Shown piece by piece: positions 1 to 64,000 of a DNA stretch of 64,000 nucleotides. Position numbers and translations under genes: made by a program. The stretch covers positions 2,046,001 through 2,110,000 of the forward strand of contig NZ_CP027236.1 of NCBI RefSeq assembly GCF_002999235.1. Direction: 5' to 3'. The notes beneath the pieces were generated by a model that was not told where the DNA came from, did not search any database, and was given only the letters and a program-made list of their open reading frames with translations. Every line of letters begins with the position of its first letter. The stretch's first letter is position 1. This stretch comes from Actinomyces sp. oral taxon 897. GTDB lineage: Bacteria > Actinomycetota > Actinomycetes > Actinomycetales > Actinomycetaceae.

Positions 1-1
1 A

Positions 2-1663
2 GCCGTCACACGCCTGGTCGGCCTGGGGCACCCCTCCACCCTCGTGTTCGACGAGATCTACTACGCCAAGGACGCCTGGTCGCTGTCCCACGTGGGCTAC
101 GAGACCTCCTGGCGCGAGGGGGCGGACGCGGCCTTCGCCCGGGGCGACACGTCGCTCATGACCACGAACCCGAGCTACGTGGTCCACCCCCAGCTCGGCA
201 AGTGGCTCATCTCCCTGGGCATGGACATCACCGGCCCGGGCCACGCCGCGGGATGGCGGCTCATGCCCGCCGTCGCGGGGATCGCCACCGTCTTCCTGCT
301 GGCCCGGCTCACTATGCGCCTGACCCGCTCCCCGCTCCTGGCCGGCCTGGCGGGCCTGCTCCTGGCGATCGACGGCGTCGGCATCACCGAGTCCCGTATC
401 GCCCTCCTGGACGTCTTCATCGGCTTCTTCGCCACCCTGTCCCTGTACTGCCTGGTGCGGGACCGCCAGTCCTCCCGCGCCCGGCTGGCCCGGGACCTCG
501 CCGGAACGCCCGCGGGCACCACCCCCACACGCCTCCACCTGAGGCCCTGGCTCCTGGCCACGGGCGTGGCACTGGGCCTGACCTGCTCCATCAAGTGGTC
601 GGGCCTCTACCTGACCATGGTGGTGGGGATTATCGCGGTGGCCTGGGACGTCCTGGCCATGTACCGGACCAAGGTGCCCTACTGGTTCGCCTGGGGGATC
701 CTGGTGCGCGGCGGCGGCGACTTCCTGCGGACCGTGCCCGTGGCCCTGGCGGTGTACGTGGCCGGGTGGTGGTCATGGTTCACCCACCCGCGCGCCTACA
801 AGCACGGCTGGGCGGCAGCCATCCGCGCGACGGGTGAGCGCGTGCCCCGGGACTGGCTGCCGGACCCCCTCAACGACCTGCTGGAGTACCACCACCAGGC
901 CTACGAGTTCCACACCCACCTGCACGACCCCCACCCCTACATGTCCAAGCCGTCCGCCTGGCTCCTCCAGCTGCGGCCCACGTCCTTCCACTGGCTCGAC
1001 AAGAAGGCGGACCTACCGGGCGCCACCTGCAGCTCGGGCGACTGCGTCCAGGCCATTACCTCCCTGGGGAACGTGGCGGTGTGGTGGTCGGCCTTCATCG
1101 CCCTGGTGACCCTGCTGGTGGTCCTGGCGGGGATACGCCGCGACTGGCGCGCCTGGGTGCCGCTGGCCGGCTACCTGGGCCTGTACGTGCCCTGGTTCCT
1201 GTACTGGGAGCGCACCATCTTCCAGTTCTACACGGTGGCCTTCGAGCCCATGGTGGTCCTGGCCCTGACCCTCATGCTCGGGCAGGTCGCGGGACTGCTC
1301 ACCCCGACGCCGGGAAGCGCGGCCGAGTGCGCTGAGACCGCCGCGCTGCGGGCGGGCAGGATCGGCCCGGGCATCGGCGCCCCCCGCGGGCCCCTGGCGC
1401 TCTTCCTGGGCTTTGGCCTGACCTCCCCTCGACGCAGGTGGAGGCGGTTCCTGGAGCGGTTGACGACCTCCAGGCGGGCACAGGTGCTGACGTACGTGAC
1501 CGGGGTGCCCTCGTGGCGTCTGCGCCGTGAGGGCGTGGTCCTGACCGCGGTGGTGGTGGTCCTGGCCGTCGCCTGCGCGCTGGCCTGGTGGCCCATCTGG
1601 ACGGCGCACACCGTCGACAGGAGCTTCTGGTACTGGCACATGTGGCTGCCCTCCTGGATCTGA
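2..1663 (+). CDS. pmt: Protein O-mannosyltransferase (GT39), 5' end outside window
   Basis: Membrane enzyme that moves mannose from polyprenyl-phosphate-mannose onto Ser/Thr of exported proteins. The frame is open from base 2, so the first membrane helix and start lie upstream; the GTG at 44 is probably internal. The segment VFDEIYYAKDAWSL matches the conserved acidic catalytic loop after helix 1 of the PMT family. Several hydrophobic helices follow (LLAGLAGLLLAIDGVGI, LLVVLAGI, VVVVLAVACALAWW), and the protein ends with the typical WHMWLPSW. Codon use is ordinary for the window. It converges on the tRNA-Thr gene with a hairpin between. Family assignment is firm; the acceptor proteins are unknown. 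Confidence 0.88.
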   Translation, partial: AVTRLVGLGHPSTLVFDEIYYAKDAWSLSHVGYETSWREGADAAFARGDTSLMTTNPSYVVHPQLGKWLISLGMDITGPGHAAGWRLMPAVAGIATVFLLARLTMRLTRSPLLAGLAGLLLAIDGVGITESRIALLDVFIGFFATLSLYCLVRDRQSSRARLARDLAGTPAGTTPTRLHLRPWLLATGVALGLTCSIKWSGLYLTMVVGIIAVAWDVLAMYRTKVPYWFAWGILVRGGGDFLRTVPVALAVYVAGWWSWFTHPRAYKHGWAAAIRATGERVPRDWLPDPLNDLLEYHHQAYEFHTHLHDPHPYMSKPSAWLLQLRPTSFHWLDKKADLPGATCSSGDCVQAITSLGNVAVWWSAFIALVTLLVVLAGIRRDWRAWVPLAGYLGLYVPWFLYWERTIFQFYTVAFEPMVVLALTLMLGQVAGLLTPTPGSAAECAETAALRAGRIGPGIGAPRGPLALFLGFGLTSPRRRWRRFLERLTTSRRAQVLTYVTGVPSWRLRREGVVLTAVVVVLAVACALAWWPIWTAHTVDRSFWYWHMWLPSWI

Positions 1664-1769
1664 GGGCCGCCGCGTCCTCGAGGTAGCCCTGGGCCGTCAG
1701 CCGCCAGACTGAGCCGCCCGGGGCTGCCGTACCCGCCACCGGCCCCGCAGGCCAGCGGCGTAGTATCAA

Positions 1770-1801
1770 TGAGAAAGGGCCCCGGCATGACGCCGGGGCC
1801 C
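1770..1801 (-). terminator. Intrinsic terminator of tRNA-Thr
   Basis: A perfect 10-bp stem (1777-1786 with 1792-1801, GGGCCCCGGC and its complement) closes a 5-nt loop. Read on the minus strand it is followed by TTTCTC, so it lies 10 nt beyond the tRNA 3' end in the right orientation. On the plus strand there is no T-tract, so it is less likely to stop the mannosyltransferase transcript. Confidence 0.65.
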
Positions 1802-1810
1802 GGGACCGGG

Positions 1811-1883
1811 AGCCGCCTGTGGGAATCGAACCCACGACCTATTCATTACGAGTGAATCGCTCTGCCGACTGAGCTAAGGCGGC
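1811..1883 (-). tRNA. tRNA-Thr (anticodon CGU)
   Basis: The minus strand folds into a complete cloverleaf. The acceptor stem is GCCGCCT with AGGCGGC, the D-arm is GCTC/GAGC, the anticodon stem is ATTCA/TGAAT around loop CTCGTAA (anticodon CGT), and the T-arm is GTGGG/CCCAC with loop TTCGAAT. The length is 73 nt including the discriminator base. CCA is not encoded and must be added after transcription. The tRNA reads ACG threonine codons, which are rare in most genes here but dominate moxR at 44270-45232. Confidence 0.95.
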
Positions 1884-2018
1884 CTGCCGCCCAGTGGCGG
1901 CGCAGGAGACTGTACCGGCCGGTGAGCCGACCACGCAATCCGCAGGCGCCCGACGCCGTCGTGGGCCTGGACACAACCGGGGTCGACGCCGTCGGTCCCA
2001 CGTACCCGTAGGAGACCC

Positions 2019-2351
2019 ATGGACCGTGCTACCACGCCCCGACCCGGCCGCCCCGGGGGTGGCCGACGCAGCCCCCACCAGCCCGGCCCCCGCCCCCGCT
2101 GGCGCCCCAGGCACCAGCGCCCTGAACCCTGGGACGGCGCCTCAACCCACCAGCTCCCCGTCCCCCAAGGCGCCCAGTCCCACCAGCCCACCGGACCCCA
2201 GGGCGACGCCCAAGCCTACCGGCACCCCGGGCACCAACCCGGCCCCCGCGGCGGCTCCCCGGCCCACCGGCGCCCCGGCCCCCAAGGCACCCAAGCCCAA
2301 GCCCACCAACACGCCGGACGACGTCGTGCTCGTCAGGACCAGGAGGCCTAG
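2019..2351 (+). CDS. Possible small Pro/Gln/His/Arg-rich protein (uncertain)
   Basis: A 110-codon frame opens with ATG 8 nt after GTAGGAG and ends with TAG two bases before the asparaginase GTG, the spacing expected of a translationally coupled upstream gene. Third positions are mostly C or G. Against it, the product has no hydrophobic segment or recognisable domain, and the overlapping frame 1 reads a Pro/Thr/Ala-rich stretch that could equally be a relic of a linker. The whole stretch 1884-2353 may be non-coding low-complexity DNA. No function can be assigned. Confidence 0.25.
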   Translation: MDRATTPRPGRPGGGRRSPHQPGPRPRWRPRHQRPEPWDGASTHQLPVPQGAQSHQPTGPQGDAQAYRHPGHQPGPRGGSPAHRRPGPQGTQAQAHQHAGRRRARQDQEA

Positions 2352-2353
2352 AG

Positions 2354-3430
2354 GTGCGCGTCCACGTCATCTACACCGGGGGCACCATTGGCATGGTGGA
2401 CTCCCCCCGCGGCCTGGTCCCGGGGGCCGACCTGGAGGGCTGGCTCACCCGCCTGCTGGACCGGCCCCGGAGGCCCGGACCCGGTCAGGACGGCCCGGGC
2501 CCGGACGACGTCACGCTCACCAGCCTGGACCCGCTCATTGACTCCTCCAACGCCACCCCGGCCTCCTGGCAGCAGGTCATTGACACCGTCCGCGCCCTCG
2601 CAGCCCCCGACACCGGCTCTACGGCCCCCAGCACCGGCCCCACAGCCCCCGCGGCCCCCGGCACCGGGCCTGCGGCCTTCGTGGTCCTCCACGGCACCGA
2701 CACGCTGGCCTACACCGCCGCCGCCGCGTCCTACGCCCTGACCGACCTGCCCCACCCGGTGGTCCTCACCGGCAGCCAGCTGCCGCTGGGGGTCCTCGGC
2801 TCGGACGCGGCCGGTAACGTCACCGGCGCCCTGGTGGCCGCCACGAGCGGACGGGTGAGCGGGGTGAGCCTGTTCTTCGGGCACCGGCTCCTGGCCGGCA
2901 ACCGCGCCACCAAGACGAGCTCGTGGGCCTACGACGGCTTCGACTCACCCGCCACCCCGCCCCTGGCGCGCGTCGGCGCACCCTGGCGGTGGTACCCGGC
3001 GCCCCCGGCCGGTACAGGCTGGCCGGCCCCCCGCCCCTATGCCCGCCAGGACGTGGTGGTCCTGGACCTGGTCCCGGGCATCACCGCCCGACGCCTGGAG
3101 GCGCTGCTCACGCCCCTGCCCGACGCCGTCGTACTACGGGCCTTCGGGGTGGGCAACGCCCCTGGCGCCGAACCGGGTCTGACCGGGGTCGTCAAGGAGG
3201 CCGTGGAGGCCGGCACCGCAGTGGTCGTGGCCTCCCAGTGCCATGAGGCGCGCGTGCGCCTGGGCCGCTACGAGACCGGCGAGGCGCTCACCCGTGCCGG
3301 GGCGGTCGGGGCCGGGGACATGACCCTGGAGGCGGTCTACACCAAGATCGTGTTCCTGCTCTCCCAGGGCCTGCGCGGGGCGGGGCTGTCCGACGCCGTG
3401 GGGCGTGACATCGCCGGGGAGGTCACCTAA
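2354..3430 (+). CDS. ansA: L-asparaginase (type I-like)
   Basis: Hydrolyses L-asparagine to aspartate and ammonia. The N-terminus VHVIYTGGTIGM carries the first catalytic threonine motif (TGGTIG), and VVLHGTDTLAYTA carries the second (HGTDT). VVLTGSQLPLG and the C-terminal segment with ASQCHEARVRLGRYETG also fit the family. No signal peptide is visible, so it is probably cytoplasmic. At 358 residues it is a normal length; two Pro/Ala-rich insertions around residues 78-110 look like local expansions. The GTG start is supported by AGGAGG 7 bases upstream. Its stop lies only 4 bp from that of the convergent peptidase gene. Confidence 0.9.
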   Translation: MRVHVIYTGGTIGMVDSPRGLVPGADLEGWLTRLLDRPRRPGPGQDGPGPDDVTLTSLDPLIDSSNATPASWQQVIDTVRALAAPDTGSTAPSTGPTAPAAPGTGPAAFVVLHGTDTLAYTAAAASYALTDLPHPVVLTGSQLPLGVLGSDAAGNVTGALVAATSGRVSGVSLFFGHRLLAGNRATKTSSWAYDGFDSPATPPLARVGAPWRWYPAPPAGTGWPAPRPYARQDVVVLDLVPGITARRLEALLTPLPDAVVLRAFGVGNAPGAEPGLTGVVKEAVEAGTAVVVASQCHEARVRLGRYETGEALTRAGAVGAGDMTLEAVYTKIVFLLSQGLRGAGLSDAVGRDIAGEVT

Positions 3431-3434
3431 GGCC

Positions 3435-5078
3435 TCACTTGCTGCCGGAGCACCTCAGGCCCTCCTCGGGCAGCTGGCCGGTCAGGAGGTAGGTGTCCAC
3501 GGCGTCGGTCACGCAGGCCCCGCCGCGGCCGTAGGCGGTGTGCCCATTGCCCTCCCAGGTCAGGAGCCGGCCGGAGTCGAGCTGCCTGGCCAGGGCCTCG
3601 GACCAGGCGTACGGCGTGGCCGGGTCCCCGGTGGTACCCACCACCAGGATCGGGGCGGCGCCGCTGGCACGGATCTCGGTGCGCTCGCGGGTGGAGGTGT
3701 GCCCCCAGATCTTGCAGTACAGGTCAGAGTAGGCCAGCTCCTCGCCGAAGGTCGGGGAGGCCTCCCTCAGCTCGGTCGCCTCCTGGTCCCACACGGCGGC
3801 GTCGCCCTCCACGGGGTAGTCCAGGCAGTTAATGGCGTTAATGACCTCGTCCCCGTTGCCGGAGTAGGTACCGTCCTTGCTGCGGGAGGCGAACAGGTCG
3901 CTAATGTACAGCAGGACGGAGCCGTCGTCCTGCTTCATGGCCTGGGTCAGTCCCTGGGAGAGCACGTTCCACGCCTCGGACTGGTAAAGGACGTCCAGGA
4001 CGGCCGACCAGGCCAGGGAATAGGTCAGGGGTCGGGAGGGGTCGGCGGTCCTCAGGGGGCGGTTGCGGGTGGACTCCAGGAAGGCCTGGATCTGCTTGAC
4101 ACCGGAGTCCACGTCACCGGTCAGCGGGCAGTCCTTGCCGCCCAGGCAGTCGGCGACGTAGGCGCGCAGGGCCGCCTCAAACCCCTGGGCCTGGCCCTGG
4201 GTCAGGGCGGCGGCGCTCAGGGTGGGGTCGACGGCGCCGTCGAGCACCATGCGCCCGACGTTGCCGGGGAAGAGCTCGGCGTAGGTGGCCCCCAGGTAGG
4301 TGCCGTAGGAGTAGCCCAGGTAGGTCAGGGCGGAGCTGCCGGACAGGGCGCGCAGGATGTCGAGGTCCTTGGCGGCGGAGACGGTGTCAATGTGGTCCAG
4401 GAGCCCGGTGGTGGTGGTGTTCGTGGTGCAGGCCTGGGCCATGGCGGTCGCGGCGGACTCCACGCTGGCGCGGTAGGCGGCGGCGTCGGCGGAGGGCTTG
4501 GTGGCGTAGGGTCCCTGGCCGGAGCGCTGCTCGTCCACCTGGGCGTCGGTCAGGCAGTCCACGGCGGTGGAGGAGCCCACGCCGCGGGGGTCGAAACCGA
4601 TGACGTCGTAGGAGTCCAGCAGGTCGGAGGAGAAATGGCTGTTAATACCGCCCACGAAGTTGACGCCGCTGCCACCGGGGCCCCCGGGGTCGGTGAAGAG
4701 CGTGCCCATGGCCTTCTTACTGGCCGGGCGCTTCTTAAGGGCGATCTGGATGGTGGGCCCGTCGGGGGCCGAGTAGTCCAGGGGGACGGTGACGGTGGTG
4801 CACAGGAAGGTCGCGTCCTTGTCGTTGACCGCCGCGATCCCGGCATCCTTGGAGCAGGGGTACCAGCGGACGTCCTGCTCGTAGAAGCGTGACAGCTCGG
4901 GTGTAACCGGGGTGGGCGTGACGGCGGTGGCCACGCTGACAGGAGCAGAGTCCACCTTCCTGTCCTGATCGGAGCAGGCGGTCAGGGTGGTAGCCGCCAG
5001 CAGCACGGCGGCAGCGGCGGCGACGGGGCGCATTCGGCGCGGGGTCGCGCCCGGGGCGTGGGGCAGGTGGGTCTTCAT
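3435..5078 (-). CDS. Secreted alpha/beta hydrolase, TAP-like peptidase lipoprotein
   Basis: Predicted serine exopeptidase of the tripeptidyl-aminopeptidase/proline-iminopeptidase group (peptidase S33), tethered outside the membrane. Residues 1-35 form a lipoprotein signal ending in the lipobox LTAC. LTDPGGPGGSG is the oxyanion region, GYSYGT holds the nucleophile (Ser257), and the C-terminal TAP domain supplies VVGTTGDPATPY (Asp) and GNGHTAYG (His). Five or six Cys near the C-terminus suggest disulfides. At 547 residues it is a typical length. It probably trims peptides for uptake; substrate specificity cannot be read from the sequence. Confidence 0.9.
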   Translation of the reverse strand: MKTHLPHAPGATPRRMRPVAAAAAVLLAATTLTACSDQDRKVDSAPVSVATAVTPTPVTPELSRFYEQDVRWYPCSKDAGIAAVNDKDATFLCTTVTVPLDYSAPDGPTIQIALKKRPASKKAMGTLFTDPGGPGGSGVNFVGGINSHFSSDLLDSYDVIGFDPRGVGSSTAVDCLTDAQVDEQRSGQGPYATKPSADAAAYRASVESAATAMAQACTTNTTTTGLLDHIDTVSAAKDLDILRALSGSSALTYLGYSYGTYLGATYAELFPGNVGRMVLDGAVDPTLSAAALTQGQAQGFEAALRAYVADCLGGKDCPLTGDVDSGVKQIQAFLESTRNRPLRTADPSRPLTYSLAWSAVLDVLYQSEAWNVLSQGLTQAMKQDDGSVLLYISDLFASRSKDGTYSGNGDEVINAINCLDYPVEGDAAVWDQEATELREASPTFGEELAYSDLYCKIWGHTSTRERTEIRASGAAPILVVGTTGDPATPYAWSEALARQLDSGRLLTWEGNGHTAYGRGGACVTDAVDTYLLTGQLPEEGLRCSGSK

Positions 5079-5886
5079 CCCGACAGCCTACGGGGCGCCC
5101 AGGGTCGCGGTCCTCCTCCCGCGGACGGAGAGTCAGCGAGGACGGCCCCAACCACCTCCGGGGCCTCGCTGGCCTCCTGCCGCAGACGGAGAGTCAGGCC
5201 CGACGCCGCCCCCTGCGCGTCCCCGTCAGGCGCCCCTGGTCGTGTCGGTGCGGGCCAGGTCCCCAGCCCACGGCCACCCCAACAGACCGTGCAGCATAGA
5301 GGTCACCACCACCCCAGAAGGACTACTCACCAGAACCTGGAACCCCACCTACGAGGCCAGGATACTGACACAGTACGGCCTGCTCAGCCACATGAAGCCC
5401 TTCCACCGACGCACACCCGGCACACCAGGTAAGGAGGAGGAAGAATCCTGGCGTGAGTGGTGACTACGGGGTTGACTGGGGTTCCCTGCGTACCAGGGGC
5501 GGGGTGGGTATGGATCCTGGGCTGATCAGGGCCCTGCTGCACGCGCCGCGCCACCTGGACCGTTCCAGCCTTCGCAGGACCCTACCCGTGCCGGGGACGT
5601 GCCAAGGACCTCGGCACCACCAGCGCGGCAGTCAGCGGCCGGGCAGTTACAGCACCGGATCCGGGAAAGCCGGAGGACTATTCACGACTGCGGCCATGCC
5701 GAGGGGTGGTTTGTCGCAATCTGAGGATCAGGACCGACCCTACCCCGCTCCCGTCTTTGTGCACTTAATGTCCACGCAGGTCAGAGGCCCGAGTCTTGAC
5801 GGAGCCACAGGTGCCCCTCCTTCTGATCCTCAGATTGCGACACAGGCGGAGATCTGGGCGCACAAACGATGGGAAAACTACCCGCG
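5079..5886. other. Intergenic region with repeats, no convincing gene
   Basis: This region separates the start of the TAP peptidase from the end of holB. It holds two 23-bp near-identical copies (5114-5136 and 5175-5197, core GACGGAGAGTCAG) 61 bp apart. A less GC-rich stretch lies at 5282-5400, and a 131-bp inverted-repeat element at 5712-5842. A plus-strand frame starting GTG 5453 runs into holB in antisense and shows no domain, so I do not call it. Confidence 0.6.
5712..5842. repeat. 131-bp element bounded by perfect 20-bp inverted repeats
   Basis: TGTCGCAATCTGAGGATCAG at 5712-5731 is repeated exactly in inverse orientation at 5823-5842. The ends begin TG and finish CA, as in many transposon termini, and only 91 bp lie between with no coding capacity. 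I see no clear target-site duplication outside the ends. It looks like a miniature inverted-repeat element or the joined ends of a deleted insertion sequence. Alternatives are a long hairpin or operator. Confidence 0.6.
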
Positions 5887-7353
5887 CTACGCCTGGGGAC
5901 GCAGGGCCACCATCAGGGCCTCAACGGCCAGCAGTGGGGAGACGGTAGAACGCAGCCTGGCCCGGCACTCCTCAATCGCGGCGATCCGGGCCAGGGACTG
6001 CTCAGGCCCGGTCGTGGCAGCCACCTGGTCGAGCTCGTCCTCCAGATCCACATTGACCCGCTCGACGTCGCTGCCCATCTGGGTGGCCAGCACGTCACGG
6101 TAGAAGGAGAGCAGGTCGATCATGGCCCGGTCCAGGACGTCGGTACGAGCCCGCTTAGCCCGGCGCTTCTGGTCCTCCTCCAGCGCCCGGACCTGGGCGC
6201 GCAGGGACGGGGGGACCCTGGCGTCGCCCTCCAGGCCCAGGGCACGCAGGAGCGCGGCCCTCTCCCGGGCGTCACGCTCGACGGTAGCGTCCTTGGCCTC
6301 GGACTCGGCGGCGTCCACCAGGTCGGCGGCAGCCAGGACGGCGTCGCCCACGCTGCGCAGGGACACCGGCGACATGAGCAGGCGGCGGCGCCGCTCCCAG
6401 GCCCCGGGGTCGGTGGCCAGGTGCCGAGCGAGCCCAATGTGGGACTGGCTGGCCCGGGCGGCCCGGGCCGCGAGCGCCGGGTCGGCCCCATCACGTCTGA
6501 CCAGGAGCTCGGCGACGGCGTCGGGGGGCGGGACGCGCAGGGTCACCAGGCGGCAGCGGGAGCGGATGGTGGGCAGGACGTCGTCGGCGCTGGGGGTGCA
6601 CAGGAGCCAGACCGTCTGGGGCGGGGGCTCCTCAATGGACTTCAGCAGCACGTTGGTGGTGCGCTCGGCCATGCGGTCGGCGTCCTCCACCAGGATGACC
6701 CGCCAGCGTCCGGTCCAGGGGCGGCGCTGGGCCTCGCCAATGAGGCCCTTGACCTCCTCCATGGTGATCAGGAGCTTCTCGGTGGCCAGACGCACCACGT
6801 CGGGGTGGGTGCCGCTCATGACGTCCCGGCAGGGCTTGCACCGCCCGCAGCCGGGGGTGGGGCCGGTGCACTGCAGGGCGGCGGCGAAGGCGCGGGCGGC
6901 GACCGAGCGGCCCGAGCCGGGTGGCCCGGTGACCAGCCAGGCGTGGGTCATGGCCGAGGCCTCCGGACGCGGATTGCGGGGCCGGGCAGGGGCCGGTCGG
7001 GGAATGCCGTCCCCCGACTGGTTGGCGCCCTCTGGCTGCCCGGTACGTTCCGACTGGCTGACGCCCTCCGTCAGCGAGGTATTCCGTTGGGGACGGACTG
7101 GCTGCGGCTGGGCGCGGCCGTCCTCCGCCAATGAGGCGGCTTCTTCCGACCCCACGTCAGCCCCCGGGGCTATAGCAGGCTCGGCGCCCTGCAGTGCGGC
7201 TGCTGACCCGGCCCCCGGGGCCGTAGCTGACCCTATATCCGAGGCGGTGAGGCGACCTTCACGCTCCTCGGCGGCTACCCGGGCCGCCCGGGCTGCCTCA
7301 GTGAACCGTGCTACCACGGCCTCCTGGCCGACGACGTCGTCCCAGACGCTCAC
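5887..7353 (-). CDS. holB: DNA polymerase III subunit delta'
   Basis: Clamp-loader AAA+ subunit that helps load the beta sliding clamp at the replication fork. VWDDVVGQEAVVARF opens the protein. After a 100-residue Ala/Pro/Gln-rich insert come the P-loop-like GPPGSGRS (about residue 140), four Cys in a zinc-binding stretch (CTGPTPGCGRCKPC), the Walker-B-like ILVEDADRM, and the sensor segment TIRSRCRLVTL. GTG 7353 is preferred because it overlaps the tmk stop in GTGA; starting at 7374 would run 21 bases further into tmk. It is the third gene of an operon with the lysozyme-like gene and tmk. The low-complexity insert is unusual for the family. Confidence 0.9.
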   Translation of the reverse strand: MSVWDDVVGQEAVVARFTEAARAARVAAEEREGRLTASDIGSATAPGAGSAAALQGAEPAIAPGADVGSEEAASLAEDGRAQPQPVRPQRNTSLTEGVSQSERTGQPEGANQSGDGIPRPAPARPRNPRPEASAMTHAWLVTGPPGSGRSVAARAFAAALQCTGPTPGCGRCKPCRDVMSGTHPDVVRLATEKLLITMEEVKGLIGEAQRRPWTGRWRVILVEDADRMAERTTNVLLKSIEEPPPQTVWLLCTPSADDVLPTIRSRCRLVTLRVPPPDAVAELLVRRDGADPALAARAARASQSHIGLARHLATDPGAWERRRRLLMSPVSLRSVGDAVLAAADLVDAAESEAKDATVERDARERAALLRALGLEGDARVPPSLRAQVRALEEDQKRRAKRARTDVLDRAMIDLLSFYRDVLATQMGSDVERVNVDLEDELDQVAATTGPEQSLARIAAIEECRARLRSTVSPLLAVEALMVALRPQA

Positions 7354-8204
7354 TGCCCCACCTCCTGCGCCCACTGGGCCAGCTGCTCCGTACTCCCCCG
7401 AACCAGCTGCTCCGTACTCTGCCGAGCCGGCTGCTCCGTACTCTGCCGAGCCGGCTGCCCAGCGCTCCCCTGCCGGGCCAGCCGCCCCTGGGCGAGCCGT
7501 TCTCGTAGCAGCGGGAGCACCTCCGCGCTGACCTGGCGTCCTACCGTCTCAACCTCCTGGGCGGCGTCGACCACCACGAAGCGATGCGGCTCGGCGGCGG
7601 CCAGGTCCAGGAACTCCTGGCGCAGGGTGGCGCGGAAGGAGTCAGGCTCCTGCTCGATCCGGTCGCCCAGGCCCCGACTCCTGGCGCGCTGGGCGGTCAG
7701 GGCGGGGTCGGCGTCGAGCAGGACGGTCAGGTCCGGCAGGAGGGAGCCGGTGGCCCACAGGGAGAGGTCGCGGACCTCCTGGGGTCCCAGGGCGCGGGCG
7801 GCCCCCTGGTAGGCCACGGAGGAGTCCAGGTAGCGGTCGGTGAGCACGACGGCGCCGCGCTCCAGGGCCGGGAGGATACAGGTCGCCACATGGTGGGCGC
7901 GGTCGGCCGCGTACAGCAGGGCCTCGGCGCGGGGGGAGACGTACCCGCCGTGGAGGAGGAGCCTGCGGATGGAGGCGCCGAGCTCAGTGCCTCCCGGCTC
8001 CCGGGTCAGGACGTACTCGACCCCAGCCTCCTTCAGGACAGCCTCCAGGAGGCCGATCTGGGTGGTCTTGCCCACGCCGTCGCCCCCTTCCACGGAGATG
8101 AGCAGGCCGGTCCCGGGATGGGCGGGCAGGTCCGCGACCTGGGTGGGCGCCCCCGCCTGGGGGCCGGTCCCGGGGCGGGCGGGCAGGTCTGGCGAGGTGG
8201 TCAT
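7350..8204 (-). CDS. tmk: Thymidylate kinase with repetitive C-terminal tail
   Basis: Phosphorylates dTMP to dTDP for DNA synthesis. The core has LLISVEGGDGVGKTTQ (P-loop), LTREPGGTELG (DR/E-P motif), VVLTDRYLDSSVAYQG (TDRY), and a LID-like segment RARSRGLGDRIEQE. An extra N-terminal Pro/Gly/Ala segment of about 38 residues precedes the core. The last 45 residues are an imperfect octapeptide repeat rich in Gln, Ser, Thr, Ala and Arg, encoded by 24-bp tandem repeats. ATG 8204 overlaps the preceding stop (ATGA), and the gene overlaps holB (GTGA), so the three genes are probably co-translated. Confidence 0.93.
   Translation of the reverse strand: MTTSPDLPARPGTGPQAGAPTQVADLPAHPGTGLLISVEGGDGVGKTTQIGLLEAVLKEAGVEYVLTREPGGTELGASIRRLLLHGGYVSPRAEALLYAADRAHHVATCILPALERGAVVLTDRYLDSSVAYQGAARALGPQEVRDLSLWATGSLLPDLTVLLDADPALTAQRARSRGLGDRIEQEPDSFRATLRQEFLDLAAAEPHRFVVVDAAQEVETVGRQVSAEVLPLLRERLAQGRLARQGSAGQPARQSTEQPARQSTEQLVRGSTEQLAQWAQEVGQ
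7383..7454. repeat. 24-bp tandem repeat inside tmk
   Basis: Three consecutive 24-bp units start at 7383, 7407 and 7431 (units 2 and 3 identical, each beginning CTGCTCCGTACTC), followed by a decayed fourth unit from 7455. The period is a multiple of three, so copy-number change would keep the frame and only lengthen the tail of thymidylate kinase by 8 residues per unit. Confidence 0.85.
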
Positions 8205-9406
8205 GAGCCTGCCTCCGGGGTCGAGGGCGTGGGGTCGCCGAAGAAGGTGCGGAAGTAGCCGTAGAAGTTCCAGTTGCCCCAGGAGGTGCAGGAGTCCCCG
8301 CCCGAGGCCGCCGCCTGGTTGGACTGGTAGGGCGTGTAGTCGTACAGGCCAGCGGTGGACTGGGTAGCGGCGGTCAGGTCCGCGGCCCCGCAGTCGGGGT
8401 CGGCGGAGTAGGCCACCTGCGTGGTCACCCCCTGGACCACCCCGTACTCCCAGGGGTTGAGGCGGTAGAGCTGGAACTGGGAGGCGGCGGCGTAGATCTG
8501 GTGGAAGAAGCCCCCCCACTGGGCGTTGCAGGTGGCCCCGTCCGGGCAGGCGTAGCCCGCGGCCGCCTCGTAGGCCCGGGCGGTCAGGGTACGTCCGGAG
8601 GCGGTGAGCAGCCCCTGCTCCTTCTGGATGAGGACCAGGAGGACCTGGGGGTTGATGCCGCAGGCGGTGGACACCTTGGAGACGATCGCCGCCGCTGTCT
8701 CGCCCTTGGCCCCGCGGTAGGCCTCACATGTGCTCGTGGCCTCCTTGTCCTCGGTGTCGAAGGTGGAGGCCGCCAGGCAGGGGGTGCCGTCAACGCCGGG
8801 GACGCAGCCGTCGTTGACGGTGGAGATGAACCTGGCGACCTCAGCGGAGGTCATGGCCTGGCTGTTGTAGAAGACCTCGTCGTCAATGAGGTGGTTGGGG
8901 TCGTAGCCGGTCATGTCCAGGGAGACGGGGGCGGGGGAGCTCCTGCTGGTGGACCCCGGAGAGGAGGCGGGAGGGGACATGAGGTTGGCGACAATGAGCC
9001 CGGCCATGAGGGTGGCGGCGAAGGTCACCAAGGCAATGGTCACCGGGCTGGCCGTGCGACGACGGCGCCACCAGGGGCCCGTCAGGGGGACCCACGCCAG
9101 GATCCGGGAGGCGGTGCCGCGGGAGGCGCCGGCGGTGCCCGGGGTGCCGGACCTAGGGGCACTGGCGACGTCGGGGGTACCGGACCCGGGGGTAGCAGCA
9201 GACCCAGAGGCAGCAGAGGTGCTGGCGGATCCGGCCTCCTGCCCGTTCCCCGGCCCCGTGGGTGACGCCCCTTCGCGGGCCGACGCCGAGCGCGCCGTCG
9301 GTCCCGACGGTGACTGCGACCGACCCGGCCCCGACTGACGGCCGGAGGGCGCAGCACGACGAGGGCGAGGGGGGCGGCGCGGAGAAGGCAAGGACATCAC
9401 CGCCAT
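8201..9406 (-). CDS. Membrane-anchored lysozyme-like surface protein
   Basis: Type II membrane protein. It has a long Ser/Gly/Pro-rich cytoplasmic N-terminus (1-115), basic RRRR, one transmembrane helix (about 122-143, VTIALVTFAATLMAGLIVA) and an extracellular domain. The outer domain matches actinobacterial proteins often labelled 'hemagglutinin': DEVFYNSQAMTSAEVARFI, ACGINPQVLLVLIQKEQGL, and GGFFHQIYAAASQFQLY with paired cysteines. The INPQVLL...KEQGL block resembles the Glu-containing helix of lysozyme-like glycosidases. A peptidoglycan-cleaving role is inferred, not shown. It leads the tmk-holB operon. An in-frame ATG at 9397 is an alternative start. Confidence 0.75.
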   Translation of the reverse strand: MAVMSLPSPRRPPRPRRAAPSGRQSGPGRSQSPSGPTARSASAREGASPTGPGNGQEAGSASTSAASGSAATPGSGTPDVASAPRSGTPGTAGASRGTASRILAWVPLTGPWWRRRRTASPVTIALVTFAATLMAGLIVANLMSPPASSPGSTSRSSPAPVSLDMTGYDPNHLIDDEVFYNSQAMTSAEVARFISTVNDGCVPGVDGTPCLAASTFDTEDKEATSTCEAYRGAKGETAAAIVSKVSTACGINPQVLLVLIQKEQGLLTASGRTLTARAYEAAAGYACPDGATCNAQWGGFFHQIYAAASQFQLYRLNPWEYGVVQGVTTQVAYSADPDCGAADLTAATQSTAGLYDYTPYQSNQAAASGGDSCTSWGNWNFYGYFRTFFGDPTPSTPEAGS

Positions 9407-9748
9407 GCTGCCACACTCATGCCCGGCTCCCGGTCAGCCCTGCGGCCAGGGCAAAGCGGCACGTCTTGCACTGGGGTCCGGGTCACAGACGACAGCACTC
9501 GCCCGGACCTAGACCCCAACCTGCATGAACCACCTACCGCAATCATTACCTGCGCTTGATCAAGCCGCAGGTCGAGCATCGTAACTGGTTTGTTGTGTAT
9601 GGTTGAAGTGTGTACGTACCACAATCTGGACAAAGATGACCTTTTGCCATGTTTAACCACCTCCTTTATGTGGCTTGTCGTATCCACCACTAATAGAATC
9701 GTAGCTCCGCCGGAGCTAGGTCACCAACATCGGCATCAAATACGTCGG
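9407..9748. other. Intergenic region containing an AT-rich island
   Basis: No gene is supported here. From about 9540 to 9740 the sequence falls to roughly half G+C, far below the surroundings, with runs such as ACTGGTTTGTTGTGTATGG. A small palindrome TAGCTCC-GCC-GGAGCTA sits at 9702-9718 without a T-tract. The island could hold a promoter for the operon on the minus strand, or be a remnant of foreign DNA. Frames crossing it show no domain. Confidence 0.5.
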
Positions 9749-10267
9749 TCAGCCCTCAGCTGCACGCAGACGCGCGAGGACGTGGGCGTACCGCTCCCCT
9801 ATGTCCTGGTGGGCCACCGGGTGGCCGTCACGGCTCCAGGCCATGAGGTGCCTCAGGTCAAAGCGGCGCGAGCAGCGCGAGCAGGAGAGCGGGACGGTCG
9901 GGCGGCGTATCCGGCTTACCTCGTGGCCCGCCGGGCACACCCCTACCCACCGTCCCGGGACGCGGGGTGCGTCAGCGGCCACGAGCCGCGCACCGCTGCC
10001 CCCGAGCCGCCGGGCCTCGGCACGCCAGACGGCGTCGTGCCCGTGGCGGGTGCCGACCCGGGCGTGGGCAATCTCATGGACAACGGTCTCGCGGACCTCG
10101 GCCTGGGAATAGAGGGCCATGAGATGGCGCGAGAGGGTGATACGGCGGCGGCCGTGGTCGCAGCTCCCGGCGCGACGACGGGCCCGGTCCCAGGCCAGGT
10201 CCCAGTCCCCGACCCCGTGCTCGTCCATGAGGGAGCGCGCCAGGGCCAGGACGTCGGGCAGATCCAT
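9749..10267 (-). CDS. SprT-like zinc metalloprotease domain protein
   Basis: A 172-residue protein of the SprT family. The metal-binding site VVHEIAHARVG (HExxH) with a downstream GHDAVW is clear, and the C-terminal half has a zinc-ribbon-like CPAGHEV...CSRCSRRFD. Eukaryotic relatives (SPRTN) cut DNA-protein crosslinks; the bacterial role is less certain. ATG 10267 begins MDLPDVLALARSLMDEH, the usual family N-terminus; longer frames upstream run through intergenic repeats and are rejected. No operon partner. Confidence 0.82.
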   Translation of the reverse strand: MDLPDVLALARSLMDEHGVGDWDLAWDRARRRAGSCDHGRRRITLSRHLMALYSQAEVRETVVHEIAHARVGTRHGHDAVWRAEARRLGGSGARLVAADAPRVPGRWVGVCPAGHEVSRIRRPTVPLSCSRCSRRFDLRHLMAWSRDGHPVAHQDIGERYAHVLARLRAAEG

Positions 10268-10278
10268 GGTGGCAGGGT

Positions 10279-10960
10279 AGCGGCCGGCACGCGCCCTCGT
10301 GCGGGTAAACGCCCTCGTGCGGGCGAGCTTCCCGACGTCGGGGCTCGCCGGCGGCCTGTCAGCTGCAAGCGTCCCCTCGCGTAAGCGCGCCTCCCAGCAC
10401 GACGAGACCGGATCCAATCCCAGGAGCATCCGGGAGCAGCTGACCTGCTGATGGCCCACGGCACCTAAGTTTGGCCTGCCCCGAGGGCGCCCCCTCGTGC
10501 GGGCGAGCTTGCCCTCGCGTGGTGAACGCACGTACCCCGCCGCCGACACCGGCTTGGAAATGCGAGCTTCCCCTCGCGTAGGTGAACACGCCGGTACCTG
10601 ACCTCATCCGGGTCCTGGTAGGCGCGACGTCCACTCGCGTGGTGAACGCGCCCTGACCCAGGTGAACGCCCTTTCATACGGTTGAACGCGCTATAACCCA
10701 GATGAACGCCACTCTAGGTAGCGTTCACCTATACAAGAGCGCGTTCACCCGCACAAAGTGGCGTTCACCCACACGAGAGGGCGTTCACGAACGGAGCCAC
10801 CCCACCAGCAGGACGGAGGCCAGCGGGTCCACCCACACAAATAGGCGTTCATCCGTACAAGAAGGCGCTCGCCCGCACAAGGGCACGTTCCGACCTGTGG
10901 GACACGGCCCTGACCTCCTCCACGCACACTCCCCCACACGAGGGCACGTTCACCTTGAGC
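10279..10960. repeat. Symmetric 20-bp repeat array, core GGTGAACGC (array B1)
   Basis: This fills the divergent gap between the sprT-like gene and ybjQ. Forward units start at 10641, 10661, 10681 and 10701 (G-G/T/A-TGAACGC). Inverted units (GCGTTCACC) start at 10721, 10741, 10761 and 10781. The 20-bp phase is exact and continues through the dyad near 10715. Further, more decayed inverted units lie at 10845, 10865, 10884 and about 10945. Looser forward relatives (CCCTCGTGCGGG plus TAAAC or CGAGC) occur at 10288-10335 and 10493-10600. There is no open frame of interest. Confidence 0.85.
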
Positions 10961-11087
10961 TGGCCCGGCCCCGGCACTTGCGACGGAACTGGCCACGACG
11001 TCGGGAGACTGCAAGGATGGATGAGGCGGTGTCCCGGTCCGCCGGGAGCACCCGACCGTCCTACCAGGAACCATGAAGGAGCCGCCC

Positions 11088-11411
11088 ATGCTCGTTACCA
11101 CCACCCCCACCGTCGAGGGCTACCCCGTCACCCAGTACCTGCGCGTGGTCTGCGGGGAGACCATTGCCGGTGTCAACGCCTTCAAGGACATTGCTGCGGG
11201 CTTCCGCAACCTGGTCGGCGGGCGCGCGGAGTCCTACGAGCGTGAGCTCATGCAGGCCCGGGAGACCGCCCTGGCTGAGATGGTCCAGCGCGCCCAGGAG
11301 CTCGGGGCCGAGGGCGTGGTCGGCGTGGACATTGACTACGAGACCCTGGGGGCCGACAACGGCATGCTCATGGTCACCGCCTCGGGCACGGCGGTACGTT
11401 TTAGCCGCTGA
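11088..11411 (+). CDS. YbjQ/UPF0145 family protein
   Basis: A 107-residue protein of the UPF0145 (YbjQ, DUF74) family, small cytoplasmic proteins of the heavy-metal-binding-like fold that form pentamers; the molecular role is not established. Recognisable blocks are [36 protein letters not shown], the helix with [20 protein letters not shown], and the closing [16 protein letters not shown] 11088 has AAGGAG 6 bases upstream; the ATG at 11073 would add five residues that contain this ribosome-binding site. It appears to be a single-gene unit with the B1 repeat array upstream. Confidence 0.9.
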
Positions 11412-11747
11412 GCGGGGCCGTGCGCGGTTCTGCGCAGAAGGTAGCCGACTGCGCATAGGGCGGGTCCGGACTGCTTTCTGCGCAGAACGCCACTCTGCGC
11501 ACAAGGGCCAGACGCCGCCGTCGAGGTGGAGTGTGCCGTTGGCGGCCCGGGCCTCACGCGCACAAGGAACCAAACAGGACGACGCCGAGGCCTTCCAGCG
11601 AGCGCGCCCCGAGCCCTACGCGCACGAGGCCCAAGCAGACCGCCCGCCTTAGGCCGTCAGACCGGGAGCCGGCCCACCTTGCACCGGGAACCAGCCCGGC
11701 CCGCCTTAGGTCGTCAGACCAGGAGCTGGCCCGCATAGGACCGGGAG
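11412..11747. repeat. Intergenic region with two repeat types
   Basis: Between ybjQ and the convergent MFS gene. The 12-bp palindrome TTCTGCGCAGAA occurs exactly at 11428-11439 and 11476-11487 (48 bp apart), with partial TGCGCA copies at 11421, 11450 and 11495. From about 11646 a unit containing CCTTAGGCCGTCAGACC and GGGAGCCGGCCC is repeated from about 11701 with changes. I see no gene. Confidence 0.65.
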
Positions 11748-13268
11748 TCAGTCCAGGTCGGTAATGTGCCCCTTGGGGTCGGAGACCCGCAGCATGAGCA
11801 CCATCCCCAGGACGAGCACCAGCACGATCCCCAGGATCCCCCAGTACCCGGCCTCGTCCTTGCCGACCACGAACGCCCCGCCCCAGATGGCCACGCCGTA
11901 CATGGCCGGGGCCAGGAAGGAGGCCGCGCGCCCGGTGGTGGCGTAGAGGCCGAAGATCTCCCCCTCACGCCCCTTGGGAATGAGCCGGGCCAGGAACGTG
12001 CGCGACGCCGACTGGGCGGGCCCCACGCACGAGGACAGCAGGAGCCCCAGCGCCCAGAAGGTAACCGGGCCGCCGTCGTGCAGCGCGAAGATCAGCAGGC
12101 TCATGACCACCAGCACGGCCAGGCTGCCCATAATGACGCGCCGCGGCCCCAGCAGGTCGTCCAGGTACCCGGAGACAATGGTGACGACGCCGGCCACCAC
12201 GTTGGCGACAATGGCGAAGACGAGGACGTCGTCCTGGGTGAAGCCGAAGGTGCTCTTGGCAATAATGCCACCGTAGGTAAAGACCCCGGCCAGCCCGTCA
12301 CGGTAGATGGCGGCGGCCAGGAGGAACCACAGGACCTCGGGGTGGGAGCGGTAGAGGCCCACGAGGGTGCGCCACAGGCGCCGGTAGGAGGACAGGACGG
12401 ACTCGCGTCGGGCGGGGCTGGCCACGCCGCCTGAGGCGGACTCCCAGTCGGCCGGCTCGCTCTCCATGGCGGCCTGGTCGCGCGCCGAGCCCCGGGTGGC
12501 GGAGTGGGCCAGGCGGGCCCGACGGCGTCGGGCGGAGCGCCCGGACTGGCTGAGCAGGAGGGGGAGCGCGGACAGCCCGAGCCAGGCGGCGGCCACGAGC
12601 ATGGACACACGTATGTTCAGGCCGTTGGCGTCGCTGACCCCGAACCAGTTGCCCTCCTTAATGAGCCCGTAGTAGAGGAGGAGCATGAGGACGATCCCGC
12701 CCAGGTAGCCCATGCCCCAGCCCAGCCCGGAGACCGCGCCGACGCGGTCCTTGGTGGTCAGCTGGTTGAGCAGCCCGTTGTAGTTGACGCCCGCCAGCTC
12801 GAAGAAGATATTGCCCACCCCCAGCAGGGTGATGCCTGCCCACAGGTAGCGGTGCTCGGGGATAATGAGGTAGAGGGAGGCCGAGACGGCCACCACGATG
12901 GCGGTGTAGACGCCGAGCCAGAAGACGGTACGCCCCTGGCGGTCGGCGCGCTGGCCGGTGACGGGGGCCAGCAGGGCGATACAGGCCCCGGCGACAGTCA
13001 GCCCCAGGGACAGGGCGGAGGTGTTCTCCGTGGGGTTGCCGAAGCCGGGGTTCGTGGTCAGGTAGACGGTGAAGACGAAGGTGGTGATGACGGCGTTGAA
13101 GGCCGCCGACCCCCAGTCCCACAGCCCCCAGGCCAGGACCGGCCAGGTCAGCAGGCGTGAGTGGTGGGGCACCATGGTGCCGGGGCCGGGGGTGGTCTCA
13201 GGGCTGTCCGACGGCGGTGCCCAGCTCTCGTCCTGGGCTGACCGCGGGGGCGGGGATGATGGGGTCAT
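11748..13268 (-). CDS. MFS transporter, Atg22/UMF1-like
   Basis: A 506-residue permease with about 12 hydrophobic helices. The opening WPVLAWGLWDWGSAAFNAVI is the hallmark of the Atg22/UMF1 branch of the major facilitator superfamily, as are GQRADRQGRT after helix 3 and GLLNQLTTKDRVGAVSGLGW. A charged cytoplasmic loop (about 250-300) separates the two halves. In yeast Atg22 exports amino acids from the vacuole; bacterial substrates are unknown. The N-terminal 35 residues are Ser/Pro-rich and the start could be internal. It stands alone, with repeat-filled gaps on both sides. Confidence 0.85.
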   Translation of the reverse strand: MTPSSPPPRSAQDESWAPPSDSPETTPGPGTMVPHHSRLLTWPVLAWGLWDWGSAAFNAVITTFVFTVYLTTNPGFGNPTENTSALSLGLTVAGACIALLAPVTGQRADRQGRTVFWLGVYTAIVVAVSASLYLIIPEHRYLWAGITLLGVGNIFFELAGVNYNGLLNQLTTKDRVGAVSGLGWGMGYLGGIVLMLLLYYGLIKEGNWFGVSDANGLNIRVSMLVAAAWLGLSALPLLLSQSGRSARRRRARLAHSATRGSARDQAAMESEPADWESASGGVASPARRESVLSSYRRLWRTLVGLYRSHPEVLWFLLAAAIYRDGLAGVFTYGGIIAKSTFGFTQDDVLVFAIVANVVAGVVTIVSGYLDDLLGPRRVIMGSLAVLVVMSLLIFALHDGGPVTFWALGLLLSSCVGPAQSASRTFLARLIPKGREGEIFGLYATTGRAASFLAPAMYGVAIWGGAFVVGKDEAGYWGILGIVLVLVLGMVLMLRVSDPKGHITDLD

Positions 13269-13813
13269 GCACGCAGCCTACGGCTCCTGGCGGCGCTCGT
13301 CGTACCAGGCGACGGCGACGCGCGGGGCAGGAACTTGTACGCCAAGCGGCTGCTCGGCGAGACGTCCGAAGCCGCCAAGTCGGCGGGCGGGAACTTGTAC
13401 GCCAGGGCGGCTGGCCCTGCGCGTGTGCCCGCCTGGGAGCCTGGGTGACGGCTGACCCCGGCATCGACGGTCAGCCCCGCGCACGTGCCAGCCCGCGCGC
13501 CACAGGCGAGCCCGAGCCGGTGTTCACCTCGCCAGCCCTGCACGTGTACCCGCTGGCGCGTGCCTGCGCCCCGGTACACACCGGGCCGCGGCAGCCAGCT
13601 GGCCCCGCCCGCGCGTACCCGTCGGCGGCCAGCCCGCGGCTAACCCGCGGCCGACCCGTGCCCGCTGGCGGCCGACCCCTCGGCCGCACCCCGAGGTACC
13701 CGCGTTATCCTCTAGGATCTACGGACATCTATGCAGGGCGTCGTACGTCCTGCAAGAACCTGCACGGCCCCTAAAAGCACCTCGCTACACGTCCGACCCC
13801 CTGAACGCCCCGC
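13269..13813. other. Intergenic region, scattered repeats, no gene
   Basis: This lies upstream of the MFS gene and downstream of ispD. GGAACTTGTACGCCA occurs at 13330 and again at 13390, exactly 60 bp apart, each in a similar GC-rich setting. Farther on are loose repeats of GCGCGTACCCG/CGTGTACCCG type. Frames here are GC-driven and carry no domain. Confidence 0.5.
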
Positions 13814-13891
13814 CCGTTCTCACGGGCAATAAGTACCGTTCTCACGGGCAATAAGTACCGTTCTCACGACGAACAAGTACCGTTCTCACGG
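13814..13891. repeat. 22-bp tandem repeat, CCGTTCTC family (array A1)
   Basis: Units start at 13814, 13836 and 13858, and a truncated fourth (CCGTTCTCACGG) ends at 13891. Each unit is CCGTTCTC, then a variable stretch, then AAGTA. The array stops 22 bp from the ispD stop codon. The same family recurs at 23229, 27622 and 32255. Confidence 0.9.
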
Positions 13892-13913
13892 ACGGGGGAC
13901 GACGGGGGACGGC

Positions 13914-14723
13914 CTAGGCCCGGCTCGTGCCCAGGAGGGTGCGAGCCAGGGCCAGGTCCCGGGGCGTGGTCACCTTAAAGGCCAGGGGGTCCCCGGCCAC
14001 GACCGTGACAGGCCGTCCAAGGGCCTCCACCAGGGAGGCGTCGTCGCTGGCGGCGAGGCCCTCGTCCTGGGCCCGACGGGACCCGGCGTGGTGGGCGGCC
14101 ACCAGGACGGCGGTCTCAAAGCCCTGAGGGGTCTGGACGGCGCGCAGCCGGGAGCGGTCCGGGGTGCCGACGACGAGCTCCGGGGAACCGGCCGGGGCCA
14201 GCTCCACCTCCTTGACGGTGTCGGCCACGGGCAGGGCCGGGATCACGGCGCAGGCACCGCCGCGCACGGCCCCCACCACGCGCACCACCACCTCCGGGGG
14301 GGTCAGGGCCCGGGCGGCGTCGTGCACGAGGACCACGTCGGCGTCGGGCACGGCGCGCAGGGCGGCCTCCAGCCCCCGGGCCACACTGGCCTGGCGGGAG
14401 ACGGGCGAGCCGGCCACGACCTCAATGGTGCAGGCGGGCTCGCTCACGCCGTCGGGCAGGCTGTCCGAGGGTGCCGGGGCGAGGCCGTCAGCCTCACCCT
14501 GGAGGGCACCGTGCAGGCCGCTGACCTGGGCGGCAAAACGCGCCAGGGAGTCAATAGGGGCGGTAACCACAATGTGGTTGACGACGCCGGAGTCGACCAG
14601 CCCCTGGGCGGCACGGCGCAGGAGCGACTGCCCCCCCACCTCGACCAGGGCCTTGGGGCCGTCCGCCCCCAGGCGGGTCCCCGAACCGGCTGCTGTCAGG
14701 ACCGCCACCGCGTGTGTGCTCAT
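13914..14723 (-). CDS. ispD: 2-C-methyl-D-erythritol 4-phosphate cytidylyltransferase
   Basis: Third step of the MEP isoprenoid pathway: joins CTP and MEP to give CDP-methylerythritol. The nucleotide-binding N-terminus VAVLTAAGSGTRLGADGPKA is intact, and VLVHDAARAL and LRAVQTPQGFE are diagnostic. At 269 residues it is slightly long because of a Leu/Ala/Asp-rich insert around residues 75-100. It follows carD in the same direction, a common actinobacterial pairing, but here they are separated by 364 bp of repeats, and no ispF follows. The ATG has no obvious ribosome-binding site. Confidence 0.93.
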   Translation of the reverse strand: MSTHAVAVLTAAGSGTRLGADGPKALVEVGGQSLLRRAAQGLVDSGVVNHIVVTAPIDSLARFAAQVSGLHGALQGEADGLAPAPSDSLPDGVSEPACTIEVVAGSPVSRQASVARGLEAALRAVPDADVVLVHDAARALTPPEVVVRVVGAVRGGACAVIPALPVADTVKEVELAPAGSPELVVGTPDRSRLRAVQTPQGFETAVLVAAHHAGSRRAQDEGLAASDDASLVEALGRPVTVVAGDPLAFKVTTPRDLALARTLLGTSRA

Positions 14724-15087
14724 GGGGGGATCCTACCGGTCACCGGGGCCGGGGCGAACCAGCGCCTCTGGTGGGTTGCCATGCACCCGCCCCGGGACAA
14801 GGCAACCGCCCTGGAGAGCACCGCCCCTCGGGGCAGGTGGGGTCGACGGCGTCGGACCGTGGCGCTCCCGGGGACCGGTCACCCCTCGACGCCCCTCAGC
14901 ACCCCCGCCGCCGCGGCACCGGGGGAACTGCGCCTGCGGCGTCCTGGAGGCCCCGCCAGGCCACCCGCCGCGGCACCGGGGGAACTGTCAGACGCACCCG
15001 TACGCGCGGGAGGAGCGCTGGCTGGCGGCCCGGTGGCAGGCCAGCTGGCGAAGACGCACCCGTAGGTGCGGGAGGAGCGCGGACGGC
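14724..15087. repeat. carD-ispD spacer with paired repeats about 57-61 bp apart
   Basis: GCGGCACCGGGGGAACTG appears with flanking CGCC at 14909-14930 and 14966-14987. GACGCACCCGTA followed by GCGGGAGGAGCGC appears at about 14991 and 15053. The two pairs are interleaved over 180 bp. No coding sequence is supported. Because carD and ispD are usually adjacent, this looks like expansion of an ordinary operon spacer. Confidence 0.65.
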
Positions 15088-15582
15088 TCAGGCGGCGACG
15101 CCGGAGGCCAGGACCTCGTCCAGCTTGGCCTCGGCGGCGTCCTCCTCGGTCTTCTCCGCCAGCGCCAGCTCGGAGACCAGGATCTGGCGGGCCTTGGAGA
15201 GCATGCGCTTCTCCCCCGCGGACAGGCCGCGGTCGGTGTCACGCCGGGAGAGGTCGCGGACGACCTCGGCGACCTTGTTGACGTCACCGGAGGCGATCTT
15301 CTCCTGGTTGGCCTTGAAGCGGCGGGACCAGTTGGAGGGTTCCTCGGTCAGGGGGGAGCGCAGGACGTCGAAGACCTTCTCCAGGCCCGCCTGGTCCACG
15401 ACGTCGCGCACGCCTATGAGCTCGACGCTGTCAGCGGGGACGAGGATGGTGAGGTCGCCCTGGGCGACCTCCAACTGCAGGTAGGTCTTCTCCTCGCCAC
15501 GGACCTTGCGCTGGCGGATGTCAATGATCCGGGCCGCGCCGTGGTGGGGGTAGACGACAGTCTCTCCGACTTTAAAGGTCAT
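15088..15582 (-). CDS. carD: CarD-family RNA polymerase-binding regulator
   Basis: A 164-residue protein that binds the RNA polymerase beta subunit and stabilises open promoter complexes, essential in mycobacteria. The N-terminal polymerase-interaction domain reads [19 protein letters not shown]. The C-terminal helical DNA-binding domain includes [15 protein letters not shown] and [17 protein letters not shown], with the conserved Trp. ATG 15582 gives the canonical N-terminus; longer frames lack homology. Just upstream on the minus strand is TGACGTCA, a perfect 8-bp palindrome, within a comparatively AT-rich leader that probably contains the promoter. Confidence 0.95.
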
Positions 15583-15687
15583 GTGTGACGTCACTCCAGA
15601 CTCATAGTGATACTCCACTTTATCAGGAGAACACGTGAACTTCCTGGGGAGGTTGCTCACATAAGGCCGCCACGCCGACGAGGGTCC

Positions 15688-16404
15688 CTACTGACCGGCC
15701 TCCAGCTTGTAACCCACCCCCCGCACGGTGGTGAGCATCCGGGGCCGGGAGGGCTCGACCTCGATCTTGGCCCGGATCCGCTTGACGTGCACGTCGAGGG
15801 TCTTGGTGTCCCCCACGTAGTCCGCCCCCCAGATCCGCTCAATGATCCGCCCCCGGGTCAGGACGTGGTCGGGGTGGCGCAGGAAGAGCTCCAGGAGCTC
15901 GAACTCCCGCAGGGGCATGGTCACGCCCTGCCCGTCCACGGTCACCTCGTGGCGCTCCACGTCCATGCGCACCCGCCCCACGGTCAGGATCTTCTCCTGG
16001 GGCTCGGCGGGCGCGGCGGCCTCCCGGCTGCGTCGCAGGACCGCGTGGACCCGGGCAATGAGCTCACGGTAGGAGTAGGGCTTGGTCACGTAGTCGTCCG
16101 CACCGGTCTCCAGGCCCAGGATCTTGTCGGTCTCGGAGTCCCTGGCGGTGAGCATAATGACCGGTACCCGTGAGACGGTGCGGATACGACGGCACACCTC
16201 GGTGCCGGGCACCGCCGGCAGCATGAGGTCCAGCAGGACCAGGTCGATCGCCCCGCCCCCGCCGGGGGCCGCGGCGGCCTGGAAGGCACGCAGGGCGGTC
16301 CTGCCGTCACCGGCCTCCACCACCTCGTAGCCGTCACGCCGGAGCCTGAAGGCCAGGGGGGCGCGGTAGTTCTCCTCGTCCTCCACGAGCAGGATGCGGG
16401 TCAT
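15688..16404 (-). CDS. regX3: RegX3-like response regulator
   Basis: OmpR/PhoB-type regulator of 238 residues. The receiver domain has ILLVEDEE (acidic pocket), phospho-acceptor Asp59 in LLDLMLP, the conserved Thr in MLTARD and Lys in VTKPYS. The winged-helix domain has PLREFELLELFL and DVHVKRIRAKIE. It overlaps the upstream kinase gene in ATGA. Adjacency to a SenX3-like kinase and divergent phoU matches the mycobacterial senX3-regX3 phosphate-response locus, so control of phosphate-starvation genes is likely. Confidence 0.92.
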   Translation of the reverse strand: MTRILLVEDEENYRAPLAFRLRRDGYEVVEAGDGRTALRAFQAAAAPGGGGAIDLVLLDLMLPAVPGTEVCRRIRTVSRVPVIMLTARDSETDKILGLETGADDYVTKPYSYRELIARVHAVLRRSREAAAPAEPQEKILTVGRVRMDVERHEVTVDGQGVTMPLREFELLELFLRHPDHVLTRGRIIERIWGADYVGDTKTLDVHVKRIRAKIEVEPSRPRMLTTVRGVGYKLEAGQ

Positions 16405-17696
16405 GGGACGGTCCTCTCTCCACGGGGCTGGGAACGGAGCGTCCCCACGGTGTCGGTGGGGTCGGTCGGGGGGTTAATGGCGGCCAGCGCCGTGAAGGCG
16501 CCCCCGGCGGCACGGATCTCCTCCGCGCTGGGGACCTCCTCGTCGTCCTCGGGCGCCGGGAGGAACCGCGGCAGGACGAGGGTGAAGGTGCTGCCCCGGC
16601 CGGGGGCGGACCACAGCTCCACGGTCCCTCCGTGGTCGGCGGCCACGTGCTTGACAATGCTCAGCCCCAGGCCGGTGCCCCCGGTGGCGCGCGAGCGGGC
16701 CTTGTCCACCCGGTAGAACCGCTCAAAGACCCGCTCCTGGTCCGCCTTGGCGATACCGATGCCCTGGTCCACGACGGCGATCCGCACCAGGTCCGGGTGC
16801 GCCCCGTCCACGCTGACCCCCACGCTGACGCGGGTGCGCTCCTCGGAGTAGCGGACGGCGTTGTCCAGCAGGTTGCGCACAGCGGTGGTGACCAGGGCGG
16901 CGTCGCCCCACAGGCTCAGGCCCCTGACGCCCCCGGAGACCAGGGTGATGCCGCGGGAGCGGGCCTCCACGCGCACCCGGTCCAGGGCCTCGGCCACGAC
17001 GGCGTCCACGTCCACCTCCTGGGGGCTGACCAGCGCGTCACCGTCCTGGAGGCGGGAGAGCTCGATAATCTCCTGCACGAGGGTGCCCAGGCGGGAGGCC
17101 TCCTTGCGCATGCGCCCGGCGAAGTCGCGCACCAGGGCGGGGTCCTCGGCCCCCTCCTCCAGGGTCTCGGCCAGCAGGGCCATGGCGCCGACGGGGGTCT
17201 TGAGCTCGTGGGACACGTTGGCCACGAAGTCCCGGCGCATGTCCTCCAGGCGCTGGGCGGCGGTACGGTCCTCAATGAGGATGAGGACCCGGTCGCGCCC
17301 GATGGCCGCCACCCGCACCCGGAGGTGGAAGTGCCCGGCCCCGCTCACCCGGCCCCGGGCCACGACAATGGTGTCGTCCTGGATCCTGCCGGTGGCCCGC
17401 ACGCGCGCCACCATGGCGGCGACCTGCGGCTCACGCAGGGTGTCGTCACGCACGATATTGAGGGTGTAGGCCGCCGCGGAGGCGCGCAGGACCTCGTCGT
17501 CGTCGTCGAGGACCACGATCGTGGACGGCAGGGCCGCCAGGACCGGCAGGACGCCGTCACCCCCGCCCAGCAGGGAGTCGTCCGAGCCGGTGGCCTGCGG
17601 GTCCACGGAGGCGGAGGCGCTAATGGCGAGCCCCACGGCCACGCCGACCGTGGCACCCAGGAGGGCGACGACGACGAGCAGCCAGGTGTGGTCCAC
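16401..17696 (-). CDS. senX3: SenX3-like sensor histidine kinase
   Basis: A 431-residue kinase with one N-terminal helix (residues 5-27), a PAS-like region (about 50-140), and the H-box DFVANVSHELKTPVGAM with phospho-acceptor His163. The ATPase motifs are N (RNLLDNAVRYS), G1 (VVDQGIGIA), F and G2 (GGTGLGLSIVKH). The start is GTG 17696. The short extracellular part argues against a large ligand-binding sensor; in relatives the signal comes through PhoU and the phosphate transporter. It is co-translated with regX3. Confidence 0.92.
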   Translation of the reverse strand: MDHTWLLVVVALLGATVGVAVGLAISASASVDPQATGSDDSLLGGGDGVLPVLAALPSTIVVLDDDDEVLRASAAAYTLNIVRDDTLREPQVAAMVARVRATGRIQDDTIVVARGRVSGAGHFHLRVRVAAIGRDRVLILIEDRTAAQRLEDMRRDFVANVSHELKTPVGAMALLAETLEEGAEDPALVRDFAGRMRKEASRLGTLVQEIIELSRLQDGDALVSPQEVDVDAVVAEALDRVRVEARSRGITLVSGGVRGLSLWGDAALVTTAVRNLLDNAVRYSEERTRVSVGVSVDGAHPDLVRIAVVDQGIGIAKADQERVFERFYRVDKARSRATGGTGLGLSIVKHVAADHGGTVELWSAPGRGSTFTLVLPRFLPAPEDDEEVPSAEEIRAAGGAFTALAAINPPTDPTDTVGTLRSQPRGERTVP

Positions 17697-18094
17697 GCAC
17701 CTAGGTTAGACGACGGCGGTGGCTGGCTCCGGGGTGGGGCGGCGGTGGCCGGCTCTAGAGGGCGGCGGCTGGCTCCGGGGGCGGCGGTGGCCAGCTTCGG
17801 GGCTGGCGGCTCCGGGGTGGCCAGCTCCGCGATGGGGCTGGCGGGGACAGCTTCGGGGTGAGGCAGTTGCCTGGGGGCGGGCTACCGGGGTCAGGGACGG
17901 GACGCCGGGGCCAGGACACCGGGGCCGGACGCCAGGGCCAGCACCAGGACACCGGGGCGGGGCGGCATCGGGGCCAGCGCACCGGCAGTGGGGCACGGCG
18001 CTTGGCACCTGGCGTGGTGACAGTCCACACTGTGAGTGCCCCGTGCCCCCGGCGAGCCCGGGGGCCGCCGCCTCGCAAGGACAGGAGCCGTCTC
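17697..18094. other. Divergent senX3/phoU promoter region with G-rich repeats
   Basis: 398 bp between two divergent starts. The senX3-proximal 180 bp is strikingly G-rich on the plus strand, with repeated GGCTGGCTCCGGGG and GGCGGCGGTGGCC, capable of G-tract structures. 17895-17990 repeats GACACCGGGG. Nearer phoU, ACAGT-CCAC-ACTGT (18020-18033) is a short inverted repeat that could be an operator. No gene is present. Confidence 0.45.
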
Positions 18095-18739
18095 GTGCGT
18101 GACATCTTCAACCAGGAGCTCAGGCAGCTGGGCTCCGACCTTGAGTCCATGGCCCGTCAGGTGGCCACCGCCATTGAGCGTGCCTCCGAGTCCCTGCGCA
18201 ACGGCGATATTATCGTCGCCGAGCAGGTGATTGACGCCGACGAGCGCATTAACGACCTTCAACGTGATATTGACGACCTGTGCGTCATGCTCCTGGCCCG
18301 TCAGCAGCCGGTGGCCGGCGACCTGCGCGCGGTCATCTCCGCCCTGCGCATGGCCCAGACCCTGGAGCGCCAGGGCGACCTGGCCCGCCACGTGGCCTCG
18401 ATCGCACGCGGCCGCTACCCCGAGCCGCCGGTGCCCGAGCCGGTCATGGGCCTGATCCTGCAGATGGCCGACGCCGCCGTGCGAGCCGGCCAGAACACCT
18501 CCCGTCTGGTGGCCACCCGCGACCTGGAGCTCGCCGCCCTCATTGAGGCCCAGGACGCCGAGCTCGACGCCCTCCACCGCCGCTCCTTCACCATGATCCT
18601 GGACCCGGCCAACGACCTCACCCGCCAGCAGGTGGTCGACGCCGTCCTCATGGGCCGTTTCCTGGAGCGGTTCGGGGACCACTCCACGTCGGTGGCACGC
18701 CGGGTCTCCTACCTGGTCCTAGGCAGCCTGAGCTACTGA
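18095..18739 (+). CDS. phoU: PhoU-like phosphate signalling regulator
   Basis: A 214-residue all-helical protein that links the Pst phosphate transporter to the SenX3 kinase and keeps the response off when phosphate is ample. The start VRDIFNQELRQLGSDL and the paired metal-binding motifs (ADERINDLQRDID near 50 and ELDALHRRSF near 150) are typical; two PhoU repeats span roughly 15-100 and 115-200. GTG 18095 follows AAGGACAGGAG; the longer upstream frame passes through repeats. It is divergent from senX3-regX3. Confidence 0.93.
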   Translation: MRDIFNQELRQLGSDLESMARQVATAIERASESLRNGDIIVAEQVIDADERINDLQRDIDDLCVMLLARQQPVAGDLRAVISALRMAQTLERQGDLARHVASIARGRYPEPPVPEPVMGLILQMADAAVRAGQNTSRLVATRDLELAALIEAQDAELDALHRRSFTMILDPANDLTRQQVVDAVLMGRFLERFGDHSTSVARRVSYLVLGSLSY

Positions 18740-18752
18740 GCCTCCCATCCTA

Positions 18753-18880
18753 GACGTACCTTAGACACCGGGGACGTACTTTAAGTGCAGAGGACAGCAC
18801 CCTAGGGTACGTCGGCGGTGTCTAGGGTACGTCGGCGTCATCTAAGGTACGTACCCGATACCTAAGGCACGTCGACGGCA
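18753..18880. repeat. Convergent 20-bp repeat array, core GTACC/TTAG (array C)
   Basis: This lies between the convergent ends of phoU and a glycosyltransferase gene. Forward units start GACGTACC at 18753, GACGTACT at 18773 and GACAGCACC at 18793. Inverted units CTAGGGTACGTC, CTAGGGTACGTC, CTAAGGTACGTA and CTAAGGCACGTC start at 18802, 18822, 18842 and 18862. Period is 20 bp on each side with a dyad near 18800. The sequence differs from array B1 but the geometry is the same. Confidence 0.85.
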
Positions 18881-18917
18881 GGGCGTGCCAGTGGCGGAGG
18901 CCCGGTGACCGCCGGGC

Positions 18918-19859
18918 TCATTCCTCCGACAGGCCCTCGCCGGTGCGGCGCCGCGGGGTCCGGTGCAGGACCTGGTACCTGAGGTAGCCGTCGGCCAGGC
19001 CCGCGTCCCGGGCCAGGCGCATGCGCCACTCCCGCCAGGCGAGCCGGTCGCGCCTGGCCAGGGGCCTGACCACGGCCAGGCAGGTCTTGAGGAGCACCAG
19101 GACCGGCGGGCCCTGCACAATGGAGGCCCGCCCCCACCGGCCGCTGCGGGTCAGGAGCAGGGCGGTGGAGCGTGCCCGGCGTCGGAAGAGGGCGTAGCTG
19201 CGGTCCCCCGCTGGCTGGATCCGGTAGGCCAGCATGGTGCTGGGCAGCACCGGCGGCAGGTGCCCCGCGTCGGTGCAGCGTATCCCGAGGTCGTTGTCCT
19301 CCGCCCCCGGCTCCGCGGAGGGGTCAAAGCCCCCGACCTTGAGGAACAGGTCCCGGCGGATCCCGAAGCAGCCTCCCGGCAGGACCGGCCAGTCCTGGTC
19401 CTGCCGCTCCTCCTGGGGGGAGCAGTAGTCGTGCTCCTCGAGCTGGTCGGTGACGGCGTCGTAGCCCTGCCTGAAGACCTTCTCCTCCACGCCGATAAAG
19501 GCGGTGACGTACACCGGGACCTCCTCCAGGGCCCGCTGGCCGTGGGCCACGAAGTGGGGGGCCACCAGGTCGTCACCGTCGCAGAAGAGCAGCTTGGCCC
19601 CCCAGCAGAGCGCCACGCCGCGGTTACGGGCGTAGGCGGCGCCCGGTCTGTCGGCGGCGTCCACCACCCGCAGGTCCAGGCGGTCCGCCCAGGAGCGGGC
19701 CACGGCCACGGTGTCGTCGGTGGAGCCGTTGTCCACCACCACGACCTCAAAGGGCTCGGCATCCTGCTGGCGCCAGAGGGCCTCCAGCTGGAGGCCGAGG
19801 GTCCTCCCGACGTCGTGGCAGGGGATAATGACCGACGTCGTCACCTGGGTATCGGACAC
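18918..19859 (-). CDS. Family 2 glycosyltransferase
   Basis: A 313-residue GT-A fold transferase. TSVIIPCHDVGRTL is the nucleotide-sugar binding start, VVVVDNGSTDDTV the second motif, and LLFCDGDDLV carries the DxD metal site. GGCFGIRRDLFLKVGGFDPS and AEDNDLGIR are the acceptor-side motifs. A hydrophobic stretch near the C-terminus (VLVLLKTCLAVV) suggests membrane association. GTG 19859 is preceded by GGTGGAG and gives the correct N-terminus; the frame upstream is intergenic repeat. Likely role: building a surface glycan. Donor and acceptor are unknown. Confidence 0.85.
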   Translation of the reverse strand: MSDTQVTTSVIIPCHDVGRTLGLQLEALWRQQDAEPFEVVVVDNGSTDDTVAVARSWADRLDLRVVDAADRPGAAYARNRGVALCWGAKLLFCDGDDLVAPHFVAHGQRALEEVPVYVTAFIGVEEKVFRQGYDAVTDQLEEHDYCSPQEERQDQDWPVLPGGCFGIRRDLFLKVGGFDPSAEPGAEDNDLGIRCTDAGHLPPVLPSTMLAYRIQPAGDRSYALFRRRARSTALLLTRSGRWGRASIVQGPPVLVLLKTCLAVVRPLARRDRLAWREWRMRLARDAGLADGYLRYQVLHRTPRRRTGEGLSEE

Positions 19860-19911
19860 GTCTCCACCCTCTCGTCGCAGCAGCACGCGGGCACACACTA
19901 CCGCAGGCAGG

Positions 19912-20061
19912 GGGTGGCGGCAGCCAGGCGCGGGCCGGGCACGAGATCGTCGCCTCCCTGGCCCGGCGTAGTGGCAGCGCGACAGGCGCGGGCCGGGCAT
20001 CTCAGCGCGCATAGGCGCGGGTGCGCGACGGTGGCGGCAGCCAGGCGTGGGCCGGGTACGA
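19912..20061. repeat. GGTGGCGGCAGCCAGGCG repeats at the end of the methyltransferase gene
   Basis: A 32-bp sequence beginning GGTGGCGGCAGCCAGGCG at 19912 recurs at 20030 with three changes. A shorter relative (GACAGGCGCGGGCCGGGCAT) sits at 19980. The second copy encodes the last residues of the adenine methyltransferase, so the repeat crosses from spacer into the gene's 3' end. Confidence 0.7.
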
Positions 20062-20976
20062 CCGCCCGCAGGCCGGGCCCACCAGCGGGGCCGCCGCCGT
20101 GGACCCGGGCAGGGCCTCTCCCACGGTGAAGCAGGTGATCGCACCTGTCACCAACGCATCAGCGAAGGGGACCGCCTCAGGGTCCAGGACGTGCACGGAG
20201 TAGGCAGCAAAAGGACCCAGGAGGAGCTCACGGAGCATACGTCCGTACTGAACGTCCAGCCACTCGCTGCTGGTGACAAAGACTCCGAAGTCCCCCGGAC
20301 GCGCCAGCCGGGCGGTGGCGAGGAAGAAGTGGATGTGCAGCCCGGCCAGGGCGCTGGGGTGCAGCCCCTGGGCCCTGGCGGTCTCGGTCAGCCACGCCTT
20401 CCACCGCGGTGCGATGCCGTGGTGGCGGACGAACGGGGGGTTGCCGATGAAGAGCGTGGGGCCATCGACCGCGTCGAGCCTGAGCTCGCGGTAGTCGCCC
20501 AGTACCACCTCGACACGCTCGGACAGGCCCATGACGTGGGTGCCGGCCCGAGTCATGAGCGTGGCCAACGGGTCAACGTCGCAGGCGACGACGTCCGCCC
20601 CGGGGAACACCGTCGCCGCTGCGAGCGTGAACCTCCCCGAGCCGCAGCCGGGATCCACGACGCGCACCGGCCTGCCGTGGTCAGCCGCCCACGCCGTCAT
20701 CGCCTCAATAATCGACGCCGGCGTGTAGGTCTGCCCGAGCGCCCGCCTGCCCTCGGGGGGCACCACCTGACGGTAGGCGTCACCGAGCGGGTCGCCACCG
20801 GCCAGGACCAGGTCCCGGGTCGCGGCCACCACGTCCTCGGTCGGGCACGTGCCCGCCGCGGCCAGGTCCTGCTCCTCGGCACTGAGGCCGTCAGCGCCCT
20901 CGGCCCCGTCCAGGAGCCCCAGGCAGAGCGCGGCAAGGTCCGCACGCCGGGAGCCGGTAGCGTCAGGTCGGGTCAC
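20002..20976 (-). CDS. Short N6-adenine DNA methyltransferase, C-terminus probably lost
   Basis: A 324-residue protein with the order of a gamma-type adenine methyltransferase: GQTYTPASIIEAM, motif I VVDPGCGSGRFT (about 105-115), DVDPLATLM, and the catalytic LFIGNPPFVRHH (NPPF near 175). VFVTSSEWLDVQYG and ALVTGAITCFTVGE match the Eco57I-like branch, whose members usually continue for hundreds of residues with a target-recognition domain. Here the chain stops soon after, in residues encoded by a local repeat. GTG 20976 follows AGGGAGG. No restriction enzyme gene is nearby. It is either an orphan methylase or a truncated relic. Confidence 0.72.
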   Translation of the reverse strand: MTRPDATGSRRADLAALCLGLLDGAEGADGLSAEEQDLAAAGTCPTEDVVAATRDLVLAGGDPLGDAYRQVVPPEGRRALGQTYTPASIIEAMTAWAADHGRPVRVVDPGCGSGRFTLAAATVFPGADVVACDVDPLATLMTRAGTHVMGLSERVEVVLGDYRELRLDAVDGPTLFIGNPPFVRHHGIAPRWKAWLTETARAQGLHPSALAGLHIHFFLATARLARPGDFGVFVTSSEWLDVQYGRMLRELLLGPFAAYSVHVLDPEAVPFADALVTGAITCFTVGEALPGSTAAAPLVGPACGRSYPAHAWLPPPSRTRAYAR

Positions 20977-21250
20977 CGGGCCTCCCTCAAGCCGCACAGG
21001 CGACGTAGCAGTTCGCGGTACGGGCACGGATCCCGACCCGGACAGGTCTGCCGCGCCCTGGTCCCGAACTATACAGCCCGTGCCAGGGCCCTGACGCCGC
21101 CCGGCCTGGACCTGGCAGGGCGTTACTGACGGAATCAGGGACCGTGCCGCCGCCAGCTCGGCCGTGGCCGACGACGGCCGCCCGCGTGGCCACCGGTCGC
21201 CGGCGCCAGGCACAGCCTCCCTGATCTCAGCCCAATGAGGAGTTCCCACC

Positions 21251-22744
21251 TTGCTCGTCACCGACTCCCTCGCCCTCAGCCCCAACCCGCTGGTCCAGGT
21301 CCTGGGCAAGCCCGCCGAGGCGTTCACCCGCGCGGACATTATCCGCTTCGTCACCGAGCAGGACGTCCCCATGCTCAACCTGCGCTACGTGGGCGGGGAC
21401 GGGCGGCTCAAGGAGCTGAACTTCGCCATCCAGTCCGCCGCCCACCTGGACCGGATCCTGACCATGGGCGAGCGGGTGGACGGCTCCTCCCTGTTCGACG
21501 TCGTGGACGCCACCAGCTCGGACCTGTACGTGGTCCCGCAGCTGCGCACCGCCTTCCTCAACCCCTTCACCGCCCTGCCCACCCTGGACATCCTGTGCGG
21601 CTTCTACGACGTCGAGGGCAATCCCCTGGCCAGCGCCCCCCAGCAGATCCTGCGCAAGGCCCAGGAGGCCCTGGAGGCCGAGACCGGGTGCCGCCTGGAG
21701 GCCCTGGGCGAGCTGGAGTACTACCTGTTCTCCCCGGCCGACGACCTCTTCCCCGTGGAGGAGCAGCGCGGCTACCACGAGGCCGCCCCGTTCTCCAAGT
21801 GGTCGCAGGTGCGCACCGAGGCCCTGCACCACCTGGTGTCCATGGGCTGCTCGGTCAAGTACGCCCACGCCGAGGTCGGCAACTTCGTCACCGACGGCCG
21901 CCAGGTGATCCAGCAGGAGATCGAGTTCCTGCCCACCGACGTCACCTGGGCAGCCGACCAGATGGTCCTGGCCAAGTGGGTAGTGCGTGAGGTGGCCCAC
22001 TCTCACGGTATCGAGGTGTCCTTCTCCCCCAAGATCGCCGTCGGCCAGGCCGGATCCGGCATGCACTTCCACACCCGCCTCATGAGGGACGGCGTCAACC
22101 AGTTCTCCCAGGGGCGGGACTGACCGACACCGCCCGCCGGGTCATTGGCGGCTACCTCTCCCACGCCGCCTCCCTGACCGCCTTCGGCAACACCGTACCC
22201 GTCTCCTTCCTGCGGCTGGTCCCCCACCAGGAGGCGCCGACGTCGATCTGCTGGGGGGGACCGCAACCGCTCGGTCCTGGTGCGGGTGCCGCTGGGCTGG
22301 CAGAACCTCGACGACCGCATGTTCCGTGACGCCAACCCCGTCGAGGGGCCCGTGGGCGGGCTGCCGGGCGACTCCCAGACCGTGGAGCTGCGTTCGCCGG
22401 ACGGCAGCGCCGCCGTCCACCTGCTGCTGGCGGGGATGACCGTGGCCGCGCGCATCGGCCTGAGCGACCCGACCATGCTGGAGTACGCCAACGAGCGCTA
22501 CGTCAGCGGGGACGCCTCCGCGCTGACCGGCCTGGACCAGCTGCCCACCTCCTGCGCCCAGGCCGCCGGGCGGCTGCTCGCCCAGCGTGGGGACTACGAG
22601 GCCCTGGGGGTGTTCCCGCCCAGCCTCATTGACTCCTGGGCCGCCCGGCTCCTCGCCCTGGGGGACGAGGACCTGCGTGAGGAGATCGCCGACACCCGCG
22701 TCCAGGTCGAGGACCTGGTGGCCCGCTACCTCCACGTCGGCTGA
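21251..22744 (+). pseudogene. Glutamine synthetase-family gene with two compensating frameshifts
   Basis: The product would ligate ammonia (or an amine) to glutamate. Frame 2 runs from TTG 21251 (AGGAG 8 bases upstream) to a TGA at 22121. It contains GELEYYLFSPADDLF, AEVGNFVTDGRQVIQQEIEF and GSGMHFHTRL, the core metal- and glutamate-binding blocks. Homology then continues in frame 1 (LTDTARRVIGGYLSHAASLT) and returns to frame 2 at DRNRSVLVRVPLGW, ending at 22744. The shifts fit one base missing in a G-run at 22111-22118 and one base extra in a run of seven G at 22253-22259. With both corrected the protein is about 497 residues and looks complete. They may be sequence errors rather than mutations. 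Confidence 0.8.
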
Positions 22745-22820
22745 ACCGGCCGGGGCGGGGGCGATCGGCGCAGGTAGCGTCTTCCCTGCTGGCGACACGG
22801 CGGCCGGGGCGGGGGCGATC

Positions 22821-23142
22821 GGGGCGACGGCGGCCGTGCGGGCCCGGGCGTACCCGTGCGGGCCCGGGCGTACCCGTGCGGGCCCGGGTGTACCCGCCAG
22901 GGGCCGCGGTCTGTGGGTCTGGCACAAGCTGCGCAAGCCGCCGGGCGTACCCGCCAGGGGCCGCGGGCCCACGGTTTCCGGGCAGGTTCGGCGGTGACGC
23001 GGACGTACCTGGCGCCCAGGGGCCGCGGGCCCGCCGGCGAGACGCTGGCCACCACCCATGAGCTGATCGCTGGCGCCCAGGGGCCGCGGGCCCGCCGCAG
23101 GAACCCCGGACGTACCTGGTGCCCGGGGCCGCGGGCCCGCCG
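22821..23142. repeat. GC-rich repeats, 20-bp and about 60-bp periods
   Basis: A CGTACCCGTGCGGGCCCGGG unit occurs three times in tandem (about 22828-22890). After that CCAGGGGCCGCGG, usually extended by GCCCGCC, recurs at 22897, 22954, 23016 and 23077, and as GCCCGGGGCCGCGG near 23122. Most copies carry CGTACC just upstream. Spacings are 57-62 bp. The stretch 22745-23228 has no gene. Confidence 0.8.
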
Positions 23143-23228
23143 CACGGCCAGCCCCGTGACCGCCTCCCGTTCCCACGACCCTATTCCCACGACGAGGACA
23201 GCACGGGGGCGCCCAGAAGCATGTCACC

Positions 23229-23350
23229 CCGTTCTCGCGGGCAATAAGTACCGTTCTCGCGACGAATAAGTACCGTTCTCGGCACAAACAAGTACCGTTC
23301 TCACGACGAACAAGTACCGTTCTCACGGCAAACAAGTACCGTTCTCGCGA
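23229..23350. repeat. 22-bp tandem repeat, CCGTTCTC family (array A2)
   Basis: Five complete 22-bp units start at 23229, 23251, 23273, 23295 and 23317, followed by a half-unit to 23350. It is the longest of the four arrays of this family. The half-unit lies 17 bp from the stop codon of the acyltransferase gene. Frames through it give meaningless rotating peptides such as NKYRSR and EQVPFSR, because 22 is not a multiple of three. Confidence 0.92.
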
Positions 23351-23367
23351 AAGAGGGCGGTGGGCGG

Positions 23368-24441
23368 CTAACGCGACCAGCGGGAACGGATCCACCGCTG
23401 CGCCGGGCGCTCGACGGCGTAGTGCAGGGCCTCGGCAGCCAGGAGGCACGCCGCGAGCAGCCCCAGGGCCAGCGCCACGCGGCCGACCCCGCCCGACGGT
23501 GCGGGCAGGTGGGGGACGACGTTGACGAGCAGGAGCTCGTGCACCAGGTAGAAGCAGAAGGAGACAATCCCCAGGTGCTCCATGAGACTGGTACCGAGAA
23601 CCCCCTTGCGCCCGTAGACGTCGGCCAGGGCGGCGGCCACGATCAGGAGGGCGAAGGCCGGGGTCATGAGGACACCGGCGAGGACCTGGGAGTGCACCGT
23701 CTTCAGCACAACACCGTAGGACCCCACGACGGCGAGCACGCCGACCCACACCGGGGGTGCCCACCGGGCCCGGCCCCTGCGGACCAGCTCGGCCATGAGG
23801 ATGCCGACGGCGAACTCCCCCGAGCGCACCAGCGGGAGGGTGTAGGCCCATATGTCCGCCTCGTGGCTGACCCCGGAGATCGCCAGGCCGGACAGCGCCG
23901 CCACCGCCCACCATGTCAGGAGGAGCGCAGCGGCCCCGCCGTCCGAGCGGCGTCGCACCGCGGTGATCACCCAGGGCGCGAGCAGGTAGAAGAAGGCCTC
24001 ACAGGACAGCGACCAGCTCACGGCGTTGAGGGCGAAGGCGATCCGGTCGGAGGGGAACCACGACTGCACCAGGGCGATGCTCGCCAGGTCCCCCAGGAGC
24101 GGCCTGCCCACCGTCACCAGGGGCACCACGAGCGCGACCAGGGACATGACCAGGTGGGAGGGGTACACGCGCGCGACACGGTTGACCCAGAACCGGCGCG
24201 GCTCCACGCGGTCCCCGCGGGAGGACCAGGTGAGCACGAACCCGGACAGGACGAAGAAGAAGGCGACCCCGACGTAACCGACCCGTGAGGTCTGGCCCCC
24301 GAGCGCCCACGGCCCCAGCCGGGGCAGGTGGTAGGCGAACACCAGGAGCGCCGCGAAGGCCCGCATCCCGGTGAGCCGGGGGAGGTTCCCGGCGGGCGGG
24401 GTGAGGTGGCGCCCCGCCCGCCGGGCCACGGCCTCAGGCAT
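23368..24441 (-). CDS. Family 3 membrane acyltransferase (OafA-like)
   Basis: A 357-residue integral membrane O-acyltransferase with about ten helices. The start LTGMRAFAALLVFAYH carries the conserved Arg and catalytic His of the Acyl_transf_3 family, followed by GVAFFFVLSGFVLTW and RRFWVNRVARVYPSHL. Such enzymes acetylate sugars of surface polysaccharides or peptidoglycan. Its start overlaps the end of the upstream glycosyltransferase gene by 8 bp, so the two are probably co-expressed and act on the same glycan. Confidence 0.88.
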   Translation of the reverse strand: MPEAVARRAGRHLTPPAGNLPRLTGMRAFAALLVFAYHLPRLGPWALGGQTSRVGYVGVAFFFVLSGFVLTWSSRGDRVEPRRFWVNRVARVYPSHLVMSLVALVVPLVTVGRPLLGDLASIALVQSWFPSDRIAFALNAVSWSLSCEAFFYLLAPWVITAVRRRSDGGAAALLLTWWAVAALSGLAISGVSHEADIWAYTLPLVRSGEFAVGILMAELVRRGRARWAPPVWVGVLAVVGSYGVVLKTVHSQVLAGVLMTPAFALLIVAAALADVYGRKGVLGTSLMEHLGIVSFCFYLVHELLLVNVVPHLPAPSGGVGRVALALGLLAACLLAAEALHYAVERPAQRWIRSRWSR

Positions 24442-25402
24442 CCGCCGCCCTCTGGGCGCGGGCGACGACCCCGTCGGGGTCCCAGGTCCGCCACGTCAAC
24501 GGGTGCAGCCTGACCATGGGGCCGGTCGCCTCGAAGCGGATCCGCTCATCGGGGCGCCCGTGGGAGATATTCTCCCAGACCTCCTGGATCTCCTCGTCCC
24601 CCAGCCGGCTGCCGCTGGCCCAGTGGGGCGAGAACCAGGACAGGTCCTCGCCGGTGCGGCTGGCCGCGGCGTTCCCCTGCCTGACCTTGCGGGCGATCTG
24701 CACGGGGCTGCGGTACTGGGCGTGGGCGATGTGAAGGCCCTTGGCGTTGGCCCCCACCCGGCTCGCCCCGTGGTTGCCGGTGATGATCTCGAGCAGGGGG
24801 TGGGCGCGCACGGCCACCTTCCCGGGGAACGCGGGGTGGGTGTCCATAATGAACTCGGCGGCCGCGAGGTCGTCGGGGGCGGGGGTGGTGGGGACCATGT
24901 GGCAGAACTCGGCGTGGACGATCCCGGTCCCGGCGTCGAGCGTGCCCAGGTACTCGGCTATGCTCATTCCCTCGGCGAACCAGAACTCGTCGGCGTCGAA
25001 GGGGACGACCCAGTCCGCCCCGCCGCGCCACGCCTGGTGCGCCAGCCAGGTCATCTTCTCGGACTGGTAGTAGGTGGGCTCGTGGTCGGTCACCACGGCG
25101 ACGCGCCTGGTGGTGCGCGCCAGCGACCTCAGCAGCTCCCGGGTGCCGTCCACGGAGCAGTTGTCAGCCACCAGGATGCGTGAGACGCCCTGGTCCAGGA
25201 GGTGACGCACCGTCAGCCCGACGACGTCCACCTCGTCGCGCACGATCGACACGCCCCACACCTCACCGCTGTGGCGACGGCGGCGTCGAATGTGCGGGGA
25301 ATCCATATGGCGTATGACCTGGACCTGCTTCTTCCAGCGGGAGGGGTGGCGGTACTGCCGGGCGAACCAGGAGAGCTGCCCCAGCTCTGCGCGAAGGTCC
25401 AT
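24434..25402 (-). CDS. Glycosyltransferase family 2-like protein
   Basis: A 322-residue soluble GT-A-type transferase: VWGVSIVRDEVDVVGL, ILVADNCSVDGT and WVVPFDADEFWF (DxD metal site) in order. The DADEFW form is typical of the Glyco_tranf_2_4 group. The later segment with HIAHAQYRSPVQIARKVRQG fits the same group. The N-terminal 40 residues are basic and include RRRRRH. No membrane helix. It overlaps the acyltransferase gene, suggesting a two-gene glycan-modifying unit. Confidence 0.82.
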   Translation of the reverse strand: MDLRAELGQLSWFARQYRHPSRWKKQVQVIRHMDSPHIRRRRRHSGEVWGVSIVRDEVDVVGLTVRHLLDQGVSRILVADNCSVDGTRELLRSLARTTRRVAVVTDHEPTYYQSEKMTWLAHQAWRGGADWVVPFDADEFWFAEGMSIAEYLGTLDAGTGIVHAEFCHMVPTTPAPDDLAAAEFIMDTHPAFPGKVAVRAHPLLEIITGNHGASRVGANAKGLHIAHAQYRSPVQIARKVRQGNAAASRTGEDLSWFSPHWASGSRLGDEEIQEVWENISHGRPDERIRFEATGPMVRLHPLTWRTWDPDGVVARAQRAADA

Positions 25403-25658
25403 TCGTCTGCCTCATTTCCTTGCATTAGGGAGCTTGGTCAGGCTACCAAGCAGGGCCTGGTGCCGAGATGGGCCCAGGTGTGACACCTGTCTATCTCCAT
25501 AGCCGCTGCTGCCTCTTCGCCCCTCCCCCGACGGCGGCGTGGTGGGCGGCCCCCGGACCAGCCCCGGCACGGGTGCGGTCCCTCCCCCGACGGCGGCGGT
25601 GGGGTAGGGCGGTGGGCCGGGCTGTGGGGCTGGCTGCTTGTGGGCCCACGTGCCCTCA

Positions 25659-25905
25659 GGTGAACGCGCTCTTGTGCAGGTGAACGCGCTCTGGGCCGGG
25701 TGAACGTGCTCTTTGTGCAGGTGAACGTGCTCCGGGTCGGGTGAGCGTGCCCAGAGGCTGGTGAACGCGCTCTTGGTTGGGTCAACGCCGTTCTAGCTGG
25801 CGTTTACCAGGACGGAAGCGCGTCCATACACGTGAGACGGCGTCTACCTGCCCCAGAACGCGTTCACCTCAACCCAGTCCGATGCGCGGGCACCCCCCGG
25901 ATGCC
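25659..25905. repeat. Symmetric 20-bp repeat array, core GGTGAACGC (array B2)
   Basis: Forward units start at 25659, 25679, 25699, 25720, 25740, 25760 and 25780. Inverted units (GGCGTTTACC, GCGCGTCCA, GGCGTCTACC, ACGCGTTCACC) start near 25799, 25819, 25839 and 25859. The dyad centre is near GTTCTAGCTGG. From about 25750 the sequence is almost the same as array B3 at 27180. The segment 25403-25658 before it is repetitive (CCCTCCCCCGACGGCGGC twice) with no gene. Confidence 0.88.
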
Positions 25906-26011
25906 CTGGGGCCGTGTGGGAGCGGGCCCGCACCTGGGCCCGGAACCCCTGCACACAGGGCAGCCCTACTGCCACCGGGGAACAGCGGGCAGGCGTCCCC
26001 GCGCGCCGCCG

Positions 26012-26644
26012 TCAGTCGTTCGTGGGCGGCCACTCACCGGAGTGCACCACCGAGGAGGAGGCCTCGTCCCACGTGAAGATCGAGACCGAGCGTCCCGAGG
26101 CCATCGCGTTGGCCTCGTTCTCGCGCGGCCACGTGTAGGTGACCTGGATCACCCCGTCACCAAGGCGCACCACCTTCGGGTAGAACCCGATCATCCGGTC
26201 GCTGGTGACGCCAATGTACTCACCGTGGTGGAAGAGCATAATCTGGCAGGGCGAGGAGACCGTGCCCATCTCGATCGACAGGACGATCCAGGACAGGGCG
26301 GCGCAGGGGTCGTAGGTGGAGGTGTCCGTGTACGTGGTGTCCCAGGCCCAGCCCCTGAAGGTCCGTACCCGGGACACCCAGGTGCTCAGGGCCTCGGCCC
26401 CTGACTTGTCAGAGCACGTCGACGTCGGGCTCGGCTTCGGGCTCAGCGGGACCCCAGTGACCTGCGTCGTCGCCTCCTCGCTGGGACCCGGCAGGGCCTG
26501 AGCGCTGGTGGACTGGGCCGTGGGGCCGTCCGCCTCGGTCGGCTCGGAGCGGGGCGAGTCCTGGCACCCGGTCAGCAGGACCGGCAGGGTCAGGAGGGCG
26601 CAGGCGGCGAGGACTGGTGTTCGGCGTGAAGCGGGATGCGACAT
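26012..26644 (-). CDS. Lipoprotein of unknown function
   Basis: A 210-residue exported lipoprotein: basic N-terminus, hydrophobic core and lipobox LLTGC at residues 23-27, then a Ser/Thr/Pro-rich spacer to about 75. The globular part has three further cysteines and aromatic-rich blocks (TWVSRVRTFRGWAWDTTYTD, GVIQVTYTWPRENEA). I do not recognise the fold. AAGGA 6 bases before ATG 26644 is a good ribosome-binding site. The gene stands alone, flanked on both sides by near-identical B-type repeat arrays (B2 and B3), an arrangement that could allow gain or loss by recombination. Confidence 0.78.
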   Translation of the reverse strand: MSHPASRRTPVLAACALLTLPVLLTGCQDSPRSEPTEADGPTAQSTSAQALPGPSEEATTQVTGVPLSPKPSPTSTCSDKSGAEALSTWVSRVRTFRGWAWDTTYTDTSTYDPCAALSWIVLSIEMGTVSSPCQIMLFHHGEYIGVTSDRMIGFYPKVVRLGDGVIQVTYTWPRENEANAMASGRSVSIFTWDEASSSVVHSGEWPPTND

Positions 26645-27089
26645 TGAGCGTCCTTAACTAGGTGTGCTTCTCTGGGCGGCTGTGGACGGTTGGATTGAGA
26701 GGTCTTCGGCGGGATGTGGGTTGGCGCGCCTGCGTCGCCTTCCCAAAGACCTTCGTGACCCACGCTAACGCACTGCTGACCCCTGGGGGACGACGCCGCC
26801 TGGCCGCCTGCGTCGTCGACGGTGGCTGGCTGCTGCTGTGGGCCGCCGGGCGGTTCCAGGCGCCCCCGCCACAGCCGGGCGTGCGGGCCGGGCTGCTGCG
26901 GCGGGTGCGTGCGCCTTCAGGCCGCCGGGCGGTGGGCCAGCGTCCACATGCCCCAGGCCGCCCCCGCCGGGTGGCGGGCCAGGCTGCTGCCGGACCGGCC
27001 TGCCCGTGACCGACCGCTCCAGCCGCCCTCGCCACGGCCCCGACCGTCTGCGGGCGCTGACACCGGGCAGCCGGTCCCACACGCCCTCA
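26645..27089. other. Intergenic region upstream of the lipoprotein gene, no gene called
   Basis: The first 60 bp hold the lipoprotein leader. From 26830 on, GC-rich near-repeats of GGCCGCCGGGCGG and CGGGCCGGGCTGCTGC dominate. A plus-strand frame reads RRRLAACVVDGGWLLLWAAG, faintly like the start of an RDD domain, but it degenerates at once into repeat sequence, so I do not call a gene. Confidence 0.4.
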
Positions 27090-27395
27090 GGTGAGCGTGC
27101 CCTGGTCTGGGTGAACGCGCTCTGGGCCGGGTGGACGCGCCCAGAGGTTGGTGAACGTGTTCTTGGTCGAGTAAGCGTGTTCCGAGGCTGGTGAACGCGC
27201 TCTTGGTTGGGTCAACGCCGTTCTAGCTAGCGTTCACCTGGACGGAAGCGCGTCCATACTCGTGAGATGGCGTCTACCTGCCCCAGAGCGCGTTCACCTC
27301 CACTTAGTCCGACGCGCGGGCACACCGTTCTCACTGCCGGCGAGCCGCGTCTGGGGCATCTCAACCCAGCCCGACGCGCGGGCACACCGGCAGAG
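27090..27395. repeat. Symmetric 20-bp repeat array, core GGTGAACGC (array B3)
   Basis: Forward units start at 27090, 27110, 27130, 27150, 27170, 27190 and 27210 with exact 20-bp phase. Inverted units start near 27229, 27249, 27269 and 27289. The dyad reads GTTCTAGCTAGCGTTCACC. Beyond it, CGACGCGCGGGCACACCG occurs at about 27310 and 27372, and a lone CCGTTCTCAC of the A family sits at 27326. About 130 bp around the dyad match array B2 almost exactly. Confidence 0.88.
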
Positions 27396-27621
27396 CAGAC
27401 GGGGCCCGGCGTCTCCCGGGACGAGCCGCCGCGAGCACCTGGCCGGAGGTGGCGGCGGCCCAGGCCCAGGCCCCTCCCGGGACGAGCCCACCACCACCAC
27501 CGGCACCACGCGGACAACACGCCCAGAAGACGAGCACACCGAGAAGACCACCCGGCACCCGGCGCACCCACCCCGACCCGCACCCACCAACCAGCCCAGA
27601 CAGGACCACTGCAAGCACCCC

Positions 27622-27699
27622 CCGTTCTCACGACAAACAAGTACCGTTCTCACGACGAACAAGTACCGTTCTCACGACGAATAAGTACCGTTCTCGCGA
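27622..27699. repeat. 22-bp tandem repeat, CCGTTCTC family (array A3)
   Basis: Three full units start at 27622, 27644 and 27666, with a half-unit ending at 27699. It lies 63 bp beyond the mfd stop codon. The preceding stretch 27396-27621 is rich in CCACCACCACC-like runs without coding signal. Confidence 0.9.
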
Positions 27700-27762
27700 A
27701 CAGAAAGGCGGGAGGGGAGGGGCCAGCTCGGCGGCCTCACCGACGGCGTCAGTACCCGGGCC

Positions 27763-30700
27763 TCACCGGCGGCGTCGGTACCTGGTGGCCTCGGCCTCGT
27801 AGTCCTTGTCGCCGACCACCACGGCCCGCAGGAGCACCTCCGCCCAGCGCAGCAGCTCCTCGCCCTCGACCGCGCCCCCGCCCATGCGGGCGCTGCCCGG
27901 GGCGGGGACCACGATGGTGCGGGTGGCGGGCTTGAGGACGGTCCCCGGGTACAGGCGCGTCAGCCGCATACGCCCGGACTCGGGCAGGTCCACCGGCGCG
28001 AAGCGTACCGACTTGCCCTGGGCCACGATCTCACGCACCCCCAGGGAGGCGGCCAGGGCGCGCAGCCGGGCCAGGTCCGCCAGGCGTGCGGTGGCCGGTG
28101 GCACCGGCCCGTAGCGGTCGGCCAGCTCCTCCAGGACGTCGCGCACATCCGTCTCGCTGCGGGCGGCGGCGAACTTGGTGTAGGCCTCCAGGCGCAGGCG
28201 CTCGTGAGGGATGTAGTCCTCGGGGACGGTGGCGTCCACCGGCAGCTCCACGCGCAGGTCCTCGTCGACCCCCGCCTCGGCGTCGGCGTCGGCACCGACC
28301 TTGAGGGCCTTCTTGTAGGCGGCCACGGCCTCGGTGACCATGCGCACGTACAGGTCGAACCCCACCCCGGCGATGTGCCCGGACTGCTCCCCTCCCAGCA
28401 GATTGCCGGCCCCCCGGATCTCCAGGTCCTTCATGGCCACCTGCATACCCGCCCCCAGGTCGGTGTTGGTGGCGATCGTGCGCAGGCGCTCCAGGGCGGT
28501 CTCGGTCAGGGGCCGCTCACCCGGGTAGAGGAAGTAGGCGTAGGCGCGCTCCCGGCCCCGCCCCACGCGCCCGCGCAGCTGGTGGAGCTGGCTCAGGCCC
28601 ATACGGTCGGCACGGTCCACAATGAGGGTGTTGGCGTTGGACACGTCCAGGCCGGTCTCGACGATGGTGGTGCACACCAGCACGTCGATCTCCTTGTGCC
28701 AGAAGTCGTCAATGACCCGCTCCAGGCGGGCCTCGCCCATCTGCCCGTGGGCGGTGGCCACCCGGGCCTCGGGCACCATCTCGGCCAGGCGGGAGGCGAC
28801 GGCGTCAATGTCCTCCACCCGGTTGTGGACGTAGAAGACCTGGCCGTCCCTCAGCAGCTCACGACGGACGGCGGCTGAGACCTGCCTGGCCTCGTAGGCG
28901 CCCACGTAGGTCAGGATGGGGTGGCGGTCCTCGGGCGGGGTGGCCAGGGTGGACATCTCCCGCAGGCCGGTGACCGCCATCTCCAGGGTGCGCGGGATGG
29001 GGGTGGCGGACATGGACAGCACGTCCACGTCGGTGCGCAGCGCCTTGAGGGTCTCCTTGTGCTCCACCCCGAAGCGCTGCTCCTCGTCAATGACCACCAG
29101 CCCCAGGTCCTTGAAGCGCACCCGCCCGGTGATGAGGCGGTGGGTGCCCACCACCACGTCGATGCTGCCGTCGGCCAGCCCGGCCAGGACCTGGGCGGAC
29201 TCGGCGTCGGACTGGAAGCGGGAGAGCTGGGCCACGCGCACGGGGAAGCCCGCGTAGCGCTCGGTGAAGGTCTCGGCGTGCTGGCTCACCAGGAGGGTGG
29301 TGGGCGCCAGGACGGCCACCTGCTTGCCGTCGGCCACGGCCTTGAACGCGGCACGCACGGCGATCTCGGTCTTGCCGTAGCCGACGTCGCCGCACACCAG
29401 GCGGTCCATAGGCTGGGGCCTCTCCATGTCAGCCTTGACCTCGTCAATGGTGGCCAGCTGGTCGGGGGTCTCAGTGTAGGGGAAGGCCTCCTCCAGCTCC
29501 GCCTGCCAGGGGGTGTCGGGGCCGAATGCGTGCCCGGTGGTGGCGGACCGGGCGGCGTAGAGGCGCACCAGCTCGCCGGCGATCTCGCGCACGGCCTTGC
29601 GGGCCCTGGACTTGGTGCGCGCCCAGTCGGCGCCGCCCATCTTGCTCAGGGCCGGGGCGTCCCCACCGACGTACTTGGTCACCTGGTCCAGGGCGTCGGT
29701 GGGCACCAGGAGGCGGTCGCCGGGCTGGCCGCGGCGGGAGGGGGCGTACTCAATGACCAGGTACTCCCGGGTGGCGGCGGAGCGGGGGCCGCCCACGGCG
29801 CGCCGGCTGAGCTCGACGAAGCGGCCGATGCCGTGCTGGGCGTGGACCACCAGGTCGCCGGCGTGCAGCGACAGGGGGTCCACGCTCCTGCGGGAGCGGC
29901 GGGCGGGAAGGGTCTTGGCCCCGCGCGGGCCAGCCGGGGACCGCCCGGTGAGGTCGGACTCGGCGACCAGGGCCAGGCGCAGGCCGGGGGCCAGGAAGCC
30001 GTGCCCGGTAGCGGCCTGGGTGACGCGCACGACGCCGTCGCCCCGGGCGGGTCCAGCAGCAGGCGGGGCGGCCAGGTCGGTGGGCTCGGGGGTGACGGGG
30101 TCGGCGCCGGATCCACCCGAGGCGGAGTCACCCCCTGGGGCGGGGCGGTAGCCCAGGTCGGCGGGCTCGTCGAGGTGGGTGACCATGCGGGCGGGGACGT
30201 CGGCGTCGACCAGGAGCTGGGCCATGCGCCGGCCGGGGCCGGGCCCGTCGGTGGCCACGACGACCGCCCAGCCGTCACGGGCCATGGCCCCCAGGTCGGA
30301 CACGGCCTCCTGGAGCTGGCCCCGGTAGGTGCGGGGCTCTCTCAGGGGCAGCGTGACGGTCCGCTCGGAGGGGGGCAGGGAGGTCAGCGACCACCAGCCG
30401 AGGTTGCGCGACAGGGCCAGGGCGCGGGCCTCGCCCAGGGGCGCGAAGGCGGCGGCGGACAGGTCCACCGGGACGGTGCCCCCGGACGCGGCCGAGGTCC
30501 AGGCGGCGGCCAGGAACTCGCTGGTGGTGGCCACCAGGTCCTCGGCACGACGGCGCACCCTCTCGGGCTCCAGGACCACGGTCAGGCGGTCGCCCACGAG
30601 GTCCAGCAGGGGCACCATGCGCTCAGCGAGCACCGGGGCCAGGGACTCCATGCCCTCCACCGGGACGCCGTCGGCGATCTTGGCCAGCATGTCGGCGGCG

Positions 30701-31710
30701 CCGGGGATGGCGGCGGCGGCCCGGGCGGCCCGGGAGCGGACGGCGTCGGTGAGCAGGATCTCGCGGCAGGCGGTGGCGGTGACGGAGGTGAGCTCGGTGA
30801 TCGTGCGCTGGTCGGACACGGAGAAGGAGGACACCGACTCGATCTCGTCGCCGAAGAGGTCCACGCGCACCGGACGCGGCTCGGTAGGCGGGAAAAGGTC
30901 CAGAATGCCGCCGCGTACCGCGAACTCGCCGCGCCTCTCCACCATGTCCACGCGCGTGTAGGCGGCCGCGCCCAGGCGGGCGGCCACCTGGTCCAGATCC
31001 AGGCGCTGACCGCGGACCAGGTGGAGGGGCTCGAGCTCACCGAGCCCGGCGATGACGGGGGCCAGCAGGGCGCGCACCGGCACCACCAGGACTCGCACGG
31101 GGCCCGCGCAGCGCTCGTCGTGCGGGTGGGCCAGGCGGCGCAGGACGGCCAGGCGGGCGGCCACCGTGTCGGCGCGCGGGGAGAGGCGCTCGTGGGGCAG
31201 GGTCTCCCAGGCGGGGAAGACGGCGACCTCGGCGTCAGGCAGGTAGCAGGTCAGGGCGGCGGCGGTCTCCTCGGCCTGGCGCCCGGTGGCGGTGACCACC
31301 AGCAGGGGGGTGCCCGTGGTGGTGGGGGTACGCCGCTCCCCCGGGGTCGTGGCCTGGGAAGGGGCGGAGGACGTGAGGGTGGGTGCGGCCGCCTGGGCCG
31401 CGGCGGGTGCGGCCGCCGGGGTCGTGAGGGGGGCCGCGGTAGATGCGGCGGGGGCGGGGGCTGTGGGCGCGGGAGCAGGGGCGGGCGCCGAGGCTGTGGA
31501 GGCGGGTGCGGCGGGCGCGGGCGGGATGGTGGCACCGGTGGCGCGGGCGACGCCGTCGGCTCCCAGCGTCAGGGCCGCCAGGACGGCGGGACGCGCACCT
31601 GGGGCGACGACGACGGTGCGGTCGGTGCGGGTCCGGCTGCTGGCCGCGGCGACGAGGTCGGCAGTCGTCGGGTCGGTGAGCAGCGGGGGCAGGAGGGCGG
31701 TCAGGCGCAC
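27763..31710 (-). CDS. mfd: Transcription-repair coupling factor
   Basis: A 1315-residue translocase that removes stalled RNA polymerase and recruits UvrA to lesions. In order: a UvrB-like N-terminal module (LVVTATGRQAEETAAAL to FPAWETLPHERLS), the polymerase-interaction region (DPLSLHAGDLVVHAQHGIGRF, a CarD/RID-type domain), a RecG-like motor with VCGDVGYGKTEIAVRAAFK (Walker A), VVIDEEQRFGVEHK (DEEQ box) and GRVGRGRERAYAY (motif VI), and the C-terminal TRCF domain. An Ala/Pro/Thr-rich insertion of about 70 residues lies near position 60-130. GTG 31710 is the start. No operon partner is visible. Confidence 0.96.
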   Translation of the reverse strand: MRLTALLPPLLTDPTTADLVAAASSRTRTDRTVVVAPGARPAVLAALTLGADGVARATGATIPPAPAAPASTASAPAPAPAPTAPAPAASTAAPLTTPAAAPAAAQAAAPTLTSSAPSQATTPGERRTPTTTGTPLLVVTATGRQAEETAAALTCYLPDAEVAVFPAWETLPHERLSPRADTVAARLAVLRRLAHPHDERCAGPVRVLVVPVRALLAPVIAGLGELEPLHLVRGQRLDLDQVAARLGAAAYTRVDMVERRGEFAVRGGILDLFPPTEPRPVRVDLFGDEIESVSSFSVSDQRTITELTSVTATACREILLTDAVRSRAARAAAAIPGAADMLAKIADGVPVEGMESLAPVLAERMVPLLDLVGDRLTVVLEPERVRRRAEDLVATTSEFLAAAWTSAASGGTVPVDLSAAAFAPLGEARALALSRNLGWWSLTSLPPSERTVTLPLREPRTYRGQLQEAVSDLGAMARDGWAVVVATDGPGPGRRMAQLLVDADVPARMVTHLDEPADLGYRPAPGGDSASGGSGADPVTPEPTDLAAPPAAGPARGDGVVRVTQAATGHGFLAPGLRLALVAESDLTGRSPAGPRGAKTLPARRSRRSVDPLSLHAGDLVVHAQHGIGRFVELSRRAVGGPRSAATREYLVIEYAPSRRGQPGDRLLVPTDALDQVTKYVGGDAPALSKMGGADWARTKSRARKAVREIAGELVRLYAARSATTGHAFGPDTPWQAELEEAFPYTETPDQLATIDEVKADMERPQPMDRLVCGDVGYGKTEIAVRAAFKAVADGKQVAVLAPTTLLVSQHAETFTERYAGFPVRVAQLSRFQSDAESAQVLAGLADGSIDVVVGTHRLITGRVRFKDLGLVVIDEEQRFGVEHKETLKALRTDVDVLSMSATPIPRTLEMAVTGLREMSTLATPPEDRHPILTYVGAYEARQVSAAVRRELLRDGQVFYVHNRVEDIDAVASRLAEMVPEARVATAHGQMGEARLERVIDDFWHKEIDVLVCTTIVETGLDVSNANTLIVDRADRMGLSQLHQLRGRVGRGRERAYAYFLYPGERPLTETALERLRTIATNTDLGAGMQVAMKDLEIRGAGNLLGGEQSGHIAGVGFDLYVRMVTEAVAAYKKALKVGADADAEAGVDEDLRVELPVDATVPEDYIPHERLRLEAYTKFAAARSETDVRDVLEELADRYGPVPPATARLADLARLRALAASLGVREIVAQGKSVRFAPVDLPESGRMRLTRLYPGTVLKPATRTIVVPAPGSARMGGGAVEGEELLRWAEVLLRAVVVGDKDYEAEATRYRRRR

Positions 31711-31739
31711 GGCGAGCAGTCTAGAGGGAGGGGCCCGGC

Positions 31740-32030
31740 TCCAGGATCCCGGACCGGGCGGGGCCGACGGTGGTCCAGGAGGTCGGGAACGAGGAGGCCC
31801 AGAATCCCGGATCCGGCGGAGGCCGACGTCGGGACGGTTTTAGGCCGGGCTCGGTACGGCCCACAGGCTCTCGGTACGACCCATGGACTCACCAGATTGC
31901 ACGGCTTCTTGCGAACTGCACGAGCTCTTGCGCGATCCCTTGAGGCCCGCGGAATCATGCGGATTTCCCGGGGTCGCCCAGAGAGCCGGTACAGAAACTC
32001 GTGAGATCTGCAAGAACTAGTGCGACCTGC
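31740..32030. repeat. Mixed 20-bp and 59-bp repeats upstream of mfd
   Basis: A 30-bp block with ATCCCGG and GGCCGACG occurs at 31740 and 31799 (59 bp apart). CTCGGTACG lies at 31850 and 31870. ATTGCACGGCTTCTTGCG at 31896 and ACTGCACGAGCTCTTGCG at 31916 are direct 20-bp units. CTGCAAGAACTAGTGCGACC near 31999 is the same motif inverted, giving a head-to-head layout as in arrays B and C. 32031-32254 shows nothing further. Confidence 0.7.
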
Positions 32031-32254
32031 GGGCCGCACCTCGTGGGCGGCCCCGGGACCAGCTGCCTGAGGCCGCAGGCAGCTGCGGACCGCACCTGGG
32101 GCCCGTGAACAGCCGGATAATCCGTAGGCGTTGGCGGCGTCCGCCTCATGGGTGCCCGCCCCGCACCAGGAGGCACGAGGCAGGCGACCACCGGAAGGTC
32201 ACTTACGAGGAGCTCATGAGCGGCTGGCGCACACAGGCCCGGCGCTATCGCCGC

Positions 32255-32354
32255 CCGTTCTCACGAGCAATAAGTACCGTTCTCGCGACGAACAAGTACC
32301 GTTCTCGCGGCAAACAAGTACCGTTCTCGCGGCAAACAAGTACCGTTCTCGCGG
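32255..32354. repeat. 22-bp tandem repeat, CCGTTCTC family (array A4)
   Basis: Four full units start at 32255, 32277, 32299 and 32321, and a half-unit (CCGTTCTCGCGG) ends at 32354. The next base is the first base of the TAA stop (minus strand) of the phosphorylase-like gene, so the array begins directly after the stop codon in the transcript. Confidence 0.92.
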
Positions 32355-33224
32355 TTAGCGCAGGGCGGTCAGGACCGTCTCGATCGCGGCGCGGACAACC
32401 CGCGGCGCGCTCCACTGCCCACCCCGTCGGGAGCCCCGCACCTGGGCCGACGCCCGGGCTGGCTCCTGGGCCCTGGTTGCCCGTCGTCCTGCGGACCGGG
32501 CGTCACGTCGTCCCGTCTCCGCGGGTCCGGCCAGGGAGTTAACGCAGGCCAGGCCCACGACCCTTACACCCCGTGAGGCCAGCGCCATCGCCTCGGCCAC
32601 GCTGTCCATGACGACGGCGTCCGCGCCCAGGGCCGCCAGGATCGAGGCCTCCGTGCGCGTAGGACGCACCGGGCCCGGGACGAGGGCGAGCACCCCGCGG
32701 CCCAGGACGCCGTCGAGCGCCGCGACCCGCTCGGTGAGCTCCTCGTCCCAGGCGGCCTCCACGGGCTCGGGAGCAGGGAAGAGCGGGGCGCCCAGGAGGC
32801 TCATGTGGTCCGAGACGACCAGGACGTCGCCCACCGCCGCCTGCCCGAGGGAGGCCGCCCGGGCGACCAGCACGGCGGCACGCAGCCCCGACCCGGCGGC
32901 AGTACGAGCCATCGCGGTCACGCGCCGGGCGGGGCGCCCCTCGTAGAGGCTGGTCCGGCCCCGCGCCACCAGGACGCCCAGGCCCCAGCGGTCGTAGGAC
33001 AGCAGGGCGTCCTCCTGCCCGGGCGAGACGGGCGCGGAGACCCCGGGCAGGAAGGACAGGCGCACGCTGGCGTCGGGGGCGCCCCAGGCGGCGTCGAGCT
33101 CGGTGAGGAGGCCGGGGTCGGCGACCACCAGGAGGTCGTGCCGGGGGCGGCCGGTAGCCACCAGGATCGAGGCCGCCGCAGGGTCCTCCTCCCAGGTTCC
33201 TGGTGCAGGGGGCTGCTGGGCCAC
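32355..33224 (-). CDS. Degenerate purine nucleoside phosphorylase-like protein
   Basis: A 289-residue member of the phosphorylase superfamily recognisable by VLVVSDHMSLLG (138-145 region), GPVRPTRTEASILAALGADAV (from 184) and GLACVNSLAG (about 224-233). Compared with active trimeric PNPs several residues differ. The phosphate loop GSGLG is absent from the N-terminus. The usual Arg-x-His in GRxHxYEG is GRTSLYEG (His replaced by Ser). The purine-binding Glu of GPxFET is replaced by Pro188. It may bind another ligand or be inactive. GTG 33224 follows AAGGAGG. The last 60 residues are Arg/Ala-rich and end right at repeat array A4. Confidence 0.72.
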   Translation of the reverse strand: MAQQPPAPGTWEEDPAAASILVATGRPRHDLLVVADPGLLTELDAAWGAPDASVRLSFLPGVSAPVSPGQEDALLSYDRWGLGVLVARGRTSLYEGRPARRVTAMARTAAGSGLRAAVLVARAASLGQAAVGDVLVVSDHMSLLGAPLFPAPEPVEAAWDEELTERVAALDGVLGRGVLALVPGPVRPTRTEASILAALGADAVVMDSVAEAMALASRGVRVVGLACVNSLAGPAETGRRDARSAGRRATRAQEPARASAQVRGSRRGGQWSAPRVVRAAIETVLTALR

Positions 33225-33702
33225 GGCTCCTCCTTCGTCTGCCGGCGTCTGTGACCGAGGGTACCGGCCCGGGCAGAACCCTTCCAGTGCCGCGAAAACC
33301 CGGTTTCCTACGTAGAGGGGCCCGTCTCGACGGCGACGGGGTGGTGGGACCGTGGGGGCCTGGAGGCGTCGTGGAACTGTTCCACGTGAAACTCAATCGG
33401 CAGGACTCGCACGTACAGGGCCTGGGGGCGCCGAGCTGCGCCGGGGCAGGCGGAAGAGCGGCAGGACTCGCGCGCAGCGGGTGGACAGTGAGGCCGGGGC
33501 CCGTGACAGCGCGCCTGCGGCAGGACTCGCGCGCAGCGGACCTGGACTATTCGCGTCCCGTCACCAGGCCCGTAGCCAACCCGCCCGGCGCCAGCGGCGG
33601 GTGGGCATATGAAACCGTCGGCGCGCGTGGTGAAACCCAACCCCCTGGCGCCGGTGGCAGGGGGGCGCAGCCACGCACCGGGAGTCGCGTAGGATGCGCC
33701 CC
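33225..33702. other. Intergenic region with CGGCAGGACTCGC repeats
   Basis: The divergent gap between the phosphorylase-like gene and the next plus-strand gene. CGGCAGGACTCGC occurs at 33398, 33459 and 33518 (61 and 59 bp apart), the last two continuing GCGCAGCGG. GAACTGTTCCACGTGAAAC near 33374 contains GGAAC-TGTTCC, a short palindrome. No gene is supported. Confidence 0.6.
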
Positions 33703-34068
33703 ATGGCTGAGAAGACCTTTATTATCGCTGCGCCCGTGGACCAGGCCCGTTCCCTCGTCGGCTCCGTCTTCACCCAGGGCGGGTGGACGGTCGAGCTCTC
33801 CCCCACCGGGGGCCTCGTCCTGACCCGCGGCAAGAAGGGGCTGACCATCGCCTTCGGCGCCTTTATGGGCAGCAGCTTCTACCTGGTCCAGAGCGTGGAG
33901 TTCGGCACCGGCCCCCAGGGGACCGCCGCCACCTACCGCTCCTCCTCCACGTCCGCCCTGATCGGCGGCGCCCTGGGCGTACGCAAGTCCAATAAGACCC
34001 ACGCCGAGTACGTGGAGAAGCTCACCCAGGCCCTCCAGGCAGCAGGCGTGCTCGTCGGCGTCCAGTAG
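33703..34068 (+). CDS. Small conserved-looking hypothetical protein
   Basis: A 121-residue protein without signal peptide or clear membrane helix; GLTIAFGAFMGSSFYLVQSV is only moderately hydrophobic. The pattern of alternating strands (KTFIIAAPVDQARSLVGSVF, WTVELSPTGGLVLTRGKKG) and a final helix (TQALQAAG) suggest a compact alpha/beta domain, possibly START/SRPBCC-like, but I do not recognise a family. ATG 33703 is preferred; an in-frame ATG at 33694 is possible. It stands just before the phosphosignalling cluster and may be unrelated to it. Confidence 0.65.
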   Translation: MAEKTFIIAAPVDQARSLVGSVFTQGGWTVELSPTGGLVLTRGKKGLTIAFGAFMGSSFYLVQSVEFGTGPQGTAATYRSSSTSALIGGALGVRKSNKTHAEYVEKLTQALQAAGVLVGVQ

Positions 34069-34369
34069 GGCCGCCAGCCCCTGGCCCTCAACCGCTGACC
34101 CCCTCGGCGGCCAGCTTCCTCGGCGGCCAGCTCCCCCGGCGCTCGGCCCCGCGGCCCGCGGCCGCCAACCCCTGGCCCGCAGCCGCCAGCGAGGGCCCGG
34201 CCGACGACGTCCTCAAGGAACAGCTGGCCCCCTCAGCTCTTGGCCGCCAGCCCCCGCAACCGCCAGCCCCCGCGGCTCCCCCGGCCTGCGGCCGCAGCTT
34301 CCTCGGCGGCCGGCTCCCCCGGCGCTCGGCCCCGCGACCCTCGGCCCCCGGCGCTCGGCCCCCGGCCCC
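34069..34369. other. Intergenic GC-rich repeat region
   Basis: A block of about 45 bp containing TTCCTCGGCGGCC, GCTCCCCCGGCGCTCGGC and CCCGCG occurs near 34107 and again, with few changes, near 34290. Shorter CGGCCGCCA motifs fill the rest. It separates two convergent genes, and no coding sequence is supported. Confidence 0.5.
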
Positions 34370-34921
34370 TCAGCCCTCGGCAGGTACCACCCGGGCGGCC
34401 AGCCCCACAATGACGGTGAGGTAGGGGCGTATGGCCTTGGCCGAGGCCCCCCACAACCGCATGACCAGGTCGACCGGCACCGTGGGCAGACCCGCCAGGC
34501 GGAGCACCACGACCCCCTGGACCGCCTCCTCGGGGTCGGTCGCGAACCCGCAGAACCCCGCCATGGTGGGGCCGGGGCGCTGGCGCTCGGGCACGGCACC
34601 GGGGACGAACCGCTCCACCAGGGCCTTCTGGGTGGCGTGGCGCCCTGCCTTGGTGCCGTCGTCATCGGCCCGGACCAGGCTGAGATCCACCACGAAGGGT
34701 GTGCCGGAGGCGTCGTCGATATGGAGCAGGCGGGCCAGGCTCTCGCGACGCTCCACCACCAGCAGGTCGGCCAGGAGGGCCTCGAGCTCCGCCCGCCAGC
34801 GGGGCCCCGTGACGCCCAGGGCGATACTGCGGCGCCGCGCCTCGTCACGGATCCAGCCGGGTGGGGGGAAGGCGGGGACAATGACCCACTGGGAGGGGTC
34901 GGGGTTCACGGCGATCTTCAT
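34370..34921 (-). CDS. Hypothetical protein next to the FHA/kinase cluster
   Basis: A 183-residue soluble protein starting MKIAVNPDPSQWVIVPAFP. It contains RWRAELEALLADLLV, HIDDASGTPFVVDLSLVRAD and a C-terminal VPVDLVMRLWGASAKAIRPY. No signal peptide, helix or known motif is visible. ATG 34921 has GAGGAG 9 bases upstream, which decides against the longer frame. It is divergent from the first RDD-FHA gene by 184 bp. By position it may belong to the phosphosignalling cluster, but I cannot name a function. Confidence 0.68.
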   Translation of the reverse strand: MKIAVNPDPSQWVIVPAFPPPGWIRDEARRRSIALGVTGPRWRAELEALLADLLVVERRESLARLLHIDDASGTPFVVDLSLVRADDDGTKAGRHATQKALVERFVPGAVPERQRPGPTMAGFCGFATDPEEAVQGVVVLRLAGLPTVPVDLVMRLWGASAKAIRPYLTVIVGLAARVVPAEG

Positions 34922-35105
34922 GCGCACTGGCTCCTCGGGACGGGTTGCTCCCACCACCCTCCTACCATCCTCCCACCACTTCGGCACCTGCTACCGGGGA
35001 GCCGCCGCCCGAGGGGCGCCGGAGCGCCCCCGGCCACCAGCCGCCCGGGTCCCGCGAGCGCCCGCGAACGCACCCACCGGCCCGCCCCTTGGCTATCGTG
35101 ACCCT

Positions 35106-35858
35106 GTGACCACCAACGAGCACGCCTCCGCCCCCCTCCCCGTCACCTCGGCACGGCGAGTGCTCATGAGTATGACCAACGTCACCATTATGGTGCTTAT
35201 CGCTGTAACAGCCTACGTGGTCTGCGACTTCCGGGCCCCGGGGGCCGTCGCCCTGGTCGTCCTGGCGACCTACCTGGTGGACACGGTCGTCCTGGCCGCC
35301 ACCGGGGCGACGCCGGGCCTGCTGGTCTTCTCCGCGCGGCTGCGGCGCGCCACGTCCCCCCACACCCCCCCGGGGTGGGCCGGGGCGCACCGCAACCTCC
35401 TGGTCCTGATCTCGGCGCTGGCGACCGCCGGCGTCGGCCCCCTGGTCATCTACCTCACGGCCCTGGTCCGGCACGAGAAACGCAACTGGTTCGACCGGCT
35501 GTCGGGCACGGTCCTGCTGCGCAGCAGCCCCACCACCCACGGCACGGCCAGCATCCTGTGCGACGGCGACCTCATCGCCGTCTTCGGGCCCACCGTCGTG
35601 GGCCGCCAGCCCGCTCCCCCCTCCCGCGTCCCCCACGCCCGCCTGGTGGCGGTGACCACCCCCGACCCCTCGATCTCCAAGACCCACGTCCTGATCCTGC
35701 CCGACCCGGCCGGCGTCATGCTCACGGACCTGGACTCCACCAACGGCACCCACGTGGAGACCGAGACCGGGACGCACCGCCTGCGCCCGGGACGCACCGA
35801 GCTGGTCCGCCGGGGCTACCGCTTCTACCTGGGGGACACCATCTGCACTGTGCAGTGA
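35106..35858 (+). CDS. RDD-FHA membrane protein
   Basis: A 250-residue protein. Residues 20-140 form an RDD-like membrane domain with three helices (MVLIAVTAYVV, VALVVLATYLVDTVVLA, LVLISALATAGVGPLVIYL). They carry the family's TGATPG and WFDRLSGTVLL blocks. Residues 165-250 are a forkhead-associated (FHA) domain: VGRQPA...DPSISKTHVLI and LTDLDSTNGTHV are the phosphothreonine-binding loops. GTG 35106 is chosen because upstream sequence is antisense to the neighbouring gene. It probably docks phosphorylated partners of the kinase at 37342 to the membrane. Architecture matches the protein at 38761-40650. Confidence 0.82.
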   Translation: MTTNEHASAPLPVTSARRVLMSMTNVTIMVLIAVTAYVVCDFRAPGAVALVVLATYLVDTVVLAATGATPGLLVFSARLRRATSPHTPPGWAGAHRNLLVLISALATAGVGPLVIYLTALVRHEKRNWFDRLSGTVLLRSSPTTHGTASILCDGDLIAVFGPTVVGRQPAPPSRVPHARLVAVTTPDPSISKTHVLILPDPAGVMLTDLDSTNGTHVETETGTHRLRPGRTELVRRGYRFYLGDTICTVQ

Positions 35859-36106
35859 GCCACGTCGGACTGCCCGGGGACGCCGTCGGGCCCCGCCGGG
35901 CAGGAGGCCGGGGAAACCGCGTCATGCCGGGCACACCCGCGCCCGGCGCCACCCGCGCCCCACCCGCGTGCGCCGCGCCACGTCCACCGTCGCCGGCCGG
36001 GCCCGTGGTACCCCGACCATGTCACCACCGGTTCATCTGTGAGAGAATCAGGCGCAGCGAGGTGGCACGACACCACACCCCCAACACCCCTCTCAAAGGA
36101 GATCCC

Positions 36107-37345
36107 ATGGCCATCGATGAGATCACAATGTCCTCAGCTCGGTGGTCCGAGGGCACCTGGTCCGCCGCCATCACCCCCCGGGGGGTGATGTTCCTGCCCG
36201 ACCGCGTCCCCTCCGAGCTGGTCGAGCGGATCTGGGAGTGCCTGCGCTCCCCGGAGGGCTCCCTGACCACCGTCCTGGACGAGTTCGTCATGGGCATGGG
36301 CGGGCGCCTGGGCGGGATCCCGGAGTTCGTGCTGGTCATGCCGGTCTCCTCCCAGGAGATCCGGATCGCGGTACGCGGGCGCGTGGTCCTGGAGGTCAAC
36401 GGCACCCCGGTGCGCGCCCAGGAGGTCGCCACCTGGTTCGAGACGGCCGCCCCCGCCAGCAGCCACATCGTCCTGTCCCCGCCGTCGCAGGCCGACGACA
36501 CCCCGGTACTGCGCCCCGCCGCGGACGCCGTCGTGCCCGCGGGCAGGGTCGTCATCGGCGAGGGGCCCTCCCGCCCCGCCCCGGTGCCCGCGCCCCGCCA
36601 CGAGACCGCCTCCACCCCCGAGGTGTCCGCGCCCTTCGACATCGAGGAGCCCACCACCTACCCGGTGGTCCCCTTCCACGGCGACGAGTCCTCCCCGACG
36701 GCGGAGATCACGGCCATTGACGACGAGTACCTGGCGAGCCTGGAGGGTGAGGACGAGGACGAGGAGCGTCCCGGGGACCACGACGGGCGGACCGTGGCCG
36801 AGCTGCCCGAGGACCTGGTCGCCGAGCTGCTCCCGGCGGTCTCGGCCTCCTCCCCGGCCCGTCACGCCGAGACCGCGCCCGAGCAGCGCGTCCTGTCCTC
36901 GGTCTGCGCCAACGGGCACGCCAACCCGACCAGCTACACCACCTGCCGCCAGTGCGGCCTGCCGCTCAACACGCCTGCCCGCTACCGTCCGCGCCCCTCC
37001 CTGGGGTGGGCGGTCTCCTCCTCCGGGCAGCGCGTGGAGCTGGTGCGCCCGGTCCTCATCGGGCGCCTGCCCTCCCCGGAGAACGTCACGACCATGACCG
37101 GCCTGACCGCCCAGCCCCTGACCGTGGACAGCCCCGAGCTGCTCATCTCACGCAACCACCTGCTCCTGGACGTGGACGAGTGGAGCGTGCTCGCCCAGGA
37201 CCTGTCCCACTCCAACGGCACGATCCTGCACCGCGAGGGCTCCTCCCCCCTGCGCCTGTCGGCCGGCCAGTCCGTGGTGCTGCGCAGCAACGACCTGCTG
37301 GACCTCGGTGACGGGCAGACCGTCCGGCTCCAGGACCTGCCGTGA
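36107..37345 (+). CDS. Zinc-ribbon and FHA domain protein
   Basis: A 412-residue cytoplasmic protein in three parts. An N-terminal domain of unknown type (1-125, WSEGTWSAAITPRGVMFLP onward) is followed by an acidic, disordered linker (130-265). The C-terminus has a zinc ribbon (CANGHANPTSYTTCRQCG) and an FHA domain (about 300-412, LIGRLPSP...LISRNHLLL...LSHSNGTI). AAAGGAG 5 bases upstream supports ATG 36107. Its stop overlaps the kinase start in GTGA, so the two are co-translated. It is probably the phospho-dependent adaptor of that kinase. Confidence 0.85.
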   Translation: MAIDEITMSSARWSEGTWSAAITPRGVMFLPDRVPSELVERIWECLRSPEGSLTTVLDEFVMGMGGRLGGIPEFVLVMPVSSQEIRIAVRGRVVLEVNGTPVRAQEVATWFETAAPASSHIVLSPPSQADDTPVLRPAADAVVPAGRVVIGEGPSRPAPVPAPRHETASTPEVSAPFDIEEPTTYPVVPFHGDESSPTAEITAIDDEYLASLEGEDEDEERPGDHDGRTVAELPEDLVAELLPAVSASSPARHAETAPEQRVLSSVCANGHANPTSYTTCRQCGLPLNTPARYRPRPSLGWAVSSSGQRVELVRPVLIGRLPSPENVTTMTGLTAQPLTVDSPELLISRNHLLLDVDEWSVLAQDLSHSNGTILHREGSSPLRLSAGQSVVLRSNDLLDLGDGQTVRLQDLP

Positions 37346-38796
37346 CGCAGGGGCGTCAGGGGGAACCCAACACGCCACCGACCATCCCCGGATTCACCTA
37401 CCTGCGCTTCCTGGGCAGGGGCGGGTACTCCACCGTCTACCTCTACGAGCAGCACATGCCGCGGCGCGAGGTCGCGGTCAAGGTCATGAACTCGGACATG
37501 GGCGACGACGTCGCCGCACGCTTCGAGTCCGAGGCCAACCTCATGGCCAAGGTCTCCACCCACCCGGCGATCCTGTCGGTCTACGGGGCGGGGGTCTCCG
37601 ACGAGGGCAGCCCCTTCATCGTCATGGAGTACTGCCCCCCGCCCTCCCTGGGGACGATCCTCCAGCGCGAGCCCCTGGGGGTGTCCCAGGCGCTGAGCAC
37701 CGCGGTCCAGATCGCCGGGGCCGTGGAGACCGCCCACCGCGCCGGGATCATCCACCGCGACATCAAACCGGCGAACATCCTGTTCACCCACTACCGCCGC
37801 CCGGTGCTCTCCGACTTCGGGATCTCGGCCATGAGCGGGCCCAAGCAGGACGGGGAGCTGCGGGGCATGAGCGTGCCCTGGGCGCCCCCCGAGCAGCTCG
37901 TGGGCACCGACGAGGCCCGGCCCCTGTCCGACATCTACTCCCTGGGCGCCACCACCTACGCGATGCTCAGCGGGCGCAGCCCCTTCGACCCCGACGGCAC
38001 CTGCAAGGACGTCTACTCCCTGTCACGCCGGATCATTACCGACCCGGTGCCCCGCCTGCCCCGCAAGGACGCCCCGCCGTCCCTGTACAACGTCCTGGCC
38101 ACGGCCATGGAGAAGCGCCCCGAGAACCGCTACCCCACCGCCCTGGCCTTCGCCCGCGCCCTCCAGCAGGTCGAGAGCGAGCTGGGGCTGCCGTGCACCA
38201 CCGTGGACCTCCTCCAGGAGCCCGGGGAGAGCCTGGGGCGCCCCGTCGCGGCCGAGGGCGAGGCCACCCGGCTGGGGGTGTTCAGCAAGGTCCCCGACGC
38301 CGTCGTGCTGCCTGAGGCCAAGGACGCCACCGAGCAGCAGGCCACCCAGGAGCCGGACCGGCAGGCGCCGGGACGCTCCCCCCTGCTGCGCCGCGCCCTG
38401 GTCCTGGTGCTGACCACGGTGGTGGCCGCGGGGGCGGTGCTGGGCACCATCCTGCTGTCCCGGCAGACCGACGGGCCCCGGCCCCACGCCACCTTCGCCA
38501 CCATCGCCCCGGGCAAGGAGAAGTCCCTGGAGGAGCTGCCGCCGCCGCGCAACCTCACCGGGGTCCTCACCGAGGACGGGAAGGTGACCTTTACCTGGGA
38601 GCCGCCCACACAGGACTGGGCCGACCAGTACCTCTACCAGGAGGGCAGCAGCCCGGGCGCGTCGGCGACGACCAGCTCCACCTCCAGGACCACGGTGACC
38701 GTGTCCGCGCGCACCGGACGCACCTGCCTGCAGGTCTCCAGCCTGCGCAAGGGGCGTACCTCAAGCCCGACGACGGCCTGCGTCGAGACGCCCTGA
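37342..38796 (+). CDS. Ser/Thr protein kinase with FN3-like extracellular domain
   Basis: A 484-residue transmembrane kinase. LGRGGYSTVYLYE is the glycine loop, Lys47 the ATP lysine (VAVKV), HRDIKPANIL carries catalytic Asp140 and Asn145, and DFG is at 158-160. APPEQ replaces the usual APE region. One helix spans about 351-373. The outer part (402-484) has LPPPRNLTGVL...KVTFTWEPP and two Cys, resembling a fibronectin type III domain rather than PASTA. It is comparable to Pkb2 of the bifidobacterial PFNA cluster. It overlaps the upstream FHA gene (GTGA) and, tail to tail, the next gene by 36 bp. Confidence 0.92.
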   Translation: MTQGRQGEPNTPPTIPGFTYLRFLGRGGYSTVYLYEQHMPRREVAVKVMNSDMGDDVAARFESEANLMAKVSTHPAILSVYGAGVSDEGSPFIVMEYCPPPSLGTILQREPLGVSQALSTAVQIAGAVETAHRAGIIHRDIKPANILFTHYRRPVLSDFGISAMSGPKQDGELRGMSVPWAPPEQLVGTDEARPLSDIYSLGATTYAMLSGRSPFDPDGTCKDVYSLSRRIITDPVPRLPRKDAPPSLYNVLATAMEKRPENRYPTALAFARALQQVESELGLPCTTVDLLQEPGESLGRPVAAEGEATRLGVFSKVPDAVVLPEAKDATEQQATQEPDRQAPGRSPLLRRALVLVLTTVVAAGAVLGTILLSRQTDGPRPHATFATIAPGKEKSLEELPPPRNLTGVLTEDGKVTFTWEPPTQDWADQYLYQEGSSPGASATTSSTSRTTVTVSARTGRTCLQVSSLRKGRTSSPTTACVETP

Positions 38797-40650
38797 GCGG
38801 GAGTCGGAGCGGATCCTGTAGCCCGCTATCCCGAAGTACACCGTGGCCCCCAGGGGGGCGGGCACGGCGTCGCCCGCCACCAGGCGGGTGGTCCGCCCCT
38901 CGCTCTTGACCCGGGTGCCGTTGGTGGAGTGCAGGTCGGTGACCCACAGGCCGTCCACCATGGGGACCAGGGCCGCGTGGGTCTTGGAGATGGAGCGCCC
39001 GGAGTCGGTGACCCGGATCTTACGGGCCTCGGGGTAGGGGGAGATATTGTCCGGGTCCCGTCCCAGCACGGCGGGCTCCGTCAGGTGGATGGGCTCCCCG
39101 CCGTCCAGGGGGATCAGCCTGACCCGCGGGCGGGAGGCCGCACGCCCTGAGCGGGTGGCGGCCGGGGCCGAGGGGGCCAGGACGGGGGTGGAGACCTTCG
39201 GGGCGTCCGGCGGCAGCGCCACCTCCTCGCGGCGCGCGCTGGCGGCACGGGCCCGACGGCTGCCCGGGGCCGGGTCGTGGGCGGTGGGGGCGCTGGTGGC
39301 GCTCTGGGGGGTCATGGGGATGGCCCGGGTGGTGGGGCTCTGGGGGGTGCTGGCGTGGGCGGCCCTCCTGGTAGGGGGGGCGCTGAGTATCTCGGCGCTA
39401 ATGGGGCGCATGCCCACCCGGGTCTCCTCCCCGGGCCTGGTACCGGCGGGCCTGGGCGCGCCCGCGGCGCCCTGGGCGGCAGCACGGGCAGCGGCCCGGG
39501 CGGCCGCCCTCGTTCCCGGGGCAGGGGTAGCAGCAGTGCCTGGACCAGTTCTCATACCCTCAGTACCACTCGACAGTATCGTGGTACCCACGGCGGACGC
39601 ACGGACCTGGGGGTCCGACCCGGGCTCGGCACCGACGGGCACCCGGGTGGGTGCCGAGGCGGGACTCGGGGCATGACCGTGAGTACCTGAAGCGGAAGGC
39701 ATCATACCATAAGCACCATTGAGAGCGCTGGCACCGGGGGGGGAGGGCGCGGAGCCGGCACCGGCCTCGGGCAGGTCCCCGTACGCGCCCGCCCCGCTGA
39801 CGCCGGCTGGGCCCGGCGGCGCAGGTGCCGCCCCGGCCGGGGCGCCCTGGCCGGGGACGGCTGCATCCGGCCCCTCCTGGTCCTCCTGCGGTTCCGAGGG
39901 CCCCGTCTCCTGGCCCTCCCGGGACCCGCCGGCCGCCTGGGCCCGGAGCTCAGCGGCCTCCTGCTGGGACAGGACGGCGTGGGAGTCCTCCGTGGCCTCG
40001 TCCAGGACCATGGGGACGCTGGCCCAGGGGACCGAGTCGATAATCGCCTGGCTGGCCTCGGGGCTGTCCAGGGGCACCTGGGCCACGTCCAGGGTGTTAC
40101 GGCCCTGGCCGCTGAAGGAGAAGGCGTCCGTGGGGAAGACGTCGTCCCCGCCCTGCGCCTGCGCGCCCTCGGGGTCCGCGGCAGGCTCCGCCCCGGCTGT
40201 GGCGTCCACCACCTTGATCCCGGAGAAGTGGTCGTGCCAGGCCCGCCCCTGGGGGTCGGAGGAGGCTGAGCGCATGAGGGCGACCGCCCCCAGCCCCAGG
40301 GTGGGGACCACGGAGACCAGGGTGAGGTCGGCGTGCAGGAACACCCCCAGGGCCGAGGGCCGCCCGGTACGCGCGTCCACCAGGCGTATCCGGGCCACCC
40401 CCGCGCCCGGGGTCCAGCCCGTGAGGGCGAGCACCAGCTGACGCAGCAGGCCCAGGCCCAGGCCCGCACCGACCGTCCCCACCAGGACGGGCCGCCCGAC
40501 CGCCATGAGACCCAGGGCCGTCCCCCCCACCAGGACGGCGGCCAGGACGGTGTCCAGGACGGCGGCCAGCACACGGGAGCGCACGGAGGCAGGACGGAGC
40601 ACCGCGGGAGCGCCGGGACGACGTCGCGAGTGGCGAGTGCCGGATGACAT
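38761..40650 (-). CDS. RDD-FHA membrane protein with long disordered linker
   Basis: A 629-residue protein. The N-terminal RDD domain (20-155) has SRVLAAVLDTVLAAVLVGG, TGWTPGAGVARIRLVDA and RAWHDHFSGIKVVDA. A 330-residue Ala/Pro/Gly/Thr-rich linker follows. The C-terminal FHA domain (about 530-610) has AVLGRDPDNISPYPEARKIR, SGRSISKTHAALV and VTDLHSTNGTRV, with all loop residues for phosphothreonine binding. AGGGAGG 9 bases upstream supports ATG 40650. It is the last gene of the minus-strand operon and overlaps the kinase gene end by 36 bp. Confidence 0.87.
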   Translation of the reverse strand: MSSGTRHSRRRPGAPAVLRPASVRSRVLAAVLDTVLAAVLVGGTALGLMAVGRPVLVGTVGAGLGLGLLRQLVLALTGWTPGAGVARIRLVDARTGRPSALGVFLHADLTLVSVVPTLGLGAVALMRSASSDPQGRAWHDHFSGIKVVDATAGAEPAADPEGAQAQGGDDVFPTDAFSFSGQGRNTLDVAQVPLDSPEASQAIIDSVPWASVPMVLDEATEDSHAVLSQQEAAELRAQAAGGSREGQETGPSEPQEDQEGPDAAVPGQGAPAGAAPAPPGPAGVSGAGAYGDLPEAGAGSAPSPPGASALNGAYGMMPSASGTHGHAPSPASAPTRVPVGAEPGSDPQVRASAVGTTILSSGTEGMRTGPGTAATPAPGTRAAARAAARAAAQGAAGAPRPAGTRPGEETRVGMRPISAEILSAPPTRRAAHASTPQSPTTRAIPMTPQSATSAPTAHDPAPGSRRARAASARREEVALPPDAPKVSTPVLAPSAPAATRSGRAASRPRVRLIPLDGGEPIHLTEPAVLGRDPDNISPYPEARKIRVTDSGRSISKTHAALVPMVDGLWVTDLHSTNGTRVKSEGRTTRLVAGDAVPAPLGATVYFGIAGYRIRSDSRSGRLDAGRRRA

Positions 40651-40664
40651 GGGCAAGAGCCTCC

Positions 40665-42929
40665 CTAGTGGGGACGCCGCGGCCGGTGGGGCCGTGACGC
40701 AGGGCGTAGCAGCGAGCGGACGGAGAAGCGCGCGAGGAGACGACGTCCTCGAGAATACCCCGCGCCCATGGCGGCGATCATGGCGTCCGCCGAGTCCCAC
40801 AGGGCGGCACGCACCTTGGCAGAGGGCTCCCCCCCGGCGAAGACCTGGGCGTCCACGGCCCGGGCCAGGCGCGACAGGTCGGCGGAGGGGAAGCGCCCGC
40901 CCAGCCGGGCCGCCGTCTCCCGCCGGGTCGCCCCGGGCACGACGACCACCGCCAGGTCGCGGGCGCGGTCCAGGATCTCGTCCCAGGCCCCGGTGACGGC
41001 GTCCAGGCCCGGTGACCGCCGCCGTCGCAGCCGACGCCGGGACTTCAGGAGCGCAATGAGCACCAGGACCAGCACCACCGCCCCCAGGGCGCCCCCCGCG
41101 ACCAGGAGGGCCACCGGCAGGGAGCGGGGCGGGGCCTGGTCGTCCTGGTGCGGGTCGTCCTGGTAGGCCGGGGGGAGCTCAGCCGGGTCCTGACGGGGCA
41201 GCGGGGGCTGAAGCACCTGCGGCTCGGGGTTGGAGACCTTCTGGGCGCTCTGCTGCTGGGGGATCTGGTCGCGGTCAGGGGTGACGTCAAAGGGGACCCA
41301 CCCCCGTCCCTCGAAGGGGATCTCCACCCAGGCGGCCACGTCCTCGCCGGTGACGACCCCGGTATTGCCGTCGGTCTCGGAGCGGAAGCCCAGGGCCACG
41401 CGCGCGGGGATACCCAGCGAGCGGCACATGAGCATCATGAGCACCGAGTACTGCTCGTCGTCACCCACCATTGTCTGGGCGCGCACCATGGAGGCCAGGC
41501 GCGCGGCCCCGTGCCCCGGCTCCGAGGGCGTCCTGGTGCCGTCGGAGTAGTAGGAGGCGCGCAGCGCCTGCTGGAGGGCGCGGACCTGGTCCAGGGGGGC
41601 GGACTGCGACCCCACGATCTGGGCCGCCCGGGCGGCCACGGAGGCGGGGACCCCCGAGACCGGCCCCAGGGCGACCTGCGCCACGCTCAGGGAGCGCAGC
41701 GTGGTGTCGCTGGGGACCGAGACCACCGCCGCCTGCTGGTCCAGGACGTCGCCCTCCTCCAGGCCGGCGGTGACCACCGCCGTGGCCGAGGCCGGGTCGT
41801 TGTACAGGTTCTCACCCAGCGCCGTGGCCCGGTCCCCCCGCATCTGCATGGTCACCGTGTCCGCCACCATGGGGACCCAGGGGTAGGAGTAGCCGGTCAC
41901 CGTCAGGGTCACCGGGCCCGCCCCGTCGGCCTCGGCCTGCGACAGGCGGGTGGTGGTACCCACGTGCTGGAAGCGCGCCTCCCCGGTGGTGCGCTCCCCG
42001 ATACTGGCCCGCACGCCGTCGTAGGAGTCCAGGGTGGCCAGGCGGATCCGGGCCTCAGCGGGCAGGCCGGAGGCGGTCAGCAGGGACTCGTGGGACAGGT
42101 CGGTCTCCAGGGTCCGCACCAGGGACAGGGGCGTGGCGTACTGGGTCAGGTCCAGGGGCGGCTCCAGGTGGTCACGCAGCACCACCCGCGCCCCGGGCGG
42201 GGTGGGGGCCACCACGACGGCCAGCGCGACACCGGCCGCCACGAGGGCCACCGCCTGAGTACCGCTGCGCCAGCTGGCCCGGCGCAGCCCGGAGTCCTCC
42301 TCCCCCATGGCCGCGGCCACCCGGTCCTGGCGACCGCGCAGGGAGGCCACCGCCCACAGCACCAGGACCAGGGCCACCAGGCCCGGGCCCAGCACGGTGG
42401 GGGCCACCACGGTGCGCCCGCCCCAGGTAATGGCCACCACCGGCACCAGCAGGGCCGCCAGCCCCCCGAGACGCTCACGCCCGGCCAGCACCAGGCGGGT
42501 GGACAGCGTGCCCACGGCCAGGCCCGTCACCCAGGGCAGGACCGTCATGGCCCTGAAGGCGCTCAGGGGCAGGGGCAGGGTCAGGGCGTCACGCCACACC
42601 GTGACCAGGCTGGACCACACCGTCAGCACCGCCTGCCAGCCCGAGCCGACGTCGGGCAGGACCCAGGGGGCCACCGCCATGTGCACCACCGCCGCCAGGG
42701 CCAGGGTGGTCAGCGCCGTCAGCCGCGTCCGGGCGCAGACCACACCCAGGACAAGGCCCAGGGCACCGGCCCCGGCGGCGGCCAGCGCGCCCGCCGCCAC
42801 GTCGAACAGGGGCAGGAAGGCCGCCGACCCCAGGACCAGGATCCCCAGGAGCAGGACCACCTCACCGACCGCCACGGCCCCGGTGGGCGGGGTGGGGGGC
42901 ACCCGCCCCCACAGACGCACGACCCTCAT
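40665..42929 (-). CDS. Transglutaminase-like membrane protein lacking catalytic Cys and His
   Basis: A 754-residue TgpA-like protein: about six N-terminal helices, an extracellular transglutaminase-fold domain (about 470-560), a further helix (VALLVAGGALGAVVLVLVLIAL) and a cytoplasmic DUF4129-like tail. The fold is recognisable from GDDEQYSVLMMLMCRSLG, IPARVALGF, AAWVEIPFEGRGWVPFDVTP. The active-site Cys of the usual GDCxxF is Asp491 here, and the His of HAWVE is Ala532; only the Asp region FDVTP remains. It is therefore probably not an enzyme. It overlaps the DUF58 gene in ATGA. DUF58-TGM-MoxR trios are widespread and linked to envelope assembly. Confidence 0.88.
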   Translation of the reverse strand: MRVVRLWGRVPPTPPTGAVAVGEVVLLLGILVLGSAAFLPLFDVAAGALAAAGAGALGLVLGVVCARTRLTALTTLALAAVVHMAVAPWVLPDVGSGWQAVLTVWSSLVTVWRDALTLPLPLSAFRAMTVLPWVTGLAVGTLSTRLVLAGRERLGGLAALLVPVVAITWGGRTVVAPTVLGPGLVALVLVLWAVASLRGRQDRVAAAMGEEDSGLRRASWRSGTQAVALVAAGVALAVVVAPTPPGARVVLRDHLEPPLDLTQYATPLSLVRTLETDLSHESLLTASGLPAEARIRLATLDSYDGVRASIGERTTGEARFQHVGTTTRLSQAEADGAGPVTLTVTGYSYPWVPMVADTVTMQMRGDRATALGENLYNDPASATAVVTAGLEEGDVLDQQAAVVSVPSDTTLRSLSVAQVALGPVSGVPASVAARAAQIVGSQSAPLDQVRALQQALRASYYSDGTRTPSEPGHGAARLASMVRAQTMVGDDEQYSVLMMLMCRSLGIPARVALGFRSETDGNTGVVTGEDVAAWVEIPFEGRGWVPFDVTPDRDQIPQQQSAQKVSNPEPQVLQPPLPRQDPAELPPAYQDDPHQDDQAPPRSLPVALLVAGGALGAVVLVLVLIALLKSRRRLRRRRSPGLDAVTGAWDEILDRARDLAVVVVPGATRRETAARLGGRFPSADLSRLARAVDAQVFAGGEPSAKVRAALWDSADAMIAAMGAGYSRGRRLLARFSVRSLLRPASRPHRPRRPH

Positions 42930-44263
42930 ACCAGCCTCCTCATGGCCCGGGGCAGGTCCTCGAGCCGGTCCAGGTCCAGCACGTCCATGGCGCCCACCCG
43001 ACGGCGCCTGAACGGCTCCTGCCCGCAGCGCACCGCCAGGGCCATCATGGACACCGGGACCACCCCGCGCAGCCGGGCCAGGTCGCCCACGGGCAGGCAC
43101 TGGCCGGTGACCAGGACCAGCACCGAGGCGTCAGGGTGGTCGGCGCAGGCCCGGCGGGCCAGGGACACGTCGTCGCGCGCGGCCTCCAGGGCCAGGGAGC
43201 AGGAGGCGTCCAGCAGACGCAGGGGCGTGGTGGTGGGCAGGGACGCCCCGGGGGTGAGCAGGCGGACCTGCCTGCCCTGGAGCATGGCGTCCAGGGCCAG
43301 GGAGCAGGCCACGCTCACCGCCGTCTCGAAGTGCTCCGGGTCGTCGTAGTCCGCCTCCGCCGTGGACAGGACCACCATGAGGCTGGAGCGGCGGGTCTCC
43401 TCGAACTGGCGGACCATGAGGCGCCCGACGCGGGCGGTGGTGCGCCAGTGCACGTTGCGCCGGTCGTCCCCGGGCACGTAGTCGCGCAGGGCGTGGAAGG
43501 ACACGTCCGAGCTGGACAGGTCCTGGGTGACCGCGCCCTCGACGTCCCGCAGCACGCCCTGGAGGACCGCCCCCATGAGGACCGTGCGCGGGTGGACGTG
43601 GATCCTCTGGGCGCGGGTGCGCTCGCGCTCGCGGCGCAGCAGGCCGACGGGGTCGCGGGCCACGCACAGCACCGGTCCCACGGTGACCACGCCCCGGTGG
43701 TCGGTGGGCAGCACGAAGCCCCGCTCGAAGCTGGCCCGCGGGGCCAGGGTGGGCACCGCGAACACGGCGGTGCCCCCGCCGATGGGCAGCTCCATGCGGG
43801 TGGGCAGCAGGGAGCGGGTCAGGGGGTTGGTGACCTCCACGTGCACCAGGGCGTGGTCCCCGACCGTCACCTTGCTGTTCAGCGGGGAGTGGCTGACCTG
43901 GTGCCCGCCGGAGGGCAGCAGCCACAGCCAGGCGGTGCACACCACGACGGCGAGGACCACCGCCGCGCTCCAGGCCTCCTGCCAGCCCAGGACCCAGCCG
44001 GCCGCCACGCAGGCCGCCAGCAGCACCCCGGCGGCGACGCCGGTGGGGGTGACCACCCGCCACGGCGCCGTGAGCACCGAGGCGGCCCGGGCGTGCGGGA
44101 GGAGGCGGGCGAGGCGGCCCAGGGGGCGCAGGACGGGTGCGGCGAGGCGGCCCAGGGGGCGCAGGGCCCGGACGAGCCCGCGCACGGGGGCCAGGAGCCG
44201 ACGACGGCCAGCTGACTGGGACCGGGAGGGTCGCGGGGAGGAAGGGACCGGGGCGGGAGACAC
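42926..44263 (-). CDS. DUF58 (vWA-like) protein
   Basis: A 445-residue membrane-bound protein. Two helices (about 78-120, TPTGVAAGVLLAACVAAGWVLG and WSAAVVLAVVVCTAWLWL) precede a beta-rich region and the DUF58 signature DYVPGDDRRNVHWRTTARVGRLMVRQFE, then a von Willebrand A-like segment with SLMVVLSTAEADYDD. It pairs functionally with MoxR ATPases as a metal-dependent adaptor or chaperone substrate. The N-terminal 60 residues are basic with a duplicated LRPLGRLA. GTG 44263 has only a weak ribosome-binding site. Confidence 0.9.
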   Translation of the reverse strand: MSPAPVPSSPRPSRSQSAGRRRLLAPVRGLVRALRPLGRLAAPVLRPLGRLARLLPHARAASVLTAPWRVVTPTGVAAGVLLAACVAAGWVLGWQEAWSAAVVLAVVVCTAWLWLLPSGGHQVSHSPLNSKVTVGDHALVHVEVTNPLTRSLLPTRMELPIGGGTAVFAVPTLAPRASFERGFVLPTDHRGVVTVGPVLCVARDPVGLLRRERERTRAQRIHVHPRTVLMGAVLQGVLRDVEGAVTQDLSSSDVSFHALRDYVPGDDRRNVHWRTTARVGRLMVRQFEETRRSSLMVVLSTAEADYDDPEHFETAVSVACSLALDAMLQGRQVRLLTPGASLPTTTPLRLLDASCSLALEAARDDVSLARRACADHPDASVLVLVTGQCLPVGDLARLRGVVPVSMMALAVRCGQEPFRRRRVGAMDVLDLDRLEDLPRAMRRLV

Positions 44264-44269
44264 GTCTTA

Positions 44270-45232
44270 TTACCTGTGGGTGGGTGCGGGTACGGTGGTC
44301 AGGGCGTGGTCGATGACCTGCTCGGGACTGGCCCCGGCGAACTCCGCGTCAGGATCCATCACCACACGGTGCGCCCACACACTACGAGCCAGATCCTTGA
44401 CGTCATCAGGCACCACGTACGCCCGACCCTGGGCAGCCGCCCACACCCGCGCCACCCGCACCATCGCGATCGCCCCACGAGTCGACACCCCCAACCTCAC
44501 CGAGGCATCCCCCCGCGTCGCCTCCACCAGAGCCCCCACATAGTCCAGCACCGAGTCCTCCACATGGTTACCCGCCGCCAGATCCGCCATCGACGCCACC
44601 GCCGAGGACGCGATCACCGCCCCCAGCGACCGAGACCGGTCCGGACGAGCCGACCCCGCCAGCACCCGACGCAGAGCCACCCGGTCCGGGTACCCCACCG
44701 ACGTCTTGACCAGGAACCGGTCCAACTGAGCCTCAGGCAGACGATACGTCCCCGCCTGCTCAATCGGGTTCTGCGTCGCGATCACCATGAACGGACGACC
44801 CGCCGCATGAGCCACCCCGTCCACCGTCACCTGCGACTCCTCCATCACCTCCAACAGGGCCGACTGCGTCTTCGGACTCGCCCGGTTGATCTCGTCCGCC
44901 AGCACCACCGACGCGAACACCGGACCCGCGTGGAACTCCCACTCCCCACTCCCCTGGTCGAACACCGTCACCCCCGTGATATCACTAGGCAGCAGATCCG
45001 GCGTGAACTGGATCCGCGAGTGCGTCCCCTGCACCGTCGCCGCCACCGCCCGAGCCAGAGCCGTCTTCCCCGTCCCCGGCGCGTCCTCCAGCAACAAGTG
45101 CCCCTCAGCCAACATCGTCACCAGAGCCAACCTCACCACCTCCTCCTTACCCAACAGAGCCAGACCCACATTACCCACCATCCGCGCAAACGTCTCCGCA
45201 AACCAAGCCGCATTCTCCTGAGTCATAGCCAT
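44270..45232 (-). CDS. MoxR-family AAA+ ATPase with atypical codon usage
   Basis: A 320-residue AAA+ chaperone-like ATPase. Walker A is LLEDAPGTGKTALA (48-60), Walker B VVLADEINRA, sensor 1 ATQNPIEQAGTYRLPEAQLDRF, with sensor 2 near GVSTRGAIAM. It is expected to remodel or activate the DUF58/TGM partners encoded downstream. Codon choice is remarkable: third positions are nearly all G or T (GCG, ACG, GTG, TCG, GGG, GGT, TTG), while neighbours use GCC, ACC, GTC, TCC and GGC. Normal usage returns abruptly for the last 20 or so codons. This suggests a mosaic origin. Confidence 0.93.
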   Translation of the reverse strand: MAMTQENAAWFAETFARMVGNVGLALLGKEEVVRLALVTMLAEGHLLLEDAPGTGKTALARAVAATVQGTHSRIQFTPDLLPSDITGVTVFDQGSGEWEFHAGPVFASVVLADEINRASPKTQSALLEVMEESQVTVDGVAHAAGRPFMVIATQNPIEQAGTYRLPEAQLDRFLVKTSVGYPDRVALRRVLAGSARPDRSRSLGAVIASSAVASMADLAAGNHVEDSVLDYVGALVEATRGDASVRLGVSTRGAIAMVRVARVWAAAQGRAYVVPDDVKDLARSVWAHRVVMDPDAEFAGASPEQVIDHALTTVPAPTHR

Positions 45233-45314
45233 AGGGCAATGATCCTATACGCGGCCCGGCGCCACAGTGTGAGACCGAGCGTGCCAGGTCTCAATATGGT
45301 CACTGCCCGGGGGC
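45233..45314 (-). promoter_or_regulatory. fn3-moxR spacer with hairpin and possible promoter
   Basis: TGAGACC (45270-45276) pairs with GGTCTCA (45287-45293) around a 10-nt loop. Nearer moxR the minus strand reads CGTATAGGATC, whose TAGGAT fits a -10 box, but I see no convincing -35. The spacer may give moxR and the genes after it a promoter of their own, or the hairpin may attenuate read-through from the large upstream gene. Confidence 0.35.
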
Positions 45315-48300
45315 CTACTTCTGGGTGCAGGTCACCTCGGCGTCGCGCGTGTTGGCACGGTGGGGGAAGACCTGGTGGGCCTCCCCGTTGGGATCCAGGC
45401 TGACGGCCCCGTGGTAGGTGAAGAGGTTGTTCTGCCCCTTCTCCCGGTAGGAGTAGGAGCACTCCACGACGCTGCTGGGCCTCATGCCGCGGATGTCCAC
45501 GACGATCTTCCAGCAGCTGTCCTGCGAGAACCCGCTCTCCTTGAGGTCCTGGGCGCTGCACTTAGCGTCGGGGGAGTCCGGTGAGATGGCGAAGGTGCGC
45601 TTCTCCCCCGGGCTGGGCGGGTTCGGGCTCACCGAGCCCCGGATGAAGCAGCCCCAGTCGGAGGTCCCGGCGTCGCTGGTAGCGCGCACGCACCAGGTGA
45701 AGGCGGAGCCGGAGCTGTAGGGGAAGGTCTTGGTCTCGCCCACGGTCAGGGGGGTGCCGTCGGTGGCGGAGCCTGAGTGGGACCACTGGTAGGTGTTGGC
45801 CCTGCCCCCGGTGGCCCCCGGGGTCCAGGTGCACGACCACTGGCTGCCGTTGACCGTGCAGGAGGCGGTGGGGCTGGACGGCGGCCCGTAGGGGGTGACC
45901 GAGGCGGCCTGGACCGGCTCGGAGTACAGGGTGCTGCCGTCGCTGGTGGTGCCCGAGGCCCGGGCCCGCAGGGTCACCGGGGCGCCGTCGGTCAGGCCGT
46001 CGAAGGTGGTGCCAGACTGCCAGGTGGAGCCGTCCAGGGAGTACTGGATACTCAACTCGCCCTGGCTCCAGCCGTTGCCCGCCCGGGGGTAAGCCGGGGT
46101 GGCCACGCTGACCTGGCCGTTGACCCCGGTGGCCTGCGCGACCGGGGCGCTGGGGGCCAGCGGGGCGGTCTGCAGGACGTAGCTGGTGGGGTCGGAGGTG
46201 GCCGACCCGGCGCGGTTGGTGGCGGTCACGGTGAAGGTGTAGGAGCCCGGGTCCAGGGGGATGCTGAGCCTGGTGGCCCCGCCCGCGCTGGGTGAGGTGG
46301 TGGTGGCCCCGGTGACGTTGACGGTGTAGGTCACGGGCGCGCCGTTGGCGGGGGCGGCCCCCCAGCTGACGGTCACCCCCTCGGAGGAGGGGGTCACGGT
46401 GGGCGCGGAGGGCTTGCCCGGGGCCCCGTAGGGGGCGGCCGGGGCGGAGGGCGCGGAGTAGGCCGAGGGGGTGCCGGCGCTGAGCACGGCCCGCACCGAC
46501 ATGGTGTAGGTGGTGCCTACGCTCACCTCGGGGGCCTGGACCTCCACGGAGGTGCCCGAGACGGTCTTGGTCACCGTGCTGCCCCCGCCCCTGGGCTGGA
46601 GGCGCACCTCGTAGGTGATGGTCACGCCCTCAATGTCGGGCACCGCGTTCCACCGGGCGCTCAGGGCGCCCTCGCCGCCGGTCAGCTGGACGCCGGTGGG
46701 CACCTGGGGGGTGACCGACAGGACCACCGGGGTGGAGGTGGCCGACGCCGGGGAGTCCCCGGCGGAGTTGTGGGCCACCACGTAGAAGGAGTAGGTGCCG
46801 CCCACCGGCAGGCCGGTGGCCACGCAGGGCGGGGCGGTGCACGACCACTGCCCGGCACCACCGGCCTCCGTGACGGTGTAGCCGGTGATGGGCGCGCCGT
46901 GGTCCGGTCCCGGGGTCCAGGTCACGGTCATGCCGGTGGCCCCCCGGGGGGTGGCGCGCACACCGGTGGGGGCCCCGGGGGCGGAGACCACCGTGACCGT
47001 CACGGAGCCGGTCACCGAGCGCGACTCCAGGCCCGAGGCGTCCATGACCCGGTACTGCACGAGCACCCGGCCGTAGAAGCCGGCCTCGGGGGAGATGGTG
47101 ATGACGGTCCCGGAGGTGGTCACCGCGGCCCGGCCCGCGGTGACCACCGGGGTGCTGGGCAGGGTGATGGGCTTGTCGGGGAAGGGGTTGGTGACCAGGG
47201 TGGCCACGTCCACGCTCACCGGGGACCCGTCGGAGGTGCGGGTCGCCGGGACCGTGGTCATCATGGGGCGGGTGGAGGCGGCCACCTTGACCGGGACACT
47301 GGCCGCCACGGGGTCGTTGACGCCGTCGCTGAGCGTGACCGGCACGGAGAGGCTGGTGCCCGGCTGGGCGTCGAGGGTGGCCGAGACGCTCAGGGTGGAG
47401 TCGGACAGGGTGGCGCTCAGGCCCGCGGGCACGGTCCCCAGGGAGAAGGTCAGGGCGTCGCCGTCCGTGTCGCGGGCCATGGCGCCCAGGCTGACGCCCA
47501 CCGGCGGCTCACCGGGGGCCACCGTGACCTCGGTGGGGGTGAAGGTCGGGGGCGTGTTGGTGGTGGAGGTCACCAGGACGGGCAGGGTCACGGTGGCCGC
47601 CAGGGCGTCCGACCCGGTGCCGTCGCGCACCTCGAAGGTCACCGAGGTCTGCCCGGCGAAGCCCTTCTGGGGCGTCAGGCGCAGGGTGCCCGGCCCCTGC
47701 AGGGTGGCCGACTCCACGCCGGTGCCCCCGTGGATGGTGCTCTCGTCGGTAATGACCGGGCTGGTGCCGGCACGGGTCTGGATGTGGGCGGACAGGGGGA
47801 TGTCGGTGCTGGTGTCCGCCGGGACGCTCACCGGGACGGTGCTGGCGTCCACGCGCGGGCGCAGCTCGCGCAGCGCGGGGACCACCACGACGGCGTGGCC
47901 GGTCAGCCCGTCGGCGTCGGTGACGGTGTACAGGACCGTACGCGGCTCCTGGGACACCGACAGGCGCAGGCTCTTGTCCACCACCTGCACGTCGGGCTCC
48001 TCGGTGCTCAGCGTCAGGCTCCAGGGGGACCCGTCCTTGTCCCGGTCGTTGTCCAGGACGGGGACGGTGACCTGGCCAGAGGCGTCCACCTGGTCCACGG
48101 TGACGTAGTCGTCCACCCCCACCGGGTGGGCCCGGGGGGCGTCGGAGCTGACCTGGAGGGTGACGGTGCCCACGGCGGTGCCCCCGCGGGAGTCGGAGAC
48201 CGTGTAGCGCAGGGAGTAGACGCCCTCGGAGGAGGGCAGGGTCACCAGGACCTGGTTGGCCCTGGAGGAGACCTCCAGGGCGGGGTCCTCCGCCACGGGG

Positions 48301-51300
48301 GCGCCCTGGAGGGACAGGCGGTCGCCGTCGGCGTCCAGGTCGTTGGCCAGGACGTCCACGGCCACGGTCCGCCCCGGCTGGGCCACCACCAGGTCGTCCA
48401 CGGCCACCGGCGGGGTGTTGACGGCCGAGGAGCTGGCCACGCCCACCCGCACCGTGCCCGTGGCCTGGGCCCCCAGGCGGTCCTCCACCACGTAGGTGAA
48501 GGTGTCGGTGCCGCTGGCGCCGCTGGAGGGCGTGTAGGTCAGCCAGGTGGAGCTGACGGTGACGGTGCCCATAGTGGGGGCCTGGCCCAGGCCCACCAGG
48601 CTCACGGAGTCGCCGTCGGCGTCAATGCCCTCCAGGGGCACGGTGACGTTGACCGGGGAGCCCTCCACGGTGCGCGCCTCCAGGCCCTGGGGCACGGGGG
48701 CGGAGTTGTTGGCGTCGTCGCGCGCCCACACGTCCACGGTCAGGGTGCCCGAGGCGGTCTGCTGGCTGGTGTCCAGGGCCGAGTAGGTCAGGGTGGTGCG
48801 CCCGGGGACCTGGCCGGCCTTGAAGCGCACGGTGTTCTCGCTGACCCAGGCCGTCCCCAGGGGCTGGTCGAGGAACTCCAGGTCGGGGGCCACTGACAGG
48901 CTCAGCCCGGAGGGGGAGGAGTCGTTGGCCAGCACCGAGACCGTCACCACGTCCCCGGCGCGCACCACGGCGGTGTCGTTGCCCACCACCGGGACCTGGA
49001 GCTCGGTGGTGGCCACCGGGACCACCGAGACGGTGCCGGTGGCCGAGGCGGTGCCGTTGGACACCACGTAGCGGATCTCCGTGCCCTCGGGGACGGGGCC
49101 CGCGGCGGAGACCTGGAGCAGGGAGTGGTCCACCAGGGTCACGCTCACGCCGACGTCCTGGGGGGCCTGGACGGACTGGAGCACCAGGATGCCGCCAGCG
49201 GGGTCGAAGTCGTTGCTCAGGGGGGCGACGGTGGTGCTCCCGCCGTCGCGCAGCAGCACCGTGTCCTGCTCCACCTGGGGCGGGACGGAGGGGGCGGAGG
49301 GGGCTACCACGTCAATACGCACAATGCCCTTGGCGGTGCCCGAGCCGGCGGCCACGTCGTAGGTCAGGTAGAGGGTCTGGGGGCTGTCGGCGGTCAGGGA
49401 GAAGACCCCGGCCTGCTGGTCCACGGTGACCGTGACCCCCACCGGCGGGTCGCTGACGGCGGCCAGGCGCAGGGGGTCGCCCGTGGGCGAGACGTCGTTG
49501 TCCAGGGGCGCCACCACGGCGGTGGTCCCGGCCACCACCCGCACGTGGTCGGCGTTAGCCTGGGGCAGGGCCGACTCGGCGCCGACCACCTTGACCTTGA
49601 CGGTGCCGGTGGCCGACTCCCGCCCGTCGGAGACCGTCACGCTCAGCTCGTGCTCCCCCACGCCGGCGCCGGTGTCGCGCACCACCACGGTGCCCTCGTT
49701 GGAGGTCATGACGTCCATCCCCTGGCCCTGGGCCGAGGACAGGTAGACGCTGTCGCCGTCGGGGTCGCGCCAGTAGCCCAGGACGCCCAGGGAGCCCGAG
49801 GCGCCCTCCACGATCGTCAGGGAGGGCACGGAGGTCTCCGTGGGCGCCTCGTTGCGGGCCCACTCGTGGATCTCCACCTCGGCGACGGCGGAGTCGCTCA
49901 GGCCGCGCCCGTCGTCGGCGGTGTAGGGCACGGTCACGCTCCCGGTGGCGTCGGCGGGCACGTCCAGGCGCAGGGCCAGGCCGCCCTGGGCCTGGGTGAC
50001 GGTGGCCGAGCTGCCCGCGTCACCGGGCACGGCGGTGAGCACGTCGCCGTCGGGGTCGGAGTCGTTGGCCAGGACCGGCAGGACCGTGGAGCGTCCCGGG
50101 CGCGCCCCGAAGTGGTCGTCCACGGCGACCGGGGGGTGGTTCTCCTCGGTGCGCTCGGGCTGGGACTGGTCCTCCGAGGCGTCGGCGGAGTCGTCCTGCT
50201 GGTCGGCGTCCCGGTCGTTCTGGGCGGTGGTCTCGGTCCAGTCGTCCAGGAGGACGAGGTCCTCGTCGGGCAGCCACACCCGGCCCGCCGCAATGTCGTT
50301 GAGCACGATGGCGTCGCGGTTGACCCGGAACACGGGGCTGGTGGAGGCCGCCAGGGTGTCGTCGTGCCGGATCTCGGGGGTGGTGCCGCAGCCGCGCAGG
50401 AACTGCCCCGAGCCGGACCAGGCGGCGTAGACGCAGTCCTTGAGGCGTACCGGTGCGGCGGGCACGCCGGGGGCCTCGGCGTCCTTGCCCCCGCTGGTAC
50501 TGGCCTGCCGGGTGGGGGCCGAGCCGTCCAGGGGCACGGTGTACAGGGCGGTGCGGGAGGCCACCAGGACCGAGCCGGCGGCCGGCCCGGGCTGCTGGAG
50601 GACCAGCCCGCCCTCCCCCAGGTCGGTGGTGCCTCCCCCGGGCAGGTGGAGGACCCCGGTGGTGCGCTCCAGGACGACGGCGTCGGTGCCCACGGCGGTG
50701 ACGGCCACCTCCCCGCCCTGGGGCAGGGTCATGGAGGTGGTCCGCGGCTCGCCCCAGCCGGTGCCCGAGACGGGGACGGTGGTCAGGGTGCCCGCGGAGA
50801 CCGAGACCGCGTGCAGGGAGCCGTCCGTACCCGCGGCCGCCACCAGGCCCGGCTGGCCCTCCACCAGCGGCCGGGCGGAGGTCAGGGAGGACAGGGCGCT
50901 GACGGTGGTGCCCCGCACGGTGCCCTCGGTGCGGTCCACGCCCAGGACCCGGTTGGCTCCCTGGAGCACGGTGACGTCCTGGGAGACGCTGGTGGAGCCG
51001 GAGAGCTCGACCAGGGAGGGGTCCACCAGGGACACGCTGCCCTGCCCCTGGTCGGGCACGAGCACGTCGGTGCCGTCCTGGGTGACGTCGAAGGAGGCCG
51101 AGGCGGTGCGGATGGAGCCGTCCACCTGGCGGGAGGGGTAGTTCAGGCGGGCCACCAGGTGGGAGGAGGTGCTGGTCACCCACACCCCGCCGTCGTTGAG
51201 ATCCAGGTCGGCCTGGGGGACGCCGTCGTGGAGCCAGGCCGCACCGGCCAGGACCAGGGCCGTGAGAGCAGCGGTCGCGGCGGACAGACGCCGACGACGT

Positions 51301-51326
51301 GTGGCGCGCGCGACTGTTGTGCTCAT
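45315..51326 (-). CDS. Giant surface protein with cadherin/Ig-like and FN3 repeats
   Basis: A 2003-residue exported protein anchored by an N-terminal helix (residues 10-30 after RRRR). Residues about 45-340 look like a beta-propeller. From about 400 to 1150 there are repeated bacterial Ig/cadherin-like domains of the VLPVLANDSDPDGD type (e.g. VAPLDNDVSPTGD, VSVLANDSSPSG, VDVLANDLDADGD). Three or more FN3 domains lie around 1500-1750 (TGVRATPRGATGMTVTW, PSAPTVTPSSEGVTVSW). The Cys-containing C-terminus has no LPxTG. It corresponds to the Fn3 protein of the bifidobacterial PFNA cluster and may mediate adhesion or sense the envelope. Its start overlaps the TagD-like gene in ATGA, linking it to glycan synthesis. 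Confidence 0.9.
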   Translation of the reverse strand: MSTTVARATRRRRLSAATAALTALVLAGAAWLHDGVPQADLDLNDGGVWVTSTSSHLVARLNYPSRQVDGSIRTASASFDVTQDGTDVLVPDQGQGSVSLVDPSLVELSGSTSVSQDVTVLQGANRVLGVDRTEGTVRGTTVSALSSLTSARPLVEGQPGLVAAAGTDGSLHAVSVSAGTLTTVPVSGTGWGEPRTTSMTLPQGGEVAVTAVGTDAVVLERTTGVLHLPGGGTTDLGEGGLVLQQPGPAAGSVLVASRTALYTVPLDGSAPTRQASTSGGKDAEAPGVPAAPVRLKDCVYAAWSGSGQFLRGCGTTPEIRHDDTLAASTSPVFRVNRDAIVLNDIAAGRVWLPDEDLVLLDDWTETTAQNDRDADQQDDSADASEDQSQPERTEENHPPVAVDDHFGARPGRSTVLPVLANDSDPDGDVLTAVPGDAGSSATVTQAQGGLALRLDVPADATGSVTVPYTADDGRGLSDSAVAEVEIHEWARNEAPTETSVPSLTIVEGASGSLGVLGYWRDPDGDSVYLSSAQGQGMDVMTSNEGTVVVRDTGAGVGEHELSVTVSDGRESATGTVKVKVVGAESALPQANADHVRVVAGTTAVVAPLDNDVSPTGDPLRLAAVSDPPVGVTVTVDQQAGVFSLTADSPQTLYLTYDVAAGSGTAKGIVRIDVVAPSAPSVPPQVEQDTVLLRDGGSTTVAPLSNDFDPAGGILVLQSVQAPQDVGVSVTLVDHSLLQVSAAGPVPEGTEIRYVVSNGTASATGTVSVVPVATTELQVPVVGNDTAVVRAGDVVTVSVLANDSSPSGLSLSVAPDLEFLDQPLGTAWVSENTVRFKAGQVPGRTTLTYSALDTSQQTASGTLTVDVWARDDANNSAPVPQGLEARTVEGSPVNVTVPLEGIDADGDSVSLVGLGQAPTMGTVTVSSTWLTYTPSSGASGTDTFTYVVEDRLGAQATGTVRVGVASSSAVNTPPVAVDDLVVAQPGRTVAVDVLANDLDADGDRLSLQGAPVAEDPALEVSSRANQVLVTLPSSEGVYSLRYTVSDSRGGTAVGTVTLQVSSDAPRAHPVGVDDYVTVDQVDASGQVTVPVLDNDRDKDGSPWSLTLSTEEPDVQVVDKSLRLSVSQEPRTVLYTVTDADGLTGHAVVVVPALRELRPRVDASTVPVSVPADTSTDIPLSAHIQTRAGTSPVITDESTIHGGTGVESATLQGPGTLRLTPQKGFAGQTSVTFEVRDGTGSDALAATVTLPVLVTSTTNTPPTFTPTEVTVAPGEPPVGVSLGAMARDTDGDALTFSLGTVPAGLSATLSDSTLSVSATLDAQPGTSLSVPVTLSDGVNDPVAASVPVKVAASTRPMMTTVPATRTSDGSPVSVDVATLVTNPFPDKPITLPSTPVVTAGRAAVTTSGTVITISPEAGFYGRVLVQYRVMDASGLESRSVTGSVTVTVVSAPGAPTGVRATPRGATGMTVTWTPGPDHGAPITGYTVTEAGGAGQWSCTAPPCVATGLPVGGTYSFYVVAHNSAGDSPASATSTPVVLSVTPQVPTGVQLTGGEGALSARWNAVPDIEGVTITYEVRLQPRGGGSTVTKTVSGTSVEVQAPEVSVGTTYTMSVRAVLSAGTPSAYSAPSAPAAPYGAPGKPSAPTVTPSSEGVTVSWGAAPANGAPVTYTVNVTGATTTSPSAGGATRLSIPLDPGSYTFTVTATNRAGSATSDPTSYVLQTAPLAPSAPVAQATGVNGQVSVATPAYPRAGNGWSQGELSIQYSLDGSTWQSGTTFDGLTDGAPVTLRARASGTTSDGSTLYSEPVQAASVTPYGPPSSPTASCTVNGSQWSCTWTPGATGGRANTYQWSHSGSATDGTPLTVGETKTFPYSSGSAFTWCVRATSDAGTSDWGCFIRGSVSPNPPSPGEKRTFAISPDSPDAKCSAQDLKESGFSQDSCWKIVVDIRGMRPSSVVECSYSYREKGQNNLFTYHGAVSLDPNGEAHQVFPHRANTRDAEVTCTQK

Positions 51327-51778
51327 AGCTGGGTAGGACCTCCGGGACGAGGGCTGGTGCGCGACGAGATCTGCTGGGACAGGGCCCGGCGCAGCATGGT
51401 TGAGGACGTGGTGGGAGTATAGGGGAGGTAGACCACCCGGGCCCCCACCTCGGCCATCTGGGCCTCCAGGCGCTCGCCCTTGGGGGTGTCCTTCCAGTCG
51501 GTGCCCTTGAAGAGCAGGTCGAAGGGGTGGGCCCGCCAGGCCAGGCGCTTGTCCTGGTCGTGGTCGGGGACCACCTCGTCAACCACCCGCAGGGCCGCCA
51601 CCAGCGCCATGCGCTCGACCAGGGGGACGACGGGAGGGGCCCCCTTCATGCGCACCAGGGACTCGTCGGTGGCCACCCCCACCACCAGGTGGTCGCAGTG
51701 CCGGGAGGCGGTGGTCAGGATATTGAGGTGGCCCACGTGGAGCATGTCGAAGCCGCCGGGGACGTAGCCTACCTGCAT
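51323..51778 (-). CDS. TagD-like cytidylyltransferase
   Basis: A 151-residue nucleotidyltransferase of the glycerol-3-phosphate/ethanolamine-phosphate cytidylyltransferase type. GYVPGGFDMLHVGHLNIL carries the catalytic HxGH, VGVATDESLVRMKG the binding loop, and TPTTSSTMLRR the C-terminal substrate signature. It probably makes a CDP-activated polyol for a teichoic-acid-like polymer. A CDP-alcohol transferase gene (55087) in the same locus could use it. ATG 51778 overlaps the upstream stop by one base (TGATG), and the gene overlaps the giant surface protein gene, so all three are read together. Confidence 0.88.
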   Translation of the reverse strand: MQVGYVPGGFDMLHVGHLNILTTASRHCDHLVVGVATDESLVRMKGAPPVVPLVERMALVAALRVVDEVVPDHDQDKRLAWRAHPFDLLFKGTDWKDTPKGERLEAQMAEVGARVVYLPYTPTTSSTMLRRALSQQISSRTSPRPGGPTQL

Positions 51779-53342
51779 CAGTAGGCCCCCCGGCCGCCCA
51801 GGACGGCCTGGACGGTGCGCGCCAGGATCCTCACGTCCATGCCCCCGCCCTGGTTCTCCACGTAGTGGCGGTCCAGGGCCACGGTGGACTCCCAGGACAG
51901 GTCCGAGCGCCCCGAGACCTGCCACAGGCCGGTCAGGCCGGGCTTGACCAGGAGGCGCCGGCGGGCCTCGGTCTCGTAGGCGGCGACCTCCTCGGGCAGG
52001 GCCGGACGGGGCCCCACCAGGCTCATCTCACCGGTGACCACGTTGATCAGCTGGGGCAGCTCGTCAATGGACAGGCGCCGGATCCAGTGCCCCACGCGGG
52101 TGATGCGGGGGTCGGCGCGGTCCTTGAAGAGGACCTCGTTGCCGGCGTCGCCCCCCACGCTGACCAGGGCGGCTCGGCGCGCGTCGGCGTCCACGTACAT
52201 GGAGCGCAGCTTCCACAGGGTGAAGGGCTCGCCCCCGCGTCCGACACGCACCTGGCGGTAGAAGGCCGGGCCCGGGGAGTCCAGGCGCACGGCCAGGGCG
52301 GCCAGGCCGATGACCGGGGCGGCCAGGACGGTCAGGAGCGTGCCGGCGACCCGGTCGAACACGGCCTTGCCCAGGGCGCGGGTGCGCCGGGTGCGCACCG
52401 CGACCACCCCGGTCCAGCCGTGGGTGACGGGCACGCCCTCCATGCGCTCGGGCTCGACGTCCTGCAGGCCCGGGGCCACCAGGAGGCGTACCGGGGTGCC
52501 CTCCAGGCCGCGCATAATGTTCAGCAGGTCACCGGGGGTGACGCTGCCCACCGTCATGACGACGTCAATGCGCTCGTCGGCCACCAGGGAGGCCACGTGC
52601 TGGGCGCTGCGCACCGGGTCGGCGGGGCGGTCGTAGGAGTCGCCCACCCCGGAGGACAGGTAGCCCACCACCATGAGGCCGTCCCCGGGGAAGCGGCGCA
52701 GCTGGTACATCATGGGCTCCGCCCCCGGGCCCATGACCACCAGGGTGCGGCGCAGGGCGTGCCCCTCCAGGCGACGCCGGTAGAGCCAGGACCCCTCCAG
52801 GACGCGCCCGGCGAGCACCAGGAGGGCCTGGAGCGCCAGCAGGAGCAGGCAGGCCCGGCGGGGGCCCCGAGCGTCTGCGCCGCCAGGAGGGACACCGGGC
52901 AGGTCAGGAGGGCGCACAGGGCCAGGCGCCCGGAGGGCACGCGCCCGTGGTCCACCGCCCCCGGCCCCAGCCCGCCCATGGACCACACCAGGACGACCTG
53001 GCCCCCGCCCGCCACGCCGACGGCCAGCGCCGTGTCCGCCCGGCCCAGGAGCAGGAGCGCCCACACGGGCACCAGGACGGCGGCCAGGTCGCCCAGGACG
53101 ATCCACAGGCGCAGGTCGGCGCGCACCTGGGGCCAGGGCGCGGGGACGTTGAGGTGCGGGTGGGGCCTGGAGGAGGGCGCACGGCGCACGAGGGTGTCAC
53201 CGCTGGGCTCGCCGGAGGGAAGCTGGCTGGGCTGAGCGGGAGGGAGGACGAGCGGCTTAAGGGACAAGGCAACTCCAGGGGGCACTGCGCGCCCATGGAG
53301 GCGCGCCTGAGCGGCATCGACATCATGAGGCCCTATGAGCAT
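51778..53342 (-). pseudogene. WbaP-like phosphoglycosyltransferase, frameshifted
   Basis: This enzyme starts surface-glycan assembly by placing a sugar-phosphate on undecaprenyl phosphate. The 3' part is one frame: GRTLVVMGP-like Rossmann segment, then the catalytic domain with SPGPAFYRQVRVGRGGEPF, LWKLRSMYVDAD, RRLSIDELPQLINVVTGEMSLVGPRPALPEE and GLTGLWQVSGRS. The membrane N-terminus (RADLRLWIVLGDLAAVLVPVW and two more helices) is in another frame. The switch fits one missing base in the G/C run at 52860-52868, between SLLAAQTLGAP and RRACLLLLALQ. The true start between 53267 and 53342 is uncertain. It may be an assembly error; otherwise the gene is off. Confidence 0.8.
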
Positions 53343-53734
53343 AGCGCCCGAAACCGATATATGGCCTGCACGTGAGTGGGCTCACTGTGCGTCTACTGTG
53401 AGGTCGCAGGTAGGCGGCGGGGTGCACCGGTGTCACGGCGTGTCGGGTCGGGTGCGTCAGGACGTCACGGGGACGGTTGGCACCCGTCCGGGAGGGCGGG
53501 TGACGGAACGGTAGAATAATATCCTGCCCACTTCCCCGGGGCACCCGGGGCGCGTCGGCGCTCCCTGCCGCAGCCGCCCCTTTCCGCGGCGCCGCGCCCC
53601 GGACGCGCCCCCCACCTGCACGCTTGCCGCCCCGACGCCGGGGCGCCACCGGACGACGGACCGTCCCGGATGCTACGGTGGCGCCCACCCGCCCCACCCA
53701 GGCGGCAGGCAGGGGACCTACGAGGAGCAGCCGG
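53343..53734. promoter_or_regulatory. Divergent promoter region of the glycan locus
   Basis: 392 bp between the WbaP-like gene and the flippase. Near the minus-strand start there is ATATATCGG on that strand and GTGAG-TGGG-CTCAC (53372-53385). Toward the plus-strand gene, GGTAGAATAATATCC (53508-53522) resembles a -10 region, and GGACGG-TTGGCAC-CCGTCC (53470-53488) is an inverted repeat. No gene is present. Promoter assignment is from composition only. Confidence 0.35.
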
Positions 53735-55090
53735 ATGCCACGAGCCAGTACGACCACCGGGGCGTGGGGCTCAGTGGGCCGCACCGCCCTGGCCAAGGTC
53801 CTGGTCATGGGGGTCACGGGGGCGTTCGGCCTGGTCAACACCCGTCTCATTATTAGCCACTTCGGCACCGACGCCTACGCGCAGTACGGGCTGCTGGCCA
53901 CCTTCCCCACCCTCATGCCCTTCACCGACCTGGGGATCGGCGCCGTCATCCTCAACGCCGTGGCCGGCTCGGTCGACCCCGCCCACGACTCCACGGTGCG
54001 CCGCACCGTCACCACGGCCATCCGGGTCCTGCTGGCCTCGGCACTGGTCATCTGCACCGTCGGCGTGGTCATCGGCCTGCTGGGGCTGTGGCCAGCCCTG
54101 CTGGGGGCCAAGCTCATGGACGGGGGCGGGACCACGGCCACGCTCTGCCTGGTCATCTACGGCCTGGCCCTGCCCCTGTCCATCGGCCAGCGCATTGTCA
54201 TCGGCCTGGGGCGCTCAGCCACCCAGGTCATTAGCCAGGGCATTGTCTCCCCGGCCATGAGCTGCCTGCTGCTGGCGGTCATCGCGGCCCGCCTCCAGGC
54301 CGGCAACGCGGTGTCGGTGCTGTCCTACCTGGCCAACACCCTGGTCTCGGTCGTCTGCGTGGTCATGGCCTGGTACACCACCCGCCCGCTGCTGCGCCAG
54401 GCGGTGCGCGACGTCCCCCGCCTGCGCAGCGCGCGCGGGGTGCGCATCCGGGGCACCGCCGGCCCCCAGCTGGTCCAGTCCCTGGTCATCCCCATCGCCT
54501 TCCAGACCGACCGCCTGCTCCTGTCCCACCTGGGGGCCTCGGACGCGCTGGCGCAGTACAACCTGGCCTCCACCCTGTTCAACCTGCTCACCCAGACCGT
54601 CATGGTGGCCGGGGTGGCCATGTGGCCGCTGTTCGCCCGGGCGCGGGCCCGCGGCAGGGTGGAGAGCCCCCTGGGCCCGGCCCTCTTCTTCGGCGTCGGG
54701 GGGCTGGTCTCCGGCCTGGGGCTGGCCGCGCTCACCCCCTGGGCGGCGTCGGTCATCTCCGACGGCCGCATCCACCTGCCTGTGACCCTTATCGCCGCCT
54801 ACCTGGTCTACGTGGTCATTGAGGCCGCCAAGCAGCCCCTGGGCATGTACATGACCGACCCGCGGGGCCTGAGGTTCCAGGTGGTGCCGGTCCTGGTGCT
54901 GGTGCCGGTGAACTTCGCCCTGTCGTGGTGGCTCACCGCGCCCCTGGGCGCCGCCGGGCCCATCCTGGGCTCGGCGGTCTCGGTGCTGGTCTGCCAGCTC
55001 GTCCCCTACACCTGGTGGGTGCGCCGTGACGTGGCCCGACGCCGGGCCCTCGACCGCCCGTCCCCAAGCCACCTCGAGGAGAGTCTGTGA
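53735..55090 (+). CDS. Oligosaccharide flippase (Wzx/MOP superfamily)
   Basis: A 451-residue membrane protein with about 12 helices, moving lipid-linked oligosaccharides across the membrane. LVMGVTGAFGLVNTRLIISHFGTDAYAQY at the start and a repeated pattern of helices with QTDRLLLSHLGASDALAQYNLAS in the middle are typical of Wzx/RfbX proteins. GAGGAG 7 bases upstream supports ATG 53735. Its end overlaps the CDP-alcohol transferase start (GTGA), forming a plus-strand unit with the next genes, opposite the WbaP-like gene. Confidence 0.88.
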   Translation: MPRASTTTGAWGSVGRTALAKVLVMGVTGAFGLVNTRLIISHFGTDAYAQYGLLATFPTLMPFTDLGIGAVILNAVAGSVDPAHDSTVRRTVTTAIRVLLASALVICTVGVVIGLLGLWPALLGAKLMDGGGTTATLCLVIYGLALPLSIGQRIVIGLGRSATQVISQGIVSPAMSCLLLAVIAARLQAGNAVSVLSYLANTLVSVVCVVMAWYTTRPLLRQAVRDVPRLRSARGVRIRGTAGPQLVQSLVIPIAFQTDRLLLSHLGASDALAQYNLASTLFNLLTQTVMVAGVAMWPLFARARARGRVESPLGPALFFGVGGLVSGLGLAALTPWAASVISDGRIHLPVTLIAAYLVYVVIEAAKQPLGMYMTDPRGLRFQVVPVLVLVPVNFALSWWLTAPLGAAGPILGSAVSVLVCQLVPYTWWVRRDVARRRALDRPSPSHLEESL

Positions 55091-55806
55091 CGACGACCGT
55101 TTCCGAGAACATCCGGGCACTGTCCCGGGCCCAGAAGTCCAGGGCGGGAGCGCCCCTGTACTCCCGGGTCGTCAACCGCCCCGTCGGCCGCGTGCTGGCC
55201 GCCGTCGCCCACCGCCTGGGGGCCAGCCCGGACCAGGTCACCGTGCTGTCGGCCCTGTGCACCTACACCGGTATCGCCCTGATCGCCCTGGTGCGGCCCA
55301 CGCCGGTGGGCGCCGTGGCCACCGCGCTCCTCCTCATGCTCGGCTACGCCCTGGACGCCGCCGACGGCCAGCTGGCCCGGCTGCGCGGCGGCGGCTCGAA
55401 GGCCGGGGAGTGGCTGGACCACGTGGCCGACGTCATTAAGCTCTCCACCATCCACGGCGCCATCGCTATCTCCCTGTTCCGCTTCACCGACCTGCCCCCG
55501 GCCGCCCTCCTGGTCCCCCTGGCCTTCGGGGCGGTGCAGAACATCCACTTCTTCAGCTACATCCTCACCTACCAGCTGCGCTACCAGGGCGGCACCCCCC
55601 TGGCCAGGGACGAGTCCCGCCCCGGGATCCTCAAGTCGGTCCTGTCGGTCCCCACCGACTACGGGCTCATGTGCCTGGTGCTCATGACCCGCTTCGCGCC
55701 CACCGTCTTCCTGTGGGTCTACGGGCTCATGCTCGTGGGCTACGCGGGCTACGTGGTCCTGGCCCTGCCCAAGTGGTACCGCGACCTGCGCCGCGACGCC
55801 CGCTGA
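55087..55806 (+). CDS. CDP-alcohol phosphatidyltransferase family protein
   Basis: A 239-residue membrane enzyme with five or six helices. The full signature D-x2-DG-x2-AR-x8-G-x3-D-x3-D is present as DAADGQLARLRGGGSKAGEWLDHVAD. The family transfers an alcohol or polyol phosphate from a CDP-linked donor to a lipid or glycan. A CDP-polyol from the TagD-like enzyme encoded at 51323 is an attractive donor, inferred from context. GTG 55087 overlaps the flippase stop. Confidence 0.9.
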   Translation: MTTTVSENIRALSRAQKSRAGAPLYSRVVNRPVGRVLAAVAHRLGASPDQVTVLSALCTYTGIALIALVRPTPVGAVATALLLMLGYALDAADGQLARLRGGGSKAGEWLDHVADVIKLSTIHGAIAISLFRFTDLPPAALLVPLAFGAVQNIHFFSYILTYQLRYQGGTPLARDESRPGILKSVLSVPTDYGLMCLVLMTRFAPTVFLWVYGLMLVGYAGYVVLALPKWYRDLRRDAR

Positions 55807-55860
55807 CCCCCGCCCCGCAGGGACCCGCCCTGGGCGACCCCCCAGACTCCTAGGAGCACC

Positions 55861-56745
55861 ATGGCACTGCTGACCGGCCGCAAGGCCCTCCTGATCCACA
55901 CCGGCCGCCGCGACGGCCTGGGCAACCGAGTACGGGCCCTGCTGTCCGCCCAGGCCCTGGCCGAGGTGGAGGACCGGGACCTGTACTACGTGTGGAGCAC
56001 CGACCGGTACTTCGGCCCGCGCATGGACCAGCTGTGGCACTTCGAGGCCGGCCGCCGGGTGGAGCGCCTGACCTCCCGGCTGCTGGTACCCGTGGCCCGC
56101 TACCGGCGCCCGGACGGGGTGCGGGTCACCGACTCCCTGCGCCGGGCCCACCTGTGGCAGATCCACTCCCACGGCCTGTACCTCACCTGGAGCGACCCCG
56201 CCTGGGGCAAGGACGAGCGGCCCCGGCCCTGGGACGCTATGCTGCGCGACCTGGTCCCCGTGGACAAGGTCGCCCAGCGCGTGCGCCGGGTCTACGACAC
56301 CCACCTGCGGGGGCGCCCCTACGTGGGGGTGCAGGTGCGCACCCACGCCGTCTCCCACGCCAAGACCATCGAGTCCTCCCCGGTGGAGTGGTTCGCGACC
56401 CGGATGCGCCAGATCCGCGCCAAGCACCCCGGGGTCCCCTTCTTCCTGTCCTGCGACACCCAGGCGGCCCAGGCCCGTCTCACGGAGGAGTTCGACGGCT
56501 GCGTGGCCCTGGAGGACAAGGGCGGCTACAACACCGTCCAGGGGGTGCGCTCGGCCCTGACCGACCTCTACCTGCTGGCCAGCGCCCAGCACCTCATTGG
56601 CGCCTCCTACTCCAGCTTCGTGGAGATGGCGGTCTTCCTGTGCGACGCCCGCGTCCCCTTCGAGCGGCCCGACCAGCCCCTTGAGGGCGACCTGGACCTC
56701 TCCCTGGGCCTGGCCGACGACCCCCTGCGCCCCGCCCGGCGCTAG
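55861..56745 (+). CDS. Fucosyltransferase-like (NodZ-type) protein
   Basis: A 294-residue cytoplasmic protein. LIHTGRRDGLGNRVRALLSAQALAE at the start and YVGVQVRTHAVSHAKTIESS (HxR-like motif), PFFLSCDTQAAQARL and ASAQHLIGASYSSFVEMA are the blocks of NodZ/FUT8-type GT-B glycosyltransferases, in which the Arg contacts GDP-fucose. Here the motif is VRTH rather than HVRR, so the donor may differ. It begins 55 bp after the CDP-alcohol transferase, with GGAG before the ATG, and probably decorates the surface glycan. Confidence 0.75.
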   Translation: MALLTGRKALLIHTGRRDGLGNRVRALLSAQALAEVEDRDLYYVWSTDRYFGPRMDQLWHFEAGRRVERLTSRLLVPVARYRRPDGVRVTDSLRRAHLWQIHSHGLYLTWSDPAWGKDERPRPWDAMLRDLVPVDKVAQRVRRVYDTHLRGRPYVGVQVRTHAVSHAKTIESSPVEWFATRMRQIRAKHPGVPFFLSCDTQAAQARLTEEFDGCVALEDKGGYNTVQGVRSALTDLYLLASAQHLIGASYSSFVEMAVFLCDARVPFERPDQPLEGDLDLSLGLADDPLRPARR

Positions 56746-56880
56746 CACCCGGGGCGTGGGGCCGGGGCACGGTCCCAGACGCCCCCCACGCCCTGGGGGC
56801 CGGGCTAGCCCGCGCCCTGGGGGCCGGGCTCAGGGGCCCGGTGCAGGGGCGCCCCGGACCCGCCGCCGGGACCTGAGGGG

Positions 56881-58197
56881 CTAGGGGCCCAGGAGCCCGG
56901 TGACGACGTCGGCCATGGTGGCGCGGTAGCCGGCCACGCTGAAGCGCTCGGCCGCCCGCTCGGCCGCGCTGGCGGCCAGGTCGGCGGCCCAGGCGGGACG
57001 GTCGGCCAGCTCGGCCAGGGCCCCGGCCAGCGCCACCGGGTCCTCGGGGGCCACCAGCAGCCCGGTGGCCCGGTCGGTGACCACCTCCTCCAGGCCCTGG
57101 ACCCGGGAGGCCACCAGGGGGCGCGCGGCGTGCATGGCCTCCACGGCCGTGTTCCCGAAGGGCTCGACGCGCGAGGGGACCATGACGACGTCGGCCTCCT
57201 CCAGCACCGGCCAGGTGGGGTGGACGTAGCCCAGGAAGGTGACCGCGCCGGCCAGGTCGGGGCGCGCGGCGCGCTGGCGCAGCTCGGCCTCGTACCACTC
57301 GTAGCCGGGGAAGACCGAGCCCGCCACCGCCAGCGTCGCCTGGTAGCCGAGCCCCCGCAGCCGGGCCAGGGCCTCCAGGGCCACGTCGGTGCCCTTGCGC
57401 GGGGAGAGGCGCCCCACCAGCGCCAGGCGCAGCGGGTCGCCCGGCGCCCGGCGCCGCAGCGGCGCCAGGGGGGCGTCGGGGGCGGGGACGCCGTTGTGGA
57501 CCACCTGGGTCCGCCCGGCCAGGAGCGGCTGGGCGGCCAGGAGCGCCCGACGCGAGGCGTAGGAGTTGGTCACCACCCGGGTGGCCGCCAGGAGCGGGGC
57601 GTTCAGGCCCGCCCGCAGGACCAGGGCCTGGGTGTCCTCCGCCTCGTGGACGTGGACCAGGACCGGCACCCGGCCGGCCCGGCCCGCCAGCGGCCACCAC
57701 GGCATGGTCACCGTGTTGACCAGGACCAGGTCGGCGCCGCTGGCACCCACCACGGCGTGGAGCCGACGCAGCTCACCTGCCGCCCCGGCGGCCAGGCGGG
57801 TCAGGCCGGAGGGGGAGAGCAGGGCCTTGCGCAGCACCGTGAAGGGCAGGACCGCCACCCGCGCCCCCGTCTCCTCCAGCAGGGGGCGCAGGAGCCCGTC
57901 CTGGGGCAGGGCCACCCTGACGTCCAGGCCGGTGGTGCGCAGGGCCACAATGGTCTCCACCAGCTGGCGGTCCGAGCCGTAGAGGTCCGGGTAGGGGTGG
58001 GCCACCAGGACCGTGCGGCCCCTCCTGCGGGTGGCGGGGTCCCGGTGGGGGGCCCGACCCTGGTCGGCCGTGGCGCCCGGGGCGTCCTGACCGCACCCTG
58101 CCTGACCGGTCACGTCCTGACCGGGCATGTCCCCGGGCCCAGCCTGACCGGGCCCGGGGCGCCCGCGCCGTCCGGGCCGGCGGCCGCCGGGCCTCAC
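56881..58197 (-). CDS. Family 4 glycosyltransferase
   Basis: A 438-residue GT-B transferase. The N-domain has TVLVAHPYPDLYGSDRQLVE with the sugar-acceptor loop. The C-domain has LRLALVGRLSPRKGTDVALEAL, VTFLGYVHPTWPVLEEADVVMVPS and EPFGNTAVEAMHAARPLVAS (EX7E motif). GTG 58197 is preferred since it overlaps the stop of the upstream glycosyltransferase (GTGA), although residues 1-50 are low complexity and an in-frame ATG lies at 58128. It is co-translated with the gene at 58194 and converges on the NodZ-like gene. Confidence 0.87.
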   Translation of the reverse strand: MRPGGRRPGRRGRPGPGQAGPGDMPGQDVTGQAGCGQDAPGATADQGRAPHRDPATRRRGRTVLVAHPYPDLYGSDRQLVETIVALRTTGLDVRVALPQDGLLRPLLEETGARVAVLPFTVLRKALLSPSGLTRLAAGAAGELRRLHAVVGASGADLVLVNTVTMPWWPLAGRAGRVPVLVHVHEAEDTQALVLRAGLNAPLLAATRVVTNSYASRRALLAAQPLLAGRTQVVHNGVPAPDAPLAPLRRRAPGDPLRLALVGRLSPRKGTDVALEALARLRGLGYQATLAVAGSVFPGYEWYEAELRQRAARPDLAGAVTFLGYVHPTWPVLEEADVVMVPSRVEPFGNTAVEAMHAARPLVASRVQGLEEVVTDRATGLLVAPEDPVALAGALAELADRPAWAADLAASAAERAAERFSVAGYRATMADVVTGLLGP

Positions 58198-59381
58198 TCC
58201 TCGCTCCCTTCCGCCCGCCGCCCGCTGGGGCGGTGCTGGAGGGGGCCCTGGGCGGCCAGGCGCAGGCACAGCGCCTCGTAGCGCCTGGCCACGTCGTCCC
58301 AGTCGTAGAGCCGGGCGCGCTCGCGCGACAGCAGGCCCCGGGCCCGGCAGGCCGCGGGGTAGGCCTCGGCGGACTCGACCAGGTCGCGCACGGCGTCGCT
58401 GGTGGTCCAGTAGCGCCCCGCCTTGCCCACGACCTCCCGGTTGAAGGTGACGTCGTAGGCGTCCACGGGCGCCCCGGCCCCGATGGCGCGCAGGAGGGAG
58501 GGGTTGGTGCCCCCCACCGAGTGGCCGTGGTAGTAGGTCCGGGTCCCGGCGTAGAGCTGGTCGAGCAGCTCCTGGTCCCACAGGCCCCCCAGGAAGCGCA
58601 CCCGCCCGTCGGCCAGTGCGTGGATCCTCTGGGTGTAGGCGGTGGCGTAGGGGGCCGAGCCGACCACCACCAGGGGCAGGCGCGCGTTGGAGCGGGCGTA
58701 GCCCTCCACCACCACGTCCACGTGGTTCTCCACCTCGAAGCGGGCCACGAGCAGGTAGTACCCGTCGGGACGCAGGTCCAGCTCGCCCAGGCGCCCCGAG
58801 CCGGGCGCCACCAGGGGCGCGCCGTAGGCGATGAGCTCGGTGGGGGCCCCGAAGACCCGGTCGTAGTACTCGGCGATCCCCTCGGCGTCGGCGATGAGGG
58901 CGTCCGAGCCGCGCACCGCCAGGGACTCCGCGAGCCGGTAGTAGCGCCGCCCGGCCGGCCCCCACTTGCCGCGCCTCCACTCCAGGCCGTCCACGTGGGT
59001 GGCCACCGGGATGCGCGCCGCCCGCAGCACGGGCAGGTAGGGGGCGTTGGCCGCGTTGAAGACCAGGGCCACGTCCGGGTGGGTGCGCCGCACCAGGTGC
59101 TGCACGCTCAGTCCCGTGTGGGACAGGGTCTCCAGGCTCCGACGCCGCAGCGCCGGGAGCTCGATCAGGCGCATACCCAGGTAGTTGGCGGGCAGCGGGG
59201 TGGCCGGGTCGGGGTTGCGGCAGTAGACCAGGACACGGTGGCCCATGTCGACCAGGCGCCTGCCGACCTCCTCGATGGCGGTCTCGAAACCACCGTAGTG
59301 GGCTGGCACGCCGCGCGTACCGATCATTGCGATGCGGAGGGACTTGAGATGCTTGATATCAACCATATGAGTAACCGCCAT
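58194..59381 (-). CDS. DUF1972/family 4 rhamnosyltransferase-like protein
   Basis: A 395-residue GT-B glycosyltransferase beginning IAMIGTRGVPAHYGGFETAIEEVG, the signature of the DUF1972 group that often includes rhamnosyltransferases. THVDGLEWRRGKWG, LIADAEGIAEYY, YYLLVARFEVENHVDVVVEGY and GHSVGGTNPSLLRAIGAG follow in order. ATG 59381 is given; ATG 59366 is an alternative. It is the first gene of a two-gene minus-strand unit. The acceptor is unknown. Confidence 0.87.
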   Translation of the reverse strand: MAVTHMVDIKHLKSLRIAMIGTRGVPAHYGGFETAIEEVGRRLVDMGHRVLVYCRNPDPATPLPANYLGMRLIELPALRRRSLETLSHTGLSVQHLVRRTHPDVALVFNAANAPYLPVLRAARIPVATHVDGLEWRRGKWGPAGRRYYRLAESLAVRGSDALIADAEGIAEYYDRVFGAPTELIAYGAPLVAPGSGRLGELDLRPDGYYLLVARFEVENHVDVVVEGYARSNARLPLVVVGSAPYATAYTQRIHALADGRVRFLGGLWDQELLDQLYAGTRTYYHGHSVGGTNPSLLRAIGAGAPVDAYDVTFNREVVGKAGRYWTTSDAVRDLVESAEAYPAACRARGLLSRERARLYDWDDVARRYEALCLRLAAQGPLQHRPSGRRAEGSEE

Positions 59382-59424
59382 TGGACGTCAGCGGGCCCCC
59401 AGGATAACGTCTAGATCACGGCGC

Positions 59425-59491
59425 GGTGACCTCAGGCCCTTTCCGGGGTGTCGTAGCGGTGGTCTCGGGCCCTTTCCGGGGTCCCGTACCA
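59425..59491. repeat. 33-bp direct repeat, core GGCCCTTTCCGGGGT
   Basis: Two adjacent copies of a 33-bp unit (GGTGACCTC or GGTGGTCTC, then the core, then CGTA) lie about 33 bp apart in the divergent promoter gap between the DUF1972 glycosyltransferase and the lipoprotein gene. Confidence 0.7.
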
Positions 59492-59535
59492 GCACGGACG
59501 TCGCCTCGGACGATCCCGTGACGTACAGTTCGCTC

Positions 59536-60180
59536 ATGACCCTCTCCCGTCCCTGCCTGGCTGGCCTCGGTGTGCTCAGTGCCCTGGCGCTCGTCCTGAG
59601 CGCCTGCGGCTCCTCCGACTCCCCCACCTCCTCGTCGTCCGACGAGCCGACACTGCCTGTCGGCACTGCCGACCCCACGACGGTTCCCACCGAGGTGGTC
59701 ACCCCCGCCGCACCCGAGCCTACCAGCGCGTCCCCCACCCCGGAGGGCGAGGACGAGGAGGACCAGGACGGCCCCGTCGAGCCCCAGGCCCCCGCGGAGC
59801 TGGAGGCGGTGTCCATGGGCCAGGCGGTGCAGACGACCCAGGCGGTCCTGTCCGTGGGCGCCCCCCGCGTCAGCGACCTCGTGCCCCTGCCCGGGGAGAG
59901 GGGCGGGGAGGGGCTGATCATCCCCGTCACGGTAGCCAACAGCTCGGCCGAGGACCTCTCCCTGGAGGGCCTGGTGGTCTCCGTCTCCTGGGGCGCCGAC
60001 CGCACCCCGGCCCCCCAGGTCACCGGGTCCTCCGACGAGGTCCCCGCCTCCGTGGCCCCCGGCCAGGCCGTGGTCATTGAGTTCGCCTTCCTGGTGCCCT
60101 CCGAGGGCCGCTCCGACCTGCGGGTCAGCGTGGGCCTGGGCAACGAGAGCGCGGCCGCGGTCTTCACCGGCTCGTCCTGA
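59536..60180 (+). CDS. Lipoprotein with DUF4352-like outer domain
   Basis: A 214-residue exported lipoprotein with signal and lipobox LSAC, Cys at residue 24 from ATG 59536 (or 30 from GTG 59518, equally possible). A Pro/Thr/Glu-rich spacer (30-95) leads to a beta-sandwich-like domain, GEGLIIPVTVANSSAEDLSLEGLVVSV...GQAVVIEFAFLVP, resembling DUF4352/immunoglobulin-protease-inhibitor domains. The match is by pattern only. It may be an envelope component of the glycan locus. Confidence 0.7.
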   Translation: MTLSRPCLAGLGVLSALALVLSACGSSDSPTSSSSDEPTLPVGTADPTTVPTEVVTPAAPEPTSASPTPEGEDEEDQDGPVEPQAPAELEAVSMGQAVQTTQAVLSVGAPRVSDLVPLPGERGGEGLIIPVTVANSSAEDLSLEGLVVSVSWGADRTPAPQVTGSSDEVPASVAPGQAVVIEFAFLVPSEGRSDLRVSVGLGNESAAAVFTGSS

Positions 60181-60747
60181 GCTGGCCCCCGGCGTCCTCT
60201 GGCGCCTGGCGGGGACGGCTGCCCTCATGAGCGCTGGCAGCGTCATCGCGTGGCACCCTCTAGCGCCTCCCAGGACGACCAGCCCCAGTGGCGGCTGACC
60301 CCAGGGCGCCTCCCAGGGACGGCCTGCCACCGAGCACCGGGCCCGCGAGCGCGGAGGTGCCCCCAGCAGCGAGGTCACGGGCCCCGTGGTGCAGGGCCGG
60401 GCCCGCGAGCGCGGAGGCGCCCCCCTGGGCGCCGCAGTAGAATGCGCACAGACTTGCCTGACAGGTACCTGGTGCTCGCCTGATACTCGTCTGAAAGTCG
60501 CCTGACAGGCACTCGGCGCTCGCCCGGCAGGCACCCAGGTCCTGCCCGGGCCCTGCCTAAGGATTCGCTCAGGCCCTGCTTACAGGTGGCTTCCGCCCCG
60601 CCGGATGCGCAGCCGCCGCGCTCCCTCGTCATCTGGCGCTGACCACCTGTTATATAGGGAGTACACTTGAACGCATTGTGCGAAGAGCACCGCCCTCTCC
60701 GCCACTCCCACCTGTTCCTCATCCACCCCATGAGTACCGGAGCGACC
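60181..60747. repeat. Intergenic region with 22-bp tandem array and 59-bp paired repeat
   Basis: A 28-bp block (CCGGGCCCGCGAGCGCGG plus AGG-GCCCCC) occurs at 60338 and 60397, 59 bp apart. A tandem array with exact 22-bp period follows, with units starting at 60456, 60478, 60500, 60522 and a partial at 60544 (GCCTGACAGG, diverging to GCCCGGCAGG). The unit sequence is unrelated to array family A. TATATAGGGAGTACACTTG at 60652-60670 may be the promoter or leader of the next gene. Confidence 0.75.
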
Positions 60748-63700
60748 GTGAGCCCTCATCCCCGCCGCCGACTTTCCTTGACCGCCCTGTGCGCAGGGCT
60801 GGTGTCCCTTCTCACACTGACGGGGGTCCTGGCCGTGTCTCCCCCACCAGCGCGGGCGGACACGGAGGTGGCCGGCCAGGCAGCCGACCAGACCGTCTCG
60901 GCCGACTCCCTGCCGACCCCGCAGATCAACGGCGTCGTGTGGGACCAGGAGGTCGTGGGCAACACGGTCTACGCCGTCGGGGACTTCTCCAAGGCCCGCC
61001 CCGCCGGGGCCGCCCCCGGCACCAAGGAGGTGCCCCGCGCGGGCGCCCTGGCCTATGATATCACCACCGGCGAGCTCCTGGACTGGGCCCCCAAGGCCAA
61101 CGGCACCGTCAGCGCCATCAAGGCGTCCAAGGACGGTTCCGTGCTGTACATCGGGGGCACCTTCACCAAGGTCAACGGCGCCAACGCCTACCGCCTGGCC
61201 GCCATCCGGGCCTCCGACGGAACCCGCGCCCCCCTGCGGGCGGGCACCAACGCCGCGGTCATGGACCTGGACCTGTCCCCTGACGGCTCCACCCTCTACC
61301 TGGCGGGCTCCTTCACCGAGGTCAACGGCACCCGGCGCCAGCGCGTGGCCGCCGTCAACCTGGCCACCCACAAGGTGACCTCCTTCTCGGCCCGCATCCC
61401 CGACCACTTCGTACGGGCCCTGGCGGTGGACCAGGCCTCGGGGGCGGTGGCCATCGGCGGTAACTTCACCTCGGTCAACGGCTCGACCAACCCCGGCTTC
61501 GGCCTGGCCATCCTGGAGCCCAACGGCTCCCTGCGCAAGAACAACGTCAACAAGTACGTCCGCAACGCCGGGCGCCAGGCGGGCATTATGTCGCTGGTGG
61601 CCGACTCCAAGGGCCTGTACGGGGGCGCCTACTGGTACAAGGAGAACCAGGGGACCTACGAGGGCGTGTTCCGGGCCAGCTGGACCTCCGGCGACGCGGA
61701 CTACCTGGCCGACTGCCACGGTGACTCCTACGACATGTTCCCCACCGCCGACGTCGTCTACATCTCCAGCCACGCCCACGACTGCTCCAACATCGGGGGC
61801 TTCCCGGACAAGACCGGCCTGCGCCACGGCACCGCCATCACCAACGCCGCCACCGGCAAGGTCAAGACCAACACGGCCAAGACCTACGTGGACTTCGGCG
61901 GGCACCCGGCCCCCACGGTGCTCAACTTCTACCCCGAGTTCACCGTGGGCAACTACACCTCCGCCGCACAGGCCACCTGGACGGTGGAGGGCAACCAGGA
62001 CTACGTGGTCTACGGCGGGGAGTTCGTGGCCGTCAACCGCAAGCCCCAGCAGGGCCTGGCCCGCTTTGCCCGGCGTGACATCGCCCCCAACCAGGAGGGC
62101 CCCATGGACAAGGGCGGGGCCTACAAGGTCTCGGCCTCCTCCCCGCGCGCCGGCGTGGTGACCCTGTCCTTCTCCACCAACTGGGACCGCGACGACGAGT
62201 ACCTGACCTACGAGGTCTACCGCGACTCCCTGGACGGCACCCCGGTGTCCTCCCAGACCGTCTCCTCCCTGCCCTGGGCCCGCACCCAGCTCTCCGCGAT
62301 CGACACGGTCGACCCCGGCTCCACCCACCGCTACGTGGTGGTGGTCAAGGACCAGTGGGGGGCCAGTACCCGCTCGGACTGGGTCAAGGTGACCGCCACC
62401 AACGGCCAGGCCCTGTCGGAGTACGGTTCCCAGGTGGTACGGGACGGGGCGGTGAACTACTGGCCCCTGGACGACTCCAAGGCCGCCTCCGAGGACCTGG
62501 TGGGCAGCAGCCCCATGAACCTGTCCTCCAAGGGCGTCCAGCGCGGCGCCGCCTCCCTGCTGCCCTCGGGCAAGGCCGTGTCCTTCCGCTCGACGTGGTT
62601 CTCCGACGGCCACGCCAGCACCTCCAAGGCGGCACCGGCGCCCACCACCTTCTCCACCGAGCTGTGGTTCAAGACGGAGACCACCTCCGGGGACCCCTCC
62701 TGGGCTACGGCTCCTCCGCCTCCGGCGCCTCCAAGAACAGGGACCGCGTCATCTACATGCGTAACAACGGCACCCTGAGCTTTATGACCTACCCCGGCAA
62801 GGTCACCACCCTGACCACGGACAAGTCCTACAACGACGGGCGCTGGCACCACGTGGTGGCCACGCTGAGCCCCACGGCGGGCAGCGTGCTCTACGTGGAC
62901 GGCAAGGTCGCGGCCCAGGACGCCACCATGACCACCGCGCAGTCCTTCAGCGGCTACTGGCGCCTGGCCGGGGACAGCGCCTCGGGCCTGGCGGGCAAGC
63001 CCTCCAACGACTACTTCACCGGCACCGTGGACGAGGTGGCCGTGTACGGCTCCGCCCTGAGCGCCGACGCCGTGGCCGCCCACTACGCCCTGGGCACCGG
63101 CGCCGAGGCGCCCAAGCCGGACAAGCCCGGTAAGCCCAACCCCGAGCCGCCCGAGCCGGGCGTGCTGCTCAAGGACACCTTCTCCCGCACCACCGAGCGC
63201 GGCTGGGGCAGCACCGAGTACGGCGGGGACTGGACGGTGGACTGGTCCGCCACCAGCTTCTCGACGGACTCCTCCCACGGCGTCATCAATATGCCCGCCC
63301 CCAAGGCCTCCACCTCCATCCACAGCCCTGTGGTGGACTCCACCTCGACCGACGCCACCGTGGACCTGTCCCTGGACGCCGTCCCCGGCGGTAACGGCGC
63401 CTACGTCACCTACGCGGGACGCCAGACCGCCGCCGGGCGCTACCAGGCCTCCGTCCGGTTCTCCAAGGACGGCACCCAGCTGACGGTCTCCAAGGTGATC
63501 AAGGGCAAGGAGACGGTCCTGGGGACGGCGTCCCTGGAGGGCGCCTACACCCCCGGTGACACCCTCCACCTGCGCCTGGTCCTGGACGGGGCCGAGACCA
63601 CCACGGTGCGGGCCAAGCTGTGGACCGGCGCCACCGAGCCCGAGGCCTGGGGCGTGGACACCACGGACGGCGAGGCCAGCCTGAACAAGCCCGGGACGGT

Positions 63701-63791
63701 CGGCCTGAGCACCTACCTGTCGGCCTCGGCGGGGGCCGCCGAGAAGGCCAAGGTCCTGGTGGACTCGATCGTGGTCAGGAAGGGCTCTTGA
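60748..63791 (+). pseudogene. Secreted beta-propeller/FN3/LamG protein, one frameshift
   Basis: A large exported protein. GTG 60748 has GGAG 5 bases upstream and starts a signal peptide with HPRRR and a hydrophobic core ending near PARA; an ATG at 60730 is possible. Then come propeller repeats (VLYIGGTFTKVNG, LYLAGSFTEVNG, VAIGGNFTSVNG), an FN3-like domain near residue 460-545, a LamG/concanavalin-like domain (NYWPLDDS...RWHHVVATLSP...LYVDGKVAA) and a second C-terminal beta-sandwich. Frame 1 passes to frame 3 at the GGGG run 62689-62692 (one G apparently missing), inside the LamG domain. Corrected length is about 1014 residues. Secreted, with no anchor; probably carbohydrate-binding. Confidence 0.82.
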
Positions 63792-64000
63792 CCACCTGAG
63801 CCCCCTTGCGCGGCAGGGGCGCGTCGGGATCCGGAAGGGTCCCGGCGCGCCCCTTGCGCAGCAGGCGGTAGCCGTCCCAGGTGGCCTTGAGGGCCGTCAG
63901 CAGGGGGCGGGGGGTAATGAGGAGCTGGCGGGCGCCCCCGCGCATGACGATCTCCCAGCCGGCACCCAGTGCGGTGCGCAGCCACCGGTTCTGGGTCTGG
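63775..64000 (-). CDS. C-terminal fragment of a gene continuing outside the window
   Basis: An open minus-strand frame enters from the window edge and ends TGA at 63775-63777, giving 74 residues: basic, with RWLRTALGAGWEIVMRGG and LLTALKATWDGYRLLRKGR. Codon use is normal. The pattern (amphipathic, Arg-rich tail) is like the C-terminus of family 2 glycosyltransferases, but this is a guess. It overlaps the end of the LamG gene by 17 bp tail to tail. Confidence 0.6.
   Translation of the reverse strand, partial: QTQNRWLRTALGAGWEIVMRGGARQLLITPRPLLTALKATWDGYRLLRKGRAGTLPDPDAPLPRKGAQVVKSPS

What the first reader, a model, noticed from the sequence alone, without database searches (positions are those of the whole stretch)
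13814..32354. One 22-bp repeat family at four loci, always just past the stop of a minus-strand gene
Arrays at 13814, 23229, 27622 and 32255 contain 3-5 full units of CCGTTCTC-variable-AAGTA and each ends in the same half-unit facing the neighbouring stop codon (0, 17, 22 and 63 bp away: phosphorylase-like gene, acyltransferase, ispD, mfd). Fixed orientation relative to the gene 3' end points to a role in the transcript, such as 3'-end processing, termination or RNA protection, rather than random spread. The unit is not palindromic and has no T-tract, so it is not a standard terminator.
Basis: partly seen in the sequence, partly recalled or inferred. Interest (0 to 1): 0.75.

Follow-up and report, generated by a model that had tools for sequence, protein, structure and literature searches.

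The report
Phased 22-bp repeat arrays at gene ends
Short arrays of a 22-letter DNA repeat sit at the edges of genes in many Actinomyces species, mostly where two genes end facing each other; in one pair of related species they keep their place while part of their sequence changes, so they look like an undescribed family of gene-boundary elements.

Summary
In detail: four 22-bp arrays lie 0, 17, 22 and 63 bp from the stops of four minus-strand genes. The own genome holds 419 exact junctions (0 in the reversed control); I placed 123 arrays. The family is restricted to Actinomyces: 17 of 49 genus genomes carry a trimer, 0 of 164 genomes of 35 other genera. Each array-rich species has its own version with a 22-bp step and core CCG[A/T/G]TCTC. 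Arrays have a polar front (last core, CG, G-rich tract) close to a gene edge and often form back-to-back inverted pairs. In the own genome fronts face stops in 96 of 123, starts in 27; convergent gaps are enriched. The orientation bias in codirectional gaps is not seen in six relatives. Between G003 and G164 (median 95% protein identity) 12 of 12 G003 3'-end arrays (11 distinct) recur at the orthologous end, 3.5 expected; both samples were chosen for arrays. Spacers there differ at 28% of positions. They are not intrinsic terminators and not RAYT-linked REPs (0 of 49 genomes have Y1_Tnp). Best reading: iteron-like, protein-bound DNA arrays marking transcription-unit ends. A selfish REP-like repeat is the strong rival. 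No binding or transcript data exist.

The parts
13814..13891 (+). array 1: three full 22-bp units plus half unit CCGTTCTCACG; front faces the ispD-like stop 22 bp away
13892..13913 (+). G-rich front tract between array 1 and the stop (C-rich on the gene's strand)
13914..14723 (-). ispD-like gene whose stop faces array 1
23229..23350 (+). array 2: five full units plus half unit CCGTTCTCGCG; 17 bp from the acyltransferase stop
23351..23367 (+). purine/G-rich front tract of array 2
23368..24441 (-). acyltransferase-3 family gene (PF01757)
27622..27699 (+). array 3: three full units plus half unit CCGTTCTCGCG; 63 bp from the mfd stop
27700..27762 (+). front tract of array 3, G-rich near the array
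27763..31710 (-). mfd, transcription-repair coupling factor
32255..32354 (+). array 4: four full units plus half unit CCGTTCTCGCG, ending at the stop codon of the next gene
32355..33224 (-). phosphorylase-superfamily gene (PF01048) whose stop codon abuts array 4
26645..27621 (.). 977-bp gap on the back side of array 3 up to the next called gene (26012-26644, -); holds copies of a second, 20-bp repeat family

Best explanation
The arrays belong to an Actinomyces-restricted family of iteron-like DNA elements. Each is a polar row of 2-8 cores at a 22-bp step (about two helical turns), ending in a fixed front (core, CG, G-rich tract) placed next to a gene edge. I propose that an unidentified protein of the genus binds them cooperatively and that the complex is a boundary between transcription units, blocking RNA polymerase that runs out of the gene (or out of the neighbouring non-coding island) instead of using an RNA hairpin. 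Shown: phasing, polarity, distribution, placement, and, in one species pair, recurrence at orthologous ends with sequence turnover. Inferred: the protein, its binding, and the effect on transcription.
For: Core spacing is 22 bp in 348 of 352 same-strand neighbouring cores within 120 bp in the fetched own stretches (others 44, 44, 44, 42). It is the commonest spacing in all six relatives though the 14 bp between cores differ by species. A scan of intergenic DNA open to steps 15-40 also puts 22 first in own, G187, G201, G202 and G003; the G187 stretches were mostly not picked for arrays. Unit position matters: base 9 shifts from A (87 of 103 first units) to G (96 of 123 trailing half units). In stretches fetched around arrays, 44 of 86 convergent, 50 of 344 codirectional and 9 of 85 divergent gaps hold an array; in G164 10 of 57, 13 of 238 and 1 of 56. 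Fronts lie nearer a gene than backs in 106 of 121. G164/G003: of 82 orthologue pairs 14 and 12 have a 3' array, both in 12; expected 2.0 overall, 3.5 when shuffled within shared stretches, 0 of 10,000 shuffles reach 12. In the 11 distinct arrays the front-most spacers differ at 34 of 121 positions (best-matching units 21 of 121) and unit number differs in 8. The topA 3' end has an array in G003, G164 and G187; an MFS-transporter-like 3' end has one in G181, G201 and G202.
Against: No expression or binding data. 27 of 123 fronts face gene starts. In six relatives codirectional arrays show no preference (47 stop-facing, 45 start-facing). 20 of 49 genus genomes have no dimer and two of these show no other such family in 200 kb each, so the function is dispensable or done otherwise there. 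No conservation of site beyond chance between the own species and five relatives (3 shared, about 3.1 expected). Recurrence was tested in one close pair whose overlapping stretches were all picked for arrays in both genomes, and no non-coding control was aligned. Core identity in those arrays (2 of 176 differing) is partly by construction, since arrays are found by their cores. No binding protein was found.
Confidence: 0.4

Rival explanations
1. Selfish, REP/MITE-like non-autonomous repeats. An unknown recombinase or copying process spreads and homogenises them; they survive where harm is least (convergent gaps, just past stops), and back-to-back pairs are their two-ended form.
For: From 0 to 569 dimers per genome within one genus. 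In 14 of 17 comparisons of syntenic gaps with an array in one species only, the array-bearing gap is the longer (e.g. 601 vs 26, 255 vs 50, 450 vs 10 bp). The own hisS stop lies inside a unit, and no gene follows it closely on the same strand, while one does within 14 bp in 16 of 29 relatives. 16 back-to-back pairs under 1.2 kb, against 1.4 for uniform random placement, 1 of the opposite arrangement and 3 same-strand. Back-to-back arrays flank a two-ORF cassette in three copies, and single arrays lie past CRISPR-like arrays. Divergent gaps hold few arrays.
Against: 12 of 12 G003 3' arrays recur in G164 with changed spacers, which decaying insertions would not readily show. No Y1 transposase in 49 of 49 genomes. 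No target-site duplication seen by eye in a few cases (no systematic test). Constant 22-bp phasing.
Confidence: 0.33
2. RNA-level 3'-end element: on the gene's strand the C-rich, G-poor tract after the stop acts as a Rho loading site and the repeated units as pause or processing sites.
For: First 40 nt after the stop (or up to the array) are 55% C, 25% G in array genes against 38% C, 39% G in controls; C-over-G excess 0.30 vs 0.17, p = 8e-9. In G003 and G181, 13 of 13 close inverted pairs examined have perfectly matching arms, with 8 different spacers; shuffled arms match in 3.2 of 9 and 1.5 of 4 on average.
Against: The same tract is present when the neighbouring gene runs the other way. 50 of 81 own array segments folded: mean z about -0.4 on both strands against mononucleotide shuffles. 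Perfect palindromes can also arise by template-switch repair (general knowledge) or by copying as a unit.
Confidence: 0.14
3. Boundary or landing site of accessory DNA: paired arrays bracket a slot between convergent genes into which DNA is inserted and lost.
For: The same two gene ends carry a tight inverted pair in one species and arrays flanking other DNA in another: 8 bp apart in G003 vs 1.0 kb with an ORF in G164; 17 bp in G181 vs arrays 11.5 kb apart in G201, with a third array between. Own islands hold CRISPR-like arrays and DUF6318 ORFs.
Against: Two loci only; of the 16 own pairs listed only one (341189/342295) has a called gene between its arrays; no integrase tied to the pairs; which state is ancestral is unknown.
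Confidence: 0.1

Closest known systems
REP/BIME elements and REPINs with RAYT transposases (search listing and abstract starts seen)
   Same: Intergenic, high copy, species-specific sequence, inverted pairs
   Different: Non-palindromic direct units at a 22-bp step, polar front with G-rich tract, no Y1 transposase in 49 of 49 genomes
Iterons of plasmid origins (about two helical turns; recalled, no call)
   Same: Direct repeats of about 22 bp in phased rows, fitting cooperative protein binding
   Different: Over 100 dispersed chromosomal arrays at gene edges; no Rep protein found or looked for
TAACTGA direct-repeat sets of marine Beggiatoaceae (PMC4679880; abstract and section list seen)
   Different: Different sequence; described as mostly just upstream of start codons and proposed for translational control; here mostly past stops in the own genome, with back-to-back pairs
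DUS/USS uptake sequences in inverted pairs at gene ends (recalled, no call)
   Same: Dispersed short motif, inverted pairs near gene 3' ends
   Different: 22-bp step, tandem polar arrays, intergenic
rDNA terminator boxes bound by TTF-I/Reb1 in eukaryotes (recalled, no call)
   Same: Polar tandem protein sites past gene ends, if the best explanation is right
   Different: Bacterial, dispersed over about 100 gene ends, no protein known

Membership tests
REP/REPIN | Unit is a palindrome of 20-40 bp | tested here: not met
   Own unit is a non-palindromic direct repeat; palindromes only as close inverted pairs, common in G003 and G181, rare in G202 and G164, none in own
REP/REPIN | Cognate RAYT (Y1_Tnp, PF01797) in the genome | tested here: not met
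   0 of 49 genus genomes; the control search rings in 5 of 14 named genomes
REP/REPIN | High copy, intergenic, species-specific | tested here: met
Intrinsic terminator | GC-rich RNA hairpin followed by U-tract | tested here: not met
   Fold not stronger than shuffles. The T-rich hits (36% of array ends, 2% of controls) lie in a window that includes the array; no T-run follows a hairpin in the window arrays as read by eye
Rho-dependent terminator | C-rich, G-poor unstructured RNA upstream of the end | tested here: inconclusive
   C excess on the gene strand, but the same tract occurs beside genes running the other way
Rho-dependent terminator | RNA 3' ends depend on Rho | not testable with these tools
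   no transcript data
CRISPR array | Unique spacers between identical repeats | tested here: not met
   Middle variants recur across arrays from a small set
Iteron-type binding array | Direct repeats at about a whole number of helical turns | tested here: met
   22-bp step (about 2.1 turns) in seven species
Iteron-type binding array | Cognate binding protein | not tested
Transposon/MITE | Target-site duplication at both ends | tested here: inconclusive
   None seen by eye in a few cases; no systematic test

The most novel reading that the evidence does not exclude
A bacterial transcription-unit boundary made of DNA: a genus-specific protein polymerises on phased 22-bp arrays at gene ends and stops RNA polymerase there, in place of hairpin terminators. 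The binding sequence drifts from species to species and is kept uniform across more than 100 arrays per genome by concerted evolution with its protein.
Probability: 0.25. Interest if true: 0.88.

Novelty: new variant of a known kind. Interest (0 to 1): 0.66.

Why it matters
If the arrays stop transcription, they are a protein-based terminator/insulator system dispersed over about 100 gene ends in a human-associated genus, and a natural case of more than 100 sites and a (predicted) binding protein changing together between species. If they are selfish, they are a REP-like repeat family without a Y1 transposase that keeps places while its sequence turns over, which needs another copying or conversion mechanism. 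Either reading is directly testable in a culturable genus.

Tried and rejected
RAYT/REP: rejected as the mover, 0 of 49 genomes. Intrinsic terminators: rejected. The first comparison of hairpin strength (-14.8 vs -21.8 kcal/mol) was confounded because the array, of lower GC, fills much of the window; in the length-matched repeat on the 44 stop-to-array spans of 40 nt or more the array genes are still less structured (-0.338 vs -0.444 per nt, p = 2e-5), but not against shuffles (z -0.31 vs -0.18, p = 0.87). Tandem duplication as the main origin of arrays: adjacent units are not more alike than permuted ones (mean distance 2.78 vs 2.62; 103 arrays), although identical neighbours are commoner than expected (26 of 216 vs 11.5), so some duplication occurs. 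Replication polarity: both strands used in every sixth of the chromosome, 69 + and 54 - in all. Shared island content: only the top 60 of 842 matching pairs were seen; I did not sort array-against-array matches from others, and looked further only at two groups. Viral origin: the two IMG/VR hits look like unrelated simple repeats. Named-species comparison at mfd: five Actinomyces loci (oricola, oris, massiliensis, bowdenii, johnsonii; one cut short by its contig) carry no dimer there. One syntenic 'empty site' between G003 and G181 (114 vs 7 bp) was dropped because the G181 gene call had swallowed an array; of the remaining 17 comparisons 14 have the longer gap with the array and 3 the shorter (140 vs 213, 536 vs 976, 222 vs 511), and one gap is counted against two species. 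In one search several species pairs share few genes; the G201-G181 row rests on two. In one search two of the 12 shared ends are neighbouring genes with one array past them, so there are 11 distinct arrays.
Full report
OBSERVATION. Each consists of 22-bp units, by and large CCGTTCTC[A/G]CGNNNAA[C/T]AAGTA, and ends in a half unit CCGTTCTC[A/G]CG, 22, 17, 63 and 0 bp from the stops of an ispD-like gene, an acyltransferase, mfd and a phosphorylase-superfamily gene. The junction AAGTACCGTTCTC occurs 15 times in the window against 0.24 expected, and 419 times in the whole 3.25-Mb genome with none for the reversed control.

GENOME-WIDE ANATOMY. I fetched 75 stretches around arrays and called genes with a codon-usage script of my own; it is not a curated annotation, and some starts and stops will be wrong. 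This located 123 arrays with 374 junctions (up to one mismatch), against 419 exact junctions genome-wide, so at least a tenth of the junctions were not placed; the place lists of the search tool are cut at about 100. Same-strand core spacing is 22 in 348 of 352 cases, otherwise 44, 44, 44 and 42. The back boundary is abrupt. The front continues core-[A/G]CG (122 of 123) and then a G-rich tract: 61% G in the first 20 nt, falling to background over about 40-50 nt. It is the same whether the neighbouring gene's stop (96) or start (27) faces it, while the reverse complement of 488 array-free gene 3' flanks has 38-40% G. Base 9 of the unit is A in 87 of 103 first units but G in 96 of 123 trailing half units.

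PLACEMENT. The front is nearer a gene than the back in 106 of 121 arrays with a gene called on both sides (median 51 vs 373 bp). Stops lie at a median 44 bp from fronts, starts at 98 bp. In these stretches, which were chosen around arrays, an array is present in 44 of 86 convergent gaps, 50 of 344 codirectional gaps and 9 of 85 divergent gaps. Among arrays without a back partner in codirectional gaps the front faces the stop 33:12 (p = 0.002). Arrays pair back to back: 16 adjacent minus/plus pairs within 1.2 kb, 1 of the opposite arrangement and 3 same-strand, where uniform random placement gives 1.4, 1.4 and 2.7 (this null ignores that arrays are intergenic).

ISLANDS. The paired islands printed look unrelated to one another. 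Exceptions elsewhere: a two-ORF cassette in three similar copies bracketed by arrays (one ORF of the copy scanned is DUF6318), and four CRISPR-like arrays, recognised by eye, whose conserved side ends in a 22-bp array. The own hisS stop codon lies inside an array unit; 16 of 29 relatives have a same-strand gene within 14 bp after hisS, and the own genome does not. Whether those 16 genes are the same gene was not tested.

RANGE. The strict own dimer is found in the own genome (385) and once in G197 among 200 family genomes. With one core base free, the dimer is found in 29 of 49 genus genomes: own 385, G187 569, G202 332, G201 250, G164 197, G185 146, G003 87, G181 86, G038 82 and smaller numbers (several with 1-3), with 0 control hits in 49 of 49. 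A trimer is found in 17 of 49 genus genomes and 0 of 164 genomes of 35 other genera. Arrays with another core would be missed by these patterns. The genus is taken to be Actinomyces because the five best-matching named Mfd loci (76-81% identity) are Actinomyces. Two dimer-free genomes show no other dispersed tandem family in 200 kb each. In a HisS tree of 30 genomes the array-rich ones fall in several groups; G201, G202 and G187, which share a unit type, fall together (support 92/83).

RELATIVES. The 22-bp step and back-to-back pairing are seen in G187, G201, G202, G003, G181 and G164; the 14 bp between cores differ. Fronts are nearer a gene than backs in 42 of 47 (G187), 17 of 24 (G201), 13 of 19 (G202, p = 0.2), 27 of 36 (G003), 11 of 14 (G181) and 25 of 34 (G164). 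Pooled, convergent:divergent is 62:20, and codirectional stop-facing:start-facing 47:45, so the codirectional bias is seen only in the own genome; G202 has 2 convergent and 4 divergent. Front tracts are 43-58% G, without a background control for these species. In G003 and G181, 13 of 13 close inverted pairs examined have perfectly matching arms, with 8 different spacers. At two orthologous G003/G181 sites both arms have changed together, by compensation, template-switch correction or replacement as a unit.

RECURRENCE AND TURNOVER. G164 and G003 share 84 reciprocal best hits at a median 95% identity. Of 82 usable pairs, 14 have a 3' array in G164, 12 in G003 and 12 in both; expected 2.0, or 3.5 when shuffled within the eight shared stretches, with 0 of 10,000 shuffles reaching 12. 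The stretches were chosen for arrays in both genomes and none of the usable pairs lies in an unchosen one, so the rate over whole genomes is unknown. For start-facing arrays, 1 of the 4 in G164 recurs in G003. Distances to the stop are often the same. In both genomes topA and a TetR-like gene (below model cut-offs) take their last residues AETGRK and their stop from the array, as do two further genes (one ending AETGRN). In the 11 distinct arrays the front-most spacers differ at 34 of 121 positions, the best-matching units at 21 of 121 (means 3.09 and 1.91 of 11, against 3.59 for random units and 2.73 for best units of unrelated arrays), and unit number differs in 8; cores differ at 2 of 176, but arrays are found by their cores. 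At the topA/TetR-like locus the arrays are 8 bp apart in G003 and 1.0 kb apart in G164 with an ORF between. At an MFS-like locus a pair 17 bp apart in G181 corresponds to arrays 11.5 kb apart in G201, with a third array between. Between the own species and five relatives, shared 3' arrays (3) equal chance (about 3.1). Array-bearing gaps are longer than their syntenic array-free counterparts in 14 of 17 comparisons.

MECHANISM. RNA structure does not explain own arrays: z about -0.4 on both strands for 50 of 81 segments, and the stop-to-array span is no more structured than shuffles. The gene-strand C excess is rut-like, but the tract is present beside genes of either direction. A constant step, a constant core, changing spacers, polarity and held positions are what a row of protein sites would show; placement at unit ends, above all between convergent genes, suggests a transcription boundary. 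The protein and the effect on transcription are inferred, not shown. The main rival is a REP/MITE-like selfish repeat. It explains patchiness, copy number, longer gaps and the scarcity in divergent gaps, less well the retention of place with changed spacers, and the enzyme of REPs, the Y1 transposase, is absent from 49 of 49 genomes.

LITERATURE. Five searches of the held PMC library listed 20 of 77, 10 of 18, 10 of 57, 8 of 383 and 7 of 8 papers; none of the titles listed describes this family, but most papers were not opened and subscription journals are largely missing. The nearest analogue is the Beggiatoaceae TAACTGA repeats (PMC4679880; abstract and section list seen). One passage of the RepRanger paper (PMC12306157) was seen.

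Noticed in passing
window 10521-10788, 25659-25787, 27090-27291: A second intergenic repeat family, GGTGAACGCGC with a 20-bp step, on both strands; 48 of 64 GGTGAACG copies in the fetched own stretches are intergenic.
   Followed up: partly
L062, L075, L091, L100 (own genome near 1397383, 1860170, 2522727, 2911658): Four CRISPR-like arrays (seen by eye) with repeat GTCTTAATGCACCTAGCGGTGCGGGGTGCTCCCTGAC or close variants and a long shared flank, each ending in a 22-bp array.
   Followed up: partly
L042:4451-5817, L057:5101-6449, L105:4642-5999: Three similar two-ORF cassettes (DUF6318 plus an ORF with no Pfam match, scanned in L042 only) bracketed by outward-facing arrays.
   Followed up: partly
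L338:5704-8628, L338:9722-10327, L254:1609-2214, L254:2247-5186: topA and a TetR-like gene take their last codons and stop from the array, giving the shared C-terminus AETGRK.
   Followed up: partly
islands of own arrays 1397383, 1860170, 2911658, 2677611 and a gap in L071: An inverted motif around CGCAATCTGAGGATCAGA recurs, with small changes, in several islands.
   Followed up: no
L199 near 18088 and L200 near 19868 (G187): In these G187 arrays two unit types alternate, giving a 44-bp higher-order repeat.
   Followed up: no
L194 1950-2500 and L198 6690-7640 (G187): The motif CACATGGGAGC, or most of it, recurs in both orientations in islands.
   Followed up: no
L112 (G197:C1:548835): G197 holds a single dimer of exactly the own-species type, a possible transfer.
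   Followed up: no
L100:2303-2644: A PemK/MazF-like toxin-family gene (PF02452) lies about 1.3 kb from one array that neighbours a CRISPR-like array.
   Followed up: no
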